From Rhodococcus sp. OK302 (lineage in GTDB: Bacteria > Actinomycetota > Actinomycetes > Mycobacteriales > Mycobacteriaceae), in contig NZ_NPJZ01000001.1 of NCBI RefSeq assembly GCF_002245895.1, forward strand, positions 5,740,501-5,804,500: a DNA stretch of 64,000 nt, read 5' to 3'. A program made the translations under genes and the position numbers. A model generated the notes under the pieces. The model searched no databases. It saw only the letters and a program-made list of their open reading frames with translations, and was not told the origin of the DNA. Each line of letters begins with the position of its first letter. Position 1 is the first letter of the stretch. This document shows, piece after piece, positions 1-64,000 of the stretch.

Positions 1-36
1 AGTCTTTGCCTGCCCCGGCGGACTTTCGAGTGGAAG

Positions 37-1173
37 TTACTGGGGTTCCACACTGTTCACGTAGGTAGCCGCTTCGATGCCTGTCCACGTCGCGATCTCG
101 GCATGAAACCGCCCCACAGAGTACTTATCATAATTATTCGATCGAGCAGTATTCACGCTGTCGATATTCAGGATGCACTCCGCAATCGACTCCCACCGGT
201 CGTCGTGAAAATGCAGTCCGTCGACGCCTTGCACAACGGTTTCCGACGCACCCCCAACACTATTGGTGATCAATCGCGCACCGGCTGCCATCGCCTCCAC
301 CGGCATGATCCCGAAGTCTTCGATCGGCGGAAATACGTAGGCCAGCGCCTGCTGATACAGAGCGAACAGCATTGCGTCCGAGGGCCGATGAAGAATCCGA
401 ACGGGCACGGACGCTGCCGACGCCATCGCGCGCAGTCGCTTTTCCTCCGGCCCCGACCCTGCAACCACGGCCGCGATGCCGGCCTTCTCCGCAGCCTTGA
501 TCACCCAGTCGAGTCGCTTGTACGGAATAAACCTCGAAGCGCCGAGAACAAACGACGAAGGTAAACTGGAGAGTAACTGAGACTCTTCCTGCGTCAACCT
601 CGAACGCCAGTCGGCAACCCCGGCGATTCGAACAACATCGACCGGCGGATAAATGACCTTCGACTGCACACCCCAAGCACGCTCTATGCGGCTACTGACA
701 AACTCACTGTTGGCCGCGAAGGACGCACCTTCCGATGCCCGCTTGCGATCGACCTTCCGCAAGAACGGAGAGGCCAGCCTCGCCGGCAGCGAATTTCCTC
801 GCTCGTCGAGTTCCGGATTCCACACGTACCGAGCCGGCGTGTGAACGTAGACGAACTTACGAAGTTCGGCCGATCCTCCGGCAAATGTTGCATGGTGCGC
901 GAACAGATGTGAACTGATCAGGGCAAAATCGTAGTCCCGATTCTCGAGCCCGCGCCACGTGAACGGCATCGCCGGGAGCGCCAGCGCTTTTCTCCCCCTC
1001 AGTGGCGTCCTGGCCAGGATACTTTCACGGACAATCGCGGCCGGGTACCGGTCCGGCGCATCGTTCCAGAGACAGTACAAATCCGCATCCGGATAGCAAT
1101 GAACGAACTCGTCGAGCACCTTCTCAGCTCCGCCTGAACGCTCGATCCATTCATGGACGAGTACACCTGCCAT
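37..1173 (-). CDS. GT4-type glycosyltransferase of the exopolysaccharide locus
   Basis: A 378-residue retaining GT-B glycosyltransferase that probably adds one sugar to the lipid-linked exopolysaccharide repeat unit at the inner face of the membrane. The N-terminal half carries a VHEWIERSGGAEKV opening, typical of GT4 acceptor domains. The C-terminal half has the nucleotide-sugar site with FPPIEDFGIMPVEAMAAG, the E-x7-E signature. An ATG also exists at 1194, but the ATG at 1173 has GGGAG six bases before it and gives the usual family start (MAGVLVHEW). It is transcribed away from the hydrolase-polymerase operon, and the two share the short promoter region that contains the 1233-1257 operator. 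The donor and acceptor sugars cannot be read from sequence. Confidence 0.87.
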   Translation of the reverse strand: MAGVLVHEWIERSGGAEKVLDEFVHCYPDADLYCLWNDAPDRYPAAIVRESILARTPLRGRKALALPAMPFTWRGLENRDYDFALISSHLFAHHATFAGGSAELRKFVYVHTPARYVWNPELDERGNSLPARLASPFLRKVDRKRASEGASFAANSEFVSSRIERAWGVQSKVIYPPVDVVRIAGVADWRSRLTQEESQLLSSLPSSFVLGASRFIPYKRLDWVIKAAEKAGIAAVVAGSGPEEKRLRAMASAASVPVRILHRPSDAMLFALYQQALAYVFPPIEDFGIMPVEAMAAGARLITNSVGGASETVVQGVDGLHFHDDRWESIAECILNIDSVNTARSNNYDKYSVGRFHAEIATWTGIEAATYVNSVEPQ

Positions 1174-1232
1174 ATCGGACTCCCGTATGCCCATTGGGCT
1201 AGATCAGATACCTGTTGACGGAAAATGCATCA

Positions 1233-1257
1233 TCAAACAAACCGATGGTATGTTTGA
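1233..1257. promoter_or_regulatory. 25-bp operator-like inverted repeat (site A), ScbR/ArpA type
   Basis: The arms are TCAAACAAACC and GGTATGTTTGA around the centre GAT. They match as an inverted repeat at 10 of 11 positions. The site lies between the divergent starts at 1173 and 1330, so it could control both directions. It resembles the autoregulatory elements bound by gamma-butyrolactone receptor proteins, and such a TetR protein is encoded at 26351-26992. The repeat is seen directly; the regulator assignment is inference. Confidence 0.75.
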
Positions 1258-1329
1258 CAGCAACATACAGGCAACCTCAATCAGCTAGCTCATCCCGGCT
1301 CAATTCGGGGTCTGCGAGAACGTCAGTTC

Positions 1330-3123
1330 ATGGCCCTGTCCGCACTACACGGAGTGATCCCAATCGAGACTCAACTGGCAACGTGGTTCGGACCGGCAGA
1401 GACACCGCTGCTCGGATTCGTCCATGTACCGCAGTCGGGCACTGCCCGCGAAGCTGTCGTGCTGTGCTCGCCCATCGGCAAGGAACACATCGATACTTAC
1501 CGCGGGATGCGACTCCTGGCGGACGAGCTCGCGGCCCGCGGGATCGTGGCGTTCCGTTTCGACTACGAGTCCGTCGGTGATTCAGCCGGTGCAGAAGATG
1601 CTCCCGACGCAATGCGCCGTTGGCAGGACAGCATTGTCAGTGCCATCGATTATGTAAGAAAGAGCGGTGCGCAGTCCGTGAGTATTGTCGGACTGCGACT
1701 CGGTGCGCTCTTGGCTGCTGCAGCGCTCGCGGAGTGCGGGACTATCAATTCGATCGTCCTTTGGGATCCGATCATCAATGGGCGCAACTACGTCAGGGAA
1801 CAGCGCGCGTTTTACGCAATCAGTGTGGGCAAAGACGATCCTGCCGACCCACGCGTGTCGATCATGGGTGGAACGTTGGCGCCCGAATGTGCCGACGAAC
1901 TCATGACCAGTCGCATCAACGGTCCGTTTCCGGGAAATCCGCGCGCCCTACTCGCCGTCCGGTCATCGATGAAAGACAGCAGTGCAATCACCCGACTGAC
2001 GTCGACGATTCAACCTGACGTTCTGGTTCTGGAGAATCACGAAACCTTCACGTCTCCCCCGAGCTTCTATGTCGATATTCCGTACGGTTACATCCACGAG
2101 ATCGCCGACTGGATCGACAAAAATGCGCCGGAGGATTCCGATGCCTTCGCCCCCATCATCGTGCCCACGGCGCGCGTGGCCGTGACTGCAAGTGGGGAGG
2201 AAGTCTACGAATCACTCGAACGAGTCGGTGCCCATCAACTTTTCGCGATCCGCACACATCCTGCGAGTCCCGCCGCCGAACCTGCTCTTGAAGCTCAGTC
2301 TGCTTCCTTCCCGGAGCCTGGACGTGGGCTGGTGTTCTTCACAACTGCCATCGAGCATCGCATCGGTCCCGGACGTTCTTGGGTGAAGATTGCGCGCGAA
2401 GCCGCTGAGCACTCTGTGACCACTTTGCGGTTCGACCGACGAGGCGTCGGTGACACCGGGCGCATCGATGCAAACAACCCGACGTCGGTATATTCACTTT
2501 CGGCAGACGATGATGCGATGACGGCCGTCGCTGCACTTGGAGCAGCTCCCGAAAACCTGATTCTGGCGGGATTGTGTTCGGGCGGTTGGACTGCCGCGTC
2601 GGTAGCACTGAAGGTGGGTGCTCGGTCAACGATTCTCGTCAACATGATCTTGTGGTCAGTGCGAAGGAAGCGAGCTCTCACAGACGCAGTGCTACCCGAA
2701 TCCCCGAAAATAAGTCCTGAAGGCGACACGATAGAGCTGCCTTTCCGGGCGAGAATCAAGACACTGTTGCAGGCACGACTTCCCTACTTCGCATGGAAGA
2801 TACTGGGCAACAATGGAATAACTCAGGTTCCCGAAGTCATGCTCGACGCACTTTACCGGCGCGGCGTGCACACGAAGGCCATTCTCTCACCCGCCGACGC
2901 GGAGTGGTTCCACCACCAGCGCGGCGCGCAAGGTATCGAACGAATGATGCTCCGTGGCTACACCTTCGACGTTGTCATGCCCAGTATCGGAGACCACCCG
3001 TCTTACCATCGCGACCTGCGAAGCATCATCCATCGTGAGTCGATCTCTGCGATAACAACACAATTCGGCAGTTCGACACGACGATCGATCAGCAGCACTG
3101 ATGCGAAGCGGACAACGGTGTGA
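1330..3123 (+). CDS. Tandem alpha/beta-hydrolase protein of the exopolysaccharide operon
   Basis: A 597-residue protein built from two alpha/beta-hydrolase-like halves. Half one (about 20-265) has the FRFDYESVGDS strand-loop and a nucleophile elbow that reads GLRLG (residues 121-125), with Arg where Ser is expected. Half two (about 330-590) has LRFDRRGVGDTG and an elbow GLCSG (414-418), with Cys in the nucleophile position. Similar hydrolases occur next to exosortase and exopolysaccharide genes, where their substrate is poorly known; acyl or ester modification of the glycolipid is a guess. It is the first gene of a right-facing operon and overlaps the next start by GTGA. Whether either half is catalytic is uncertain. 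Confidence 0.75.
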   Translation: MALSALHGVIPIETQLATWFGPAETPLLGFVHVPQSGTAREAVVLCSPIGKEHIDTYRGMRLLADELAARGIVAFRFDYESVGDSAGAEDAPDAMRRWQDSIVSAIDYVRKSGAQSVSIVGLRLGALLAAAALAECGTINSIVLWDPIINGRNYVREQRAFYAISVGKDDPADPRVSIMGGTLAPECADELMTSRINGPFPGNPRALLAVRSSMKDSSAITRLTSTIQPDVLVLENHETFTSPPSFYVDIPYGYIHEIADWIDKNAPEDSDAFAPIIVPTARVAVTASGEEVYESLERVGAHQLFAIRTHPASPAAEPALEAQSASFPEPGRGLVFFTTAIEHRIGPGRSWVKIAREAAEHSVTTLRFDRRGVGDTGRIDANNPTSVYSLSADDDAMTAVAALGAAPENLILAGLCSGGWTAASVALKVGARSTILVNMILWSVRRKRALTDAVLPESPKISPEGDTIELPFRARIKTLLQARLPYFAWKILGNNGITQVPEVMLDALYRRGVHTKAILSPADAEWFHHQRGAQGIERMMLRGYTFDVVMPSIGDHPSYHRDLRSIIHRESISAITTQFGSSTRRSISSTDAKRTTV

Positions 3124-4523
3124 ACCCCGCGATCTTGCTGCTCGGTGTGATGGCTGCATCCCCGCTTGCAGTTGCCCTCTACAGACGACCACAACGAGGG
3201 CTCCTGCTCCTCGCGCTTCTCGCGCCCCTTCACGGCCTGCTGGCAATCGTCCCGAACGGGCAATCCTTGGCCGGATGGAAAGAGGGCTTGATCCTGCTGA
3301 CCTTGTTGTGCACCTTCGTGAGTCCGAATCGCCAACAGGCCGTACGTCCATCGATGCCCTGGTGGCCGGCAGCAGTCGCCTGGGTGCTCATGGGATCTGT
3401 GTCCGCACTGATCCTTTCCGGATTAGGTGGACTGGTATCGATCAAGATCACATACTTCTACGCGTTGATCCCGGTCATCCTCTGGCGTACGCCCTTCACC
3501 CGAACAGATCGAGACCATCTGGTCACGATCCTCATGGGTATGGGCATCTTCACTGCGGCGATCGGACTACTCCAGCAAATCGTCGGGCCTGCATATCTTG
3601 TCGAACTCGGCTACAGCTACACCGAACAGATCAGAATTACCGGTTCGCTGCTTCGCAGCTTCAGCACGTTCACCGGCCCATTCGCATTTGCACTCTTTGT
3701 CAGTATGAGCCTGATCATCGGTATATCAGTCAGCCTCGCTGATCCAAAACGCTTGCGTAACAAGATCTTCCTAGCCGCAACTCCGCTCATGATCGCAGGG
3801 ATGGGGGTTTCCATCGTGCGTGCCAGTTATATCGCGCTCGCTGTCGGTCTCTTCTACCTGGCGATCTACCGATATCGTTCTCTGCTTGTATTGTTCGCCG
3901 GTATCGCTGCCGCAGTTCCAGTCGCATTGCTGGTCGCACCGGCCTCCGTCGTCAAGCCATTGTTCTCCTCATACAGCCTGTCGGAGCGTGGCAGCGGTTG
4001 GTCGTCGACGATCAGTTCGTTGTTTGTCCATCCGCTTGGCCAGGGACTTGGAGCAACTGGGTCCGCGGCCGCGAAAGCTGCCGAAACCGCCCACCCGATG
4101 CTGAACACGATGACCATCAAAGCAGCAACCACTCTTGGGCTGATTCCATACCAACCCGACAACTACTACATCAAAGTCCTTGTCGAACTGGGTCCAGTCG
4201 GGATGTGGATCTTCGCCCTACTCCTGATCTCCGCAGCACTCACTGCACTCAGAAGCTCTCGAGTGCTCCCCGGACAGGACGGCGCCTTCGCCTTGGGTGT
4301 CAGCGCTTCCATCATCGCCGCAGCCTGTGCGTCGGTGTTCGCTACGTACTTCGAGATTTTCCCTCTCGACTTGTACTTCTGGTTACTGATTGGAACTGTG
4401 GGATGCGCATTGAGCCAACATCACTCCGTACAAGCAACGACGGAGGTTCAGGAATCACCTTCGGCGCGATGGCCCTCCGCCCAGGCGGAGGCGGAGTACA
4501 GACCTACGCTCGCGAAGTCCTGA
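3120..4523 (+). CDS. O-antigen ligase/polymerase-like membrane protein
   Basis: A 467-residue polytopic protein with about ten or more hydrophobic segments and one long external loop (about residues 290-350). This is the layout of Wzy polymerases and O-antigen ligases. It probably polymerises the flipped repeat units on the outer side of the membrane. The GTG start overlaps the TGA of the hydrolase gene (GTGA), and its own 3' end overlaps the following glycosyltransferase by about 120 bases, so the three genes are translationally coupled. Family membership rests on topology and the WaaL-like loop, because Wzy-type sequences are poorly conserved. Polymerase fits the context better than ligase, since a flippase and a chain-length protein are present. 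Confidence 0.8.
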   Translation: MNPAILLLGVMAASPLAVALYRRPQRGLLLLALLAPLHGLLAIVPNGQSLAGWKEGLILLTLLCTFVSPNRQQAVRPSMPWWPAAVAWVLMGSVSALILSGLGGLVSIKITYFYALIPVILWRTPFTRTDRDHLVTILMGMGIFTAAIGLLQQIVGPAYLVELGYSYTEQIRITGSLLRSFSTFTGPFAFALFVSMSLIIGISVSLADPKRLRNKIFLAATPLMIAGMGVSIVRASYIALAVGLFYLAIYRYRSLLVLFAGIAAAVPVALLVAPASVVKPLFSSYSLSERGSGWSSTISSLFVHPLGQGLGATGSAAAKAAETAHPMLNTMTIKAATTLGLIPYQPDNYYIKVLVELGPVGMWIFALLLISAALTALRSSRVLPGQDGAFALGVSASIIAAACASVFATYFEIFPLDLYFWLLIGTVGCALSQHHSVQATTEVQESPSARWPSAQAEAEYRPTLAKS

Positions 4524-5491
4524 AAGAGATTGCCCCGCTGATCAATGGAACGGTAAAGTTGAGTGCCTCGATCCAGAGCGACGCAGTCTCCGAGATTCCG
4601 GCATCGTTGAGTGTCATCCCGCGACCAGTGGTCGCCGGTGCCAGAAGGGCAGCGTGGGCGATGGTGCCGATCCGCGGGTCGGCTTTGTACCACAGTCTCG
4701 ATGTCGATCTCCCGATCAGGCAAGCGGGACTGACTGTTTCGACGTTCCACGATATGGCGGTATTCGATGTTCCCTGGGCATTCAGCAAATTCCGAGCCGC
4801 CGGCGAACGCCAATTACTGTCGATGGCCCTGCGTAAGGCTGATGTGCTCATCGCCGTGTCCGACTTTACCGCCGAGCGAATCAAATCACTGAGCGGCCGC
4901 GAGGCAATCGTCACTCCACTAGCACCTGCACCGTGGGCCACGGTACCAACGCCTACCGAAGTAGCCGAGGTCCGTCACCGCTTGAGCCTACCTGAGCGAT
5001 TTGTACTTCAAGTCGGAACCATCGAACCGCGCAAAGACGTCGCACTGGTTGCAAATGCCTGCTCCGAACTATCAATACCCTTTGTCCTCGCCGGGTCCGG
5101 ATCTCGCGGACCTGACGCACCCAGTTCCGCGATCGGCCTTGGCTACGTTGCGACAGAAGATCTTCCAGCACTATATTCTGCAGCAACTGCTGTTGCGTAC
5201 GCGTCGCACTACGAGGGTTTCGGTCTCCCGCCACTCGAGGCGATGGCATGTGGCAGTGCTGTCGTCGCCAGCGCCGTCGGGGCACTGCCTGATTTTGCGG
5301 ACGACGCCGCAGCCTTAGTCCACACACACGACAAGGATTCATGGGTGCGTGCGCTCCGCTCGGTGATCAACGACTCCGAATACAATGCGGCCCTGCGCAC
5401 CTCAGCGCCTCGAGTTGCATCCCGATTCACTTGGGCACAAACTGCCGAGCTCACTGTCGAGGCATACCGGACTGCCGGGTTGGACGTATGA
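4403..5491 (+). CDS. GT4-type glycosyltransferase
   Basis: A glycosyltransferase of about 362 residues. GITFGAMALRPGGGGVQTY near the N-terminus is the first beta strand and glycine-rich acceptor loop. LQVGTIEPRKD and YEGFGLPPLEAMACG are the donor-site and E-x7-E motifs of family GT4. The frame stays open far upstream, but that part is only the polymerase gene read in another frame. I chose the ATG at 4403 because it precedes the first strand by a short leader; the ATG at 4469 would cut that strand. The long overlap with the polymerase gene is therefore real and unusual in size. It should extend the lipid-linked oligosaccharide. Confidence 0.85.
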   Translation: MRIEPTSLRTSNDGGSGITFGAMALRPGGGGVQTYAREVLKEIAPLINGTVKLSASIQSDAVSEIPASLSVIPRPVVAGARRAAWAMVPIRGSALYHSLDVDLPIRQAGLTVSTFHDMAVFDVPWAFSKFRAAGERQLLSMALRKADVLIAVSDFTAERIKSLSGREAIVTPLAPAPWATVPTPTEVAEVRHRLSLPERFVLQVGTIEPRKDVALVANACSELSIPFVLAGSGSRGPDAPSSAIGLGYVATEDLPALYSAATAVAYASHYEGFGLPPLEAMACGSAVVASAVGALPDFADDAAALVHTHDKDSWVRALRSVINDSEYNAALRTSAPRVASRFTWAQTAELTVEAYRTAGLDV

Positions 5492-5501
5492 GTTGGGCTT
5501 T

Positions 5502-7091
5502 ATGACAGACCGCCGATCCTCCGATACCGACCATGTGTCACCTCGTAAATTCGCCGAACTGAAGCATGCTGCGCAACTGAAGTTCGAGAAGGAACGCCTC
5601 GAACGAGAAACCAAGATTCACCAACCGTTAACACCTGAGTTGACGGCAAACGCGGCCCGTCGTAGCACGGCGATCATGTTGGGAAGTAGAGTCGCCGTCG
5701 CCGCAATGGGCTGGACCGGTTCCGTTTTGATCGCTCGCGCAATCAGCCCCGAGCAATTCGGTCAGTTCTCATTGATCTTCGGTCTGCTCGGATTGCTTTC
5801 CGTCATCACTGATCTCGGCGTCGGACGAGTTGTACTTGCAAAACTGGTCGAGAGCAATCCTTGGGAAATCTCGCTGGTTACAACCGCATTCATCTCGCTA
5901 CGCATCGCTTTGGGACTGCTCGGATACGTCTTGGCTGTCGGATACGTCTGGATAATGGGATACCCCGCAGAAGTCATCGAAGCGACTGCGATTGCAGGCC
6001 TCGTCGTCGTTGTCGCGACACCAAGTCACGCGCTTTCGGTGATGTACCAGAGTCGTCTCAAGATGACCTATGTGGCAGTTGCCGAAGGCGCCGGACAACT
6101 TGCGCAGCTGATGGCGACAATCGCAGCTGTACTGTGGCAACCCCTCCTCATCATCCTCGTGATTCCAGCAGTAATCAACGAAGTGGTCGCTGCCGTCATC
6201 AAGATCCGCGGTGTTCGCAAGGGTGTCGCCGGCCCGCTCCCCGCCTCGCGCGCCCAGTTTCGACGGTGGCGAGAAATGCTGATCGAAGCGATCCCACTCA
6301 GCATCGGATTCGCTTTCATCACATTGCTTTCCAAAATCGACGTCCTCATGCTCGGCAAACTCGACACGTTCGATTCTGTCGGGTTGTACAGCATCGGATA
6401 CAAGTTCGCGGATCTTCTACAGATCGTCGCCATCACCGTCGTCACCCCCGTAACCACACTCCTCGTCTCCTCATGGCCTGACAAACTCGATATCTTTCGG
6501 GAGCGCAGTCGTGAAGCGTTCATCGTCCTTGCCATTCTCGGAAGCGCGTCCATCGCGGCGTTCTGGCCGGCGGCAACCGAAGTCCTGTCACTGCTGTACG
6601 GCGAAAGATTCACTGTTGCAGGAACTTCCACACGACTCCTCGTCTTGGGTGCCTGCTTTTCGATGCTAACTCAACTCGGCCTGATGGTGCTGATAGCCAG
6701 TGGACGGCATCGCACGTACCCCTGGGTGGCGCTGGCCGGACTCGGTTTCAATATCGTTGCCAACCTTGTCCTCATCCCTCGCTTCTCGTTCAACGGCGCC
6801 GCAATTGCAACAGTTGTCACCGAAATGCTTCTGTTCATTGCGATTTGGATCGTCGTAGTTCGAACAGTTCCTGCCCACAACCTGTTTCCTGCTATCCCTG
6901 TCGTCGCGACGACAGCGATCGGCGTACTGGTCACGACGGTGGGGACCATCTGCGTCGAACGATTTTCCATTCCGTGGCTTCTCGTGTCGATCGCCGCACC
7001 TGTCGTAATCGCGGCAATCTTCGTAGTCGTTCCGATCTCCAACGGGAAAACCCTGTTGGCGCTCATCAAACCCGGTGGAGACAACACATGA
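5502..7091 (+). CDS. Polysaccharide flippase (MOP/Wzx-like)
   Basis: A protein of about 529 residues with roughly 12-14 membrane segments of the MATE/MOP polysaccharide-export type. A hydrophilic, charged N-terminal extension of about 50 residues (with KFEKERLERETK) precedes the first helix. It is expected to move undecaprenyl-linked repeat units across the membrane for the polymerase at 3120-4523. It starts 10 bases after the stop of the glycosyltransferase, and its stop overlaps the next start (ATGA). The extension is longer than in most flippases and could be a contact site for cytoplasmic enzymes; that is speculation. Confidence 0.87.
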   Translation: MTDRRSSDTDHVSPRKFAELKHAAQLKFEKERLERETKIHQPLTPELTANAARRSTAIMLGSRVAVAAMGWTGSVLIARAISPEQFGQFSLIFGLLGLLSVITDLGVGRVVLAKLVESNPWEISLVTTAFISLRIALGLLGYVLAVGYVWIMGYPAEVIEATAIAGLVVVVATPSHALSVMYQSRLKMTYVAVAEGAGQLAQLMATIAAVLWQPLLIILVIPAVINEVVAAVIKIRGVRKGVAGPLPASRAQFRRWREMLIEAIPLSIGFAFITLLSKIDVLMLGKLDTFDSVGLYSIGYKFADLLQIVAITVVTPVTTLLVSSWPDKLDIFRERSREAFIVLAILGSASIAAFWPAATEVLSLLYGERFTVAGTSTRLLVLGACFSMLTQLGLMVLIASGRHRTYPWVALAGLGFNIVANLVLIPRFSFNGAAIATVVTEMLLFIAIWIVVVRTVPAHNLFPAIPVVATTAIGVLVTTVGTICVERFSIPWLLVSIAAPVVIAAIFVVVPISNGKTLLALIKPGGDNT

Positions 7092-8170
7092 TTCGAACAC
7101 TGATCTTCGTCAGTCACACCGGAGAGGTTTCCGGAGCCGAACTCGTCATGATTCAGGCGATGCAACTCGCGAAAGAAAGCGGGGCCACCGTAATTTTGGT
7201 ATGCCCGGACGGCCCGCTGACTCAGCGAGTCACTGACATCTGCGAAGTTCTCCCAATACCGAGCCTCGCGCTCAAGGGGGAAGGTGGCATCAATCGCATT
7301 CTCGCTATCGCTACCGTGGTGAAGAACTGGCGAATCGCAGGACGCATGATCGCGTCCCGTACGCGATCCGAGAATGCAAAAGTGATCGTCAATTCCCTGT
7401 TTGCATTGCCGGCAATCAGATTCGGCCGGGTCGATGGCGGCGCAACTTGGCTCATTCACGACACGCTCTCCAACACCAAACAACGCACTGTCGTCCGCAT
7501 TGCCAAGCCTTCCATCCGACGAGCAGTTTCCGTCTCCGGGCCCACAGCAATACCTGTACGCGCGCTAGGCATCCCCACTACGATCGCGCGACTCGGTGTT
7601 GCGGTACCCGACGAAATCGCGGTAGTTCAATCCCCCGCGCCCGGGGTTGTCGGCATAATCGGATCTATCACTCCGTGGAAGGGCCACACCGTCCTGTTGG
7701 AGGCAATTGCCAGAACGCCTGACGTATTACTCGAAATTGCCGGTGTCCCATTTCCCGGAGACGAGCCGTATGCCGAAGTGTTAAAACAACGTTCCGAAGA
7801 ACCCGATTTGAGGGGCCGTGTCCGGTTCCTTGGATACGTCGATTCACTGTCCACCGTCAGAAACTGGGACCTCGCTATCTCAGCCAGCACCTCTCCTGAG
7901 GCCAGTCCGCTGGTAGTTCTCGAAGCCATGAGCCTCGGAGTGCCCGTCATCGGAACCGACCATGGGGGAACGAGCGAGCTACTCGCGGACGGTGCGGGTT
8001 CCCTCATCGCAGTTGATGACCCCGCCCAACTAGCTGCAGAAATCGCCAGACTGTTGAACGACGAATGCGCGCGATCTACATTTGCGCGCGCTGGTCGAAA
8101 AAGAGTGGTTGAGCGCTATGACATCCGAAAGAACCTACCGGCGCTCCTCGAGGAACTCGTTCGTGACTAA
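7088..8170 (+). CDS. GT4-type glycosyltransferase
   Basis: A 360-residue glycosyltransferase. FVSHTGEVSGAELV is the glycine-rich acceptor loop of GT4 enzymes, GIIGSITPWKGH the start of the donor domain, and SPEASPLVVLEAMSLG the E-x7-E region. The ATG overlaps the flippase stop (ATGA). The frame remains open upstream, but that stretch is flippase sequence in another frame. It is the second right-facing transferase of the operon and, with those at 37 and 4403, gives at least three sugar-adding enzymes besides the initiating transferase. This suggests a repeat unit of about four or more sugars, unless some genes lie outside the window. Confidence 0.86.
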   Translation: MIRTLIFVSHTGEVSGAELVMIQAMQLAKESGATVILVCPDGPLTQRVTDICEVLPIPSLALKGEGGINRILAIATVVKNWRIAGRMIASRTRSENAKVIVNSLFALPAIRFGRVDGGATWLIHDTLSNTKQRTVVRIAKPSIRRAVSVSGPTAIPVRALGIPTTIARLGVAVPDEIAVVQSPAPGVVGIIGSITPWKGHTVLLEAIARTPDVLLEIAGVPFPGDEPYAEVLKQRSEEPDLRGRVRFLGYVDSLSTVRNWDLAISASTSPEASPLVVLEAMSLGVPVIGTDHGGTSELLADGAGSLIAVDDPAQLAAEIARLLNDECARSTFARAGRKRVVERYDIRKNLPALLEELVRD

Positions 8171-9248
8171 AGCGCTTCGCCTATCAGCAGCCGCAGTGGT
8201 TCTCGTTGTCCTCGGAGTTGTCGTTCAGTCGTCGGTCTCCGAATCGAGTAAGCCATGCGAACCAGCTCCGTCCACCGACAGCACCGGCATAGCCCTCGGT
8301 TCTGGTTACACTGCACTAGGTCAGCCTGAAATAGACAAGGTCATCGAGGATATTCAGGACTCGGGTTCCGATTGGATCAGATTCGACTTCGACTGGTCAT
8401 TTATCGAATCCACACAGGGAACGTTCGATTGGTCAGGAACTGACCGACTCGTCGAGGCCGCGAAGGCCAGCGGACTCCATGTGCTCGGCTTGATCACCTA
8501 TACACCGGAATGGGCTCGCGCCGCGTCGGATTCGGAAGCGGATAGTCACACTCGCCCTGCTGACCCCACAACATTTGGTGACTTCGCAGGTATTGCTGCA
8601 GAACGCTACATCGACGCGGTATCTGCCTGGGAGATCTGGAACGAACCTAATCTCCAGTCGTTCTTCAACCCTGCGCCAGACGTAGGGTATTACTCGGAGA
8701 TGCTGACAGCTGCGAGCGCCTCGATCAAAAAGGTTCAGCCCGATGCGACGATCGTGTCCGGTGGCCTGTCCCCCGCAACGGACAACGGTACGGATATCAG
8801 CCCCACGACCTTTCTGTCCGATCTGTACGACACTGGAGCTGGCCCCTATTTCGACATCGTAGGTATGCATCCGTACAGCTTTCCCGCACTACCGTCCGAT
8901 GCCCTCACCCAGAGTTGGAACTCGTTTTACCGAATGCGCTTCATGCACGACACCATGGTGACTAACGGCGACACAGCCAAGTCAATCTGGGCAACGGAAT
9001 TCGGTTCGCCAACCGGCAGCAGTCCAGAAGCTGTCACAGAGGCCGTTCAAGCTGAAATTCTCCGCGACGGAATCAACGAGGCCCGCAGGCTCGGATTCGT
9101 CTCCAAGTTGTTCGTTTACAGCCTCCAGGACCTTGGATCCGATTTAGGGGATCGCGAACAGAACTTCGGACTTCTGGACACAAACTCCGATCCGAAGCCT
9201 GCAATGACCGTCCTGGAAAATGCCAACAAAACTGGAGGGTGCTTCTGA
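8163..9248 (+). CDS. Secreted PslG-like glycoside hydrolase, copy 1
   Basis: A 361-residue exported TIM-barrel glycosidase of the GH5/GH39-like clan A type. It starts at GTG 8163, seven bases after GAGGAA, and overlaps the previous stop; an in-frame ATG at 8118 is the alternative. The first 25 residues form a signal peptide or membrane anchor (KALRLSAAAVVLVVLGVV). WEIWNEPN places the acid/base at Glu161 and WATEFG the nucleophile at Glu279. The shape recalls PslG, the endoglycosidase of the Pseudomonas Psl operon, so it may trim or release the polymer made by this locus. A paralogue follows at 9478. Confidence 0.82.
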   Translation: MTKALRLSAAAVVLVVLGVVVQSSVSESSKPCEPAPSTDSTGIALGSGYTALGQPEIDKVIEDIQDSGSDWIRFDFDWSFIESTQGTFDWSGTDRLVEAAKASGLHVLGLITYTPEWARAASDSEADSHTRPADPTTFGDFAGIAAERYIDAVSAWEIWNEPNLQSFFNPAPDVGYYSEMLTAASASIKKVQPDATIVSGGLSPATDNGTDISPTTFLSDLYDTGAGPYFDIVGMHPYSFPALPSDALTQSWNSFYRMRFMHDTMVTNGDTAKSIWATEFGSPTGSSPEAVTEAVQAEILRDGINEARRLGFVSKLFVYSLQDLGSDLGDREQNFGLLDTNSDPKPAMTVLENANKTGGCF

Positions 9249-9477
9249 AAAGATTCGCCAACTTCATCCCCATTCAGAAAAAATCGGACAATACCAACCG
9301 ACGCATTCCAATCGCCTTCACAAGCAAGCACAGGTGCTGAAGAACCGACCTCGAGACTGCTCCCCACAGACCGAATTCGTGCAATTCTACTTATTGCCGG
9401 ATTCGTCAGCGATATCCGGATCCATCCTCTTATTGTGGCCCCTGTTTCGCGACCCCTGTGGAAAGAAGGTGGTCGAC

Positions 9478-10566
9478 GTGCGTCGACTTCGATTCCTCCT
9501 GTGTTCCCTGACCCTTGCCGTCGGATCGTTGAGTGCCTGCACCTCCACTCCCCCTCCACCTCCAACAACTTCCCCACCATCGACTTGCAGTTCTGCCAGT
9601 TTCGGCATCGCTGGCGGCGCCCCCTTGAACTGGCTCTCGCAAAACGACCTTGATGCAGAGTTGACCGCAATGAAGAATGCGGGCACCACATGGCTCCGAT
9701 TCGATATCGACTGGTCGGCAGTCGAACCAACCAAGGGCCAACAGAATTGGTCAGCAACCGATCGTGTCGTCGAACGGGCAAGGCTACAAGGCTTGAGCCT
9801 TCTTGCCATCGTCACCTACACACCTCCGTGGGCACGCATTGCCGGAGCCGCCGACAGTCACGGCTACCCATCCGACATTGCAGCGTATGCCAAGTTCGCA
9901 CAGCAAGCGGCACAACGCTATTCGAACAAGATCAGCACCTGGGAGATCTGGAATGAACCGAATCTCGCTCAATTCTTCCGCCCGAAGCCCAATGCCAATA
10001 CTTACACGTCAATGCTGAAGGCCGCAGCGGCAAGCATTCGAGCCGCACAACCTGGTGCAAAGATTCTCAACGGCGGATTGGCGCCGGCAGTCGACAACGG
10101 TTCCGACATCTCACCGGTCACGTATCTCAACTCCCTCTACGCTGCCGGGGCGAAATCGTCCTTCGATGCCTTCTCCATACACCCCTACAGTTGGCCCGCG
10201 TTGCCCTCCGACGCGTCCACTCAAAGCTGGAACACCTTCTACCGAATTCGCCTCATGCGAGAGACGATGGTCAAGAATGGTGACAGCGGAAAGAAGGTCT
10301 GGGCAACCGAATTCGGCGCTCCCACCGGAACTGGACCGACCGCTGTCAGCCCCCAACTTCAAGCCAGTATCATCGCCGACGGATTCGCACAGGCCAATTC
10401 ACTCGGGTACATCGAGCGAATTTTCATCTACAGCATGCGTGATCGCGGAACCAACACCAGTGACATCGAGCAGAACTTCGGACTGATGACAATGAACTTC
10501 ACTCCGAAACCCGCACTGGACGCTGTGAAGCAAGCGATCGGTGGGTGCACTACACCCAAAATTTGA
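9478..10566 (+). CDS. Lipoprotein PslG-like glycoside hydrolase, copy 2
   Basis: A 362-residue paralogue of the preceding gene, with the same order of motifs: FDIDWS, WEIWNEPN (Glu160), HPYSWPALPSD and WATEFG (Glu278). The start is GTG 9478, preceded by AAGGTGG; the in-frame region further upstream looks non-coding. The N-terminus is a lipoprotein signal with lipobox LSAC (Cys21), followed by a proline/threonine linker, so this copy should be tethered to the membrane while copy 1 uses a different signal. The two copies look like a tandem duplication with divided location. A 229-base gap separates them. The substrate is presumably the exopolysaccharide of this locus. Confidence 0.82.
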   Translation: MRRLRFLLCSLTLAVGSLSACTSTPPPPPTTSPPSTCSSASFGIAGGAPLNWLSQNDLDAELTAMKNAGTTWLRFDIDWSAVEPTKGQQNWSATDRVVERARLQGLSLLAIVTYTPPWARIAGAADSHGYPSDIAAYAKFAQQAAQRYSNKISTWEIWNEPNLAQFFRPKPNANTYTSMLKAAAASIRAAQPGAKILNGGLAPAVDNGSDISPVTYLNSLYAAGAKSSFDAFSIHPYSWPALPSDASTQSWNTFYRIRLMRETMVKNGDSGKKVWATEFGAPTGTGPTAVSPQLQASIIADGFAQANSLGYIERIFIYSMRDRGTNTSDIEQNFGLMTMNFTPKPALDAVKQAIGGCTTPKI

Positions 10567-10583
10567 TCTGACTCCGCCGACGG

Positions 10584-12287
10584 TCAGTCCACCTTGGACG
10601 TACCCCGGGTTCCTTCATGCCTCAGTAGTCCCACGCGTGAAACTGGCCGACCATCTCGAGTCTTGCCTTTTTTACTGGTGTTCAACATAATTCGCTCGGT
10701 AGCCGCTTCGGAGTTGATATCGTCGACGTGATTAACGACATCAACTCCGTCGAGGTCACCAGCATCGACTGCTCGTGGGCTTTCCACCGGAGACGGATGC
10801 TTCTCAGGCTCCAGCGCCGACAACCGTCGACGGTCGATCGTCACAGTCTGCGCATCGATCAACCCCGCTCGTGTTCTACGGTCACCGGAATCAACCACTG
10901 GTCCGGACGCCACCTTCGCACTACTTGATGGAGCTCCCATGACTCCGTTCACATCTTCCGTGACTCCACGCAAATGCAGTGACGTGTCTTCCCGCAACAT
11001 CGGCTCTCCCACTACTGCAGCCGAACTCACCGGTTTCGTATCACCACTCCGACCCCGTAGCGAGGACAATGTGATGAAGTCGATGACAGGTTCGGGCGCT
11101 GCCGGTCCGACCAACACCAACGACCGCGCCACATCAACTTCCGCCAAAGTCCGAAGACAACTGGCGATTTCACTTTGATCAGCATCTTGTGCCGAAACGA
11201 CAACAATCGCAAACGCTGTGCCGCTGGAATCGACGACGCTCCACCAGTTCGAGCTCAATGCATGGACGGATACACGCGCCTGCAAGCCTTCCGGCACGTC
11301 CCACGAGTTCATGTCTACGCCCTCCCCGACCAATACGAGAACGTGATCTCCCAGGCTCGTGCGTTGACTCAACGTGAGCGCGACATTAGACGGCATCTCG
11401 GCGACAGAAGAGTGTTGTACGAGCAGTGACGCGCCGAATTTCTTCGCGGTACGACGGGCCCAGGCATCAGTGACGCGAGAACTGAAACGTCCGCGACATA
11501 CCACGAGAATCTCTGCCACCAGAATCAGGACGACCAGGAAGGCCACCGCAGATTCGACAAACGGCTTGGGGGCAACAGGAAGTCCCGTCCCTGACGGCGC
11601 CGACAGCAATTGCAACCTGTCAGAATTTGACTCTGCAGCGCGCAGTTGCCTCAATTGCTCGAGCCTGGCATCAAGATCCGCTGCGACTGTCGGATCATCC
11701 TTGGCTGTTTCGTAGTTGTCGATACTCTTTTGGCGCGCCGCCGCCAACTGTGAGTTGAGCCGCGCGATGTCGTCGGTCAGTATCTTGGTCCGTCGATCGA
11801 GAGTTTCGGCATTGCGTTGCCCCTGAGCATCACTCAATGTCTCCACGACGACGCGCGCAAGCTTGTCGGACTCGTCCTGACTGAATCCTGTCGCCTTCAC
11901 GAAGACCAGCGCGGGTGAAGTTCCAGGGGCCACCGCTATGTGACTCGAAACGTCAGCGCCGGCCCACCCGTTGCCCATCTTCCGCTCAATTTCGGCAACT
12001 ACAGCGCTATCTGTCGATAGCGCTATGTATGGCGCGACCATCTGGCCCAGGTTGGCATCGGTAACCACAACCTGCGCACCGGTCTGGACTTCCGCGACGA
12101 TATCGGATTCGTACACCGGCGTCGCACTTCCTCTGACCATGTACACGAAGCCACCGACAATCAATGCGATCACCAGCGCAGGAAGGACCACTCGCGACAA
12201 ATTTCGCACGTGGCCAACCAAGTCGAATGTTGGCGGCACGCCCAGCTCTCTACGAATCACTGCGTCCCTAGTCCGCACATCTGACAC
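10584..12287 (-). CDS. Wzz-like polysaccharide co-polymerase (chain-length protein)
   Basis: A 567-residue membrane protein. A cytoplasmic leader is followed by a first helix at about 32-52 (VVLPALVIALIVGGFVYMV), an extracytoplasmic Wzz domain, a heptad-like stretch at about 160-215, and a second helix near 240-258. The cytoplasmic C-terminal 300 residues contain no Walker A motif, so the tyrosine-kinase half found in many such proteins is absent or degenerate. It should set polymer length together with the polymerase. The GTG start has GGAGG eight bases before it. Two operator-like repeats lie 40-95 bases upstream. It faces the right-facing operon tail to tail with only 17 bases between stops. 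Confidence 0.82.
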   Translation of the reverse strand: MSDVRTRDAVIRRELGVPPTFDLVGHVRNLSRVVLPALVIALIVGGFVYMVRGSATPVYESDIVAEVQTGAQVVVTDANLGQMVAPYIALSTDSAVVAEIERKMGNGWAGADVSSHIAVAPGTSPALVFVKATGFSQDESDKLARVVVETLSDAQGQRNAETLDRRTKILTDDIARLNSQLAAARQKSIDNYETAKDDPTVAADLDARLEQLRQLRAAESNSDRLQLLSAPSGTGLPVAPKPFVESAVAFLVVLILVAEILVVCRGRFSSRVTDAWARRTAKKFGASLLVQHSSVAEMPSNVALTLSQRTSLGDHVLVLVGEGVDMNSWDVPEGLQARVSVHALSSNWWSVVDSSGTAFAIVVVSAQDADQSEIASCLRTLAEVDVARSLVLVGPAAPEPVIDFITLSSLRGRSGDTKPVSSAAVVGEPMLREDTSLHLRGVTEDVNGVMGAPSSSAKVASGPVVDSGDRRTRAGLIDAQTVTIDRRRLSALEPEKHPSPVESPRAVDAGDLDGVDVVNHVDDINSEAATERIMLNTSKKGKTRDGRPVSRVGLLRHEGTRGTSKVD

Positions 12288-12326
12288 GTCGAAAACCTCC
12301 AGCTCGGCAAAACTCTAAACGACCAA

Positions 12327-12351
12327 CAAAAGAAACCAGCAGTTTGCTAGA
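12327..12351. promoter_or_regulatory. Operator-like repeat (site D1) upstream of the wzz-like gene
   Basis: The arms are CAAAAGAAACC and AGTTTGCTAGA around AGC. They match the arm consensus from sites A-C at 16 of 22 positions. The centre is about 52 bases upstream of the GTG at 12287, a normal promoter position. It is weaker than sites A-C and is supported mainly by position and by its exact 30-bp spacing from D2. Confidence 0.5.
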
Positions 12352-12356
12352 TCTCT

Positions 12357-12381
12357 ATAAACATACCCGAAGTCTGCTAAT
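12357..12381. promoter_or_regulatory. Operator-like half-site (site D2) upstream of the wzz-like gene
   Basis: The left arm ATAAACATACC matches the consensus at 9 of 11 positions, while the right arm AGTCTGCTAAT matches poorly (5 of 11). The centre is 30 bp from the centre of D1, the same distance seen between sites E1 and E2 at 49.4 kb. Confidence 0.4.
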
Positions 12382-12384
12382 CAG

Positions 12385-12618
12385 CTACCCAGAAGCTCCC
12401 GAGCCCTCGACCACATCGGCGGGTACCTCCGGCACGTCACCATCGTGCATCAGTGCCAGGTTGCAACTAGGGTCGGGTGCGCCCGTCAGGGCCATCCACC
12501 AACCATCCTCCAAGATGTGAAGACTTGTAGACGGAACAAGACCAGACATGTTTTGCCCGTATGCATTTCGTAAGACGTAGACTACTGCGACAGGCAGGGG
12601 ATCTTGCCATCTACTCAT
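12385..12618 (-). pseudogene. Short fragment resembling a GNAT acetyltransferase N-terminus
   Basis: A 77-residue reading frame with a segment (WWMALTGAPDPSCNLALMHDGD) that reminds me of the start of some GNAT-type N-acetyltransferases; the acetyl-CoA-binding fold that should follow is missing. The frame ends at a TAG just before the wzz promoter region. It is either a decayed remnant of a former sugar N-acetyltransferase or a genuine small protein. It is separated by 41 bases from the divergent YdcF-like gene. The homology is from memory of the family and is weak. Confidence 0.4.
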
Positions 12619-12659
12619 GCGTTGTTCCTTGATCCGGGTATCATCGGGATATCAAAAAG

Positions 12660-13193
12660 ATGTCGAAAGTCTCGAAGGCCGCGGCCATTTCACTGTCAGC
12701 GCTCGTGATGACAACAATCGCAGGTTGGCCGGTCTATGTCGCACCCAAGCTTGACCAGCCACACGCTGCCGATGCGATTGTCGTGCTCGGTGGCGCCCAC
12801 GACGGGCGTGAGGAAGTGGGCCTCGACTTGATGAGGCAAGGTTACGCACCACGGATTGTCTTCTCGAATCCATACGGCAACAACGACAAAAAGATGCGAT
12901 CGATATGCGAAGGATCATTCGATTTTCCGGTCGACTGTTTTGTACCGTCCCCATCTACGACAGAAGGCGAAGGGTTCGAGATCGAACGGCTTGCGCGCCT
13001 GCATGATTGGAACACCGTCATTGTCGTGACCTTCGTTCCTCATATCTCGCGAGCTCGATACATTATTTCGCGGTGCTATTCCGGTGAACTGCTGATGGTT
13101 GCGAGCCGTCCTGAGCTATCGCTCCGCACATGGGCATTCAACTACGTCTATCAAACTGCTGGATATCTCAGAAATTTGCGCGCCGGCTGCTGA
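12660..13193 (+). CDS. YdcF/SanA-like DUF218 protein
   Basis: A 177-residue protein with an N-terminal hydrophobic segment (about 8-28) followed by a DUF218 domain. ADAIVVLGGAHDGREEVGLDLM is the opening strand and helix, and a later segment (FVPSPSTTEGEG, then VIVVTFVPHISRARYI) matches the conserved core. DUF218 proteins sit in or outside the membrane and are linked to cell-envelope metabolism; no reaction is firmly known for most. The position between two exopolysaccharide genes suggests a role in handling lipid-linked sugars. It converges on the sugar transferase gene across a 60-base gap that contains a strong hairpin. Confidence 0.75.
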   Translation: MSKVSKAAAISLSALVMTTIAGWPVYVAPKLDQPHAADAIVVLGGAHDGREEVGLDLMRQGYAPRIVFSNPYGNNDKKMRSICEGSFDFPVDCFVPSPSTTEGEGFEIERLARLHDWNTVIVVTFVPHISRARYIISRCYSGELLMVASRPELSLRTWAFNYVYQTAGYLRNLRAGC

Positions 13194-13223
13194 CCAGCCA
13201 GGCTTGTCCTAGCGGTCAGCAGC
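13186..13223. terminator. Hairpin between convergent genes
   Basis: Ten-base perfect arms GCTGCTGACC (13186-13195) and GGTCAGCAGC (13214-13223) with an 18-base loop lie exactly between two facing stop codons. There is no T-run on either side, so efficient intrinsic termination is not certain, but the position favours a two-way terminator. Confidence 0.5.
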
Positions 13224-13252
13224 GATGGAACCCGAGCCTGCGCGGACCCCGT

Positions 13253-14734
13253 TCAGTAGGCTCCATCACTGCGAACCACAGCGGACACCGTACGCGCGAT
13301 GATCGAAAGATCCTGTGCCGCTGACCAGTTCTCGACGTACGAGGAATCCAGACGAACCGATTCTTCCCACGAGAGATCACTACGGCCGCTGACCTGCCAG
13401 AGTCCGGTGATACCGGGTTTCACGAACAACCGGCGAGACACCTCGTCGTCGTACATCTCGACTTCGCGCCGAAGTGGCGGACGCGGACCGACGACACTCA
13501 TTTCACCGCGAATGACGTTGAAGAACTGCGGAAGTTCGTCGATGCTCAACCGGCGGAGAATCTTGCCGATCGGTGTGATGCGCGGATCTTCGCGCATCTT
13601 GAAGAGCACACCGCCCGCACCCTCGTTGTCGCCCATCAGATCGACGACCTGTTGATCTGCACCGGCGACCATCGTACGAAACTTGTACATGGGAAACGGT
13701 TTCCCGTTCAATCCGATGCGCTCCGCCTTGTAGAAAACAGAGCCTTTCGATGTGACCTTGACTGCGACTGCCGCCGCAATCATGACGGGCGCAACCAGCA
13801 GGATCATCAAGACCGCGAACAGAGTGTCGAAAATTGCCGGTGCCCAACGGTTTGCGCCTTCGTAGCGTGGACGCTCGACGTGAATGAGCGGCAGCCCGGC
13901 TACGGGCCTAAACATCAGTCGGGCCTTGGATACATCCGCAATGACCGGCGAAACAACAAGATCGACACCTTCTGCTTCCAGATCCCACATCAGTTTGCGG
14001 ATTCCGACCTGGCCAAGATCTTCGGTGCCGGTCACGATGACCGTGTCGGCATTGCATGCCCGCATGGCCTCGATCACTTCAAATTCATTGCCCAACACCG
14101 GAACATGAGCACCGTCGACCATTATGTGGTCGTCGAGCACCGTGGCGCGACGCGGAATGCAGGTGCCCACGACGTCATATCCTGCCGATGCCGCTCGTAC
14201 GAAGGACCGCGTAGTGGCAACAACGGAAGCATGCCCACCGACCAGCAGAACTGCGTTCCGGCATTGCCCGGACGCTCGCTTGTTACGAATATCTCGACGC
14301 CAGAGGTACCGGCCGAGAAGCAAGGCACCCAAGCCGAGTGGCAGAGCGATCATGAGGTAGCTTCGAGCAATTTCGACGCCGAGAACGATCCCGGCCAGTG
14401 CGCCGAGTCCGAATACTTGACCGGTTGCCAACAGAACACGCTCGTATTCGTCGCCGCCGTCTCCCAACATCGATTGATGGCGACTACGACCACGCGAAAG
14501 CGTGATCATCCACAGCACACCGAGCAAAACGGATGCAACAACCTTGAGCGGAGTCAACCACTCGAAAGGATGGGGCCAAACACTGCCGAACTGCGCGAGC
14601 GCAATCACAAGAATTACGGTGACGGAGTCGGTGATCGCAATTCTGCGCCGATACGCACGCCGCCAGTCCCGACTCAGATCAGCCGAATTCCGCAGTGCCG
14701 TCGGCTGGATCCCCACCTCAGCATGAACGCTCAT
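13253..14734 (-). CDS. Undecaprenyl-phosphate sugar-1-phosphate transferase (initiating enzyme)
   Basis: A 493-residue polyprenyl glycosylphosphotransferase of the WbaP/CpsE type. It has four N-terminal membrane helices (about 30-145), a Rossmann-like CoA-binding-like domain (about 150-280), another helix near 310, and the catalytic bacterial sugar transferase domain to the end. Conserved catalytic-domain motifs visible are GLNGKPFPMYKFRTMV, LPQFFNVIRGEMSVVGPRPP and FVKPGITGLWQVSGR. It should start each repeat unit by placing a hexose phosphate on the lipid carrier. The ATG at 14734 has only a weak ribosome site. An operator-like repeat (site B) lies about 250 bases upstream, so a long leader or unseen promoter is likely. 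Confidence 0.9.
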   Translation of the reverse strand: MSVHAEVGIQPTALRNSADLSRDWRRAYRRRIAITDSVTVILVIALAQFGSVWPHPFEWLTPLKVVASVLLGVLWMITLSRGRSRHQSMLGDGGDEYERVLLATGQVFGLGALAGIVLGVEIARSYLMIALPLGLGALLLGRYLWRRDIRNKRASGQCRNAVLLVGGHASVVATTRSFVRAASAGYDVVGTCIPRRATVLDDHIMVDGAHVPVLGNEFEVIEAMRACNADTVIVTGTEDLGQVGIRKLMWDLEAEGVDLVVSPVIADVSKARLMFRPVAGLPLIHVERPRYEGANRWAPAIFDTLFAVLMILLVAPVMIAAAVAVKVTSKGSVFYKAERIGLNGKPFPMYKFRTMVAGADQQVVDLMGDNEGAGGVLFKMREDPRITPIGKILRRLSIDELPQFFNVIRGEMSVVGPRPPLRREVEMYDDEVSRRLFVKPGITGLWQVSGRSDLSWEESVRLDSSYVENWSAAQDLSIIARTVSAVVRSDGAY

Positions 14735-15078
14735 TGGTCATCAGTCTTTCTTGTCATCGATTGGTGTCGCGGGTTGAGTCGCGGGCCGTATCGGGCCTTT
14801 TTCCAGAAATCGCTGATCATTAACCAACTGTGGGATCCAGGAACGGCAACACCCCGCCGGTTGCCGTGCCTGGCGTCGACTGACGCTAATAAAATTCCCC
14901 CACCAACCCCTTCGTCAAACTGCTGACCAGGGGCCAATTCCTGCATAATCCGACCGCATTGCGCTCTTCCCGTACGCAAACATACCTCAGGTTTGTTTGC
15001 AGTGCACTCGAGAGCGTCGAGCTACCGAGAGATTGCCAACTAATTACCAGGAATCACGGACGTACCGCGCAAAGCCTG
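14735..15078. other. 344-base intergenic region holding operator site B
   Basis: No convincing gene is present; one short left-facing frame has no recognisable protein features. The region carries the operator-like repeat at 14976-15000 and presumably the promoter of the sugar transferase gene. A short CTCGA/TCGAG hairpin at 15006-15020 could mark the end of the mazG transcript. Confidence 0.6.
14976..15000. promoter_or_regulatory. 25-bp operator-like inverted repeat (site B)
   Basis: The arms are GCAAACATACC and GGTTTGTTTGC around TCA. They match as an inverted repeat at 10 of 11 positions and have the same length and centre size as site A. It lies between mazG and the left-facing initiating transferase gene. 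Because mazG points the same way, the transferase gene is the obvious target. Confidence 0.75.
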
Positions 15079-15906
15079 CTACGCACGAGACTGTTGAGTC
15101 TCCCAGTTGCGAACTTCGGCGATCAGCAGGTCGAGGGCGTCGACAAGCGCTGCGTCAGCTTCTCGACACCGCTCGATCAAGCTTTCCAACGTTGCTTGGG
15201 GAATGATCTCGGTCACCCCGGCTCGGGCTGCCCGGTTCATCACCTTCTTCGCCAGCAGTATCGGCGGTTGCGACTTGGCGATGCCGTCCATCGACGACGC
15301 GCGGGCCTTCTCCACATCCTTGAGTCGCTCCCACGCCAACTCTTGCTCGGCGATGTCCACTACTCCGGAACTCGTCAAGTGCGGACTGCGGTGAACCAAC
15401 TTGTCGATCAGCGCGCCGGCGACGTCGTCCAACTCGAAGACACCATGTGCTTGCGCGATACGCGAATGGAACAGCACCTGAAGCAGAAGGTCACCGAGTT
15501 CCTCCCGCAGGTCGATCTCATCACCGCTGAGGATGGCGTCGAGCACCTCGTACGTCTCCTCCACGAGATAGACCGAGAGGCTCTCGTGTGTCTGCGTAGC
15601 TTCCCACCCGCCGCGCTTCCACAACCGGTCCATGATGGAAGCTGCCTCCACCAATCTGTCGCCGTGCACAGGCGCCGCCCGGACTATCCGAGCACCCGAC
15701 GTAGCCAAGGCCGCAATCCGCGGGCCATCGCCGTCCATCATCACGATCACCGCAGCCCCCGCTGTGGATTGAGGTAGGGCTACCCGAACCGGTTCCGGCA
15801 CCGTGCCGTCGATCTGGACGGGTCCGGACAAGAACGAAACCGCTTCGATCGGAACAACATCCGGCCGCAGTGGATCGAGTAGTACGACGGTAGATACTTC
15901 GGCCAC
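15079..15906 (-). CDS. mazG: Nucleoside triphosphate pyrophosphohydrolase MazG
   Basis: A 275-residue MazG-family enzyme that hydrolyses (d)NTPs to the monophosphate and pyrophosphate, cleaning the nucleotide pool. The motifs EETYEVLDAI and REELGDLLLQVLFH supply the magnesium-binding acidic residues. The N-terminal 90 residues before the MazG fold are the actinobacterial extension. I chose GTG 15906, seven bases after the mfd stop, although the frame stays open further into mfd. The mfd-mazG pair is conserved in mycobacteria, which supports the call and suggests one transcript. Confidence 0.9.
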   Translation of the reverse strand: MAEVSTVVLLDPLRPDVVPIEAVSFLSGPVQIDGTVPEPVRVALPQSTAGAAVIVMMDGDGPRIAALATSGARIVRAAPVHGDRLVEAASIMDRLWKRGGWEATQTHESLSVYLVEETYEVLDAILSGDEIDLREELGDLLLQVLFHSRIAQAHGVFELDDVAGALIDKLVHRSPHLTSSGVVDIAEQELAWERLKDVEKARASSMDGIAKSQPPILLAKKVMNRAARAGVTEIIPQATLESLIERCREADAALVDALDLLIAEVRNWETQQSRA

Positions 15907-15913
15907 GACGCGC

Positions 15914-18900
15914 TCAAGCCTCCATGACAACAGCGCCGGCTGCCCGACCGTCGAGCGCCAGGATGAAGTCCGCGATGTACTGGAGCAGTTCCACATCACG
16001 CAGACGATCGGAACCGACACCACCGGTTCGCGGCATCGGCAACTGCACCAAGCCTGTGGTTGCCCGGTACTGCGCGCTCGGATAGATCCGTTTGAGCCTG
16101 ATCTGCTTGGAATCCGGCAATGCCATCGGCGCAACCTTGATCTGCGTTCCGGTGACCGCCACCTCTTCGAGTTGGTACTCCCGAGCCAGGAGTCGCAGCT
16201 TCGCCACGGAAACAAGACGTCGGACTTCTTCCGGTATCGGCCCGTAACGGTCGACGAGTTCCTCGACTACGGCTGCAATGCCGTCGGAATCCGTTGCGGC
16301 AGCGATCTTCCGGTAGCCCTCGAGCCTGAGCCGATCGCTGGTGACGTAATCCGGCGGAATGTGCGCATCGACGGGAAGGTCGATCCGGACTTCCTTGGGC
16401 GCATCGTCGGTGGTGATAGGACGTCCGTCTGCCGCTGCCCGATACGCCTCGACTGCTTCGCCGACCAACCGCACGTAGAGGTCGAATCCGACGCCGGCTA
16501 CGTGACCGGACTGCTCGGCACCGAGAACGTTACCGGCGCCACGGATTTCGAGGTCCTTCATAGCGACGGCCATGCCGGCACCGAGATCGGAGTTCTGCGA
16601 AATAGTGGCCAGGCGGTCGTAGGCCGTTTCGGTCAACGGCTTTTCGGGGGGATACAGGAAGTATGCGTATCCGCGCTCGCGGCTACGCCCGACCCTGCCT
16701 CGCAACTGATGGAGCTGCGAAAGCCCGAGCGAATCGGCGCGCTCGACGATCAGCGTGTTCGCATTGGAGATATCGAGCCCGGTCTCGATGATGGTGGTAC
16801 ACACCAGGACGTCGAAGTCTCGCTCCCAGAATCCCTGAACAGTTTTCTCGAGTGTGTCCTCGTTCATCTGTCCGTGCGCGACCACGACGCGCGCTTCCGG
16901 AACGAGTTCACGAATCTTCTTGGCTGCCTTGCCGATCGAACTCACGCGGTTGTGAACATAGAAGATCTGACCGTCACGCAGAAGTTCACGACGAATTGCC
17001 GCGGCAACTTGCTTGTCCGCATAGGCGCCGACGTACGTCAGGATCGGATGACGTTCCTCGGGAGGCGTGAGAATTGTCGACATCTCCCGGATACCCGCCA
17101 TACTCATTTCCAGCGTACGAGGGATCGGGGTGGCAGACATCGTGAGTACGTCGACGTGGGTACGCAACGCCTTGATGTGTTCCTTGTGCTCGACGCCGAA
17201 TCGCTGCTCCTCATCGACGATGACCAGACCGAGATCCTTCCAGCGGACGGCAGTCTGCAACAAACGATGTGTTCCGATGACGATGTCGACCTCGCCCTCG
17301 GCCATCCCGGCAATGATCTCCTTGGAATCTCGCGCATCGGTGAAGCGTGAGAGCCCACGAACCTTGACCGGGAACGATGCCATCCGCTCGGTGAAGGTCT
17401 GAAGATGCTGCTGCGCAAGCAGAGTCGTCGGGACCAGAACCGCAACCTGCTTGCCGTCCTGAACAGCCTTGAACGCTGCGCGGACTGCGATCTCCGTCTT
17501 GCCGTAGCCGACGTCGCCGATGACAACGCGGTCCATGGGGACGGGTTTTTCCATGTCTCCCTTGACTTCACTGATCACCGTCAACTGGTCGACGGTCTCG
17601 GTGAAGGCAAACGCATCCTCGAGTTCCTTCTGCCACGGTGTATCCGGGCCGAACGCGTGCCCGGGGGCTGCCTGACGCGCAGCGTAGAGCTGCACGAGCT
17701 CGCCGGCGATCTCGCGAACTGCCTTGCGTGCCTTTGTTTTTGTATTGGCCCAGTCGGATCCGCCGAGCTTGCTGAGCGCCGGCATCTCGCCACCGACGTA
17801 GCGGGATAATTGATCCAGCGACTCCATCGGCACGAACAGCCGGTCTCCGGGCTGCCCACGCTTACTGGCGGAGTATTCGATGACCAGGTACTCGCGTCGC
17901 GCGCCGCCGATGGTGCGCTCCACCATCTCCACAAACCGCCCAATGCCGTGCTGATCGTGAACAACCATGTCGCCGGCGGCAAGCGCGAGCGGATCCACCT
18001 GGTTACGACGCTTCGCCGGTAGTCGTTTGCCGTCACCGACTGCGGCAACCCGATTGCCGGTGAGGTCGGCTTCGGTGACGATGACCATTCCCGGCACATC
18101 ACCCTGCCCGGGCACACTGCTACCGCCGTGCAGAACCAGACCGTCGTGCAACGATCCGCGCAACACCGAGACCTGACCACGGGCCGGAACCGCGCCGGGC
18201 TCGAGCATCGTGGCCGGAACCTCGGCCTCGCCGAGTCGCTCGTAGATGCGCTTTGCGGTACCAGCGCCGGCGACGACGACTGCCGCACGCCCACCGGTGC
18301 TCACATGCGCTCGGAGACTGACAAAAAGTTCGGCCAGGAGGTCGTCGGATCCACGTATCTGTGGGGCCGCCTGAATCGGAAGTTCCAGTTCTTCGCCGTT
18401 GCCCGACGCCAGCGGGCTGATGGTCCACCACGGACGCCCACCGGCTTCTGCGGACTCGCGTACCTGACGCAACGACCGATAGGCCGAGGCACCCAGACCG
18501 GACTCGCCGGCCAGAATGGACGTATCGAGAGGCGCCGCACCGCCGATCGATGCCGCAGTCCAGGACGCTTCCAGGAACTCCTGCCCGGTTCGAACCAAAT
18601 CCGTTGCGCGCGTGCGCACCTTCTCCGGATCACACAGAACGATATGGGTTCCGTCCGGAAGAATATCGGAAAGTAGTTGCAGTTCACCGGGTTTCAACAC
18701 CGGCAGGAGCGCTTCCATGCCTTCGACTGCAATACCCGCCGAGATCTTGTCCAGCATTTCCACCAGCGACGCGTCGGCCTGGTTTTCGGCTGCGATCTTC
18801 GCTGCCCGATCCCGGACGTCCTGCGTCATCAGCAATTCCCGACACGGTGGCGCAATCACGACGTCGACGTCGATATCAGGCAGTGACCGCTGATCTGCGA

Positions 18901-19558
18901 CGGAGAAATACCGCAGTTCCGAGACCTCGTCGCCCCAGAATTCGACTCGAACAGGATGATCGGCAGTCGGTGAGAAGAGGTCCAAAATGCCGCCACGAAC
19001 CGCGAACTCACCTCGTTTGCCCACCATGTCGACGCGCGTGTACGCCATCTCGACGAGTCGGACCAGCACGGACTCGAAGTCGATCTCGGTGCCCGCTCGC
19101 AAGGTAATCGGCTCGATCTCCCCCAACCCGGGCGCCATCGGCTGAACCAGCGAGCGCACCGTCGTCACCACAACACGCAACGGAGCGCCGTACGACGCGT
19201 CGTCCGGACGTGCGAGCCGACGCAGCACCTCGATGCGTCGCCCGACGGTATCGGCGCTCGGTGACAACCGCTCGTGCGGCAACGTTTCCCAAGACGGGAA
19301 CTGCGCGACGGAACCCCCGATCATCTCGGTGAGTTCCTCAGTCAGATCGTCGGCTTCACGACCCGTCGCAGTGACCAGTAGCACCGGATTGTGCGCTGCG
19401 AGCGCAGCCGCGACGAACGGTCTCGCCGGCTTAGGCGCAACGATATCGAGTCTGGCGCTGCCGATCGCCTCGGTCACCGCAGTAAATGCAGTGTCCGCGA
19501 GTGCGGCCTCGGCAAGTCCGGCAAGCAAAGTCTGGGCAGCGGGCGGCAGGGCAGTCAA
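15914..19558 (-). CDS. mfd: Transcription-repair coupling factor Mfd
   Basis: A 1214-residue Mfd. It releases stalled RNA polymerase and recruits UvrA to the lesion. Visible are the N-terminal UvrB-like region ([20 protein letters not shown]), the RNA-polymerase interaction domain ([13 protein letters not shown]), the helicase core with Walker [12 protein letters not shown] and DEEQ box [11 protein letters not shown], the RecG-like region (VHNRVSSI onward) and the C-terminal TRCF domain. The length is normal. The start is TTG 19558 with GAGGAG eight bases upstream. The GH2 gene ends about 100 bases upstream on the same strand, so read-through from the carrier-protein operon is possible. Confidence 0.97.
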
Positions 19559-19661
19559 CGAATGCGCTCCTCAGCGGTAACGACGAGCTGCGGACGAACA
19601 ACCCGGGCGTCACCACTTCAAGAGTGAGTGACACCGAGTTGATTCTATCCGCGAGCGCGCC

Positions 19662-22214
19662 CTATCTACGCGGAACCCGCTTCGGTGTCGACACTCGAGG
19701 AGGATCGGCCACCGTCGGCGGCGCGACCGCCACGCTGGCATGTGAGTTGAGCGCCCTCACCCGACCGATCACCATCTTCGCTTGACCGACGCGGCGCAAC
19801 CTCACTGTCCGCGAGCCTCCGGGTGCCAGATGGAACCAGGAATCCTCCGGATCGAATCCTTGCAGGTCCAGCGAAACGTACTGCGCCGTGCCTTCGGACG
19901 TAACGTCGACGACCCACTCCTCTTCGCCGACCGAGCGTGCAATTGCCGAGAGTCCCAACGAGCGTTCCAAAGGCCTGGCGACGCTCCCCAACAGGTGCAC
20001 CACCTCGTCGAGCACCATGCCCTCGGAATTTTCGAGGGTGACCGTGACGGCATCATAATTGGCCGGGCCGAACTTGAAAACATGAGTGAGATCGGTGAAT
20101 CGTCCCACGACGGTGTCGACGGACAGGCTCTGGCTTCCGTGAGCCTCGATCCTGACCGCGGCGACGGCATTCACCGGCACGATCCCGGACCGGCTGTGCG
20201 CCCGGATGCGGATTTCGCCGACGACCGGTTGCGCAGTCTCGTTCAGGACATCGAGACGAAGCCCATCCATTCCGTCGTCCGTGACGATGAGAGCCAGTGG
20301 TTTCGAGTAGCGCCGAAGCACGTACCACGGCGCTTTGGGGGTGCCCTGCCAATCGAGGACTCCCCATCCCGGCCCCGGTTCAAGATCCATCAGTGCCAGG
20401 GTGAGGGCTCCGTCGCATCCGGAATCTGCTCGACGCCAATGGCCGAGGACTGCGCCGAACGCTTCACAGATCGCTGCCCGGCCCAGGTCGAGATACCGTT
20501 CGGGATCGGACCAGCGCACCTCGCTCGGATCCTCTCCGAACAGCGTCTTGACGTAATGATCGCGAACATCTTCGAAATCCCACGACGAACCGTTGTCGCG
20601 CGGAACCGCCGCTTTCCACGCCGGATGGTGCCCCGCTGCCGAAACAGAACCGAATGCGGATTCGATCACGTTGTTGGAAGGCGGAATCGCAAATGCCAGG
20701 CACTCTGCCGCAAATCGCACTCGCGCGCGCGTCACGTCGTCGAGCGGACGACGGTATGCACCCACTCCGAAGTAGTGCGCGATACCGCTACCGACGTGGG
20801 TAACCAACTCTTCTCGCTCGGGCGGAGCGGACGGCGACGACGTCACGTATTCGACGTGGGGTGCGAGATCTGCAATCAACGACGGCAACTGAGAGTGAAT
20901 GATCGAGATCTTCTGATCGACCAAACCGAGCATGGCCGGTTGCTGCTCGGTTTCGCTTCCACCACAGAAGACCACGAGGGCCGGATTACCGCCGACGCGC
21001 CGGAGAAACGTACGTATCTCAGCTGAGAACAGCGCAAAGAACTCTGCAGTGTCCGGCGGATCGAGCGTCGCGAGCATCGCATCCTGCCAGACGAGAATAC
21101 CCAGCCGCGCGCACTCGTTCCAGAAATGATCGCTCTCGTACACCATGGTTCCCGGAACCCGAAGCATGTTCACGCCGGCGCCGGCGCACCGTTCGAGCAC
21201 CTGAGTTGTCAAGGTCTCGGACTGGAAGGAGATCGGATCGGTAGGCACCCACAGCGAGCCCCGGCAGTACACGTCAATATCGTTGACCGACAGGCGAAAT
21301 CCGCCCGCCGTTCGATCAACCTCGAGGCTGCGAAAACCGACGTTCCCCAGCTCGAACACCTTTCCGCCGACCTCGATCGACACCGGGTACCGGTGCGGGA
21401 CGCCATGCGTGTGCGGCCACCAGAGATCCACGTCGGGAATCTCGACGACACCCGTGACGTCGGACAGTCCGTCTCTGCCAGGTTTGACGGCGAGCGACCC
21501 ACGTACCGCACCGACAACGACCGCGACAGCCACGACACCGCTCGGCAAACCCGAGAGCCGTGCGGTGATCTCGACCTGACCTGCATCGTCATTGACGCTG
21601 GCCTCCAACACCCGCGAAACAACACCAACCTTGTGGGTATCAAGCAATCGGACGCCTCGCCACGGCCCCACCGGAACCGGAACTCCGGAAAACACCGCCG
21701 CCCGCCCCAGCATGGTCGTACGAATCCACCTCAACCCTTGCTCGCGGACCAAAGCCGAACGCCACCGGCCGCGTGGTCGACGGGAACTCAATACCGCTGC
21801 CATCGAATGAAAGTGGATGGCGATCGTGATCTCACGCCCGCTCGTCGTATCACGAGTCACGATCGCTTCACCGGGAACGAACATCGATTCCGACGAGATG
21901 GTCAACGTGTTGTCTACCCAGACATCAGCAAAAGCTGTCAGCCCGTCGAAGTGGAGCAGCCACGACCCCTCACCGGTCGTGGCCACCCGAGTAACGAACC
22001 ACCAGTCCATGGTGTCGAGCGACTTGATATCAATGGGCCCGGGCCCATCCACATCGCGAATCGCCCCCGCCACGGTTCCCGGTACCGTCGCCCGGTGCCA
22101 CTCCCCGGCGATCGCGGCCAGCTCAGCCGGATTCGAAACCACCCCGGGATCTGTTGCGATACAACGCCAATCTGCTCCGTCAAGCAAATCTGCTCGAGAG
22201 TAGCGTGCCATCAC
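19662..22214 (-). CDS. GH2 beta-mannosidase-like glycoside hydrolase
   Basis: An 850-residue intracellular (no signal peptide) hydrolase with the GH2 layout: N-terminal sugar-binding jelly roll (about 30-190), immunoglobulin-like domain, then a TIM barrel from about 300. FCGGSETEQ puts the likely acid/base at Glu421, in place of the usual GNNE motif, and RFAAECLAF near 500-508 contains the candidate nucleophile Glu504. WDAM-type strand LVWQDAM supports a beta-mannosidase-like barrel. It is the last gene of the carrier-protein operon and starts by GTGA overlap. A glycosidase in such an operon suggests that the product, or its acceptor, is a glycoside. The unusual acid/base surroundings leave activity to be shown. 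Confidence 0.82.
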   Translation of the reverse strand: MMARYSRADLLDGADWRCIATDPGVVSNPAELAAIAGEWHRATVPGTVAGAIRDVDGPGPIDIKSLDTMDWWFVTRVATTGEGSWLLHFDGLTAFADVWVDNTLTISSESMFVPGEAIVTRDTTSGREITIAIHFHSMAAVLSSRRPRGRWRSALVREQGLRWIRTTMLGRAAVFSGVPVPVGPWRGVRLLDTHKVGVVSRVLEASVNDDAGQVEITARLSGLPSGVVAVAVVVGAVRGSLAVKPGRDGLSDVTGVVEIPDVDLWWPHTHGVPHRYPVSIEVGGKVFELGNVGFRSLEVDRTAGGFRLSVNDIDVYCRGSLWVPTDPISFQSETLTTQVLERCAGAGVNMLRVPGTMVYESDHFWNECARLGILVWQDAMLATLDPPDTAEFFALFSAEIRTFLRRVGGNPALVVFCGGSETEQQPAMLGLVDQKISIIHSQLPSLIADLAPHVEYVTSSPSAPPEREELVTHVGSGIAHYFGVGAYRRPLDDVTRARVRFAAECLAFAIPPSNNVIESAFGSVSAAGHHPAWKAAVPRDNGSSWDFEDVRDHYVKTLFGEDPSEVRWSDPERYLDLGRAAICEAFGAVLGHWRRADSGCDGALTLALMDLEPGPGWGVLDWQGTPKAPWYVLRRYSKPLALIVTDDGMDGLRLDVLNETAQPVVGEIRIRAHSRSGIVPVNAVAAVRIEAHGSQSLSVDTVVGRFTDLTHVFKFGPANYDAVTVTLENSEGMVLDEVVHLLGSVARPLERSLGLSAIARSVGEEEWVVDVTSEGTAQYVSLDLQGFDPEDSWFHLAPGGSRTVRLRRVGQAKMVIGRVRALNSHASVAVAPPTVADPPRVSTPKRVPRR

Positions 22215-23200
22215 ACCAGCCTGAGGTGGCGCTGCGATTCGACTCCGACGATGGACGTAATGATTTCCATGGAATTCTTCCAGGACACGGCCATCTCGTC
22301 GAGTTGATCACGGGGGTCCACGGCGCGTCCCCTCGCCGCACGCGCCATCTGGAATTGAACACTCTTTGCTCCCGCAGCAACCTTGCGAAAGCCTGCGGCA
22401 GCCTCCACTGTTCCGGAAAACCCTGCCGTGTCGAGAAATTCGCTGACATCGCCCGCAAGTTCAGCGCTGGCACCGCATTGACGCAACAAACCGAAGGACC
22501 AGAGATGAAACGCATCCATACCTGCCGCCTGGACCCACTCGGAATCCTCGACCACTCGTCGGCCCAACTCGCGCACCGGATTTCCCGGCGGACGGACTGC
22601 AACATTTCGACGCGCAACTTCCGCGACGTTCCCGGCATTCATTGCATAGCCTGGAGCGAGTCGAATCTGTTCGACGTAAGGAACGAACGACGGCAAACTC
22701 GAACGATCGAGGTCGAAAACACCGGAGAAATCTTCACCCCGCAAAACGTGGTATCCACTGTTGTGGAAGTACTCGAGCTCTCCCGCTACCCGATCGATCC
22801 GATTGGGAACGATCGTGGTCTTGGTATGCGCCTCATGGTAACTCGTCCCCAATGTGTCGGGAAGCCAATAGCCGTCGACCTCCACGGTCGACAACATCCC
22901 CGCCTCGAAATTGTCCTCGATATGTACCAGCGGAGCTCGCCAGACATTCATCTCTGCGACGTCGATTCCGTACAGCGCCACAATGTCTTCGGCCTTGAGC
23001 TTCAGAAAAGTCCACTGCGTACCGTCGAACCGCGACGAAAAAGCACAGGCCAAGGCCGGCACCGGGTCAAGCCCGAGCGAATGCAGCACCTCGATCCACA
23101 AGTCCAGGTAGCAGTTGGTCTGCGCCCACACTCGATCATCGCGGTGAATGGCGTGCGAGGAGTACCCGTCGGGGACAATATCCAGGAGGCGTGCCATCAC
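22211..23200 (-). CDS. DUF1839 family protein
   Basis: A 329-residue protein that I assign to DUF1839 from its opening (YSSHAIHRDDRVWAQTNCYLDLWIE, read in parts) and from its position after an amino acid:[carrier protein] ligase, a partner with which this family co-occurs. YHEAHTKTTIVPN and YFHNSGYHVLRGEDF are other conserved-looking blocks. No catalytic motif of a known enzyme class is obvious. One idea is that it takes the aminoacyl group from the carrier protein to an acceptor, but nothing in the sequence proves this. The start is GTG 23200 overlapping the previous stop; ATG 23197 is the alternative. Confidence 0.75.
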   Translation of the reverse strand: MMARLLDIVPDGYSSHAIHRDDRVWAQTNCYLDLWIEVLHSLGLDPVPALACAFSSRFDGTQWTFLKLKAEDIVALYGIDVAEMNVWRAPLVHIEDNFEAGMLSTVEVDGYWLPDTLGTSYHEAHTKTTIVPNRIDRVAGELEYFHNSGYHVLRGEDFSGVFDLDRSSLPSFVPYVEQIRLAPGYAMNAGNVAEVARRNVAVRPPGNPVRELGRRVVEDSEWVQAAGMDAFHLWSFGLLRQCGASAELAGDVSEFLDTAGFSGTVEAAAGFRKVAAGAKSVQFQMARAARGRAVDPRDQLDEMAVSWKNSMEIITSIVGVESQRHLRLV

Positions 23201-24144
23201 AAACCCATACGTCCGCGAATTTCTGCCGGCCAGCCTGAGACCTTCAAGCCATGTGTCCGCAAGAGCGCCAAAGCAATACGTTCCATTCCGAATCCGACAC
23301 AGGAACTGTGAGCAACCTCGCCATCGGACGTCGTAATTCCGAACGTCTGGCCGAAGTGGTCGAGGTGATTGTTGGACGAGACGATCGCAGTGCCCTCGTC
23401 GTGGTCGCCGTAGAGTCGAACGACCAACTCCGTCTTCAGATTTTCTTCGCGTTGGTTTGCGGCCAACATACGGCCGGCCCGCCCGAAGAAGGGATCATTT
23501 GCAATGACCGGCGTGGCCTCGAGGCCAAGTTCGTCGAGGACCCCGAGTCCGCGTCGGATCCAGGTTTCACGGTGAGCGGCCGCCGCGTGGGCATCGCCGA
23601 TGGTCACGAACTCGTGCATCCGGAACGCCTGCATACGCGCCGGGTCAATCGCGGGTTCGTGACGGAAGCAAAAACCGTAGATATCAAGCAGCACTCCACC
23701 CTCGGGGAGGACGCCCGAGTACTGGGCATAGGCCGGATGGCAGGCAGCGGAGACCAGCATGGTCTCGGTCGGCCGGAGGTAGCGGTCCCACGATTCACCA
23801 CTTGCACGATCAGAGAGCAACTGAGCGTGATCAAGATTGCTTCCGGTGAACGTGTTGATCGCACCGGTCAGATTCGGGAAGGACGCGATGTAATCGGTCC
23901 GTTCGAAACTGGTCCGCGGAAAAACAGGAGGAAAGCGCAGGCGTGTCGCCGATGACCCGGGACCTGCTGCCACCACCACGCGATCGATGCCGTCGATGAT
24001 GTCCTCGAAAACCCCGGAGCGTCCGTACAAACCGTCCACATCAGTCTTGATAAGGAGGCCGCCTGCCAACAACTCTCGCTGAAACTCCGCCCTGGCAAGG
24101 TCGAGTTCAGAAGGGAAAACATCAGTTTCGGTACTAGTCGTCAC
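23197..24144 (-). CDS. Amino acid:[carrier protein] ligase (class II synthetase-like)
   Basis: A 315-residue homologue of the atypical seryl-tRNA synthetase core without a tRNA-binding domain. Members of this family load an amino acid onto the phosphopantetheine of a dedicated carrier protein, not onto tRNA. Motif 2 is seen as GFCFRHEP (Arg161, Glu163) and motif 3 as VGFGMERIALALL (Arg289). Cys135, Glu178 and Cys282 are spaced like the zinc ligands of the characterised Bradyrhizobium enzymes. The amino acid cannot be deduced safely; characterised members use glycine or alanine. The gene starts with GTG overlapping the dehydrogenase stop, and the carrier protein is two genes upstream. Confidence 0.88.
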   Translation of the reverse strand: MTTSTETDVFPSELDLARAEFQRELLAGGLLIKTDVDGLYGRSGVFEDIIDGIDRVVVAAGPGSSATRLRFPPVFPRTSFERTDYIASFPNLTGAINTFTGSNLDHAQLLSDRASGESWDRYLRPTETMLVSAACHPAYAQYSGVLPEGGVLLDIYGFCFRHEPAIDPARMQAFRMHEFVTIGDAHAAAAHRETWIRRGLGVLDELGLEATPVIANDPFFGRAGRMLAANQREENLKTELVVRLYGDHDEGTAIVSSNNHLDHFGQTFGITTSDGEVAHSSCVGFGMERIALALLRTHGLKVSGWPAEIRGRMGL

Positions 24145-25331
24145 AGTGTTCCTCGGTATCCGATAGCCATCTGGGCAGACCCCGCCATAATTCGATCGTT
24201 GTTCACCATTACCGCGGCGCCGTGTGCATCACGGAGATGCCGACCGAGCGAATACTCGCTGTCCTCGCGATAACCCGAGATCCCGCAGATGAGCATTGCC
24301 TGGCCGATGATCTCCACCACCGAGATCGACGTGGTGACCTTCAAGTTGTTCATCGACAACGCAAAACCGACGCTATCGGTGGTTGCCAGCTCGTCGGACC
24401 CGTCTCGGGTCTGCGTAGCGAGGTCGTACCGACGAGCAGATGAATCGACAAGATCGGCGAATTGCTGTGCTGCAGCTGCAGTTTCGGCCAACCGTAGAGC
24501 ACCGGGAGATGAAACTCCCGGCTGCTTCCGGGCTGCTGCACGCACATACTTGCGCGCTTTCTCGAGCGCTGCATCCGCAATACCCAGCCAGACCGAACTC
24601 CACACCACATGCGAGACCGGAAGCATGGTGTTGGTGGAGATTTGGGAATACGGTGTCTTCGCCACCATGTCCGGGGTGGAGGTGGCTCGAAGGATATATC
24701 CGGCACTGCACGTGCCCCTCAGTCCGAGGGTATTCCAGTCGGTAGTCTTCTCCAGCGTCAGATCAGCTCGACGGCAGACGACGAGCACCTGGTCATTAGG
24801 CTGACTTTCCGGTGTTCGGCGAGCCGTGACGACTATCGCGTCTGCGTCCTCGCCGTACGAAATAACAGGTGCATTCTTGATCAACAGCAAATGACCACCG
24901 AGATCTTCGACCGCACAATAACTTCGGCTGACATCTCCGCCGATACCCAGTTCCGTGGTTGCAGATGCGAGCAACAATTGATTCGCAGTGACCTCGACAA
25001 CAAATGCCCGAAGTGCCTCGGTATTTCCGTGCTTGACCAACGAATAGATCTGGGTCTGATGCATCGCGAAGATCATTCCGCTGGCGGCGCAGCGTGATCC
25101 GAGAATCCGTGCGATCTCGGCGACCTCACGCAAGGACAACCCTTCACCGCCGAACTCCGTCGGCACGGCCACGGACAGCAACCGCTGTGTACGCATCGCA
25201 GCAACTGCTTCTGCGGGAAAGCGCGCTTCTGTGTCGACCTCGTCGGCCCACAGTGCGGCAACCTCGTCCGCAACGAGTCGCGCTCGTTCGTGGGCGGTTC
25301 CGACGACTAACTCGGACATCGGCATGCTCAC
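24141..25331 (-). CDS. Acyl-CoA dehydrogenase-like flavoprotein
   Basis: A 396-residue protein of the acyl-CoA dehydrogenase fold: N-terminal helical domain, beta domain with ASATTELGIGGDVS and the FAD-contacting region, and C-terminal helical domain with ICGISGYREDSEYSLGRHLRDA. In this operon the natural substrate may be an aminoacyl or acyl group on the carrier protein instead of a CoA ester; such flavoproteins oxidise carrier-bound amino acids in some natural-product pathways. That role is inference. The GTG start at 25331 overlaps the carrier-protein stop (GTGA). ATG codons at 25325 and 25319 are alternatives. Confidence 0.83.
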   Translation of the reverse strand: MSMPMSELVVGTAHERARLVADEVAALWADEVDTEARFPAEAVAAMRTQRLLSVAVPTEFGGEGLSLREVAEIARILGSRCAASGMIFAMHQTQIYSLVKHGNTEALRAFVVEVTANQLLLASATTELGIGGDVSRSYCAVEDLGGHLLLIKNAPVISYGEDADAIVVTARRTPESQPNDQVLVVCRRADLTLEKTTDWNTLGLRGTCSAGYILRATSTPDMVAKTPYSQISTNTMLPVSHVVWSSVWLGIADAALEKARKYVRAAARKQPGVSSPGALRLAETAAAAQQFADLVDSSARRYDLATQTRDGSDELATTDSVGFALSMNNLKVTTSISVVEIIGQAMLICGISGYREDSEYSLGRHLRDAHGAAVMVNNDRIMAGSAQMAIGYRGTL

Positions 25332-25579
25332 GCGGCACCCAGACCGATCAATGCGTCTTCGATCGATTTGACGCTCGCGAATGTACTCTTGCGCAGCAAC
25401 TCGTCCGGAAATTCGATATCGAACGAATCTTCCAGTGCCAGCATCACATTGACACTGGCGTGGGATGTCAACCCCAATTCGTAAAGATCGGCTTCCACAT
25501 CAATCGTACTGACGTCGACTGCGAGCCGACCGTGCTCCACGAGCACCTTGCGAATTGCCTGATCACTCATCGGTGACAT
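25328..25579 (-). CDS. Dedicated acyl/aminoacyl carrier protein
   Basis: An 83-residue acidic carrier protein. The segment DLYELGLTSHASVNVMLALE carries the phosphopantetheine attachment site at Ser39. The motif is GLTSH, not the DSL of fatty-acid and polyketide carriers, and this variant is what I expect for the partners of amino acid:[carrier protein] ligases. Two starts are possible, ATG 25579 and ATG 25570, with AGAAGG just upstream. The gene overlaps the end of the synthase frame upstream and the dehydrogenase start downstream, so stoichiometry is probably set by coupled translation. Confidence 0.88.
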   Translation of the reverse strand: MSPMSDQAIRKVLVEHGRLAVDVSTIDVEADLYELGLTSHASVNVMLALEDSFDIEFPDELLRKSTFASVKSIEDALIGLGAA

Positions 25580-26030
25580 CGTCCTTCTGTTTTTTGCGAA
25601 ATGTCGCAGCGCGTGGCAATCACCATTGCGATGGCGACGTCCGCCTCATGCGAAATAGATACTTGAAAATCTTGAAGGTCTTGCGCTAAGGCAAGTTTCG
25701 CCGCTTCACCGGAAAGTACTACTCCACATCCCCCCACAGTTCTCGCGTTATCTCGATCGAATTCCACGGAAGCGCCGAGTCGAGTGGCCGGAGAACCTTG
25801 ACCACCGCTTCCTTGGCCGCAAAGCGAGCAGCCAGTCGTTGATCGCGGGCCGGACCGTCACACGTCGTCAACTCGTGCGCTGTGAACGTCCGTTCCAGAT
25901 AACGACGTCCGAAAAGATCGATACTCCGACTGATGTCGACAACGTTGACGACGTCGCAACCAATCCGAGGTCCGAAGTCTCGAGATTCGACATCCCGAGG
26001 GTCGACGGCCGGCATGCGCCCACTGCTCAT
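25567..26030 (-). pseudogene. Holo-[carrier protein] synthase (AcpS-like), frameshifted as read
   Basis: The first part (26030 down to about 25730) encodes the AcpS start, with the metal-binding Asp in GCDVVNV and RFAAKEAVVK (Lys73, Glu74). The frame then stops shortly after a run of six C on the plus strand (25730-25735). The rest of the family, including VLSGEAA and the VSISHEADVAIAMVIA block, continues in the next frame to 25567. One extra G in the run would restore an uninterrupted protein of about 154 residues that ends inside the carrier-protein start. The cause may be a sequencing error, a real inactivating mutation, or slippage that switches the gene. Its job would be to attach phosphopantetheine to Ser39 of the neighbouring carrier protein. 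Confidence 0.8.
25730..25735. repeat. Six-base C/G homopolymer at the acpS frameshift
   Basis: Plus-strand run of six C (six G in the coding direction) where the two parts of the AcpS-like protein are out of frame by one base. A seven-base run would join them. Short G tracts are common sites both of sequencing error and of replication slippage. Confidence 0.8.
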
Positions 26031-26350
26031 CTGGTTACCCCTTCCATCGGTGTACCGGGCGGCCCCCTACACCGCCCGCTACACCGACTTGCTGTCGTCG
26101 AACCCGTCCGCCATGACCAACCCGATCAGTGCAGCAACTGCCTGGCTACCCAGAGAACATACCGCAACGTCCAGATGGTCAGCAAGATCGGACCGACGGA
26201 CATTCAACTACCCATCAAACATACTCTTGGTTTGTTTCAAAGTGCCAACACCATGAAATGCCCACAGAGCGAAACTCGGGAACACAACGAGAGCAGCGGT
26301 TTCCGAACCCCGGAAACACCCGTCCGCGATTGCCTACACCTAGCCTGAGC
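26031..26350. other. Promoter region of the carrier-protein operon
   Basis: A 320-base stretch with no convincing gene on either strand. It lies between the stop of the ScbR-like regulator and the synthase start, both on the minus strand, and carries operator site C at 26215-26239. The operon promoter is presumably here. Confidence 0.6.
26215..26239. promoter_or_regulatory. 25-bp operator-like inverted repeat (site C)
   Basis: The arms are TCAAACATACT and GGTTTGTTTCA around CTT; each matches the shared arm consensus at 10 of 11 positions. It lies about 200 bases upstream of the AcpS-like start and about 110 bases past the end of the regulator gene, so it probably controls the carrier-protein operon. 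Confidence 0.7.
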
Positions 26351-26992
26351 TCAGTGTTCAGTCCCAAGACGTCGTGCAGCGAACTGACGGAAGTATTCGA
26401 CCTTCGACTCAGGCACGACAACCGGCAGGACCATGTTCCAAGACGACTTCATCGACTCGGACAACTCGCGCACAGTTCCGGTCGCCGCCGCTACCAATCG
26501 GACACCCGACACCATCTGAAGCAAGAAACGTGCAATGTCCGATGAATCGACGTCATGACGCAAGTCGCCCTCGTCGGCAGCGCGACTGGCGAGTTCCCGG
26601 AAGATGTCGAGCCAGACGTCGAATGTTGCGGGCCCCGATCCCCGGTAGTCACCGATCTCGACCAGCAAACGGAATGTCGCCCGAACCAGCACGTCGTGTG
26701 CACCGATGTCGACCGTCACCGAAGATATGCCGATCAGCGATTCCAATGCCGGTGTCCGACGGTCCAACCACAGCTCGCATTTGGCGTCGAACCGGGCCGC
26801 ACCTTCATCGATCACCGCCCTGGCCAGCTCTTCCTTGGAACCGAAGTGGAAGTACAGCGCCCCCTTGGTCACCTGCGATTCAGCGATGATCTCGCTCAAA
26901 CTGGCGTTTGCGTACCCCAGACGTATGAATACGCCCGCCGCTCCGCGCAGTACCGAATCACGGGTGGCTTCCGCCCGTTCCTGCCTCACCAT
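26351..26992 (-). CDS. TetR-family regulator of the ScbR/ArpA (gamma-butyrolactone receptor) type
   Basis: A 213-residue TetR repressor. The N-terminal DNA-binding domain (QERAEATRDSVLRGAA, then SLSEIIAESQVTKGALYFHF at 31-50 and GSKEELA) is very close to that of ScbR/ArpA autoregulator receptors, and the C-terminal block MVSGVRLVAAATGTVRELS also fits that family. Such proteins leave their operators when a small diffusible signal binds. The ATG at 26992 has GGAGG eight bases upstream and is preferred over the one at 27016. The gene lies directly before the carrier-protein operon, and operator-like repeats of the matching type occur at several promoters of the window. No AfsA-type signal synthase is visible here. 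Confidence 0.85.
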   Translation of the reverse strand: MVRQERAEATRDSVLRGAAGVFIRLGYANASLSEIIAESQVTKGALYFHFGSKEELARAVIDEGAARFDAKCELWLDRRTPALESLIGISSVTVDIGAHDVLVRATFRLLVEIGDYRGSGPATFDVWLDIFRELASRAADEGDLRHDVDSSDIARFLLQMVSGVRLVAAATGTVRELSESMKSSWNMVLPVVVPESKVEYFRQFAARRLGTEH

Positions 26993-27090
26993 CGATCCGG
27001 CCTCCAATAACCACACATCGAACGCATCCTGACCCTCACCCGTTCACAGCGTCAAAATGGAAGGCACGGTCCAGCTTTCGGCGCACCTTT

Positions 27091-27110
27091 ACAAACAAAT
27101 CGCATTTGTC
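27091..27110. promoter_or_regulatory. Possible operator upstream of the ScbR-like gene
   Basis: A perfect six-base inverted repeat ACAAAT/ATTTGT with centre CGC lies at 27095-27109, preceded by ACAA. It shares the AAACAAA core of the other sites, but the spacing between the arms is two bases shorter, so it fits the 25-bp pattern only loosely. Position, about 100 bases before the ATG at 26992, would allow autoregulation. Confidence 0.35.
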
Positions 27111-27181
27111 CATCAAACGATCGTGATACAGCCAACACAGCTTAGACTGCGATCCCGGTTCTACCGACAGGCACGCCTGCG

Positions 27182-27835
27182 TTAACCCTCCAATTGAGGG
27201 TCGGCCTCGAGATTGGTGAGCCCGTTCCAGCACAAATTCACCAAGTGCGCTGCTACGACTTCCTTGGACGGCGAGCGCTCGTCGAGCCACCACGTAGCCG
27301 TCGTCGACACCATTCCGACCAGCGCCTGCGCGTACATCGTTGCTAGTCCGGGGTCGAATCCACGCCGCGAGAAGTCCCCGGCCAGGAGGTATCCCACCTG
27401 ACTGATCGCGTCGTTGAGGAGACTGGAATAAGTACCGCTGGGCGCCACGACAGACGAATCGCGAACCAGGATCCGGAAGCCGTCGGTATGTTCCTCGACA
27501 TACGTGAGCAAAGCCAACGCAACCCGTTCGACTCGAACTCTCGAGCGATTCTGGGACAGCGAAGACGTGACCATCTCCAGCAGCCTCGACATCTCCCGGT
27601 CGACCACGACGGCGTACAAACCTTCCTTGCCGCCGAAATGTTCGTAGACGACCGGTTTCGACACGTTGGCACGCTGAGCGATTTCCTCGATCGAGGTTGC
27701 TTCGTATCCACGCTCGGCAAAGAGCGCCCGACCGATCTCGATCAACTGCTGGCGACGCTGGGTGCCCGTCATCCGGACCCGAATCGCTCGCTCGGGTGCG
27801 CGGTCACCGCCCGTCGGACCGGGAACCGTTGCCAT
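27182..27835 (-). CDS. TetR-family regulator next to glmU
   Basis: A 217-residue TetR protein. The helix-turn-helix is SIEEIAQRANVSKPVVYEHF (about 48-67), followed by GGKEGLYAVVVDRE. A disordered leader of about 20 residues rich in Pro, Gly and Arg precedes it. AGAGG lies before the ATG at 27835. A TetR gene occupies the same place beside glmU and mfd in Mycobacterium tuberculosis (Rv1019), so this is likely the conserved orthologue. Its ligand is unknown. It diverges from the tRNA-Gln and glmU genes. Confidence 0.87.
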   Translation of the reverse strand: MATVPGPTGGDRAPERAIRVRMTGTQRRQQLIEIGRALFAERGYEATSIEEIAQRANVSKPVVYEHFGGKEGLYAVVVDREMSRLLEMVTSSLSQNRSRVRVERVALALLTYVEEHTDGFRILVRDSSVVAPSGTYSSLLNDAISQVGYLLAGDFSRRGFDPGLATMYAQALVGMVSTTATWWLDERSPSKEVVAAHLVNLCWNGLTNLEADPQLEG

Positions 27836-27999
27836 GACTGCCTCTTTCCACCGTGCCGTCGGGCGGTTGTTACCGCACCTGTGGAAGCAAGCCTATCGGC
27901 ACCTCGCGACCCGAAACCGAGGAGCGGTTCGACCTACGTGGGGTCGGCATGCGATTATTCTCTCGCGCAATCCACCGAAAGGTACGGAGAGCGTGGCAG

Positions 28000-28070
28000 T
28001 CCGCCGTGGTGTAATGGCAGCACCTCTGATTTTGGTTCAGATAGTTCAGGTTCGAGTCCTGGCGGCGGAG
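28000..28070 (+). tRNA. tRNA-Gln (anticodon TTG)
   Basis: A full cloverleaf can be drawn. The acceptor stem TCCGCCG (28000-28006) pairs with CGGCGGA (28063-28069), with G as discriminator. The anticodon stem TCTGA/TCAGA encloses the loop TTTTGGT, with anticodon TTG at 28032-28034. The T arm contains GGTTCGAGTCC. The CCA end is not encoded. It stands between the TetR and glmU genes, as tRNA-Gln does beside glmU in related genomes. Confidence 0.95.
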
Positions 28071-28123
28071 CTGGTAGTTGATGATCTGCCGCAGTTGTTG
28101 ATCTATAGAGGGAGCTCAAACCA

Positions 28124-29599
28124 GTGCAAACCGCCGTGATCGTTCTCGCAGCGGGTGCAGGCACTCGGATGAAGTCCAAAACTCCCAAGGTCTTGCACAC
28201 TCTCGCCGGCCGAACCATGCTCGCGCATTCACTCCACGCCGCGGCGGCCCTTAATCCGACTCATCTCGTGACCGTCGTCGGACACGATCGTGAGCGAGTA
28301 GCCGCAGCCGTGACATCCGTCGCCGCAGATCTGCACCGCTCGATCACCATCGCGGTGCAGGACGAGCAGAAGGGCACCGGGCACGCCGTCAGTTGCGGCC
28401 TCGAAGGCTTGCCGGCCGATTTCCGCGGCACCGTCCTGGTCACCGCCGCCGACGTCCCCCTCCTCGACGGCACGACCATCGCAAACCTTCTCGAGCGCCA
28501 CACGAGCGCACCGGCCGCCGCCGTGACGGTGCTGACGTCCACGGCTACGGATCCCACCGGCTACGGCCGGATCCTGCGCACTACCGACGGCGAAGTCAAC
28601 GCCATCGTCGAGGAGAAGGAAGCGACCGAGTCGCAGCGTTCGATCACCGAGGTCAACTCGGGCGTCTACGCCTTCGATTTCGAGACGCTGCGCGACGCAC
28701 TGGCATCGCTCGATTCGAACAACGCGCAACACGAGTTCTATCTCACCGATGTGATCATGATCGCCCGACGAGCCGGAAAACGAGTTCGAGCGCAGCACAT
28801 CGCGGATTCGGTTCTCGTCGCCGGCGCCAACGATCGTGTGCAGCTCGCTACCCTGGGTCGCGAATTGAACCGTCGGATCGTCGAAAAGTGGATGCGCGCC
28901 GGAGTATCCGTCGTTGATCCCGCGAGTACGTGGATCGACTGCGACGTCACCCTCGAGCAGGACGTCACGCTGCTTCCCGGAGTGCAGCTGACCGGTACCA
29001 CTTCGGTCGGCGAAGACGCTGTGATCGGCCCGGATACAACTCTGACGGATATGACGGTGGGCGCCCGAGCAACTGTCGTCCGTTCACACGCCAGCGGGTC
29101 GACGCTCGGCGAGGACTCCACGGTCGGACCCTTCGCTTACATCCGCCCGGGAACGAACCTCGGCGCCCACGGCAAACTCGGCGCCTACGTGGAGACCAAG
29201 AACGCCGAGATCGGCGCACATTCGAAGGTTCCGCATCTTACCTACGTCGGCGATGCCACCATCGGCCATCACAGCAACATCGGAGCTTCGAGCGTCTTCG
29301 TCAATTACGACGGGGTGAACAAGACCCGTACTGTTGTGGGGTCGCATGTCCGGACCGGATCGGACACCATGTTCATCGCTCCGGTTCGAGTAGGTGACGG
29401 TGCCTACACCGGCGCCGGCACGGTACTGAAATTCGACGTTCCGCCGGGGGCTCTCGCAGTCTCGGGTGGGCAGCAACGCAATATCGAGGGTTGGGTCGAG
29501 AAGAAACGTCCCGGCACTCCTTCAGCCGTTGCAGCTGCAACGGCTGCGGAATCAGAGCGCACAGATCAGCAAGTACAAAAGGATGGCATGAACCAGTGA
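28124..29599 (+). CDS. glmU: Bifunctional GlmU (UDP-GlcNAc synthesis)
   Basis: A 491-residue two-domain enzyme that acetylates glucosamine-1-phosphate and then couples it to UTP, giving UDP-GlcNAc for peptidoglycan. The N-terminal pyrophosphorylase has [11 protein letters not shown] (uridylyl site), [10 protein letters not shown] and [19 protein letters not shown]; the C-terminal half from about 260 is a left-handed beta helix of hexapeptide repeats with [10 protein letters not shown] and SSVFVNYDG. The C-terminal tail is the longer actinobacterial type. The start is GTG 28124 with GAGGGAG upstream. Its stop overlaps the prs start (GTGA), so they are coupled. Confidence 0.97.
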
Positions 29600-30576
29600 C
29601 CGCGAATTGGATCGACAACCAGAAGAACTTGATGTTGTTCTCGGGTCGAGCGCATCCCGAATTGGCTGAGCAGGTGGCGAAGGAACTCGATATCCGCGTC
29701 ACTCCGCAGACTGCGCGTGATTTCGCGAACGGTGAGATCTTTGTTCGCTTCGAAGAGTCTGTTCGCGGCTCCGACGCGTTTGTTCTGCAGAGCCATCCGG
29801 CGCCCCTGAACACGTGGGTCATGGAGCAGCTCATCATGATCGACGCTCTCAAGCGTGGATCCGCCAAGCGCATCACCGCAGTTCTGCCGTTCTACCCGTA
29901 CGCCCGTCAGGACAAGAAGCACCGCGGACGCGAGCCGATCTCCGCTCGCCTCATCGCGGATCTGCTCAAGACCGCCGGCGCCGACCGCATCATCACGGTC
30001 GATCTGCACACCGACCAGATCCAGGGCTTCTTCGACGGCCCCGTTGACCACATGCACGCGCAGGGCCAGCTCGCCCAGTACGTGAAAGAGAATTACGGCA
30101 CCGACAACATCTGCGTCGTCTCCCCGGACGCCGGCCGCGTCAAAGTTGCCGAGAAGTGGGCCGATGCGTTCGACGGCGCTCCGCTGGCGTTCGTGCACAA
30201 GACCCGCGACCCTCTGGTCCCGAACCAGGTCAAGTCCAACCGCGTCGTCGGCGACGTCAACGGACTCACCTGCGTGCTGATCGACGACATGATCGACACC
30301 GGCGGCACCATCGCCGGCGCCGTCAAGGTTCTCAAGGACGCCGGTGCGGGTGATGTCATCATCGCCACCACCCACGGCATCTTCTCGGATCCGGCTGCCG
30401 AGCGATTGGCTGCCTGCGGCGCCAAGGAGGTCATCACGACCAACACGCTCCCGATCCCCGAGTCCAAGCAGTTCCCGACGCTGACGATTCTGTCCATCGC
30501 ACCTCTGCTCGCTCGGACCATCAAGGAAGTTTTCGAGAATGGTTCTGTGACTTCACTGTTCGACGGCAGCGCATAG
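29596..30576 (+). CDS. prs: Ribose-phosphate pyrophosphokinase
   Basis: A 326-residue PRPP synthetase that makes phosphoribosyl pyrophosphate from ribose-5-phosphate and ATP for nucleotide, NAD, His and Trp synthesis, and for arabinan precursors in these bacteria. Visible are [11 protein letters not shown], the flexible loop with [27 protein letters not shown] and the PRPP-binding loop [16 protein letters not shown]. The GTG start overlaps the glmU TGA and gives the same length as the mycobacterial enzyme. A strong hairpin follows the stop. The glmU-prs pair is conserved in Corynebacteriales. Confidence 0.97.
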
Positions 30577-30591
30577 TTCTAGCGTGTCCAC

Positions 30592-30634
30592 GGGCGCGTA
30601 TCGGCGACTTTTTCACGGTCCCCGATACGCGCCC
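30592..30634 (+). terminator. Terminator after prs
   Basis: Thirteen-base perfect arms GGGCGCGTATCGG (30592-30604) and CCGATACGCGCCC (30622-30634) with a 17-base loop, starting 16 bases after the prs stop. Only a short T-rich tail (TTCGCATTT) follows. Confidence 0.75.
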
Positions 30635-30815
30635 TTCGCATTTCACCGAGCCTGGTGTACCCACATCCGGACCAGACCGATCAGTCTTCACGAAACCATT
30701 TGCGCGACACACAGATACCGCCAAATCCGACAATCGGCATGATCTTGATCACGCCCTCGTGGAGAATCCCAGGTCGATGTTGGGCCGGTGTTCACCGCCC
30801 CGCAAACTTCGCCTA

Positions 30816-31484
30816 ATGTGGCTCGTCGTGATCGACGCGCAAACCTTGGAATCCCGGCCAGAATCTCATTCACTGAATTCATCAGTTCCGACGGTCCGGC
30901 GGTGGCGCCCAGGATCTTGTGTCTGGTGTGGCGACGACACCTCCGTCGAAATGTTCCGCAATGAACCGCGCTGCGAAAAGTGCCGCGAAAACGAAGGCAT
31001 CATCGACGACGCCAAGCGCTTCCTCGGAATGTACGGCTTGCGCCCGCTCGGCGGAACGCTGCAGTCCGACGACGACGAAGAGCGCGAGTACCGCGTCACC
31101 GCCCGCGAAGCTCGCCGCGTCCTCAACGAAATCCGAATGGACGTCCTTCCCGACGCAACCGCCGTGCGCAAGGCAATTCGCCCCCGCGCCGCATCCGTCG
31201 TCGCCGACACGTCACCCGCGCGCGCCGCTCGCCCCTCCAGCACCGGCACCGCGACACGCGTAGCCGCTCCGGTGAAGACGGACACCGTCGACATCAACAC
31301 GCTGCAGACGCGCGTTCTGGGGCTTCTTGATCAGCTCGGCACCGTCGACGAGCAGATCAAGGTCGCCGAACTCGCTCAGGGCCTTCCGGCTCGCGCCCGT
31401 CTGAGCGATCTCAACAAGCAGAAAGCAACTGTGCTCCGCACGCTGGCTGCCCTCGAGAAGGCTCGCATCGCCGCCTCCAACTAA
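30816..31484 (+). CDS. Uncharacterised zinc-ribbon-like protein
   Basis: I do not recognise this protein of about 222 residues. Near the N-terminus, CVWCGDD and, 20 residues later, RCEKC form a CxxC pair, which suggests a zinc ribbon. A basic Ala/Arg/Pro/Ser/Thr-rich linker follows, and the last 70 residues look helical (LQTRVLGLLDQLGTVDEQIKVAELAQG in two helices). The frame is open from 30759; ATG 30816 and GTG 30828 are both possible starts, and I see no clear ribosome site for any. It lies alone between two hairpins. A DNA- or RNA-binding regulatory role is only a guess. Confidence 0.65.
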   Translation: MWLVVIDAQTLESRPESHSLNSSVPTVRRWRPGSCVWCGDDTSVEMFRNEPRCEKCRENEGIIDDAKRFLGMYGLRPLGGTLQSDDDEEREYRVTAREARRVLNEIRMDVLPDATAVRKAIRPRAASVVADTSPARAARPSSTGTATRVAAPVKTDTVDINTLQTRVLGLLDQLGTVDEQIKVAELAQGLPARARLSDLNKQKATVLRTLAALEKARIAASN

Positions 31485-31502
31485 TTCCCTCGCGTCCGTC
31501 CC

Positions 31503-31536
31503 ACGGCCCTGTCTCGTTTGTCGAGATGGGGCCGTT
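31503..31536 (+). terminator. Terminator after the zinc-ribbon gene
   Basis: ACGGCCC and GGGCCGT pair as the base of a long stem, with TCTCG and CGAGA pairing above it around a TTTGT loop. It begins about 19 bases after the stop codon and is followed by TCTGTATT. Confidence 0.65.
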
Positions 31537-31618
31537 CTGTATTCCCGGCACGGCTTCAACTCATCCACCGACACGGCGATGCGGGGCGGTTGCCCGATCG
31601 CAGGTAGCTTTACGAATC

Positions 31619-33199
31619 GTGAATGACATCACCATCACCTTTGTCGTGCTTGCCGTAGTCGTGGCGCTCTTTGTCATCGGCCGGATCCCGGTCGGAATTA
31701 TCGCAATCGGAACAGCGCTGGCACTGTACGCGACCGGGGTGATCTCGATGGAGCAGGCACTGGCCGGATTCGGCGATCCGACAGTCGTATTCATCGCCGC
31801 GCTGTTTGTCGTGAGTGAGGCGCTCGACGCCACCGGCGTAACTACGTGGGCGGGCGAGAAACTGCTCGCCAAGGTCGGTGATTCGCGGGTTCGGTTGGTG
31901 AGCGCGATCATGTTGCTGGTTGCGGCGCTGACCGCGTTGATCAGTGTCAACGGAGCAGTAGCTGCCTTGATCCCGATGGTTGTCGTCCTGGCCGTTCGGC
32001 TGGGCCGATCCACCTCTCAGTTGCTACTCCCCCTCGCGTTCGCCGCGCACGCCGGTTCGATGCTCACGTTGACCGGTACTCCGGTGAACATCATCGTCTC
32101 GGACGCCGCCGCCGACGCCGGTGCCGGCGCGTTCGGGTTCTTCGACTTCACCCTGATCGGTGCACCGCTGGTACTCGGAACCATCACGATCGCAGTATTT
32201 CTCGGCCCGCGTGTGCTCCCCCACCGCGCGGGCGTTTCGATGTCCCCGGATCTGAGCCGCCACGCAAAAACGCTCGCGCAGCAATACAGCATCGCGGGCG
32301 GTTGCGATCAATCCGAAGCCCCGCTCATCACCAAGGAAGACGGCGTCGTCGAGGTGATCGTGCCGCCGCGTTCGGAGATCATCGGCGACAAGGTTTTTCC
32401 CGGCATGGTGACCGACAGCGGCGATCTCGTGATCCTCGCCGTCCAGCGCGCCGGCGAGAACTGCGGACCCAACGGCGTCCACCTGGCACCCGGCGATACT
32501 TTGTTGCTCCAGGGCAGCTGGGACGACCTGGACGCACGCACCTCCGTCGACCCGAACGTCCTCGTCGTCGATCCGCCCGCATTGATTCGCAAGCAGGCCG
32601 CACCGCTCGGCACCCGCGCCGTCCTCTCCCTGGCCGTCGTCGCAGCCATGGTGATCATGCTGACCTTCGGCATCGTCCCGTCCGCCATCGCGGGTCTGCT
32701 CGCTGCCTGCGCGATGGTCCTGCTGCGCGTCATCAGCGTCGAGCAGGCACACCGCTCGATCTCCTGGACCACCCTGATCCTCGTCGGCGGAATGATCCCG
32801 CTGTCCACGGCAATTCAACAAACCGGTGCGGCCGAGAAGCTGGCCAACGGATTTGTCGACCTTGTCGGCGACTCCGGCCCCTATGTCGTGATCGCCGGTC
32901 TGTTCCTCGTGACGGCAACACTCGGTCAGCTCATCAGCAACACTGCGACGGCATTGATCATCACCCCGATCGCAGTGTCCGTGGCATCTGAGTTGAACAT
33001 TTCGGTACTGCCGGTTCTGATGACGGTGACCGTTGCCGCCGCCGCGTCGTTCCTGACGCCGGTTGCGACTCCCGCCAACATGATGGTGATGGGTCCGGGT
33101 GGCTACAAGTTCGGTGACTACTGGAAGCTCGGATTGCCGCTGCTCCTGTGGTTCCTGGTAGTCGCGACGGTACTGATTCCGGTGATCTGGAGTTTCTGA
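31619..33199 (+). CDS. SLC13-type/ArsB-like transporter with RCK_C insert
   Basis: A 526-residue permease of the ion-transporter superfamily. Two sets of membrane helices flank a soluble segment at about 220-305 (EVIVPPRSEIIGDKVFPG, LAPGDTLLLQG), which resembles a TrkA C-terminal (RCK_C) regulatory domain. TGTPVNIIVSD and, in the second half, SNTATALIITPIAVS with TPVATPANMMVMGPGG are the paired re-entrant signatures of SLC13 sodium/dicarboxylate or sulfate carriers. The transported ion cannot be decided. The GTG at 31619 was chosen because it starts the first helix; the open frame before it overlaps the terminator. The next gene overlaps by one base (TGATG). Confidence 0.85.
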   Translation: MNDITITFVVLAVVVALFVIGRIPVGIIAIGTALALYATGVISMEQALAGFGDPTVVFIAALFVVSEALDATGVTTWAGEKLLAKVGDSRVRLVSAIMLLVAALTALISVNGAVAALIPMVVVLAVRLGRSTSQLLLPLAFAAHAGSMLTLTGTPVNIIVSDAAADAGAGAFGFFDFTLIGAPLVLGTITIAVFLGPRVLPHRAGVSMSPDLSRHAKTLAQQYSIAGGCDQSEAPLITKEDGVVEVIVPPRSEIIGDKVFPGMVTDSGDLVILAVQRAGENCGPNGVHLAPGDTLLLQGSWDDLDARTSVDPNVLVVDPPALIRKQAAPLGTRAVLSLAVVAAMVIMLTFGIVPSAIAGLLAACAMVLLRVISVEQAHRSISWTTLILVGGMIPLSTAIQQTGAAEKLANGFVDLVGDSGPYVVIAGLFLVTATLGQLISNTATALIITPIAVSVASELNISVLPVLMTVTVAAAASFLTPVATPANMMVMGPGGYKFGDYWKLGLPLLLWFLVVATVLIPVIWSF

Positions 33200-33810
33200 T
33201 GTGCTCACCGCGGCTCTTGTCCCAGGTGTACGAATCGATCGGACGCGAAGACCGGAAAGTCAGCCGGCGATCGATGTTCGCCGCTTTGGGCGTTACCGCG
33301 CTCGGCGCAACGGCGCTCGCCCGCGGAACCGCGTCGGCAGCCCCGGCAGCGCTTCCATCTGGCGGTTCCACACTGGTCGATCTCACTCACGTGCTGACGA
33401 CAGATTTTCCCGTCTGGCCGGGTGCACCGTCGTTCGAGATGAAGAATCTGGCAAGTATCGCGTCGACAGGCGGATCGCTGGGGTCAGTAGGGTCGCTGGG
33501 CTCACTGACTGAGAGCGCTTTCTATCTGAACGAACTTCGGATGGGAGAACACACCGGCACCCACATCGACGCGCCCGCGCATGCCAGTGCAGACGGAATC
33601 ACCGTGGAGAAGATCCCCGTCGCAGACCTCGTCGCCGGCCGCAGCACAACCTACGGCGCTCACCGAAACGCACTGGGCTCAGGCAAATACGCGGTGGAGG
33701 CCCTGGCCAATTTGTCGACGCTTCCACCGGTGGGCGCCACCGTGATGATCGGTGCGCCCACCCATGCCGGCGGCTCCGGTGGACCGTGCCGGGTTATCGC
33801 CTGGCACTGA
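33199..33810 (+). CDS. Cyclase/kynurenine-formamidase-like protein, internally shortened
   Basis: A 203-residue exported protein. SRRSMFAALG followed by a hydrophobic stretch and ASAAPAA is a Tat-type signal. The motif HTGTHIDAPAH is the metal site of the cyclase family (PF04199). Family members are usually 260-300 residues long; here the text jumps from KIPVADLVAGRSTTYG to the C-terminal GSGKYAVEALANLSTLPPVG and GPCRVIAW. About 80-100 middle residues appear to be missing in frame. It is probably a shortened and perhaps inactive copy, coupled to the transporter gene by TGATG. A GSLGS-type low-complexity stretch follows the signal region. Confidence 0.75.
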   Translation: MCSPRLLSQVYESIGREDRKVSRRSMFAALGVTALGATALARGTASAAPAALPSGGSTLVDLTHVLTTDFPVWPGAPSFEMKNLASIASTGGSLGSVGSLGSLTESAFYLNELRMGEHTGTHIDAPAHASADGITVEKIPVADLVAGRSTTYGAHRNALGSGKYAVEALANLSTLPPVGATVMIGAPTHAGGSGGPCRVIAWH

Positions 33811-33816
33811 CGGTTT

Positions 33817-35031
33817 CTAAGACACCGGAGTCACTCGAAGCACTTTGTCGTTGGTGCCGTTGTCCGTGGTGACCAGAAGTGAACCGTCGCCAGTCGGAGT
33901 AACCGAGCGCAGGCGACCGAACTGGTTCTCCAACCCGTAGGTCTGAGCGTCGACGGATCGACCGTCGTCACTCAGTCGCACGAAGACCAGTTTCTTGGTC
34001 TTCAATGCGCCCATCACCAGCGCCCCGTTCCACGCTCCCCATTGCGGTCCGGTCACAAAGGCGCCGCTCGCGGTGGCCAGCGTCGAGTTGCCTGAACGCC
34101 ACACTGCTTCAATGGCTCCCGGCACTCTGCTCGGATCGGTCATCGGCACGGACTCGTCGTATCCGGGCAAACGGTCCGGGCGGTAGCCGTAGTTTCCGCC
34201 GGGCGTCAGGAGGTTCACTTCGTCGTCGACACCGGTGCCCTGCTCCACCGCGTACACCCGATCGGTGCCCGGTTGAACCGCCAGACCCTGCACGTTCCGA
34301 TGACCGAGGGTGTAGACCGGGCTAGCCGGGTTGGGGTTTCCTGCTGCCGGCGTTCCATCGGCATTGATGTGCAATACCTTGCCGCCCAGAGAGTTCGGAT
34401 CCTGCGGAACAGTAGGCATCGCGGTGTCTCCGGTTCCGACAAACAAGGTACCGTCCACTGCTGCGAGGATCCGGCAGCCGCCGTGACGACCGGCTTCCAC
34501 GGGGATTCCCGTCAGTACGTTTCCGGTGCGGGTAAGCGCCGTCCATCCTGCGTCAACCGTCCAGGCCACAATTCGGATGTCAGTGACTCCCCCGCCCTGA
34601 AATCCCTGGCAGGTGTAGAGAATTCGCGACTGCTCGAAATCTCGGGCGAGAGCCGTTCCCATCAACCCGGTCTCCACCTTGGCGTAGAGATCCGAGAGGT
34701 CTGCGCTCACCGACCCGGTCGTGCCATCGCTTCTCCGGACGAAGAAACCACCCGAACGTTGCCCGGTAAGCACCGCGCCGTCGGGAGCTGCCACAACGTC
34801 CCACGGGTGATCGAGTCCGTCCAAGACTGTGGTGACCGAAAGCTCGGGAAGCGTGTCTTCGGTGGGGGTTTCCGAGCTGCCCAGGGAACCGCTGCTGCTA
34901 CTCAGTGAGCCGCTGTTCAGTGAGCCCAGGCTCCCCGACGACGGCAGTGATTGAGCCGAGCACTGGGTCACCGGGATTGTCAGAATCGCGATAGTGGCTG
35001 CTGTCAGGACAGCATATTTCGGGTGACGCAC
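33817..35031 (-). CDS. Exported PQQ-type sugar dehydrogenase-like protein
   Basis: A 404-residue secreted beta-propeller of the glucose/sorbosone dehydrogenase family. The signal peptide (MRHPKYAVLTAATIAILTIP) ends near Ala-Gln; the Cys in VTQCSA is not in a good lipobox. A Gly/Ser/Leu-rich linker follows. VLDGLDHPWDVVAAPDG opens the propeller, and GGKVLHINADG, GHRNVQGLAV, GVDDEVNLLTPGGNYGYRP and FGRLRSVTPTGDGSLLVTTDNG are family motifs. It probably oxidises a sugar outside the membrane using pyrroloquinoline quinone, though many such proteins lack a proven cofactor. It converges on the cyclase gene. Confidence 0.85.
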   Translation of the reverse strand: MRHPKYAVLTAATIAILTIPVTQCSAQSLPSSGSLGSLNSGSLSSSSGSLGSSETPTEDTLPELSVTTVLDGLDHPWDVVAAPDGAVLTGQRSGGFFVRRSDGTTGSVSADLSDLYAKVETGLMGTALARDFEQSRILYTCQGFQGGGVTDIRIVAWTVDAGWTALTRTGNVLTGIPVEAGRHGGCRILAAVDGTLFVGTGDTAMPTVPQDPNSLGGKVLHINADGTPAAGNPNPASPVYTLGHRNVQGLAVQPGTDRVYAVEQGTGVDDEVNLLTPGGNYGYRPDRLPGYDESVPMTDPSRVPGAIEAVWRSGNSTLATASGAFVTGPQWGAWNGALVMGALKTKKLVFVRLSDDGRSVDAQTYGLENQFGRLRSVTPTGDGSLLVTTDNGTNDKVLRVTPVS

Positions 35032-35222
35032 ACGTGCTCCTCAGCTTGGCAACCGTTCTGCAAAGCCTCACTATAAACAGTCAATAGGGATAATTGGGGC
35101 AAATATCGCCTGCATGCGTGCGCATAACCGTCCACTAGATGCCGTTCTATGCGGAAACCCGCATCCCGGGACAGTTTGTGGACAGTTATGCACGGGCATC
35201 AATACAACAGGAGCCGCACCGA

Positions 35223-36188
35223 TCACACCCGGTCCGCACAGAGCAGCGCGAACCGCTGATCGTCATCGGTCCACACTTTCTGCACCGCAAATCCCGCGGC
35301 CTCGAGTTCCGCGGAAATACTGTCGACCGTGAACTTCGCAGAAATTTCGGTACGCAACTGCTCTCCTTTCGCGAAGGTGATCTCCAGATCCAAGTCTTCG
35401 ATACGCACCGAAAGATCGCGCGACGCTTCAAGTCGCATCTCGATCCACTGGTTCTCACTGTCCCAGAGGGCTACGTGACGGAAAGCTTCGATCGGAAAGT
35501 CAGCTCCCAGTTGCTTGTTCAGAACGCTGAGAACATTGAGATTGAATTGCGCTGTCACTCCGACACTGTCGTCGTAGGCCGGAACGAGCACAGCCGGATC
35601 GGTCACCAGCCCCACGCCGAGGATCAGGCTCTCCCCCGAATCCAGCACTGCGGCAACACCGGCGAGAAACTCTGCGCGCTCAGCCGGAATCAGGTTTCCG
35701 AGAGTACCGCCCAGAAAAGCGACTGCCCGCTTGCCGCCGTTGGGTAGGTGATGCAGCGATCCAGTGAAGTCACTGACCACTCCGACAACATCCAGATCGG
35801 GGAACTCGGCATCGATCTGACGAGCGGCACCCTCCAGTGCGGTCACCGAAACATCCTGCGGTACATACGTGTGCAGCGAACCTTTCATCGCGTCCAGCAA
35901 CAAGCGTGTCTTCTCCGACGAACCGGATCCCAGTTCGATCAGCATCTCCGGTCTGGTCAACTCGGCGATCGCCGGCGCGCAGTCCGCCAGCAAGGCCCGC
36001 TCGGTGCGCGTCGGGTAGTACTCCGGCAATTGTGTGATCTCTTCGAACAATTCGCTTCCGCGTGCGTCGTAGAACCACTTGGGCGAGAGCCACTTCGGAG
36101 ATGCAGTCAGCCCGGCACGGGCGTCGACGCGTAGCGCGTCGACTAAGTCTTCCGGGGTCAGATAGACGTTGAGCATTGGGGTACTCAT
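35223..36188 (-). CDS. egtD: L-histidine N-alpha-methyltransferase EgtD
   Basis: A 321-residue SAM-dependent enzyme that trimethylates histidine to hercynine, the first step of ergothioneine synthesis. LSPKWFYDARGSELFEEITQLPEYYPTRTE is seen in parts as the family opening, LIELGSGSSEKTR as the SAM site, and FLGGTLGN and the C-terminal block around QWIEMRLEA as substrate-side motifs. The ATG at 36188 overlaps the egtC stop by ATGA and gives the same length as the M. tuberculosis protein. It is last in the left-facing egtABCD operon. Confidence 0.95.
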   Translation of the reverse strand: MSTPMLNVYLTPEDLVDALRVDARAGLTASPKWLSPKWFYDARGSELFEEITQLPEYYPTRTERALLADCAPAIAELTRPEMLIELGSGSSEKTRLLLDAMKGSLHTYVPQDVSVTALEGAARQIDAEFPDLDVVGVVSDFTGSLHHLPNGGKRAVAFLGGTLGNLIPAERAEFLAGVAAVLDSGESLILGVGLVTDPAVLVPAYDDSVGVTAQFNLNVLSVLNKQLGADFPIEAFRHVALWDSENQWIEMRLEASRDLSVRIEDLDLEITFAKGEQLRTEISAKFTVDSISAELEAAGFAVQKVWTDDDQRFALLCADRV

Positions 36189-36931
36189 CGTTCTCCCATC
36201 GGGATCGGGGTGATGATCAGGTGCCCGGGACGGGCGCAGACCAATGCTCTGTCGGGGATTTGCTCCCAACCGGGCGAATCGTCGAATGGTTCCGAGGCGA
36301 TCAGGGCCGACGATTCGTCGACGAGCGCGTACAACGTGTGTCCCCAAGCTGTCGCCCACATTTCGTTCCCGTCGCCGAGCAGTAGGTTCAGTTTCGAGCC
36401 GGATGCCGCTGCCTCGACATCATGGACGACGGTGGTCAATGCGGACTCCGCTGATGCCGACTGCAGACGGCGTCGCACCATCGTCCACAGCAGTGCGGCA
36501 TCCGTCGGTGCCGGCATGTTCAACAACTGAACCGCCGGAATGTCCTCAGCCAGAGAAGAAACCGACTCGGGCCAGCCGAAAACAGCTCCGTTGTGACTGA
36601 AGGCGTAGCGATCATCCACAAACGGAGCGCAGGCGCCGATCTGTACTGCCATTCCCTCCGTCGCGGAACGCACTGCCGCAATGACGGACCCGGAGTCGAC
36701 ATGCGAAAGCGTTTCCTCGACAGTGAGATCCGACCAGATCGGCAAAACGCTGCGGTAGCGACCGAGTGTGCCCCCTCGCCACCATGCGGCACCGAAGCCG
36801 TCGGCGTTGATGGTTCCACCGCCGCGCATCTCGTTGGGTGCCCACGACTGCCGCACCAGCGAATGCGATCCGAAGTGCAGGAGGTCGCGGACAGAAGTGA
36901 CCGGCCCGACGTACCCGAGGTGTCGGCACAT
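36185..36931 (-). CDS. egtC: Gamma-glutamyl-hercynylcysteine sulfoxide amidohydrolase EgtC
   Basis: A 248-residue class II glutamine-amidotransferase-fold enzyme that removes the glutamate from the sulfoxide intermediate. After removal of Met the nucleophile Cys2 (MCRHLGY) is N-terminal. NADGFGAAWW and SHNGAVFGWP are the oxyanion and substrate motifs. The ATG at 36931 is separated from the egtB stop by one base; the frame upstream of it is egtB sequence in another frame. Confidence 0.95.
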   Translation of the reverse strand: MCRHLGYVGPVTSVRDLLHFGSHSLVRQSWAPNEMRGGGTINADGFGAAWWRGGTLGRYRSVLPIWSDLTVEETLSHVDSGSVIAAVRSATEGMAVQIGACAPFVDDRYAFSHNGAVFGWPESVSSLAEDIPAVQLLNMPAPTDAALLWTMVRRRLQSASAESALTTVVHDVEAAASGSKLNLLLGDGNEMWATAWGHTLYALVDESSALIASEPFDDSPGWEQIPDRALVCARPGHLIITPIPMGER

Positions 36932-36932
36932 G

Positions 36933-38273
36933 TCAGGGGCGACCGGACAGCGTTCTGGCGCAGCGAAATCCGGAGAATATCTGCCGACGAATCGGATGAT
37001 CCCAGTTTCGGAAGGTTCCCCGAGCGGCAACACTGTCGGTCCCGAACGAGCCTCCCCGCAATACCTTGTAGTCACCACCGAAGAAGACCTCGGAGTACTC
37101 ACGATAGGGAAAGGCATGGAAACCGGGATAAGGATGGAAGCCGGACGAGGTCCATTCCCAGACATCCCCGATCAACTGCTGCACGCCGTGCGCCGACGCC
37201 CCCTCGGGGTAGGCCCCGGCATCGGCGGGACTGAGGTGCCGTTGGCCGAGATTGGCGCGGTTCTCGTCCGGCAACGCGTCGCCCCACGGGAACTTGCGGG
37301 AGCGACCGGATTCCGGATCCCACCGCGCAGCCTTTTCCCACTCAGCCTCGGTGGGTAGCCGTTTCCCGGCCCACGTTGCATACGCCTGCGCCTCGTAGTA
37401 GCTCACATGAACAACCGGACGGCGCAGGGCCACCGGCTTGTCGATACCGAATACTCTTTGCCACCAGCGTGATCCATCACGTTCCCAGAACTGTGGCGCC
37501 TGAAGTTTGGCGTCGATGCGATGGCGCCACCCTTCCCTCGACCACAGTTCCGGACGGGAGTACCCACCGTCGTCGATGAATTCGATGTACTGCCCGTTGG
37601 TGACGGGAAATCTGTCGATTGCGTACTCGGTGAGATACACCTGATGTGCGGTTCTCTCGTTGTCGAGCGCCCACGGTTCGTCGTCCGTACCCATGACGAA
37701 GGCGCCGGAGGGAATGATCACCTCGTCCAGTAGCGGCTTGCGCCGGACACTCGGCGGCGGTTCTGCTACGAGTACCGCTGAGCCGGAACGCAATTGATGC
37801 GTCGCGAGCATGGTTTCAGCATGCTGCTGTTCGTGCTGAGCGATCATCCCGAACGCAAACCCGTTCAGCTCGAGCGGCGATCCACTGAAAGTGCTGGCGG
37901 CGAGGACGTCCCACACCTTGCCGCGGACCGTACGTATGTAGTGGCGTGCCTGCCGTGGATCCAACAACGGAAGCTCGGGTCGCGAAGACCGTGAATGCTT
38001 GAAGGCGTCGTACAACTCGTCGATGTCGCGCCTCACCGGTTCACGGCCGCCGACATCGCGCACCAGCCAGAGCTCTTCCTGATTACCGATATGCGCGAGA
38101 TCCCAGACCAAAGGGCTCATGAGTGGTGAGTGCGCAGCAATCAGTTCGGTGTCATCGAGGCAATCGGTGAGCAGAAGTGAACGGTTCCGCGACCGCACAA
38201 GGACGGCTTCCGTGAATTCTTTGGTGACCACGGAAGTTTCGGCAACCTCGATCTTGGTGACATCCATCGACAT
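36933..38273 (-). CDS. egtB: Hercynine oxygenase EgtB
   Basis: A 446-residue non-haem iron sulfoxide synthase that joins hercynine and gamma-glutamylcysteine with oxygen. The N-terminal DinB-like domain supplies iron-binding histidines in DLAHIGNQEELWL and AQHEQQHAETML. The C-terminal FGE-sulfatase-type domain has YEAQAYATWAGKRLPTEAEWEKA (read in parts), GDVWEWTSSGFHPYPGF and VLRGGSF. The ATG at 38273 overlaps the egtA stop (ATGA), preferred over more upstream codons. Confidence 0.95.
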   Translation of the reverse strand: MSMDVTKIEVAETSVVTKEFTEAVLVRSRNRSLLLTDCLDDTELIAAHSPLMSPLVWDLAHIGNQEELWLVRDVGGREPVRRDIDELYDAFKHSRSSRPELPLLDPRQARHYIRTVRGKVWDVLAASTFSGSPLELNGFAFGMIAQHEQQHAETMLATHQLRSGSAVLVAEPPPSVRRKPLLDEVIIPSGAFVMGTDDEPWALDNERTAHQVYLTEYAIDRFPVTNGQYIEFIDDGGYSRPELWSREGWRHRIDAKLQAPQFWERDGSRWWQRVFGIDKPVALRRPVVHVSYYEAQAYATWAGKRLPTEAEWEKAARWDPESGRSRKFPWGDALPDENRANLGQRHLSPADAGAYPEGASAHGVQQLIGDVWEWTSSGFHPYPGFHAFPYREYSEVFFGGDYKVLRGGSFGTDSVAARGTFRNWDHPIRRQIFSGFRCARTLSGRP

Positions 38274-39496
38274 CAGTGTCCCTCGACCCGCGCCAAGTCC
38301 TGGATCGACGTCAGACCTCGACAGCATCGTTCAGCCGCGCGATCGAGGAGTCGCACGAACTCCGGATCCGGCGCATACGAGGCCGCCAGCGACATCAGAG
38401 AGGTTGCTGCCGAACGTAGCTCGACGTCCGACAATCCGTACTCAGCCGCGTCCCGCCACCGACCTGCCGTCGATGCTGCCGCATCTCGCGCTTCCTGCAT
38501 GACGGCGGGCCCGGAAAGCAAGGCGTCGACCGCGGCAATCGGTACTCGCCACAGGTCTCCGGGTTGAGCGTCGATGTACCTCACCTCCATGTGTCCGACG
38601 GCGCGAACCGGCGGAAACAGCGTGGACAGGTGATAGTCCAGGTCCTCGACGGTGGGGCCGCGCCCTATCTCGGAGTCGAGTGCCCCGTCGATCCAGTCTC
38701 CAAACGTGGCGCCCCGTGGGGCAGTCCAATCGTCGGTGCAGTTCTGCACGCACAACAGGGGCACGCCGAGTACCCACCGCGGATAGTCCGCCGCGTCCGT
38801 TACGGCCATGGTGCGTCGAGCGTCCAGCTCGAGCCACGTCCGCATGCGTTGCGATGCCCACGATCCTCGCGGAATCCCTTCCAGCTGTGGAGAACAGGCG
38901 AATGCGGCGATCAGTGCCGGCCCGATGTCGCCGAGGAGCCGCCATCGTCTCGCTATTGCTTCGGGACTACTTCCGGCGTCGACGCTCACTTGTACAGCGG
39001 CGGTGTTGCACATCATGAGGGTGCCGTAGGGCCCGATGTCGGCAAATTGTTGTTCCATCGCGCGGTATCGCGGCATCTGCAGTATTCGGTGCGGCGGGCG
39101 CCCCCGATCCGCCGGAGCAGCTGTCATCTCGATGGATTGAGTAGCAAGGAGAACGCGCAGCGCCTTACGGTCTTCTTCGAGATAATCGCAGACTTCCCGG
39201 GCTGACGTGCGCGGCGCGGAGGACAGTTCGATCTGGCCGCCGGGTTCGACGGTGACGATACTCCCGCCGGGAAGTGTCATCGCCGGCGATTGCGCGTTGA
39301 TGCTGGTAGGAGCATGTCCCCCCAAGGCAACGGCGAGTGCCTCCAACGACGGACGCTCACCGCCGACGCCGTTGGTCAGCCACTCGACCTCGGCACCGAT
39401 GAGTCGCGGTGGGCCTTGTTTGAAGCACACACCGCCGATGTACGCCTCGGCTGCGGGACGTGAGTCCACCTGAGTGTTCAGTACTGCGGTTGCCAT
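38273..39496 (-). CDS. egtA: Glutamate-cysteine ligase EgtA
   Basis: A 407-residue GshA-type ligase that makes the gamma-glutamylcysteine used by EgtB. GAEVEWLTNGVGGERPS near residue 36 is the ATP/glutamate motif. GGSIVTVEPGGQIELSSAP and YGTLMMCNTAAVQVSVDAG are further signatures. It is the first gene of the operon and its length is near that of the mycobacterial protein. The promoter should lie in the 90 bases between 39497 and the permease stop. Confidence 0.94.
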   Translation of the reverse strand: MATAVLNTQVDSRPAAEAYIGGVCFKQGPPRLIGAEVEWLTNGVGGERPSLEALAVALGGHAPTSINAQSPAMTLPGGSIVTVEPGGQIELSSAPRTSAREVCDYLEEDRKALRVLLATQSIEMTAAPADRGRPPHRILQMPRYRAMEQQFADIGPYGTLMMCNTAAVQVSVDAGSSPEAIARRWRLLGDIGPALIAAFACSPQLEGIPRGSWASQRMRTWLELDARRTMAVTDAADYPRWVLGVPLLCVQNCTDDWTAPRGATFGDWIDGALDSEIGRGPTVEDLDYHLSTLFPPVRAVGHMEVRYIDAQPGDLWRVPIAAVDALLSGPAVMQEARDAAASTAGRWRDAAEYGLSDVELRSAATSLMSLAASYAPDPEFVRLLDRAAERCCRGLTSIQDLARVEGH

Positions 39497-39589
39497 TCGA
39501 CGGTCCCCTTCGGGTGGTGTCTAGCGGGCCCTACTGATGATCGCTACCGACCATAGAGCGCCTGAGCCCGACATGCACGCTTTGTCCCT

Positions 39590-40840
39590 TTACGTGTCGC
39601 TGGTTTTTTCCAGTCGTAACCACCGATACCCACAACCCACCAGAACCACACCTACGCCTGCTACCACGGCCGATACCGGCAGCGTGAATGCCAGAACCAC
39701 GCAACCGAGGGCGCCCACCAGTTGGAGCCACTGCGGGAACATTCGATCCGCGTCACCCTGCACGAATGCACTGACATTGGCCACGAAGTAGTACAACAAC
39801 ACACCGAACGACGAAAACCCGATCACCCCACGGAGATCAACCACAGACACCAAGAGAATCACGATGACGCCCACGGTCAGTTCAGCGTGATGGGGCACCG
39901 CGAATCGCGGATGAACAACCGCAAAAGTGGTGGGAAGGTCCCGTTCTCGGCCCATTGCCATCGCCGTTCGACTGACACCGGCGATCAACGCCAACAGCGC
40001 ACCCGCGGACGCTGCGGCGGCGCCGATCACCACAACGGGCACCGCCCACGCCACACCTCCCGCGGCGACGGCGTCGGAGAGCGGCCGGGCTGACACAGCA
40101 AGCTTCTCTGGCCCCAGCGTCACCAGGAGAACCGTCGCTACCAGTGCATACACAACAATCGCTACCGTCAGCGCGATGAGAATTGCCCGCGGAATAGTGC
40201 GCCGGGGATCGCGGACCTCCTCTCCCAACGTCGCGATCCTGGCGTAGCCGGCGAAGGCGAAGAACAACAATCCCGCCGATTGCAGAACGCCGTACCAGGA
40301 CCCCACTGCAAAATCGGGAAGTGCCAGATCCACATCGCGGCCCCAGAATGCCGTCGCCAACCCCACGCCCAGCCCCGTCAACGACACCGCGACAATCACC
40401 CGAGCCATCTGCGCAGTTCTGGTGACCCCGCGATAGTTCACACCGACCAGGACTACCACGATCAGAATCGCCGCGAGCTTCCGATATGGTTCGGGCACAA
40501 CGTAAGTCGCAAATGTCAGAGCCATCGCTGCGCAACTCGCGGTCTTGCCGATCACAAACGACCAGCCGGCAACAAAGCCCCACCACGGCCCCAGTTGTTC
40601 ACGGCCGTAGACGTACGTTCCACCCGAAGTCGGATAGCGCGCCGCAAGTTGCGCCGACGACGTCGCATTGCAGTACGCAACAAAGGCTGCGAACACCAAC
40701 CCGAACAACAGGCCGGTACCCGCAACTGCCGCCGCCGGTGCGAACACCACAAAGACTCCGGCGCCGATCATCGCGCCCAAACCGATGACAACCGCGTCGA
40801 GGGTGCCCAGCCTTCGCTCCATCGGTATAGCTTCGTTCAC
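39590..40840 (-). CDS. APC-family amino acid permease
   Basis: A 416-residue permease with about 12 helices. LDAVVIGLGAMIGAGVFVVFAP is the conserved first-helix signature of the amino acid/polyamine/organocation family (GIGAMIG type), and SGGTYVYGREQLGP follows. The substrate is unknown. Position between egtA and the EgtE-like gene suggests transport of an ergothioneine precursor or product, but this is only context. ATG 40840 and ATG 40822 (MERRLGTLDAV) are both possible starts. It diverges from the PLP enzyme with 38 bases between starts. Confidence 0.87.
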   Translation of the reverse strand: MNEAIPMERRLGTLDAVVIGLGAMIGAGVFVVFAPAAAVAGTGLLFGLVFAAFVAYCNATSSAQLAARYPTSGGTYVYGREQLGPWWGFVAGWSFVIGKTASCAAMALTFATYVVPEPYRKLAAILIVVVLVGVNYRGVTRTAQMARVIVAVSLTGLGVGLATAFWGRDVDLALPDFAVGSWYGVLQSAGLLFFAFAGYARIATLGEEVRDPRRTIPRAILIALTVAIVVYALVATVLLVTLGPEKLAVSARPLSDAVAAGGVAWAVPVVVIGAAAASAGALLALIAGVSRTAMAMGRERDLPTTFAVVHPRFAVPHHAELTVGVIVILLVSVVDLRGVIGFSSFGVLLYYFVANVSAFVQGDADRMFPQWLQLVGALGCVVLAFTLPVSAVVAGVGVVLVGCGYRWLRLEKTSDT

Positions 40841-40878
40841 AAGGTATTAGAACCACACCGATGTGAACGGAAGGTGCC

Positions 40879-42060
40879 ATGTTCGATCTCGATACGGTCC
40901 GCCGCGATACTCCCGGATGCCGAGACAAGGTTTTCCTCGACAGCGCGGGATCCTCGCTCCCACCCGAATCCGTAGTGACCACGATGATCGAACATCTGCG
41001 CCTCGAAGCTGATGTGGGCGGGTACGTCGCAGCCAGTCGGCAGGCCGAGGCCTTGGCCGCGGTGCCGCACTCGATCGCCCGCGTGATCGGCGCCCAGGCA
41101 TCGGATATCGCGCTGACGGACAGCGCAACCCGCGCCTGGAACGACTTTTTCAACGCGGTACCCCTGAAGTCCGGTGACCGCATCTTGATCTCCGGAGTCG
41201 AGTACGCCAGCAACGCAATTGCCGCACTCGGCCGCGCCCGCATCACCGGCGCACAGGTCGAGGTGATTCCGAGCGACGCCGACGGCCGGATCGACCTCGA
41301 CGCACTCGAATCGATGCTCGACGACCGAGTTCGATTGATCTCTGTAGTTCACGTGCCAACCAACAGCGGACTGATCAATCCGGTCCGGGAAGTCGTCGAA
41401 CTTGCCGCACCCCACGGCGCGTTGGTTCTCCTCGACGCCTGCCAATCCGTCGGCCAATTACCTATCGACGTGATTTCGCTGGGCGTCGACGCGTTGAGCG
41501 CAACGGGCCGCAAATGGCTTCGCGGTCCACGCGGCACCGGGATTCTCTACGTACGTCCCGGATTGGCTGACGCCCTCGAACCGGTCTCGATGGACCTGCA
41601 CGGCGCCGCGTGGACCCACGCCGACGCCTATGTTCCCGCGCCGGATGCAACACGATTCGAGTTGTGGGAGACCAGTGTCGCGGCTCGACTCGGACTCGGC
41701 GCCGCCGCGGACTATCTGCTCGGCCTGGGGACGGAAACCGTTGCGCAGCAGATCCAGTTGCGGGCGAACCATCTTCGAGACGGACTGAAAACCATGCCAG
41801 GCGTTGCCGTTCACGATCGCGGCGCACACCTGAGTGGGATCGTCTCGTTCACGCTCGACGGCCACGAAGCCGCCGAGGTGCGCGATCACCTTGCCGCCCA
41901 GAACATCACGGTCACCGTCAGTAGTCGCAGTTCGACTCTCCTCGATATGACCGCGAGGGGGCTCGACGCCGTCGTGCGGGCCTCCCCGCACTGCTTTGTC
42001 GACGACGCGGACCTGGACAAATTTCTCGGCTCGGTGCGGGATCTACAGATCTCCCGATGA
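40879..42060 (+). CDS. egtE: Class V aminotransferase-fold PLP enzyme, EgtE candidate
   Basis: A 393-residue PLP enzyme. SATGRKWLRGPRGTGILYV carries the Schiff-base lysine, LLDACQSVGQLPIDV the PLP-contacting Asp region, and VHVPTNSGLINPV further active-site residues. In ergothioneine synthesis EgtE cleaves the carbon-sulfur bond of hercynylcysteine sulfoxide. The gene lies next to egtABCD, but on the other strand and beyond a permease, not as the fifth operon gene as in M. tuberculosis. I therefore give EgtE as likely, with a cysteine desulfurase-like paralogue as the alternative. GGAAGGTG precedes the ATG. Confidence 0.75.
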   Translation: MFDLDTVRRDTPGCRDKVFLDSAGSSLPPESVVTTMIEHLRLEADVGGYVAASRQAEALAAVPHSIARVIGAQASDIALTDSATRAWNDFFNAVPLKSGDRILISGVEYASNAIAALGRARITGAQVEVIPSDADGRIDLDALESMLDDRVRLISVVHVPTNSGLINPVREVVELAAPHGALVLLDACQSVGQLPIDVISLGVDALSATGRKWLRGPRGTGILYVRPGLADALEPVSMDLHGAAWTHADAYVPAPDATRFELWETSVAARLGLGAAADYLLGLGTETVAQQIQLRANHLRDGLKTMPGVAVHDRGAHLSGIVSFTLDGHEAAEVRDHLAAQNITVTVSSRSSTLLDMTARGLDAVVRASPHCFVDDADLDKFLGSVRDLQISR

Positions 42061-42094
42061 TTGGGACGACAGTGCGCAAAGTCGACCAGAACTG

Positions 42095-42124
42095 CAAATG
42101 TAAGTGATACCTAGCTCACATTTG
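42095..42124. promoter_or_regulatory. Inverted repeat before the flavoprotein gene
   Basis: Perfect seven-base arms CAAATGT (42095-42101) and ACATTTG (42118-42124), 16 bases apart, end directly at the ribosome site of the gene at 42140. It may be an operator or an mRNA hairpin; no known regulator is matched. Confidence 0.35.
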
Positions 42125-42139
42125 GAGAGGACTCTGCAC

Positions 42140-43603
42140 ATGGCTGACGCCACAATTAATCCGATTTCTGCCGCCGACATCACCACCTGGGACTACGAAG
42201 CCGACGTCGTTGTCGCTGGTTACGGCATTGCCGGTGTCACCGCAGCAATCGAAGCCGCACGCGCCGGCTCCGAGGTATTGGTACTCGAACGGACCGGCGG
42301 ATGGGGCGGCGCAGCATCGCAGGCCGGCGGCATCATCTACCTCGGCGGCGGCACACCGCTCCAGAAGGCCTGCGGATTCGACGACACCGTCGACAATATG
42401 AAGACCTTCATGAAGGCTGCACTGGGCCCCGGAACCGACGATGCCAAGATCGACGCCTACTGCGAGGGCAGCGTCGATCATTTCAACTGGCTCGTGGATG
42501 CGGGCGTTGCATTCAAGGAAACGTTCTGGGGTCAGCCCGGCTGGGAACCGCCGTACGACGACGGACTCATGTACTCCGGCGGCGAGAATGCCGCACCGTT
42601 CAACACCCTCGTCGATCCGGCACCGCGCGGTCACGTCCCGCAGATGTCGGGCAAGACGACCAGCGAGCACGGCGCCGGCTTCATGTTGATGACACCGCTC
42701 GTCGAAACTGCCGAAAAGCTGGGTGTACGAGCAGAATACGATCTGCGGGTGCAGACCGTCGTCGTTGACGAGAGCGGACGCGTCGTCGGGATCGTCGCCA
42801 AGCGCTACGGCAAGGACGTCACCATCCGGGCCCGCAAGGGCGTCGTGCTGGCTATGGGCAGTTTTGCGTACAACGACGAGATGGTGCGTTCCAACGCTCC
42901 CAAGATCTTCGGACATCCGGCAGCTTCCATCGAGGCGCACGACGGCCGAGCGATCCAGATCGGGCAGGCTCTCGGCGCTGACACCGCCCATATGGATGCC
43001 ACCGAAGTTGCCTTCTTCTGCGACCCCCAGTTGATGGCGCGCGGCATCCTGGTCAACGGCCGTGGCCAGCGATTCATCCCCGAAGACACGTACCCCGGCC
43101 GGATCGGTCAGGCAGCACTGTTTCAGCAGGACAATCAGGCATTCCTGGTCATCGACGAAGCTGCCTACGAGGAGGGCGTCGCAGCCGAAACCAAGACCAT
43201 CCAGTTGCGGGCCCAGCCGAAGTGGGTCGCCGAAACCGTCGAGGAACTCGAAGCTGAGATGGGCCTCGTTGCCGGCGCACTGCAATCCACCGTCGACGTC
43301 TACAACCGTCACGCCGCCGAGGGTTCGGATCCGTTGCTGGGCAAGAACTCCGAATGGGTCAAGCCGATCGGAAGCCCCGTCGCCGCTATCGATCTACGTG
43401 GACGTACCGGCGGATTCACCCTCGGCGGATTGAAGACCAACGTCAATTCCGAGGTTCTGCACGTCTCCGGCGAGCCCATCCCCGGACTCTTCGCTGCGGG
43501 CCGCTGCACCTCCGGCGTCTGCGCCGGCGGATATGCCAGCGGAACAAGCCTCGGCGACGGCAGCTTCTTCGGTCGTCGCGCCGGCATCAGCGCCGCTCGC
43601 TAG
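42140..43603 (+). CDS. FAD-dependent oxidoreductase (fumarate reductase/KstD-like)
   Basis: A 487-residue flavoprotein of the FAD_binding_2 family. DVVVAGYGIAGVTAAIEAARAGSEVLVLER (in parts) is the dinucleotide-binding fold, and LFAAGRCTSGVCAGGYASGTSLGDGSFFGRRAG the C-terminal FAD-binding block. Family members reduce or desaturate double bonds in fumarate, urocanate or 3-ketosteroids. The specific substrate is not readable; a steroid dehydrogenase is plausible in a Rhodococcus. The ATG at 42140 follows GGAGAGG by nine bases. The gene is single and ends in a long hairpin. Confidence 0.8.
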   Translation: MADATINPISAADITTWDYEADVVVAGYGIAGVTAAIEAARAGSEVLVLERTGGWGGAASQAGGIIYLGGGTPLQKACGFDDTVDNMKTFMKAALGPGTDDAKIDAYCEGSVDHFNWLVDAGVAFKETFWGQPGWEPPYDDGLMYSGGENAAPFNTLVDPAPRGHVPQMSGKTTSEHGAGFMLMTPLVETAEKLGVRAEYDLRVQTVVVDESGRVVGIVAKRYGKDVTIRARKGVVLAMGSFAYNDEMVRSNAPKIFGHPAASIEAHDGRAIQIGQALGADTAHMDATEVAFFCDPQLMARGILVNGRGQRFIPEDTYPGRIGQAALFQQDNQAFLVIDEAAYEEGVAAETKTIQLRAQPKWVAETVEELEAEMGLVAGALQSTVDVYNRHAAEGSDPLLGKNSEWVKPIGSPVAAIDLRGRTGGFTLGGLKTNVNSEVLHVSGEPIPGLFAAGRCTSGVCAGGYASGTSLGDGSFFGRRAGISAAR

Positions 43604-43616
43604 CGCCGCTACCAGT

Positions 43617-43660
43617 ACCGGAACTCGTGCGGTGATTCGCTCCGACGCACGAGTTCCGGT
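43617..43660 (+). terminator. Hairpin after the flavoprotein gene
   Basis: Fifteen-base perfect arms ACCGGAACTCGTGCG (43617-43631) and CGCACGAGTTCCGGT (43646-43660), starting 13 bases after the stop. There is no T-run, but the stem is very stable. Confidence 0.7.
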
Positions 43661-43859
43661 AGGGTATGAAAAGTTGTCTCGGCGAGGGTGAATCGCAGCT
43701 GCTCCACATGCTGCAGGTTTACCGTGATCGACGCGGATACGGTTCAGCTCGAGCGTTTCGCTCCTGGCCGTGCGCGCCTGTCCACTCGTTTGTGACAAGA
43801 GAGCCACACCGCCAGTACACACCGAGCACGCATTCCGTGAGTTGTAGGAGCTTTTCATC

Positions 43860-44447
43860 ATGTCTGTAGCGAACAACCTCGTCGCCGTTACCCGCACCGA
43901 ATTCGGCAAGGGCGCGGCTCGCCGTGCACGTCGCGACGGCCTGGTCCCCACGGTTCTGTACGGCCACGGTGAAGACCCGAAGCACCTCAACGTCACGGCT
44001 CGCGACTTCGCTCGCATCCTCCGTGCACACGGCACCAACGCCATCCTGACCCTCGACATCGACGGCACGGACCAGGTTGCACTGGTCAAGTCCATCGTCG
44101 TGCACCCCATCCGCAACTACATCGAGCACGCTGACCTCCTCGTCATCAAGAAGGGCGAGAAGGTCACCATCGACGTTCACGTCATCGTTGTCGGCGACGC
44201 TGCTGCCGGCACCATGGTCGCTCAGGATGCTTCCTCCATCTCCATCGAGGCAGACGCGCTGCACATCCCCGAGTCGATCGAGGTTTCGATCGAAGGCCTC
44301 GAGGCCGGCACGCAGATCCTGGCAAGCCAGCTCGTTTTGCCGGAAGGCTCCATCCTGCAGGCAGATGCGGACACGCTGATCATCAACGTCACCGCAGCGG
44401 CCACGGATGCTTCCGAGGCAGCAGCCGAGGCTGCAGCCGAGGCCTGA
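43860..44447 (+). CDS. rplY: 50S ribosomal protein L25/general stress protein Ctc
   Basis: A 195-residue bL25 of the long Ctc/TL5 type. The N-terminal domain (about 5-95) binds 5S r[20 protein letters not shown] is its typical motif. The C-terminal beta domain (about 100-180) has [24 protein letters not shown] tail rich in Ala and Glu ends the protein. AGGAG lies ten bases before the ATG. It precedes pth, as in mycobacteria (Rv1015c-Rv1014c). Confidence 0.95.
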
Positions 44448-44470
44448 TCCTCGCAAGCTTCACTTGCCGG

Positions 44471-44508
44471 CGGCGCGTCATTTCCGAGTTTTCGGAAGTG
44501 ACGCGCCG
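44471..44508 (+). terminator. Hairpin between rplY and pth
   Basis: Seventeen-base arms (44471-44487 and 44492-44508) with one mismatch and a GTTT loop, followed by TTTGC. It should end most rplY transcripts, so pth may have its own promoter or be expressed by read-through. Confidence 0.7.
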
Positions 44509-44549
44509 TTTGCGCGTCGTATCCTCGAGCCCGTAAAGGACAGCATCCG

Positions 44550-45122
44550 TTGAGCACAGACACCGCCCTGGTGATCGGACTCGGTAACCCCGGCCCACAG
44601 TACGAGAAGACTCGCCACAACGTGGGCTTCATGGTTGCCGGCACACTCGCGGGCCGTATGGGCGGAAAGTTCAACGCGCACAAGAAGAGTGGTGCCGAGA
44701 TCGTCGAGGGCCGCCTGGCCGGCCGACGCGTGATCCTGGGCAAACCTCGCTCGTACATGAACCTCTCGGGCGGCGCCGTAGCTGGGCTGGCCCGGTTCTT
44801 CTCCGTTGATCCGGCAAACATCATCGTCGTCCACGACGAACTTGATCTGGACTTCGGGACCATTCGCCTCAAGCTCGGCGGCGGCGAAGGTGGCCACAAC
44901 GGCCTGCGCTCCATTTCGAGTTCCCTGGCCACCAAGGACTATCTGCGTACCCGCGTCGGCATCGGCCGTCCGCCGGGTCGGATGGACCCGGCCGACTACG
45001 TCCTCAAACCTTTCTCCGCTGCGGAACGTAAGGAACTCGACCTCGTGTGCGAGGAAGCCGCAGACGCCGTCGAACTCCTACTCGAGCTAGGTCTCGAAGC
45101 GGCGCAGAACCGCCTTCACTGA
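44550..45122 (+). CDS. pth: Peptidyl-tRNA hydrolase
   Basis: A 190-residue Pth that recycles peptidyl-tRNA released from stalled ribosomes. [20 protein letters not shown] contains the catalytic-histidine motif (His in TRHNVGF), [14 protein letters not shown] the second signature, and [26 protein letters not shown] (in parts) the Asp and Gly-rich block. The start codon is TTG with AAAGGA ten bases upstream. The 3' end overlaps the facing acyl-AMP ligase gene by seven bases. Confidence 0.96.
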
Positions 45123-46759
45123 TCCGACGCTCCGAGCAACGCAGCCGAGTTCGCGCGACGCAATTTGCCCGACGACGTCTTGGGGATCGTGCCGGGGCCG
45201 AGCACTGCCACGGCGCGCGGGCGTACTCCCACGTCCGAAACGACGGCTCTGACGACTTCGCGTTCGATGCGTTTGACCTCCTCAGGATCCTCGAACGCGT
45301 TGGTCTCGACTGCGACGGCAAAACTCTCACGCTTCTGACCTGCGTCCAGACGAATCGCAACCGCATTTCCCGGGCGCACTCCGGCGACCGTTCCCGCGGC
45401 CCGCTCGATATCAGTCGGATAGACATTGCGACCGCCCATGATGATGACGTCCTTGACACGGCCACAGACGACAACGAGGCCTTCTTCGGTGAAGTAGCCG
45501 ACATCACCGGTGTCGAGCCAACCGTCGGCGTCTTGCGCCGGTTTGGGTCCGTCCACGGTGAGATACCCGGCGGTGACAGCCCGTCCACGAACTTCGATGA
45601 TTCCGACTCCGCGCGCCGGCAGAACCTGCTCCTCGCTGTCGACAACGCGCCCTTCCAAGCCCGGAACCATCCGTCCCAGGGTCGCCATCGCCCGGGCGTT
45701 CTGCCTCGTCGACGGAACGGCGCGGGACATCGCTTCGAGAAAGTCCGGATCGACGTAGTCGAGAACCTGTCCCTGATTCGGATCGGGGACCGACGCTGCC
45801 AGCGTTGTTTCCGCCATTCCGTACGAGGGTGCAAGCGCAGTGGGATCGAGGCCGAACCGAGCGCCGGCTTCGGCGAGAGCAACCATGGTGTCCGGATCTA
45901 CCGGCTCGGCGCCGTTCCACATGTACCGGACGCTCGAGAGATCAACGGCACCGTCCGGCGCCTGCGCAAGCCGACGAGCCAGCAGGGAGTACGCGAAATT
46001 CGGTGCAGCCGTGACAGTTCCGCGATACTTACCCATCAGCTCTGCCCACAGCAGCGGGCTACGGAGAAAGTCCAACGGAGTAATGGAGACAATTTCGGCC
46101 CCCAATTGCATGGGAACCGTGAGGAATCCGACCATCCCCATGTCGTGGAAGAGCGGAAGCCAACTCACCATCACGTCGTCGTCGATCGAGAACTTGATGC
46201 GGTTGATCATCGCGTAGGCGTTGACATAGAAGTTCTCGTGCGTGATCTGCACTGCCTTCGGGGAACCTGTCGAACCGGACGTCAGTTGCTGAAAAACGAT
46301 ATCCGACTCGGCCGTCGGCACCGGATCGATCGAGGGACCTTTCCGCAGTTCCTCCACTGTCACCACAGTGATACCGCGCTCCTCGAGGAGCGGTTTCGCC
46401 ACACCGAACGGGGCTCCGAGAATGACCACCTTCGCGGAAATCATGTCGATCACCGTCTGCGTGTCCTGACCCCAGACCGCCAGATCGGTACGTGGCGTCG
46501 GTTGATGGAGCATCGTCACGGAAGCGCCACGCATCCAACTCGCCTGACACGCCGGCGCGATGTCCACCGGCTGACCGGCTAAGACTGCGATCGCAGCCCC
46601 ATGAGCAATCCCGGCGTCGGCAAGCCCACCCGCCATCCGTCGTGCGTCTTGATGGATCTCACCCCAGGTCTGTCGAAACGGGCTCTCCGGCTCACCCGTC
46701 ACCAGGCCGCGATTACTGATTGCGGCACTCGCATACATTTCGTCTGTGAATTTGCTCAA
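45116..46759 (-). CDS. Fatty acyl-AMP/acyl-CoA ligase (FadD/Pks16-like)
   Basis: A 547-residue ANL-superfamily adenylating enzyme. [18 protein letters not shown] is the P-loop-like A3 motif, [10 protein letters not shown] the A5 motif, [12 protein letters not shown] the A7 motif and [10 protein letters not shown] the A10 lysine motif. A gene of this kind (pks16, Rv1013) lies beside pth in M. tuberculosis, so this is likely its orthologue. Whether it makes the acyl-CoA or passes the acyl-AMP to a carrier protein is not decided by these motifs. The TTG at 46759 with AGGAG five bases upstream is the likely start; ATG 46738 is possible. Confidence 0.88.
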
Positions 46760-46960
46760 CGCAACTCCTAAGAACGCTTTGATGCAGTTGTTGTACCCAT
46801 TCGAACGCCATGTGATGTAGCGCATACCCATGTGGATAATCAGACAAAGTTCGCCGAGTGTTACCGGTAATGCGGCGGCGAGTATCCTTTCTCTGTTGTG
46901 CGTCCGCACTCTGCGCCCTTGCTTCACCGCGCGCTGTACCCACTTGCGAGAGGTTCTTCG

Positions 46961-48679
46961 TTGACTACCCCGTCCGACTCGACTGTCCCTACCGACTCGA
47001 CTGTCCAGTCCGACGCCACGGGCGAAGACACAGCAGGCCTAGCGACGACGTCGATCCCCACCACGACGAAGGGCCTGGCTGCCGAAGCCACCCGTCGTCG
47101 CACCTTCGCTGTCATCTCTCACCCCGACGCCGGTAAGTCGACGCTCACCGAAGCGCTCGCGCTGCATGCCAAGAAGATTTCCGAGGCCGGCGCGGTCCAC
47201 GGCAAGGCCGGGCGCAAGTCCACGGTCTCCGACTGGATGGAAATGGAGAAGGCCCGAGGCATCTCCGTCAGCTCCACGGCGCTGCAGTTCAACTACCACT
47301 CGTCCGAGACGCCTGACAACACGATCAACGTCATCAACCTCGTCGACACCCCGGGTCACTCCGACTTCTCCGAGGACACCTACCGCGTCCTGACAGCTGT
47401 CGACGCGGCCGTCATGCTTATCGACGCGGCCAAGGGCCTCGAGCCGCAGACACTCAAGCTCTTCCAGGTCTGCCGTCACCGCGGCATCCCGGTCATCACC
47501 GTCATCAACAAGTGGGACCGTCCCGGTCAGACGCCGCTCGAACTGCTCGACGAGATCAGCGAACGCATCGGCCTCACCCCCACTCCCCTGTACTGGCCTG
47601 TCGGCATTGCCGGCGATTTCCGCGGTCTGCTGCGACGCGGCGAAGACGGCGCAGCTCGTGAGTACGTCCGATTCACCCGTACCGCCGGTGGCGCAAAGAT
47701 CGCTCCCGAAGAGATCATGGACGCCGACGCCGCCCTGGCCAAGGAAGGCTCCGAGTGGGAGACCGCCGCTGAAGAGAGTGAACTGCTCTCGGCCACCGGC
47801 CAGGATCACGACCAGGAAATGTTCCTGGCCGGTCAGACGTCACCCGTCATCTTCGCGTCCGCGATGCTGAACTTCGGTGTCCGTCAGATCCTCGACACCC
47901 TTGTGGAGTTGGCGCCGCCGCCGCGTGAACGCGAAGACGTGAACGGCAAGCCTCGCGAGGTCACCGACCCGTTCAGCGCCGTGATCTTCAAGGTTCAGGC
48001 CGGCATGGACACCGCGCACCGCGACCGTCTGGCGTTCATGCGCATCGTGTCCGGAGTGTTCGAGCGCGGCATGGTTGTCACGCACGCCCAGACCGGCAAG
48101 CCGTTCACCACCAAGTACGCCCAGACCGTCTTCGGCCGCGAGCGTTCCACCGTTGAATCCGCGTTCCCCGGCGACGTCGTGGGTCTGGTCAACGCAACCG
48201 CGCTCGCCCCCGGTCACACGCTGTACACGGACAAGAAGGTGGAGTTCCCGCCCATCCCGTCGTTTGCACCGGAACACTTCTCGATCCTGCGCGCCGAGAG
48301 CGCCGGCAAGTACAAGCAGTTCCGACGCGCCGTCGACCAACTCGACTCCGAAGGCGTCGTTCAGATCCTTCGCAACGACATTCGCGGCGACGCTTCCCCG
48401 GTCATGGCCGCCGTCGGACCCATGCAGTTCGAGGTTGTCGCAGCCCGCATGAAGTCGGAGTTCAACGTCGAAGCGAAGATGGAACCGCTCGGCTACGCCC
48501 TTGCGCGTCGTACCGATGCCGAGTCCGAGGTGGAGCTCAACCGTCAGCGCGGCGTCGAGGTCTTCACCCGTTCCGACGGCGTCATGCTCGCTTTGGTCAG
48601 CGACAAGTGGCGCCTGCAGTACATCCAGAAGGAACTTCCCGATCTGACGCTCGAACCACTCGTCGCCGCTGCTGACTGA
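46961..48679 (+). CDS. prfC: Peptide chain release factor 3
   Basis: A GTPase of about 572 residues that removes RF1/RF2 from the ribosome after termination. [12 protein letters not shown] is the P-loop, [14 protein letters not shown] the switch I area, [14 protein letters not shown] the G3 motif and VINKWDRPG the NKxD motif. Domains II and III follow to the end. The start appears to be TTG 46961, giving an unusual disordered N-terminal extension of about 45 residues rich in Asp, Ser and Thr, with a repeated DSTV. Its stop overlaps the pnuC start (TGATG). Confidence 0.94.
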
Positions 48680-49329
48680 TGAGTCTGATCGAGGCGCTGT
48701 TCGACGCCGAACTACACATCGGCAGCGCCACGATTCTCTGGCGGGAGATCATCGGCAACACCTTCGGCATCGGGTCTGCCATTGCCGGGGCACGGCGTTC
48801 GGTGTGGGCATGGCCGGTCGGTATCGCCGGAAATGCCCTGCTGTTCACCGTGTTCATGGGCGCACTGTTCCACACGCCGCAGGAACTCAACCTGTACGGA
48901 CAAGCCGGCCGTCAACTGCTGTTCATCACCGTCAGCATCTACGGCTGGACGCAGTGGCGACGCGGGGCGCAAAGCTCCGGAAACGCAGTCCTGCCCCATT
49001 GGGCATCCACGCACCAGCGCCTCACAATGGTTGCCGTAATGATAAGCGGCACAGTTATTTTCGCTTGGATATTCAATGTCCTGGGATCGTACGGCGCCTG
49101 GGCTGAAGCCTGGATCTTCACCGGATCCATCCTCGCCACCTACGGCATGGCCCGTGGGTGGACCGAGTTCTGGCTCATCTGGATCGGCGTCGACGCCGTG
49201 GGTGTTCCCCTACTCTTCCGCGCCGGTTACTACCCGTCGGCAATCCTCTATCTCGTCTACGCATTTTTTGTTCTCTGGGGATTCTGGTCATGGCTCCGAA
49301 TCCAACGACGGACGCCCGTACTCACCTAG
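48679..49329 (+). CDS. pnuC: PnuC-like nicotinamide riboside transporter
   Basis: A 216-residue membrane protein with about six or seven helices. IIGNTFGIGSAIAGARRSVWAWPVGIAGN (in parts) and the aromatic SIYGWTQWRRG are typical of PnuC carriers, which import nicotinamide riboside or a related vitamin by facilitated diffusion. The ATG overlaps the prfC stop. Thiamine or riboflavin carriers of the same fold are alternatives. No riboswitch is visible before it, since it is translated from the prfC message. Confidence 0.85.
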   Translation: MSLIEALFDAELHIGSATILWREIIGNTFGIGSAIAGARRSVWAWPVGIAGNALLFTVFMGALFHTPQELNLYGQAGRQLLFITVSIYGWTQWRRGAQSSGNAVLPHWASTHQRLTMVAVMISGTVIFAWIFNVLGSYGAWAEAWIFTGSILATYGMARGWTEFWLIWIGVDAVGVPLLFRAGYYPSAILYLVYAFFVLWGFWSWLRIQRRTPVLT

Positions 49330-49354
49330 CTCCGCCCACCGAGGGAGTGCGACC

Positions 49355-49379
49355 CGAAACCAACTCCTGGTATGTTTGC
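49355..49379. promoter_or_regulatory. Operator-like repeat (site E1)
   Basis: The right arm GGTATGTTTGC matches the consensus at 10 of 11 positions and is identical to site A except for the last base. The left arm CGAAACCAACT matches at 7 of 11. It lies 50-74 bases upstream of the start at 49429. Confidence 0.55.
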
Positions 49380-49384
49380 CAGCA

Positions 49385-49409
49385 CTATGCAAACCGACGG
49401 TCTGTTTAC
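49385..49409. promoter_or_regulatory. Operator-like repeat (site E2)
   Basis: The arms CTATGCAAACC and GGTCTGTTTAC around GAC match the consensus at 15 of 22 positions. The centre is exactly 30 bp from that of E1. It ends seven bases before the ribosome site of the gene at 49429. Confidence 0.45.
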
Positions 49410-49428
49410 GGGCATCAGGAGCGAAACA

Positions 49429-50025
49429 ATGGAAGACAAGACTTCGCATGGAGCAAGCGGCCACGGTAGTTCGACAAACGGTGGTTCGGCCAACGGTGGT
49501 TCGGCTAACGGTGGTTCGACAAACGGCCTCACCAATGGGTCCAACGGATCCAACGGCTCACGAACGAGCAGTTCCGCGGCAACCACAGACACCCTGTCTG
49601 TCAGGCCTATCGAGGACGCACTCTCGACCGGGCCGACAGGTGCCTTCACTTTTCCGCTCCCCGACCGAAGCACGGCCGCACACAGCAGCGGAGAGGACCC
49701 TTCCATGCCTGCCCCAACCCCCACACCGTCACGTGAATCGTCACGAACCCTCGAGACTCGCAGCCGCACCGTCGTCCGGCGCGACGCGATGGGTGTAGCA
49801 GCAGTTCGCGTCGCCGGGCGCCTCACCCACACCGAACTCATTGCCAACCATTCATCACCGTCGGGCACCTATTCAGCCGATCCCACGATCAATCTGGATG
49901 AACTGCTTACAATGTTGGGAAGCTACTTGCTGTCCTCAGGCTTCGAGCATCCCGAGATCCATGCAAAACTCGGCGGCCAATCTATCGTCGTCAATCTCGT
50001 GTCACCGGAGATCAGCGCAACCTGA
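49429..50025 (+). CDS. Uncharacterised protein with Gly/Ser/Asn repeats
   Basis: I do not recognise this 198-residue protein. The first 50 residues are a low-complexity Gly/Ser/Asn/Thr tract made by a 15-base DNA repeat; residues 50-110 are Ser/Thr/Pro-rich; only about 110-198 looks folded (VVRRDAMGVAAVRVAGRLTHTEL, then NLDELLTMLGSYLLSSGFEHPEI, read in parts). There is no signal peptide or membrane helix. ATG 49429 has AGGAG seven bases before it and is preferred over ATG 49372, because the longer version would run through two operator-like repeats. These repeats suggest control together with the exopolysaccharide and carrier-protein genes. Confidence 0.75.
   Translation: MEDKTSHGASGHGSSTNGGSANGGSANGGSTNGLTNGSNGSNGSRTSSSAATTDTLSVRPIEDALSTGPTGAFTFPLPDRSTAAHSSGEDPSMPAPTPTPSRESSRTLETRSRTVVRRDAMGVAAVRVAGRLTHTELIANHSSPSGTYSADPTINLDELLTMLGSYLLSSGFEHPEIHAKLGGQSIVVNLVSPEISAT
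49465..49524 (+). repeat. Four tandem 15-base repeats in the coding sequence
   Basis: Units at 49465, 49480, 49495 and 49510 follow the pattern GGTGGTTCGRCNAAC and encode GSSTN, GGSAN, GGSAN and GGSTN. They differ at a few bases. A 15-base unit keeps the frame, so copy number could vary between strains without breaking the gene. Confidence 0.9.
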
Positions 50026-50052
50026 CTGCACCAGGGCGATTTCCGTGGTCGG

Positions 50053-50727
50053 TCACGGCCACAAGTTCGTGACCGTCCATGTCCCGTCTGACGTACGCCG
50101 GTACAACCACCGCAGGTGTCGGCGACCCGGGTCTGCTTGCCAGAATTCGACGGACTCCGGCTCGAGACACCACGCCCGCCAATCGTCGGAGACAAATGCC
50201 GGATCAGCCTCGATGCTGTCGACCGCACCGGCCACCGCACGCTCGTAGTCACGCGAGTCTGCCAGCTCTTGACTTTGCCGGCTCGCCGTCGCCACTGCGC
50301 GTGCTGTCACAGACCGTTCGACGAAGTCTCGTGCCCGTATCTGCTCGTCTCCTTCGCGGACCACACCGCGCACACGTACCTGCTGACCACTCTCGCGCCA
50401 GTAGAAAGCCAACGAGGCGCGCGGATTGGCCGTGAGCTCAACACCTTTCGGCGATCGAGCCGATCCCGAGAACCAAAAACCGCGGGCGCCGACATCCTTC
50501 AGGATGAGGAACCGTGAATCCGGCATGCCCGTATCGTCGACAGTGGACAACGCACACACGTGCGGTTCAGTAACTCCGCCGTCGACGGCTTGACGCAGCC
50601 AGGTAAGAAACAACGCACTCGGTGTGGACGGAAATTCAGTCGGAGCATCCGGTGCGACGCCGGTCAGTGCCGGAATGCCTCGGATCCACGCACGTGTATC
50701 CAACTCGGGTGAAACGTCCTCGGCCAT
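50053..50727 (-). CDS. Pyridoxamine 5'-phosphate oxidase-like flavoprotein
   Basis: A 224-residue PNPOx-fold protein. MPDSRFLILKDVGARGFWF is the FMN-binding strand region, FYWRESGQQVRVRG follows, and the C-terminal WRAWCLEPESVEFWQ, then HLRWLYRR and VTNLWP, is the PdxH-type dimerisation tail. It may oxidise pyridoxamine or pyridoxine phosphate to PLP, or act on another substrate, since actinobacteria have several PdxH-like paralogues. It faces the repeat-bearing gene tail to tail with 27 bases between stops. Confidence 0.8.
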   Translation of the reverse strand: MAEDVSPELDTRAWIRGIPALTGVAPDAPTEFPSTPSALFLTWLRQAVDGGVTEPHVCALSTVDDTGMPDSRFLILKDVGARGFWFSGSARSPKGVELTANPRASLAFYWRESGQQVRVRGVVREGDEQIRARDFVERSVTARAVATASRQSQELADSRDYERAVAGAVDSIEADPAFVSDDWRAWCLEPESVEFWQADPGRRHLRWLYRRTSDGTWTVTNLWP

Positions 50728-50749
50728 TCAACGACTGTAATAGCCGCGA

Positions 50750-51250
50750 TCAAGACACGTTGCGCACTACCGAATTACCCAACGACGACGGCTGCAGCAT
50801 TGCCCACTTGTTCGAGGTCAAGCGGAAACTCGGCATGTCGGACAACGACACGACCGACTCCCAGGTCCGCTCGTAACTGGTGTGCGAAATCCGCCACTTC
50901 CCGTCACTGCACAATGCATACCGGTCGTGATAAAAAGCGGACCCCCGCAGCAACATTCCGTCCTCCGGCACCACGACGGTATCCGCGAGACACCACACCC
51001 CCGTAGCGGTGTCGCCGTCGACATCGATCTCCGGTTGCCCACACTGATGCTCGGTGATGATGTGGGAGCCGAGTGTGTTCTCGAGGAAGGACACAAATGA
51101 ATCACGGGAATCGAAGCTGAGCTGCTCGCCGTAGATCGCGGTCGCGTCGACCGTCAATGTATCGGCGAGTTCAACCCACGATTTGGTGTCGAGCGCACGC
51201 GCATACCGGTACTTGAGTCGTTGAATCAGAAGTATCGCTTCGAGATCCAT
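50750..51250 (-). CDS. SnoaL-like (NTF2-fold) protein
   Basis: A 166-residue protein of the SnoaL-like family, a cone-shaped fold used by small isomerases, dehydratases and hydroxylases. LEAILLIQRLKYRYARALDTKSW is the typical first helix, and the strand block TATGVWCLADTVV with AFYHDRYALCSDGKWRISHTSYERTW (in parts) completes the fold. ATG 51250 (MDLEAILL) is preferred over one nine codons earlier. The substrate is unknown. It ends 22 bases before the start of the oxidase-like gene, so the two are probably one transcript. Confidence 0.8.
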   Translation of the reverse strand: MDLEAILLIQRLKYRYARALDTKSWVELADTLTVDATAIYGEQLSFDSRDSFVSFLENTLGSHIITEHQCGQPEIDVDGDTATGVWCLADTVVVPEDGMLLRGSAFYHDRYALCSDGKWRISHTSYERTWESVVSLSDMPSFRLTSNKWAMLQPSSLGNSVVRNVS

Positions 51251-51540
51251 GATCCCTGCCTCTCGTGGAGCCACCACCCGCGTCTACCGGGACCTTAACC
51301 TGCAGTACGCCGAAGCGGGCATTACTCTCAAAGTTAGTGCAAATCTCGGCGGATAACACGCGATTCGCGACCGTCGATCGTGATCGTGATCTTGTTTCCT
51401 ACTCTCCGGGTACTCCTGCGTTCGGAACGCTGCCGCCGATCCGTGACACAAACCGACGGAAGCCGTTGCACGGTAACCAATGACGCCGGATATCGGATAG
51501 TCGAAGAAGGTGACAAGGTCGTATCTGTGATGATGCAACC
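51251..51540. other. Intergenic region between divergent genes
   Basis: About 290 bases between the SnoaL-like gene (left) and the DJ-1-like gene (right). Frames here have no family features. It should contain both promoters. I see no clear operator. Confidence 0.5.
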
Positions 51541-52161
51541 ATGAACGAATCGCGTCGACGCCTGTCGATCGTCCTGTTCGAAGGATTCGAACTGCTTGAC
51601 GTCTTCGGCCCACTAGGGCTGTTCGGCATGGTGCCGGAGACGATTTCCGTCGAACTGGTCGGGCCCACTGCCGGACCGGTCCGAAGCAGTCAAGGGACCG
51701 AAGTCCTCGCAACGGTGGGATACGAAGACGCCCACCTCCCCGACATCGTTCTGGTGCCTGGCGGACAGGGAACCCGACGTGCTGTTGCAGACCGCGCCTT
51801 CCTCGATTGGCTGAACGTGTGGGCGACAGACGCACAACTCGTGACCTCGGTCTGTACCGGGTCCGCTGTCCTTGCCGCGGCAGGACTACTGGACGGCTAC
51901 CGAGCGACCGCCAACAAGCGTGCCTACGAATGGGCAACATCGCACGGATCATCGGTGACCTGGGTTGCCCGAGCGCGGTGGGTCGAAGACCAGAACCGTT
52001 GGACATCCTCCGGCGTTGCAGCTGGAATGGACATGGCGGCCGCCCTCATCGCTCGATTGTGTGGGAGCGCGATGGCCGATGCAATCACCAAAGCTGCCGA
52101 ACTCGAGGTTCAGACCGACCCGGACTGGGATCCTTTTGCGGCCGTTCACTCCCCAGAATGA
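51541..52161 (+). CDS. DJ-1/PfpI family protein
   Basis: A 206-residue class I glutamine amidotransferase-like protein. SIVLFEGFELLDVFGPLG is the N-terminal strand with the acidic residue, VLVPGGQGTR follows, and SVCTGSAVLAAAGLLDG contains the nucleophile Cys of the elbow. This is the subgroup of isonitrile hydratases and regulator-like ThiJ proteins. The actual reaction is unknown. The stop lies nine bases before the next start, so the two genes are probably cotranscribed. Confidence 0.82.
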   Translation: MNESRRRLSIVLFEGFELLDVFGPLGLFGMVPETISVELVGPTAGPVRSSQGTEVLATVGYEDAHLPDIVLVPGGQGTRRAVADRAFLDWLNVWATDAQLVTSVCTGSAVLAAAGLLDGYRATANKRAYEWATSHGSSVTWVARARWVEDQNRWTSSGVAAGMDMAAALIARLCGSAMADAITKAAELEVQTDPDWDPFAAVHSPE

Positions 52162-52169
52162 GGTACACA

Positions 52170-53657
52170 ATGGTTGACGCATCACGCATACCCGTCGTAG
52201 TCGGGGTCGGTGACCTTCGATGGAACCCCGCCGACGGGCACCGTGAACCGCTCGATCTGATCCACGAAGCAACTGTTGCGGCGCTATCGGACAGCGGTCA
52301 ACCCTCACTCGGAGAACACGTCGACTCCGTGTACGCGATCAAGACAGTCAGCTGGTCCTACGACGACCTCCCGGCACTCCTTGCCGACCGCGTGGGTGCG
52401 ACGCCGAGGACCACCGCCACCTCGCCCATCGGTGGGCACTGGCCTGCTGCCCTTCTCGATCGCATCGGCGCTGCTATTGCGGCCGGCGAATCCTCGGTGG
52501 CACTGCTCGTCGGCGGCGAATCACATGCCAGCACAACTGTGCTGCGAAAGTCCGGCGTCACTCCCGACTCCATCGGGTGGACTGCCGCACCGGGCGGACC
52601 TCCCGGCTTCGATCCAAACGACCTGGGTAGCCCCGAGATGCAGCGCGCCGGATTCATAGTTCCGACACGCGTCTACCCGTTGTTCGAAAATAGTTTCAGC
52701 GCAACCATCGGCCACGACGCTGCACAGTCCTTGACCTGGTCAGCGCGAATGTATGCCGCGTTCTCCGAGCTTGCAGCAAAGAACCCGGCATCGTGGACGC
52801 CGGACGTCCGTACCGTAGAAGAAATCAGCACAATCGGACCAGGCAACCGCATGGTCTCCGAGCCGTATCCACTGATGCTCAACGCCATGCCGTTTGTCAA
52901 TCAGGCTGCGGCCGTTGTGGTCTGCTCTCTCGAGAAGACCCGTGAGTTCGGCGTCGACGAAGACAAGCTGATCTATCTCTGGGGTGGGGCCGGCGCCACC
53001 GATCCACTGGACATATTGAGCCGCAACAATTTCCACGCATCTGCTGCGATGCATGACGCAGTAGACCGCACGCTCGACAGCGCAGGAGTGGGCGCTGATG
53101 CTCTCGATATCGTCGACGCCTACAGTTGCTTCCCGATCGTTCCGAAACTTCTGATCCGCGAACTCGGCCTCCCCGACAACACGATCCCCAGCGTCACGGG
53201 CGGGCACTCTTTCTTCGGCGGACCGCTCAACAGCTACACCTTGCATTCCATCGCGGAAGTGACACGAAGACTCCGAGCAGACGGCAAACTCGCGCTGGTC
53301 CACGGCAATGGCGGATTCCTGACCCACCAACACGCTGTACTGCTGTCCGCGTCCGCTCATGCGGACGGATACATCGGAAATCCGGAAGCTCGCTCGCTTT
53401 CCGCGGACGCGCCCGAACTTGTCACCGGATACAGTGGCAACGCGGAAATCATCACGGCCACGGTGGAATACGGCCGAGGCGGTGAACCGGAAACCGGATT
53501 TGTCATCGCCACAACACCGGACGGCGGGCGCGTGGCCGGCCACACCGGAGCCGAGAATGCGGCAGAGCTAACGCAGTTCAGTGGCAACAACCCTGCCGCC
53601 ATTGGTCGCACAGTTCATATCGTCGACGAGAACGGAAAGCTCACCGTGACGTTCTGA
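52170..53657 (+). CDS. Thiolase-like (acetyl-CoA acetyltransferase/SCP2-type) protein
   Basis: A 495-residue thiolase-superfamily protein. SVYAIKTVSWSYDDLP and LLVGGESHAS correspond to the N-terminal half, and DIVDAYSCFPIVPKLLIRELGL, VTGGHSFFGGPLNSY and LVHGNGGFLTHQHAVLLS to the C-terminal half with the His and Gly-rich motifs. The usual nucleophilic Cys of the first half is not seen; GGES stands in that area, as in some SCP2-like thiolases. A C-terminal OB-like domain of about 90 residues follows. The ATG at 52170 has GAGG six bases upstream; ATG 52158 is possible. Lipid or steroid side-chain metabolism is likely. Confidence 0.75.
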   Translation: MVDASRIPVVVGVGDLRWNPADGHREPLDLIHEATVAALSDSGQPSLGEHVDSVYAIKTVSWSYDDLPALLADRVGATPRTTATSPIGGHWPAALLDRIGAAIAAGESSVALLVGGESHASTTVLRKSGVTPDSIGWTAAPGGPPGFDPNDLGSPEMQRAGFIVPTRVYPLFENSFSATIGHDAAQSLTWSARMYAAFSELAAKNPASWTPDVRTVEEISTIGPGNRMVSEPYPLMLNAMPFVNQAAAVVVCSLEKTREFGVDEDKLIYLWGGAGATDPLDILSRNNFHASAAMHDAVDRTLDSAGVGADALDIVDAYSCFPIVPKLLIRELGLPDNTIPSVTGGHSFFGGPLNSYTLHSIAEVTRRLRADGKLALVHGNGGFLTHQHAVLLSASAHADGYIGNPEARSLSADAPELVTGYSGNAEIITATVEYGRGGEPETGFVIATTPDGGRVAGHTGAENAAELTQFSGNNPAAIGRTVHIVDENGKLTVTF

Positions 53658-53722
53658 CAGCGACAGCCGTGTACACCGAGGCATGTTTCTTCCCCGGTGT
53701 ACATTGCTGGATATTCGGTTGT

Positions 53723-54961
53723 TCAAGCGGCTGTCGGTGGACTGTTCCCCGATATCGGAACCTGATACGGATCCACCGACATCGGCGGATAGAACCGGGT
53801 TTTCCGATCGTCCCCGATCTCGACACTCCACTCGGTGTGGTGCAGCAACCGATGATGGTGACCGCACAAAAGTATGAGGTTGTCGAAATCTGTTGGGCCA
53901 CTGTCCATCCAATGAACAATATGGTGGGCGTCGCACCATCCCGGCGGGGTTCCGCAGCCGGGAAACGCGCATCCCCCATCCCTGACGGCCAAAGCTCGCC
54001 GCTGCGGGACTGTCGCGGTTCGCTCGTCGATTCCATGATTGAGCGGAACACCGTTCTGGTCGAGCAGGATTCGGGTGACCATGCAATCGCAGGCCAGCAT
54101 GCGGGCGCTGTCGAGGCTGATAGGCCCGGCCCAGTTGGTGATCGCATACCCGAGTTCTTCGGTGGACGGAAGGAGATCTTTGAGAGCTTGCAGGTCCGTG
54201 AGGTCTTTCGCGGTGGCCGTGATCGTCAGGTGCGGTTTGACGCCACCTTCAACGGGGCCGAGGCCGGCCATCTCGAAGCGTCGCAGGAGTTCGCAGAAAC
54301 CGTCGGCGCGTCGAAGTGTCGGGGTACGAAGATCTTTCACGCCGTCAATTTCGGGTGTCGGCTTGGAAAGTCCGGACAGTAGGGCGATCAGCCGGGCGCC
54401 GTTGACGGCATCGAGGTCACCTTTGACGCTGACGCGGCCGTACAAACCTTTGGAGGCGTAGAACTCGTTGCGCTCGGAATCCTCGCCGACGGGGATGCCG
54501 TCGTCGCGGTTGCCGTATTTCTTTTCGATACGCCGGATGACCGCGCGGATGGCGTCGCAGTCGGAAACTTTTTTCGAGGCGAGGTCCAGAAGGATTTCCC
54601 GAGCCTTTTCGACGTCCGTGATATGCATATTCTTGGGTGGGTGCTGGCAGAACTGTGCCACCTGACGGGCCTTCTGCATATCGATGTCACCATCGTGAAA
54701 GGACTGTGCGACTACAGGTTCAAGCATGAACAACCGCGCGAGGCTGACCAGTTGGCTGCATTCGCCGATCTCGAGATTGGTGGACCGGTGCAGCCACTGG
54801 GCGATAGCCCGAAAGCCCGTGTCGGGGAGAGCGTCACGAGTGAACATCTCGACAACAAGGTGCACCAGGCGGGATTGCATGTCGTGACGCGCGCGAACCA
54901 GGTCGAGAACCTCGACTTTGAGACCCTCGCTGTCCAGTTGCCACGCTTCCCGATTCCCCAT
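53723..54961 (-). CDS. DUF222/HNH endonuclease-type protein (13E12 family)
   Basis: A 412-residue protein of the REP13E12 family common in Mycobacterium and Rhodococcus. The long helical DUF222 region (about 20-300) is followed by an HNH domain: CAFPGCGTPPGWCDAHHIVHW and LILLCGHHHRLLHH supply the zinc cysteines and catalytic His. The family is spread in many copies and often near mobile DNA, but its function is not established. No terminal repeats or integrase are seen around this copy, so I do not call it a mobile element. Confidence 0.85.
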   Translation of the reverse strand: MGNREAWQLDSEGLKVEVLDLVRARHDMQSRLVHLVVEMFTRDALPDTGFRAIAQWLHRSTNLEIGECSQLVSLARLFMLEPVVAQSFHDGDIDMQKARQVAQFCQHPPKNMHITDVEKAREILLDLASKKVSDCDAIRAVIRRIEKKYGNRDDGIPVGEDSERNEFYASKGLYGRVSVKGDLDAVNGARLIALLSGLSKPTPEIDGVKDLRTPTLRRADGFCELLRRFEMAGLGPVEGGVKPHLTITATAKDLTDLQALKDLLPSTEELGYAITNWAGPISLDSARMLACDCMVTRILLDQNGVPLNHGIDERTATVPQRRALAVRDGGCAFPGCGTPPGWCDAHHIVHWMDSGPTDFDNLILLCGHHHRLLHHTEWSVEIGDDRKTRFYPPMSVDPYQVPISGNSPPTAA

Positions 54962-55127
54962 ACATTGATTCTAATCGAACAAGATTTCGATTCCTAGAGA
55001 CATTTCGGACAGGTTTTCGAGAAGTTTTGATCGAGAGTTGTTGATATACAGGAATATTCGAAGGTTCAGGCAAGAGAATCGACAACGTTAGGACGCCATG
55101 AACGGAGGACTGGAATAGTCTCTGATC

Positions 55128-55607
55128 ATGGAATCCATCGTGACATTGAGTATGGAAGACGCCGGCGAGGTGCTGACATTGCAACGCGCTGCCTACGTCT
55201 CCGAGGCGCAAGCTCACAGCGATATGAGCCTTCCTCCACTGACGCAGTCATTGGAGGAGCTGGTCACTGAACTGTCCGACCCCGAAGTGACCGCGATCGG
55301 ATTACGCAGCGAAACTGCTCGTCTTGTCGGAGCGGTACGCCTGAATATCGCAGCGGCTCGTCCGCACGTGGCTGAACTTGGCAGGCTGATCGTGGCGCCG
55401 GACAGGCAGGGCCGGGGGCTTGGCAGTCGACTGCTCGGGCTGGCGGAGAGTCACCTGCCTGCAACGGTAACCGATTTGCGGTTGTTCACCGGCGAGTTCA
55501 GCACCGGCAATCTTCGACTCTACGAACGGTTCGGCTACAAGGAAACCCATCGCACACCAACCCCGAGTGGCTATGCGCTGGTCCATCTATCCAAGCAATT
55601 GCGCTAA
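55128..55607 (+). CDS. GNAT-family N-acetyltransferase
   Basis: A 159-residue acetyltransferase. ELGRLIVAPDRQGRGLGSRLLGLAE contains the acetyl-CoA pyrophosphate loop (QGRGLG), and NLRLYERFGYKET the last conserved motif. The substrate is unknown. It stands alone between two left-facing genes. Confidence 0.87.
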   Translation: MESIVTLSMEDAGEVLTLQRAAYVSEAQAHSDMSLPPLTQSLEELVTELSDPEVTAIGLRSETARLVGAVRLNIAAARPHVAELGRLIVAPDRQGRGLGSRLLGLAESHLPATVTDLRLFTGEFSTGNLRLYERFGYKETHRTPTPSGYALVHLSKQLR

Positions 55608-55694
55608 GCACAACGACAACGCCGGGCCGCCGCGCATCATTTCGATGTGCGACGACCCGACTTCAACGTGAGCTAGAACTCGACCAACTGACGT

Positions 55695-57502
<1,808 letters not shown>

Positions 57503-57503
<1 letters not shown>

Positions 57504-58438
57504 CAGTGCTGTCCCTTTGCCGCTTTGTCGAGTATTCGTGCTCCGGGTACGGGTCCGCTCGCCACGCGAACGGTGCGGCACACCCCCGCTCCCGCAAGTT
57601 CTGCGCTCACGTCCAAGGCGGACTGAGCGTCACTGCAGAGAAAAGCGCATGTCGGTCCGGATCCGGACACCATGCCGGTCAGAGCCCCGGCGTCGACACC
57701 CGCGCGCAGCGTCCGCCGTAGTGCCGGATTGAGCGATAACGCCGCCGCTTGCAGATCATTTCCGAGTAGTGGTGCAAGTTGTCGTGGATCACCGGTCGTG
57801 AGGGCCGAAATCAGGTCGTCCGCGTCGCCGAGTCGGTTCGGTGAACCCTCACTGCGCAGTCTATCGAGTTCACGGAACACGACGGGCGTGCTCAATCCGC
57901 CCTTGGCCAGCGCCAATACCCAATGGAAGGTGCTTCGAGTCAGTACGGGAACCAGGTGCTCGCCGCGGCCTGTCCCCAAAGCGGTACCCCCGTGCAACGA
58001 AAAAGGAACATCGCTGCCGAGCCTGGCCGCAAAACTGTCCAAGTCACGACGCGAGAGTTCCAACTTCCACAGCGCGTTGAGCGCAACGAGCGTTGCCGCC
58101 GCGTCGGCGCTTCCACCGGCCATCCCGCCGGCGACGGGAATTCCCTTGTCGATGAGAATCTCGACGTCGGCGTCCACACCGGCCTCGGCCGACAGCAACT
58201 CCGCTGCCTTCCATACGAGGTTGGTGCGGTCGACGGGAACTGCCGCGGCGTCGTCTCCGGTCACGATCACGGACAGGCCGTCGGACGGCGTCACGGTGAC
58301 GGTGTCAGCGAGAGACAGAGCTTGGAAGACGGTAGTCAGATCGTGGTAACCGTCGGCGCGCAGGTCCCCGACAGCCAGGTGGAGATTCACCTTGGACGGG
58401 GCCCGGACTATAACTGGGCGAGGGACGACGGAGAGCAC
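57503..58438 (-). CDS. ispE: 4-diphosphocytidyl-2-C-methyl-D-erythritol kinase
   Basis: A 311-residue GHMP kinase of the non-mevalonate isoprenoid pathway. [22 protein letters not shown] is the N-terminal substrate motif, [18 protein letters not shown] the ATP-binding loop, and [13 protein letters not shown] the third GHMP motif. The start is taken as GTG 58438, close to the length of the mycobacterial enzyme. The stop overlaps the ABC-F start (ATGA). In M. tuberculosis ispE is near pks16 and pth; here several genes are inserted between. Confidence 0.94.
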
Positions 58439-58540
58439 AAGGAACAACAATAGGCGCTGCGAACACCCAGGCGAAAACATGCGACCAGCGGAACAACTCT
58501 GGACGCCCCCGTCACCCGACAAGTGTGCCCGGATCGCACC

Positions 58541-59317
58541 TCACTTCACTGCTCTTACTCCCACTCCCAGTCCGACCACTGCCACGCTCACCGCAGCAAC
58601 AATTCCTGCAAGGACGCTCCCTGAGGCGAAGTCGCCGGCAAACAACGCACGCTCCGCATCAACGACGTACCCCAGCGGATTGATGTTCACGAGAACCTTC
58701 ATCCAACCTGGCGCATCGTCGAGCGGAAGCATGGTTCCCGACAGAATCAGAAGCGGGAACATCAGTGTCTGCTGCACTACCCAGAACATCCAATCCTGCT
58801 CACGCACAGCCAAAGCCAAAGCATAGGACAAGGCCCCGAGGCCGACGCCGAATACTCCGAGTAGAACGATGCCAGCTGCTGCGCCGGCCGCATTCACGTC
58901 CAGTCCGAGCGGTAGGGCGACCAGAACGATGAGAATCGCCTGTGCTGCAAGCGGAACCATCTCTTTGCATGCACGACCGATCAGCAGCGACGAACGGCGC
59001 AGCGGCGTCACCAGCATTCGTTCGTGAGATCCCTGTTGCATTTCCAAGAGCAGATTCGATCCCGTCATGGTCGTTCCGAAGATTGCGATCATCACCAGAA
59101 CACCCGGGATGAACCAATTCCACACGCCGTCACCGGTTCCCGGAACACCTTTGAGTAGTGGCCCGAACAGTGCAAGCAAGATCAGCGGTTGAATCAGGCT
59201 GAAAATGATACTGACGGGGTCGCGCAGCATCGGCCGCAACTCACGACCCATGACAATGGCGCTATCTCGAACAATATTGCCGCGCACTACAGCTGGACTA
59301 CCAAGAGTCATAGTCAT
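58541..59317 (-). CDS. ABC-2 type transporter permease
   Basis: A 258-residue permease with six helices, of the ABC-2/DrrB-like drug or lipid exporter type. DPVSIIFSLIQPLILLALFG is the typical first helix, and NPLGYVVDAERALFAGDF the conserved late segment. It should pair with the ATPase 24 bases upstream in the operon. Substrates of such pairs include antibiotics and glycolipids; none is indicated here. Confidence 0.9.
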   Translation of the reverse strand: MTMTLGSPAVVRGNIVRDSAIVMGRELRPMLRDPVSIIFSLIQPLILLALFGPLLKGVPGTGDGVWNWFIPGVLVMIAIFGTTMTGSNLLLEMQQGSHERMLVTPLRRSSLLIGRACKEMVPLAAQAILIVLVALPLGLDVNAAGAAAGIVLLGVFGVGLGALSYALALAVREQDWMFWVVQQTLMFPLLILSGTMLPLDDAPGWMKVLVNINPLGYVVDAERALFAGDFASGSVLAGIVAAVSVAVVGLGVGVRAVK

Positions 59318-59341
59318 CGCAATTTCCTTTGTCGTCAGAGT

Positions 59342-60328
59342 TCAGGACGCAGCCGCTGCGGCGCTTTCGCGCAAGCTACGGCCGGTGAGGGTGAGGAACA
59401 CGTCGTCCAGAGTTGGACGCGTGATATCGGCGGTCAGCACGTGCGCTCCGCGGGATTCGGAATCACGTAGAAGTACCGGAAGTGTCGAATCTCCCTGGCT
59501 TGCACGGATACTCAACCGTGATCCATCAACTTCGATCTCGCGAACCGTGATGAGCTGCTGCGCTGCCGACGCCGCAATCCTGGCCTCCTCCGCGGTCTCG
59601 AAAGTCACGACAAGATGATCTCCGGCCAAATCGGCCTTGAGCGCAACTGCTGTGTTGTCCGCGATTACCGTTCCCTCGTCGATCACGATGACGCGTTCGG
59701 CCATCGAATCGGCTTCTTCCAAGTAGTGCGTCGTCAGCACAATCGTCGTGCCCATCTCGCGGCGCAACCGCAGAATGTGCTCCCACAGATTTGCCCGACT
59801 CTGCGGGTCCATCCCCGTCGTCGGCTCGTCGAGAAATAGGAGCGGTGGACGATGCACCAAACCCAGAGCGATATCGAGCCGCCGCCGCTGCCCGCCCGAA
59901 AGGGTGCTGACCTTGCGAGTCGCCAATTCCTCGAGTTCGAGATCGCCGAGCAATTCGTCGGCGCGGACCTGCGAACTCGGCTTTGTCATTCCGTAGCAGA
60001 GTCCCTGCGTCACCAACTCGTCCCGAACGCGCTGGTTGTGGCCTGCTCCGTTCCCCTGCCCGACGTAACCGAGCCTCGATCGCACCTCGCTGCGAGCATC
60101 GGACACGTCGAAACCGGCAACCTTTGCCGTGCCGGATGTCGGCTCGAGCAGTGTCGTCAACATCCGTAGGGTGGTCGATTTACCGGCACCATTAGGTCCG
60201 AGTAGCGCCACCAACTCTCCCTCGGCAACATCGAGGGTGACACCTTTCACCGCTTCGACCAGCTTCTTTCCCTGCACGAAGTGCTTGGTGAGCGCCTTCG
60301 TCTCGATCATCGGCCCGCTGTAACTCAC
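59342..60328 (-). CDS. ABC transporter ATPase (DrrA-like)
   Basis: A 328-residue ATPase. Walker A is GPNGAGKST, the Q-loop region YVGQGNGAG, the signature LSGGQRRRLDIALGL, Walker B LLFLDEPTTGMD and the switch His LTTHYLEEAD. A C-terminal DUF4162-like domain follows from about 230, as in DrrA-type exporters. The GTG at 60328 with GGAGG eight bases upstream is preferred; ATG 60310 is possible. It diverges from the WYL regulator, which probably controls it. Confidence 0.92.
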   Translation of the reverse strand: MSYSGPMIETKALTKHFVQGKKLVEAVKGVTLDVAEGELVALLGPNGAGKSTTLRMLTTLLEPTSGTAKVAGFDVSDARSEVRSRLGYVGQGNGAGHNQRVRDELVTQGLCYGMTKPSSQVRADELLGDLELEELATRKVSTLSGGQRRRLDIALGLVHRPPLLFLDEPTTGMDPQSRANLWEHILRLRREMGTTIVLTTHYLEEADSMAERVIVIDEGTVIADNTAVALKADLAGDHLVVTFETAEEARIAASAAQQLITVREIEVDGSRLSIRASQGDSTLPVLLRDSESRGAHVLTADITRPTLDDVFLTLTGRSLRESAAAAAS

Positions 60329-60383
60329 GATGTCGGCCTCCGCTTTCTCTCGATTGGTCGGGTGGGAATTCAACCTAAAATCA

Positions 60384-60406
60384 ATTGCGGACCATTACGG
60401 TCCTCA
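60384..60406. promoter_or_regulatory. Operator-like inverted repeat between the ABC exporter and its regulator
   Basis: GGACC and GGTCC flank ATTAC, and the symmetry extends outward to TTG and CAA with one mismatched pair. It lies in the 99-base divergent region between starts at 60328 and 60428, where a WYL regulator would be expected to bind. Confidence 0.55.
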
Positions 60407-60427
60407 ATCTCTGCAAAACTGGGATTC

Positions 60428-61396
60428 ATGAAAGAGACGTCGGCTCGCCTACTGCGGTTGCTGTCCCTGCTTCAAACCCGGCGGGACTGGTCCGGTGCCG
60501 AGCTTGCGGATCGGCTCGCCATCACCCCGCGCACAGTTCGCCGCGACGTCGATAGACTCCGTGACCTGGGGTATCCCGTCGACGCCAGCGTCGGAGTGGG
60601 CGGCGGCTACCGCCTGGGCGCCGGCGTCGAGATGCCGCCGCTTCAACTCGACGACGAGGAGGTACTGGCCGTAGCGCTGTCGTTGCAGTCCGGTGCCGCC
60701 GGATCTGTAGTCGGTATCGGCGAGGCCTCGATGCGCGCGCTGACAAAACTGCGCCAGATTATGCCGTCGCGGTTGCGTCACCGACTCGAATCCCTGCAGA
60801 TCGACGTTGTTTCCACGCCGCCGGCAGCAAGTGCTGTTGACGCCGGAGTATTGACAGCGATCGCGTCCGTCTGTCACAACCATGAGCGCCTGAGATTCGA
60901 CTACACCACGCACGGCGGCGCTATCAGCCGACGCGAGGTGGAACCTTATCGACTGGTGCGTTCGGGATTGCGATGGTATCTGGTTGCCTGGGATCTGGGC
61001 CGCGACGACTGGCGCTCGTTCCGCGTCGACCGTATGGAGCCTAAAATCCCGACGGGCCCGCGCTTTACACCGCGAGAACTACCGGCCGGCGGAGCTGCGG
61101 AATACGTATCCGCCGGCGTCGCTCGCGCGTACACATCTACGCGCGCAACAGTTTTGCTTCATGCATCGATCGAAGAGGTCGCACCGATGGTCGGTGAGCA
61201 GTGGGGATCGGTCGAGTCTTCCGACGAAGGTCGTTGTGTAGTAGCACTTTCCGGCACGTCACTACGCTCGATCGCGCACTGGCTACGAGCCTTCGATGTC
61301 GACTTCACGATCGTGAGCCCACCCGAGTTGCGCGAAGAGTGCCGCGCAATCGCGGACGAACAACGAGTGGTCGTGCAGCGCTATCTTGAAGCGTGA
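60428..61396 (+). CDS. WYL-domain transcriptional regulator (YafY family)
   Basis: A 322-residue regulator. The N-terminal HTH_11 domain has WSGAELADRLAITPRTVRRDVDRLRDLGYPV (in parts), and the central WYL domain has YRLVRSGLRWYLVAWDLGR followed by a WCX extension to the end. Such regulators sense ligands through the WYL domain. The ATG at 60428 is the natural start; the open frame before it overlaps the divergent ABC gene. It ends at a strong two-way terminator shared with cspA. Confidence 0.9.
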   Translation: MKETSARLLRLLSLLQTRRDWSGAELADRLAITPRTVRRDVDRLRDLGYPVDASVGVGGGYRLGAGVEMPPLQLDDEEVLAVALSLQSGAAGSVVGIGEASMRALTKLRQIMPSRLRHRLESLQIDVVSTPPAASAVDAGVLTAIASVCHNHERLRFDYTTHGGAISRREVEPYRLVRSGLRWYLVAWDLGRDDWRSFRVDRMEPKIPTGPRFTPRELPAGGAAEYVSAGVARAYTSTRATVLLHASIEEVAPMVGEQWGSVESSDEGRCVVALSGTSLRSIAHWLRAFDVDFTIVSPPELREECRAIADEQRVVVQRYLEA

Positions 61397-61432
61397 GAAC
61401 ACCTTTCGAACATGCTGCAATATCGCACAAAC

Positions 61433-61470
61433 AAAAAGGCCCCAACTCCGAAGAGTTGGGGCCTTTTTGT
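61433..61470. terminator. Two-way terminator between the WYL gene and cspA
   Basis: The stem AAAAAGGCCCCAACTC pairs with GAGTTGGGGCCTTTTT around a CGAA loop. A-tract and T-tract on the two sides make it a good intrinsic terminator in both directions for the facing genes. Confidence 0.95.
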
Positions 61471-61511
61471 TATACGTCATGTTTCGGTTTTACCCGAAGA
61501 TCATGTGCGTC

Positions 61512-61715
61512 TTAGATCAGGGTAACGCCGGTGGCCTGCGGGCCCTTGTTGCCCTGACCGATCTCGAACGCTACGCGCTGGTTCTCCTCGAGCGTACGGA
61601 AGCCGCCACTCTGGATTTCGGAGTAGTGAACGAAGACGTCAGCACTGCCGTCTTCGGGAGCGATGAAGCCGAACCCCTTCTCGGAGTTGAACCACTTCAC
61701 GATGCCCTCTGCCAT
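61512..61715 (-). CDS. cspA: Cold-shock protein (CspA family)
   Basis: A 67-residue single-domain nucleic-acid chaperone. [20 protein letters not shown] carries RNP1, and DVFVHYSEI carries RNP2. GAGGAG lies shortly before the ATG at 61715. CspA-type proteins melt mRNA structure at low temperature or serve constitutively in Actinobacteria. The leader of unknown length (61716 on) may be structured, as in other csp messages. Confidence 0.95.
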
Positions 61716-61933
61716 GTAAATCTCCTCTAACACAGTGTCTACAGGCAGTCACTGCGACCGCCCGGGCCACTTACTACGACCGTTCTGAGACAAATCCGTG
61801 GAGGATGTCCAAACGTCCGCAACTTAACCATTTGCGAGCGTGGAACCACAAACACAAACACTTACGACCAACACAAGTAGATCACAGATCTGCAGCTTTG
61901 TCTCGTTTGAGTCCCAGATCACCTCCCACCCCA

Positions 61934-61962
61934 TTGACAGGTATACCCCCCGGGGGTACCTT
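61934..61962 (+). promoter_or_regulatory. Copper operon promoter with CsoR-type palindrome
   Basis: TTGACA (61934-61939) and TACCTT (61957-61962) are 17 bases apart. Between them lies GTATACCCCCCGGGGGTACC (61941-61960), close to the C/G-rich palindromes bound by CsoR-type copper repressors. Binding there would block RNA polymerase until Cu(I) is present. No csoR gene is within the window. Confidence 0.7.
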
Positions 61963-61974
61963 AAATCTCGAAGC

Positions 61975-61993
61975 GATACCCACACCGGGTATC
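61975..61993. promoter_or_regulatory. Second inverted repeat in the copper leader
   Basis: Perfect seven-base arms GATACCC and GGGTATC around ACACC, 33 bases downstream of the centre of the CsoR-type palindrome and sharing its TACCC half. It may be a second repressor site or a second regulator's site. Confidence 0.5.
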
Positions 61994-62029
61994 CGTACAC
62001 TAGAGTTGAATCAACCGAAGGGGCTCGCC

Positions 62030-62239
62030 ATGACCACCGCCGAATACACCGTTTCCGGAATGACCTGTGGACACTGCGTCGGATCCGTCAAGGAAGAAGT
62101 CGGCAACATTGCGGGCGTAACCGCAGTGGACGTCGACCTGGCGAGCGGCCGAGTCACCGTCATCAGTGACGCACCCGTCCCCGCAGCCGACATCGTCGCA
62201 GCAGTCGACGAAGCCGGCTACTCCGTCGTACCAAGCTGA
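62030..62239 (+). CDS. copZ: Copper chaperone (CopZ-like HMA domain)
   Basis: A 69-residue heavy-metal-associated domain. GMTCGHC supplies the two copper-binding cysteines, and the rest follows the ferredoxin-like fold (GVTAVDVDLASGRVTV, AAVDEAGYSVV). It should carry Cu(I) to the ATPase two genes downstream. The ATG at 62030 was chosen because the upstream frame passes through the promoter elements. Confidence 0.92.
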   Translation: MTTAEYTVSGMTCGHCVGSVKEEVGNIAGVTAVDVDLASGRVTVISDAPVPAADIVAAVDEAGYSVVPS

Positions 62240-62246
62240 GTCAGCC

Positions 62247-63155
62247 GTGCGCACCTCCACAACACTTGCCACCTACGCCGTAGGGCTGGTCGCCGTATTC
62301 GGCGCCGCCCTCGGCGTGGGGGCCGCAATCGGAAGCCCGATAGACATGTCCACCACCTCGCACAGCACCCACGAATCCATGCCCGCCGCAGACGCCGCAA
62401 CACCGGCCGGACTCGAAGTCTCGTCCGGCGGATACACACTCAGTGATGTCACTGCCCCCGAAAGGTCGGGCGCGGCAGGAACTCTGAGCTTTCGCATCCT
62501 CGACAGCCACAACCAGCCGGTAGTCGACTTCGATACACTGCACGAGAAGAAACTCCACCTGATCGTCGTTCGCAGCGACACCAGCGAGTTCCGTCACGTA
62601 CACCCGGTTCTCGCCGCCGACGGCACCTGGTCCATCGACTGGACCTGGCCCAGCGCGGGCACCTACCGAGCCTTCGCGGACTTCGATCCCACCGACGGCA
62701 CCCAGCTGACGCTTGGCCGAAACATCGACGTGGCAGGCGAATTCACACCGGCTCCCCTACCTCCGGTATCCACAACCGCGTCGGTCGACGGCTACACCGT
62801 CACCCTCGACGGTGATCTCACCACCGCCGGAGGCCCGATCACGCTGAACGTCGCGAGGGACGGCGTCCCGGTCACCGATCTCGACCCGTACCTCGGCGCC
62901 TACGGCCACCTCGTCGCGCTGCGCACCGGAGACCTCGCTTACCTGCACGTTCATCCCGAAGGCGAACCCGGCGACGGCGTCACAGCCGCCGGTCCCGACA
63001 TCTCCTTCCACGCGCAGGCACCGAGCGAAGGCACCTACCGCTTCTTCCTCGACTTCCAGCACGAGGGAGTCGTCCGCACAGCCGAATTCACGGTCACCGC
63101 AGGAACACCCGCAGAAACACCTGTAGCACCCGAGAATCACACCGGAGGTCACTGA
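62247..63155 (+). CDS. Membrane-anchored or exported protein of the copper operon
   Basis: A 302-residue protein with an N-terminal hydrophobic segment (LATYAVGLVAVFGAALGVGAAI) and an extracytoplasmic part. A His/Met-rich stretch (HSTHESMPAAD) follows the anchor. Two similar beta-sandwich-like halves each contain HVHP (EFRHVHPV and YLHVHPEG), and the end is HTGGH. The histidines suggest metal binding. I do not know a proven function; such genes commonly lie between copZ and copA in Actinobacteria. GTG 62247 is eight bases after the copZ stop, and the stop overlaps the copA start by one base. Confidence 0.8.
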   Translation: MRTSTTLATYAVGLVAVFGAALGVGAAIGSPIDMSTTSHSTHESMPAADAATPAGLEVSSGGYTLSDVTAPERSGAAGTLSFRILDSHNQPVVDFDTLHEKKLHLIVVRSDTSEFRHVHPVLAADGTWSIDWTWPSAGTYRAFADFDPTDGTQLTLGRNIDVAGEFTPAPLPPVSTTASVDGYTVTLDGDLTTAGGPITLNVARDGVPVTDLDPYLGAYGHLVALRTGDLAYLHVHPEGEPGDGVTAAGPDISFHAQAPSEGTYRFFLDFQHEGVVRTAEFTVTAGTPAETPVAPENHTGGH

Positions 63156-64000
63156 TGACTACGCCTACCGCTGTAGACAGCGTTGAGCTCGCGATCACGG
63201 GAATGACCTGCGCCTCCTGCGCGGCCCGAATCGAGAAGAAGCTCAACAAGATCGACGGTGTGACGGCAACAGTCAACTACGCCACCGAGAAGGCGAAGGT
63301 CACCTACCCCGACACGGTATCCACTGACGAGTTACTGGCCACCGTCGCAAACGCCGGCTATTCCGCTGCGCTACCCAAGCCTCGGACATCAGCAGCTTCC
63401 GTCGACGAGGACACCGAAACCACTCAGGACCGCGACCTTCGCGAGCTGCGCAATCGGCTGATCGTCTCGACAGTCCTGTCCGTGCCTGTCATCGCCATGG
63501 CGATGATCCCCGCCATCCAGTTCACCAACTGGCAGTGGCTCTCCCTGACGCTGGCCGCACCGGTCATCGTCTGGGCGGCACTGCCTTTCCACCGGGCAGC
63601 CTGGGTCAACCTGCGTCACGGCGCCGCCACCATGGACACGCTCATTTCCTTGGGCACCATCTCGGCGTTCCTGTGGTCTCTGTACGCACTGTTCTTCGGA
63701 ACTGCCGGCGAAGCCGGGATGAAGCACGCGTTCAGCTTCACCGTCGACAGGATGGACGGCAGCGCCAACATCTATCTCGAGGTCGCTGCCGGCGTCGTCA
63801 CCTTCGTGCTGGCCGGACGCTACTTCGAGCACAAATCCAAGCGCACCTCCGGCGCTGCACTCCGTGCGCTGATGGAACTCGGCGCAAAAGACGTCGCGGT
63901 GCTGAGGGACGGCACCGAAGTACGTATTCCCGCTGAAGACCTGGTGGCCGGCGACATCTTCGTCGTCCGTCCCGGCGAGAAGATCGCCACCGACGGTGTC
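63155..64000 (+). CDS. copA: P1B-type copper-exporting ATPase, cut by the window end
   Basis: The first 282 residues of a CopA-like pump. The N-terminal HMA domain has GMTCASCAARIEKK (Cys19 and Cys22); membrane helices follow (LIVSTVLSVPVIAMAMIPAI onward), with FHRAAWVNLRHGAATMDTLI typical of the second pair, and the start of the actuator domain (VLAGRYFEHKSKRTSGAALRALMEL in parts, then VRPGEKIATDGV). The CPC motif, phosphorylation and ATP domains lie beyond 64000. The ATG overlaps the previous stop (TGATG). It exports Cu(I) from the cytoplasm. Confidence 0.93.
   Translation, partial: MTTPTAVDSVELAITGMTCASCAARIEKKLNKIDGVTATVNYATEKAKVTYPDTVSTDELLATVANAGYSAALPKPRTSAASVDEDTETTQDRDLRELRNRLIVSTVLSVPVIAMAMIPAIQFTNWQWLSLTLAAPVIVWAALPFHRAAWVNLRHGAATMDTLISLGTISAFLWSLYALFFGTAGEAGMKHAFSFTVDRMDGSANIYLEVAAGVVTFVLAGRYFEHKSKRTSGAALRALMELGAKDVAVLRDGTEVRIPAEDLVAGDIFVVRPGEKIATDGV

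Follow-up and report, generated by a model that had tools for sequence, protein, structure and literature searches.

Palindromic sites as probable operators of an extracellular-matrix regulon in Rhodococcus, with an ScbR-family regulator as candidate binder

Introduction

What is known of gamma-butyrolactone (GBL) receptors concerns chiefly the switching of antibiotic clusters in Streptomyces. Receptors of the ScbR/ArpA type usually regulate their own genes, and a conserved tryptophan is counted as important in the ligand pocket of such receptors. Their published operators are 18-bp elements of the form AAAC-N10-GTTT (PMC7480387, PMC5744401), and the S. coelicolor ScbR motif is MSGYTTSTTD (PMC4595836). 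Here we compare with these systems seven palindromes in a 64-kb stretch of Rhodococcus DNA (the window; Table 1).

Results

The first-pass annotation had reported three near-palindromes matching a consensus at 20 to 22 of 22 arm positions. Direct comparison with the consensus gave exactly these values (operators A, B and C; Table 1). At ≤3 mismatches the consensus had 3 matches in the window and none in 100 dinucleotide shuffles. In the whole 6.79-Mb genome, the 23-bp palindrome form occurred 4 times at ≤3 mismatches (reversed control, 0), and all four occurrences fall in this 64 kb, which is <1% of the genome. The core AAACAWACNNNNNGTWTGTTT had 5 genome-wide matches at ≤1 mismatch (control, 0) and 7 at ≤2 mismatches (control, 2). 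Note that one 2-mismatch site (C1:1745080) lies, as judged by eye, inside an acyl-CoA dehydrogenase-like reading frame and was treated as chance.

Four weaker sites had been described as non-significant in 64 kb. This holds for each site singly but not for the four jointly. A matrix whose training set was confined to 13 clade sequences, 3 of A, 6 of B and 4 of C, returned the seven listed sites as the best 7 matches in the window, with scores of 36.2 to 14.4. The four weak sites ranked directly after A, B and C, followed by a clear gap to the next score of 7.1. In 40 shuffles of the window, a mean of 0.175 matches scored ≥14 (maximum 21.9). The weak sites are also conserved where they could be aligned. 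Of the two sites preceding the wzz-like gene, the first retains the right half GTTTGCT in 5/5 aligned genomes; in the second, AAACATACC-N-GAAGT is identical in 5/5 and the right half is unconserved. D1 was present at ≤1 mismatch in 8/10 clade genomes; of the other two, G007, searched at 2 mismatches, has it at 2, and G010 lacks it at ≤1. D2 is conserved in G003, G014 and G017. In line with the promoter positions assigned earlier, all 7 sites lie outside called genes and 5' of genes, in a window with a non-coding share of ~8%. A search at A, B and C detected no sigma-70 promoter of the consensus type.

Table 1. Predicted operators and genes of the window.
Feature	Position	Strand or placement	Basis
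Glycosyltransferase divergent from operator A	37..1194	-	Glycos_transf_1
Operator A	1233..1257	between EPS operon (+, from 1330) and divergent glycosyltransferase	22/22 arm positions
Dual alpha/beta hydrolase, encoded first in EPS operon	1330..3123	+	Abhydrolase_6/Hydrolase_4
Remaining EPS operon: O-antigen-ligase-like protein, two glycosyltransferases, flippase, two glycoside hydrolases	3120..10566	+	Pfam
wzz-like chain-length protein	10584..12287	-	architecture only: two membrane segments around coiled region, by eye
Weak operator, first of wzz pair	12327..12351	upstream of wzz-like gene	matrix 14.4, window rank 7
Weak operator, second of wzz pair	12357..12381	upstream of wzz-like gene	matrix 17.2
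Polyprenyl glycosylphosphotransferase (initiating enzyme)	13253..14734	-	TIGR03025, 403.7 bits vs cut-off 295.55
Operator B	14976..15000	5' of initiating glycosylphosphotransferase gene	20/22 arm positions; core mismatch-free in 10/10 clade genomes
GH family 2-like protein	19662..22214	-	PF22666
DUF1839 protein	22211..23200	-	PF08893, E 3e-100
Amino acid:[carrier protein] ligase homologue	23197..24144	-	PDB 4h2w, E 7e-68; 3mey, E 2e-65
Acyl-CoA dehydrogenase-like protein	24141..25331	-	PF02771/PF00441
Acyl/peptidyl carrier protein	25328..25579	-	PF00550
AcpS-type phosphopantetheinyl transferase, frame broken in window	25719..26030	-	PF01648
Operator C	26215..26239	upstream of AcpS-like/carrier-protein operon, downstream of regulator gene	20/22 arm positions; core mismatch-free in 10/10 clade genomes
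ScbR-family TetR regulator, candidate binder	26351..26992	-	NF041196, 162.5 bits vs cut-off 150
Operator D1	49355..49379	upstream of gene 49429	matrix 24.3
Operator D2	49385..49409	30 bp from D1	matrix 17.5
Conserved protein, Asn/Gly/Ser-rich N-terminus	49429..50025	+	23 homologues

Operator A lies 72 bp from the EPS operon and 38 bp from the divergent glycosyltransferase gene, B ~240 bp ahead of the glycosylphosphotransferase gene, and C ~185 bp ahead of the AcpS-like gene, the first of the carrier-protein operon. Within the EPS operon, the hydrolase scores under the cut-offs of the exosortase-associated hydrolases TIGR03101/TIGR03100 and the O-antigen-ligase-like protein below its Pfam cut-off. 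The wzz-like protein matched no Pfam or NCBIfam family. In the carrier-protein operon, residues 25-315 of the ligase homologue align with the catalytic domain of the solved ligases, and DUF1839 is a papain-like fold family according to PMC10318531. The AcpS-type gene is intact in 13/13 loci of 9 other clade genomes. Titles and abstract openings of the literature on DUF1839 and amino acid:[carrier protein] ligases contained no paper on such an operon. The product of gene 49429 has no Pfam family; its homologues with an organism name are from Rhodococcus or 'Nocardia globerula', with one 45% homologue in Millisia.

Within Rhodococcus, the predicted operators form phylogenetic footprints across the erythropolis clade: in clade alignments the sites are conserved at base level though their flanks have diverged. 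Ten clade genomes contained 43 forward sites at ≤1 mismatch (reversed control, 1), of which 42 were assigned, by position and sequence with a gene-by-gene check for part of the sites, to EPS, transferase, carrier-protein, gene 49429, bldC or SipW promoters. The site G007:C1:607936 has no assignment. The core of operator A is found in 4/10 clade genomes (G000, G003, G007 and G010) and is degenerate in G016. Operator B is kept in G017 despite different flanks and a different downstream gene, and in R. globerulus operator C remains with the carrier-protein operon while the regulator is 113 kb away. The exchanged EPS loci of G009 and G014, with first genes only 36-37% identical, still have a site ~0.1-0.2 kb ahead of the aligned start of that gene. 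G021 has two sites between divergent genes, on one side a GT4/GDP-mannose operon.

Outside the window, a site precedes bldC in 10/10 clade genomes and an operon for a SipW-type exported protein in 6/10, both products scoring above their family cut-offs (NF033787, BldC; TIGR04089, SipW-dependent exported protein) and both sites being distant from all four receptor genes. Moreover, G007 (C2:1132412) and G017 (C1:5108394) share a site before a formyltransferase/crotonase fusion (domains from G017 only), which had no G000 counterpart at 2 mismatches. The putative regulon is wider than the window shows, extending to bldC and the SipW operon and, in relatives, to GGDEF-EAL genes. The genome-wide specificity, the footprints and the exchanged loci, all read from the sequence together with the genes that the predicted operators precede, strongly support the earlier proposal of a single regulon for exopolysaccharide and carrier-protein genes.

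A stricter exact pattern was found in 12 of 301 family genomes (control, 0), 10 of them from the erythropolis clade; in the other two, G100 and G174, the exact site lies 6.7-6.9 kb from an ScbR homologue. At ≤1 mismatch, 11/46 non-clade genomes had a site, in 8 cases ≤60 kb from the homologue, and 35/46 had none. Among these siteless genomes, the 10 from the clade-wide core scan all encode a regulator homologue with 49% identity or more. The linkage of homologue and site could also reflect synteny in the EPS region. In other lineages, sites are again found next to glycosyltransferase and GGDEF-EAL genes, and in other genera next to transferase genes; in G077 a further site precedes a very large gene. 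In G089, which had no regulator homologue at 1e-45, the 1-mismatch site was treated as chance; the gene that begins ~300 bp downstream of it has RF3 (33%) as its best match in the window. In other genera, de novo palindrome search of the region ahead of the homologue returned other repeats, such as CACCC-N7-GGGTG (18 sequences, by eye mainly Nocardia), suggesting that the operator may have diverged there. An apparent autoregulatory site in Antrihabitans (L095), with a match of 15.4 ~45 bp upstream of the homologue's ATG, was rejected, as such scores are expected by chance in 1.54 Mb.

The regulator encoded beside operator C is a genuine member of the ScbR family, as the first-pass annotation had held. 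Its nearest solved structures are CprB and AvaR1, in both of which the recognition helix VTKGALYFHF is identical, and W135, invariant across 10 aligned proteins, lines up with the CprB tryptophan. No operator was found in its own promoter, where the best upstream matrix score was 1.5; a short palindrome, ACAAAT-GCG-ATTTGT, is present upstream. Four proteins of the genome, the regulator and 3 others, pass the NF041196 cut-off. An AfsA-type synthase, for which the first-pass annotation had proposed a search elsewhere, was found on the second contig (G000:C2:109459-110280), but this gene, the only one found, adjoins another receptor, to which the mfd-linked regulator of the window is 33% identical. 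Because of this arrangement and the four ScbR-family proteins, diffusible-signal control of the regulon is conjectural.

Contrary to the earlier classification, the palindromes are not standard ScbR/ArpA elements. The arms resemble MSGYTTSTTD, which is exact in 2/14 of them (CGGTTTGTTT in A and AGGTTTGTTT in B), whereas the spacing is AAAC-N13-GTTT instead of AAAC-N10-GTTT. The canonical 18-bp ARE (AWAC-N10-GTWT; AAACVGNNBVNNCSGTTT) was found at 0/7 sites and nowhere in the window, and the gbl locus and the other receptors' loci gave nothing convincing. One match to AAACCG-N6-CGGTTT at 2 mismatches (window position 5464) is intragenic. Thus, the putative operator is not a canonical Streptomyces ARE, because its spacer is 3 bp instead of 8, though its half-sites are ARE-like.

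Discussion

We consider it likely that the seven palindromes are the operators of one regulon, most likely bound by the ScbR-family TetR protein of the window. The sites at EPS, transferase and other matrix genes, together with the bldC and SipW targets, point to an extracellular-matrix regulon. The regulator beside operator C is the best candidate binder, because it passes NF041196, has a recognition helix identical to that of CprB and has homologues near sites in other lineages. Counted against it are the lack of a site in its own promoter, the spacing, the three other family members, the distance of the bldC and SipW sites from all four receptor genes and the siteless non-clade genomes.

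We infer binder, repression, ligand and decoration as follows. The ligand-free regulator dimer would occupy the promoters and repress them, perhaps with two dimers sharing the four AWAC/GTWT units that each strong site contains. A small ligand would free the regulator from DNA, switching on all targets together: the EPS assembly operon, the initiating transferase, the chain-length protein, the carrier-protein pathway and gene 49429, as well as bldC and the SipW-type operon outside the window. In the carrier-protein pathway, an amino acid would be loaded and processed, probably to become a decoration of the polymer.

Several regulators might share the sites, a GBL receptor competing with at least one pseudo-receptor in the manner of AvaR1 and AvaR2, whose sites overlap (PMC5744401). 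The several ScbR-family members of the genome would fit this rather unlikely alternative, which overlaps with the preferred explanation, but just one of them is encoded near the window's sites in this genome. It is unlikely that the same regulon is bound by a different protein, either an unrelated TetR or one of the three other ScbR-family members, for example that encoded next to the AfsA gene. The number of NF041196-passing proteins, the siteless promoter of the neighbouring regulator and a spacing unlike that of known ScbR operators would agree with such a binder; however, no site at ≤3 mismatches occurs in the gbl locus or in the other receptors' loci (~3.5 kb), and in both G100 and G174 the homologue of the window's regulator has the sole exact site ~7 kb away. 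Conservation by descent only, without common function, is suggested by the close relationship of the clade and a bldC promoter that is well conserved as a whole, but is scarcely credible in view of sites ahead of non-orthologous EPS loci (G009, G014 and G021), ahead of a different gene in G017 and beside transferase genes in other genera. Reading these near-perfect inverted repeats as RNA hairpins, as terminators or as a mobile repeat is equally far-fetched, as their arms are AT-rich, no T-tract terminator occurs at A, B or C, the window sites are all 5' of genes and conserved amid diverged flanks, and the palindromes are not dispersed over the genome.

Extending the preferred reading of a matrix regulon under the window's regulator, we tentatively propose that an orphan, mfd-linked gamma-butyrolactone-type receptor might be an extracellular-matrix master switch in rhodococci. 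It would control polysaccharide assembly, aminoacyl-carrier-protein decoration, SipW-exported proteins and BldC in the erythropolis clade, and c-di-GMP enzymes and the initiating transferase in other lineages, acting through ARE half-sites half a helical turn closer and two overlapping dimers. If true, this would amount to quorum-type matrix control in actinobacteria, joining lactone and c-di-GMP signalling. With regard to the role of GBL-type signalling in Rhodococcus, the concrete operator set makes the targets directly testable, and it offers a handle on how industrially used rhodococci form biofilm and EPS.

Like the ScbR/ArpA/CprB receptors, the window's regulator scores above the family cut-off, shares its recognition helix with CprB and AvaR1 and has the CprB-aligned tryptophan; the arms of its putative operator resemble MSGYTTSTTD, with exact matches confined to a single arm each of A and B. 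Unlike them, it has no site at its own gene and is not encoded beside an AfsA gene, and its candidate targets here are matrix genes rather than antibiotic clusters. Compared to Streptomyces AREs, the spacer between AACAAACC and GGTTTGTT is 3 bp, not 8, a shift of 5 bp. In the same genus, R. jostii RHA1 has an AfsA and receptor system (gblA/gblR/gblE) with a demonstrated GBL-like molecule; GblR adjoins gblA there, whereas the receptor of the window is mfd-linked and separate from it, and the main text of that report (PMC5735094), the one paper found on a rhodococcal GBL-like molecule, has no word starting with biofilm or polysaccharide. As for the amino acid:[carrier protein] ligases (PDB 3mey, 4h2w), a strong homologue adjoins a carrier protein here, but together with an acyl-CoA dehydrogenase, DUF1839 and a GH2-like protein under a shared, predicted matrix operator. 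What sets BldC (NF033787) and the SipW-dependent exported proteins (TIGR04089) apart here is a predicted operator in common with the EPS genes.

A specific operator family in the window and the genome

The three strong near-palindromes reported in the first-pass annotation (operators A, B and C) were recovered at the positions in the table, with 22, 20 and 20 of 22 arm positions matching. At ≤3 mismatches, the palindrome gave 0 matches in 100 dinucleotide shuffles of the window. Allowing ≤3 mismatches, the 23-bp form has 4 occurrences in the genome (6,790,176 bases on 2 contigs), every one inside the window (reversed control, 0). The looser core AAACAWACNNNNNGTWTGTTT was present at 5 sites with ≤1 mismatch (control 0) and at 7 sites with ≤2 mismatches (control 2). 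The possibility raised earlier, that scattered coding sequence would be hit as often as these promoters, was not borne out in these genome pattern searches. A matrix trained exclusively on A, B and C, with 13 sequences from the erythropolis clade of Rhodococcus (10 genomes), ranked the four weak sites 4-7 in the window, with scores of 24.3, 17.5, 17.2 and 14.4 and a next score of 7.1. In 40 shuffles, a mean of 0.175 matches scored ≥14, the highest single score being 21.9. All 7 sites fall in the non-coding ~8% of the window, by our gene list. Judged by sequence, this is a real and highly specific operator family, marking a predicted extracellular-matrix regulon.

Coordinates of operators and associated features (window positions, unless preceded by G000, the whole genome, or by L, a locus)
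Feature	Position	Remark
Operator A	1233-1257	exopolysaccharide (EPS) operon
Weak pair	12327, 12357	wzz-like gene promoter
Operator B	14976-15000	initiating transferase
AcpS-type gene	25719-26030	head of carrier-protein operon
Operator C	26215-26239	carrier-protein operon
Regulator gene	26351-26992 (-)	ScbR-family TetR protein
Palindrome ACAAAT-GCG-ATTTGT	27095-27110 (-)	upstream of regulator
D1, D2 (weak)	49355-49379, 49385-49409	gene 49429
Gene 49429	49429-50025	conserved protein, low-complexity N-terminus; double operator upstream
TIGR04089 gene site	G000:C1:211774 (L227 4775)	
BldC-family gene site	G000:C1:2463765 (L140 3264-3288)	fifth genome site
AfsA-type gene, with receptor	G000:C2:109459-110998	contig 2; two AfsA domains
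Sites beside GGDEF-EAL-type genes	L142 8672; L121 1501; L147 4937; L187 9628	other rhodococci
Site before very large open frame	L185 10117	genome G077

Conservation of the window operators

The B and C cores were retained without mismatch in 10/10 clade genomes, the D1 core at ≤1 mismatch in 8/10 (at 2 mismatches in a ninth, G007) and the A core in 4/10. Alignments showed diverged flanks around a conserved core, and G017 retained site B although the flanks are unrelated and the gene there is another one (GT2). The EPS locus is exchanged in G009 and G014; its first gene encodes a dual hydrolase (36-37% identical), and a site lies ~115-215 bp before the aligned start. In G021, whose EPS locus is exchanged as well, one site with 1 mismatch and one with 2 lie between divergent genes, with GT4/GDP-mannose dehydratase/epimerase on one side and no Pfam match on the other; the first site overlaps the called GT4 gene start by a few bases. 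Operator A is degenerate in G016, and no A-type site was found at ≤1 mismatch in G017 and G025. Before the wzz-like gene, AAACATACC-N-GAAGT is unchanged across 5/5 aligned genomes, and D1 and D2 are both retained in 3/3. Gene 49429 had 23 database matches, the named ones from Rhodococcus or 'Nocardia globerula', plus a Millisia homologue.

Target units outside the window

A BldC-family gene (NF033787, 103.5 bits versus a cut-off of 77) is preceded by the fifth genome site, which starts 71 bp before the probable initiation codon. This site is present in 10/10 clade genomes, 71-126 bp upstream with 0-2 mismatches, a footprint made less telling by the good conservation of the clade bldC promoter throughout. 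Nine non-clade bldC promoters contained no site at ≤4 mismatches.

An operator-like site upstream of a TIGR04089 exported protein gene (SipW-type), at a distance of ~480 bp in G000, has 2 mismatches in G000 and 1 in G003 and G021. A half-site, CGGTTTGTTTGC, lies ~50 bp farther upstream in G000. The G021 operon downstream encodes an Ig-like adhesin-type protein, TIGR04089, a signal peptidase (TIGR02228) and a SipW-cognate protein. Matrix matches of 21.6 (G017), 14.7 (G025) and 23.1 (G009) lie ~427 bp upstream of exported-protein relatives; overall, 6/10 clade genomes have such a site. No matrix match ≥10 was found at 8/12 exported-protein loci scanned, counting G003 and G021, whose sites lie just beyond the scanned flank; the other 6, including further copies in G000 and G021, had no site in that flank. 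The bldC and SipW-type sites thus place two of seven proposed target units outside the window.

Sites in other lineages

The stricter exact pattern AAACATACYNNNRGTWTGTTT occurred in 12/301 family genomes (control 0), namely all 10 of the clade plus G100 and G174. The single site of G174, a genome of another genus, lies 6.9 kb from the regulator homologue (62% identity) and ~13 bp upstream of a called GT2 gene start; the next two genes are one lacking a Pfam match and a second GT2 gene. The G100 site, 6.7 kb from the homologue, has a methyltransferase-like gene on one side and on the other a short cluster with a GyrI-like first gene and a GGDEF-type protein, read by likeness to G131, whose proteins are Pfam-confirmed.

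Among 46 non-clade genomes (sets of 14, 14 and 18), 11 had a site at ≤1 mismatch and 35 had none, which counts against the proposal. In 8 of the 11, the site lies 6.7-57 kb from the regulator homologue; it is 432 kb away in G012 and on other contigs in G077, and G089 had no homologue at 1e-45. In G257 and G077, a site with 1 mismatch lies next to an initiating glycosyltransferase gene whose product is 40-43% identical to that of the window (the start codons are uncertain), with a GGDEF-EAL gene directly upstream in G257. In G018, G005 and G015, the site is ~90 bp upstream of a gene for a large GGDEF-type protein, GGDEF and EAL domains being Pfam-confirmed in G018 only. Operators beside GGDEF-EAL-type genes suggest a possible link from a lactone receptor to c-di-GMP. 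In G077, a 1-mismatch site was also seen ~200 bp before an open frame of >3000 aa, NRPS-like by eye.

The regulator gene and its neighborhood

Regulator orthologues (89-100% identity) were found in R. erythropolis, R. qingshengii, R. globerulus and further species, which assigns the source organism to the erythropolis clade of Rhodococcus. Across 80 named loci out of 305 (Rhodococcus, Nocardia, Millisia, Antrihabitans), a FasR-like gene lay near the homologue in 79 and mfd in 75; of the remaining five, R. globerulus is one and the other four stop at a contig end. This synteny marks the regulator gene as an ancient part of the core genome. These loci (1.54 Mb) contained 9 matrix matches ≥14, six being site C and one the G100 site. 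A Millisia match (20.7) lies ~20 bp upstream of the gene 49429 homologue, and an Antrihabitans match (15.4) upstream of the regulator homologue.

Regulator and mfd are separated in the clade by a cassette of six genes (AcpS-like, carrier protein, acyl-CoA dehydrogenase-like, amino acid:carrier protein ligase, DUF1839 and GH2-like; 6/80 loci). Cassette and operator C are 113 kb away from the regulator in R. globerulus, so operator C goes with the cassette rather than with the regulator's 3' end. The AcpS-type frame is broken near a G run in the window, PF01648 matching the first part, and is intact in 13/13 loci of 9 other clade genomes; the break is either a sequencing error or a real loss.

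Candidate regulator and signal

The regulator scored above the ScbR-family cut-off; its nearest solved relatives are CprB and AvaR1, with an identical recognition helix. The matrix scan found no operator in its own promoter. The short palindrome there, loosely kept in relatives, is perhaps a weak or different operator. Nocardia homologues (L068, L105) have other repeats in this promoter, such as CACCCA...TGGGTG in L105. Neither the loci of other receptors nor the gbl locus (AfsA-type gene plus receptor) contained a window-type site at ≤3 mismatches. Of the single ScbR-like regulon proposed earlier, the specific operators marking a matrix regulon stand, and the ScbR-like protein is the most probable candidate regulator.

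The suggested search for an AfsA-type synthase elsewhere returned one gene, beside a different receptor (33% identical to the regulator). The regulator's acidic pI (5.3-5.5) and conserved tryptophan would fit a ligand-binding receptor. Signal control of the regulon is plausible. R. jostii RHA1 produces a GBL-like molecule via gblA (PMC5735094). Such a regulon is not described in the accessible parts of PMC4748050, PMC8416521 and PMC11617531, or in titles and the first lines of abstracts among the mostly non-subscription papers listed on butyrolactone/ScbR/autoregulator receptors, biofilm and exopolysaccharide, mainly for Rhodococcus.

Comparison with known receptor operators

The window sites are not standard examples of the ScbR/ArpA-type elements invoked earlier. 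The S. coelicolor ScbR motif, as accessible in PMC4595836, fits exactly 2/14 arms (one of A, one of B), but the spacing departs from published operators. Receptor operators are described as 18 bp, AAAC-N10-GTTT, in the accessible parts of PMC7480387 and PMC5744401. The ScbR site at sco6268 reads AACAAACC-N8-GGTTTTCA, whereas the window sites read AACAAACC-N3-GGTTTGTT. Since 5 bp is half a helical turn, binding of both half-sites by one dimer in the usual geometry is not expected. Each strong site contains four AWAC/GTWT units, the outer-left/inner-right pair being AAAC-N9-GTWT, 1 bp off the ARE spacing. The CprB-DNA complex is a dimer of dimers, according to the accessible part of PMC4150764. 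By analogy, we infer that two overlapping dimers could occupy each strong site in the manner of CprB, which would account for the long near-perfect dyad.
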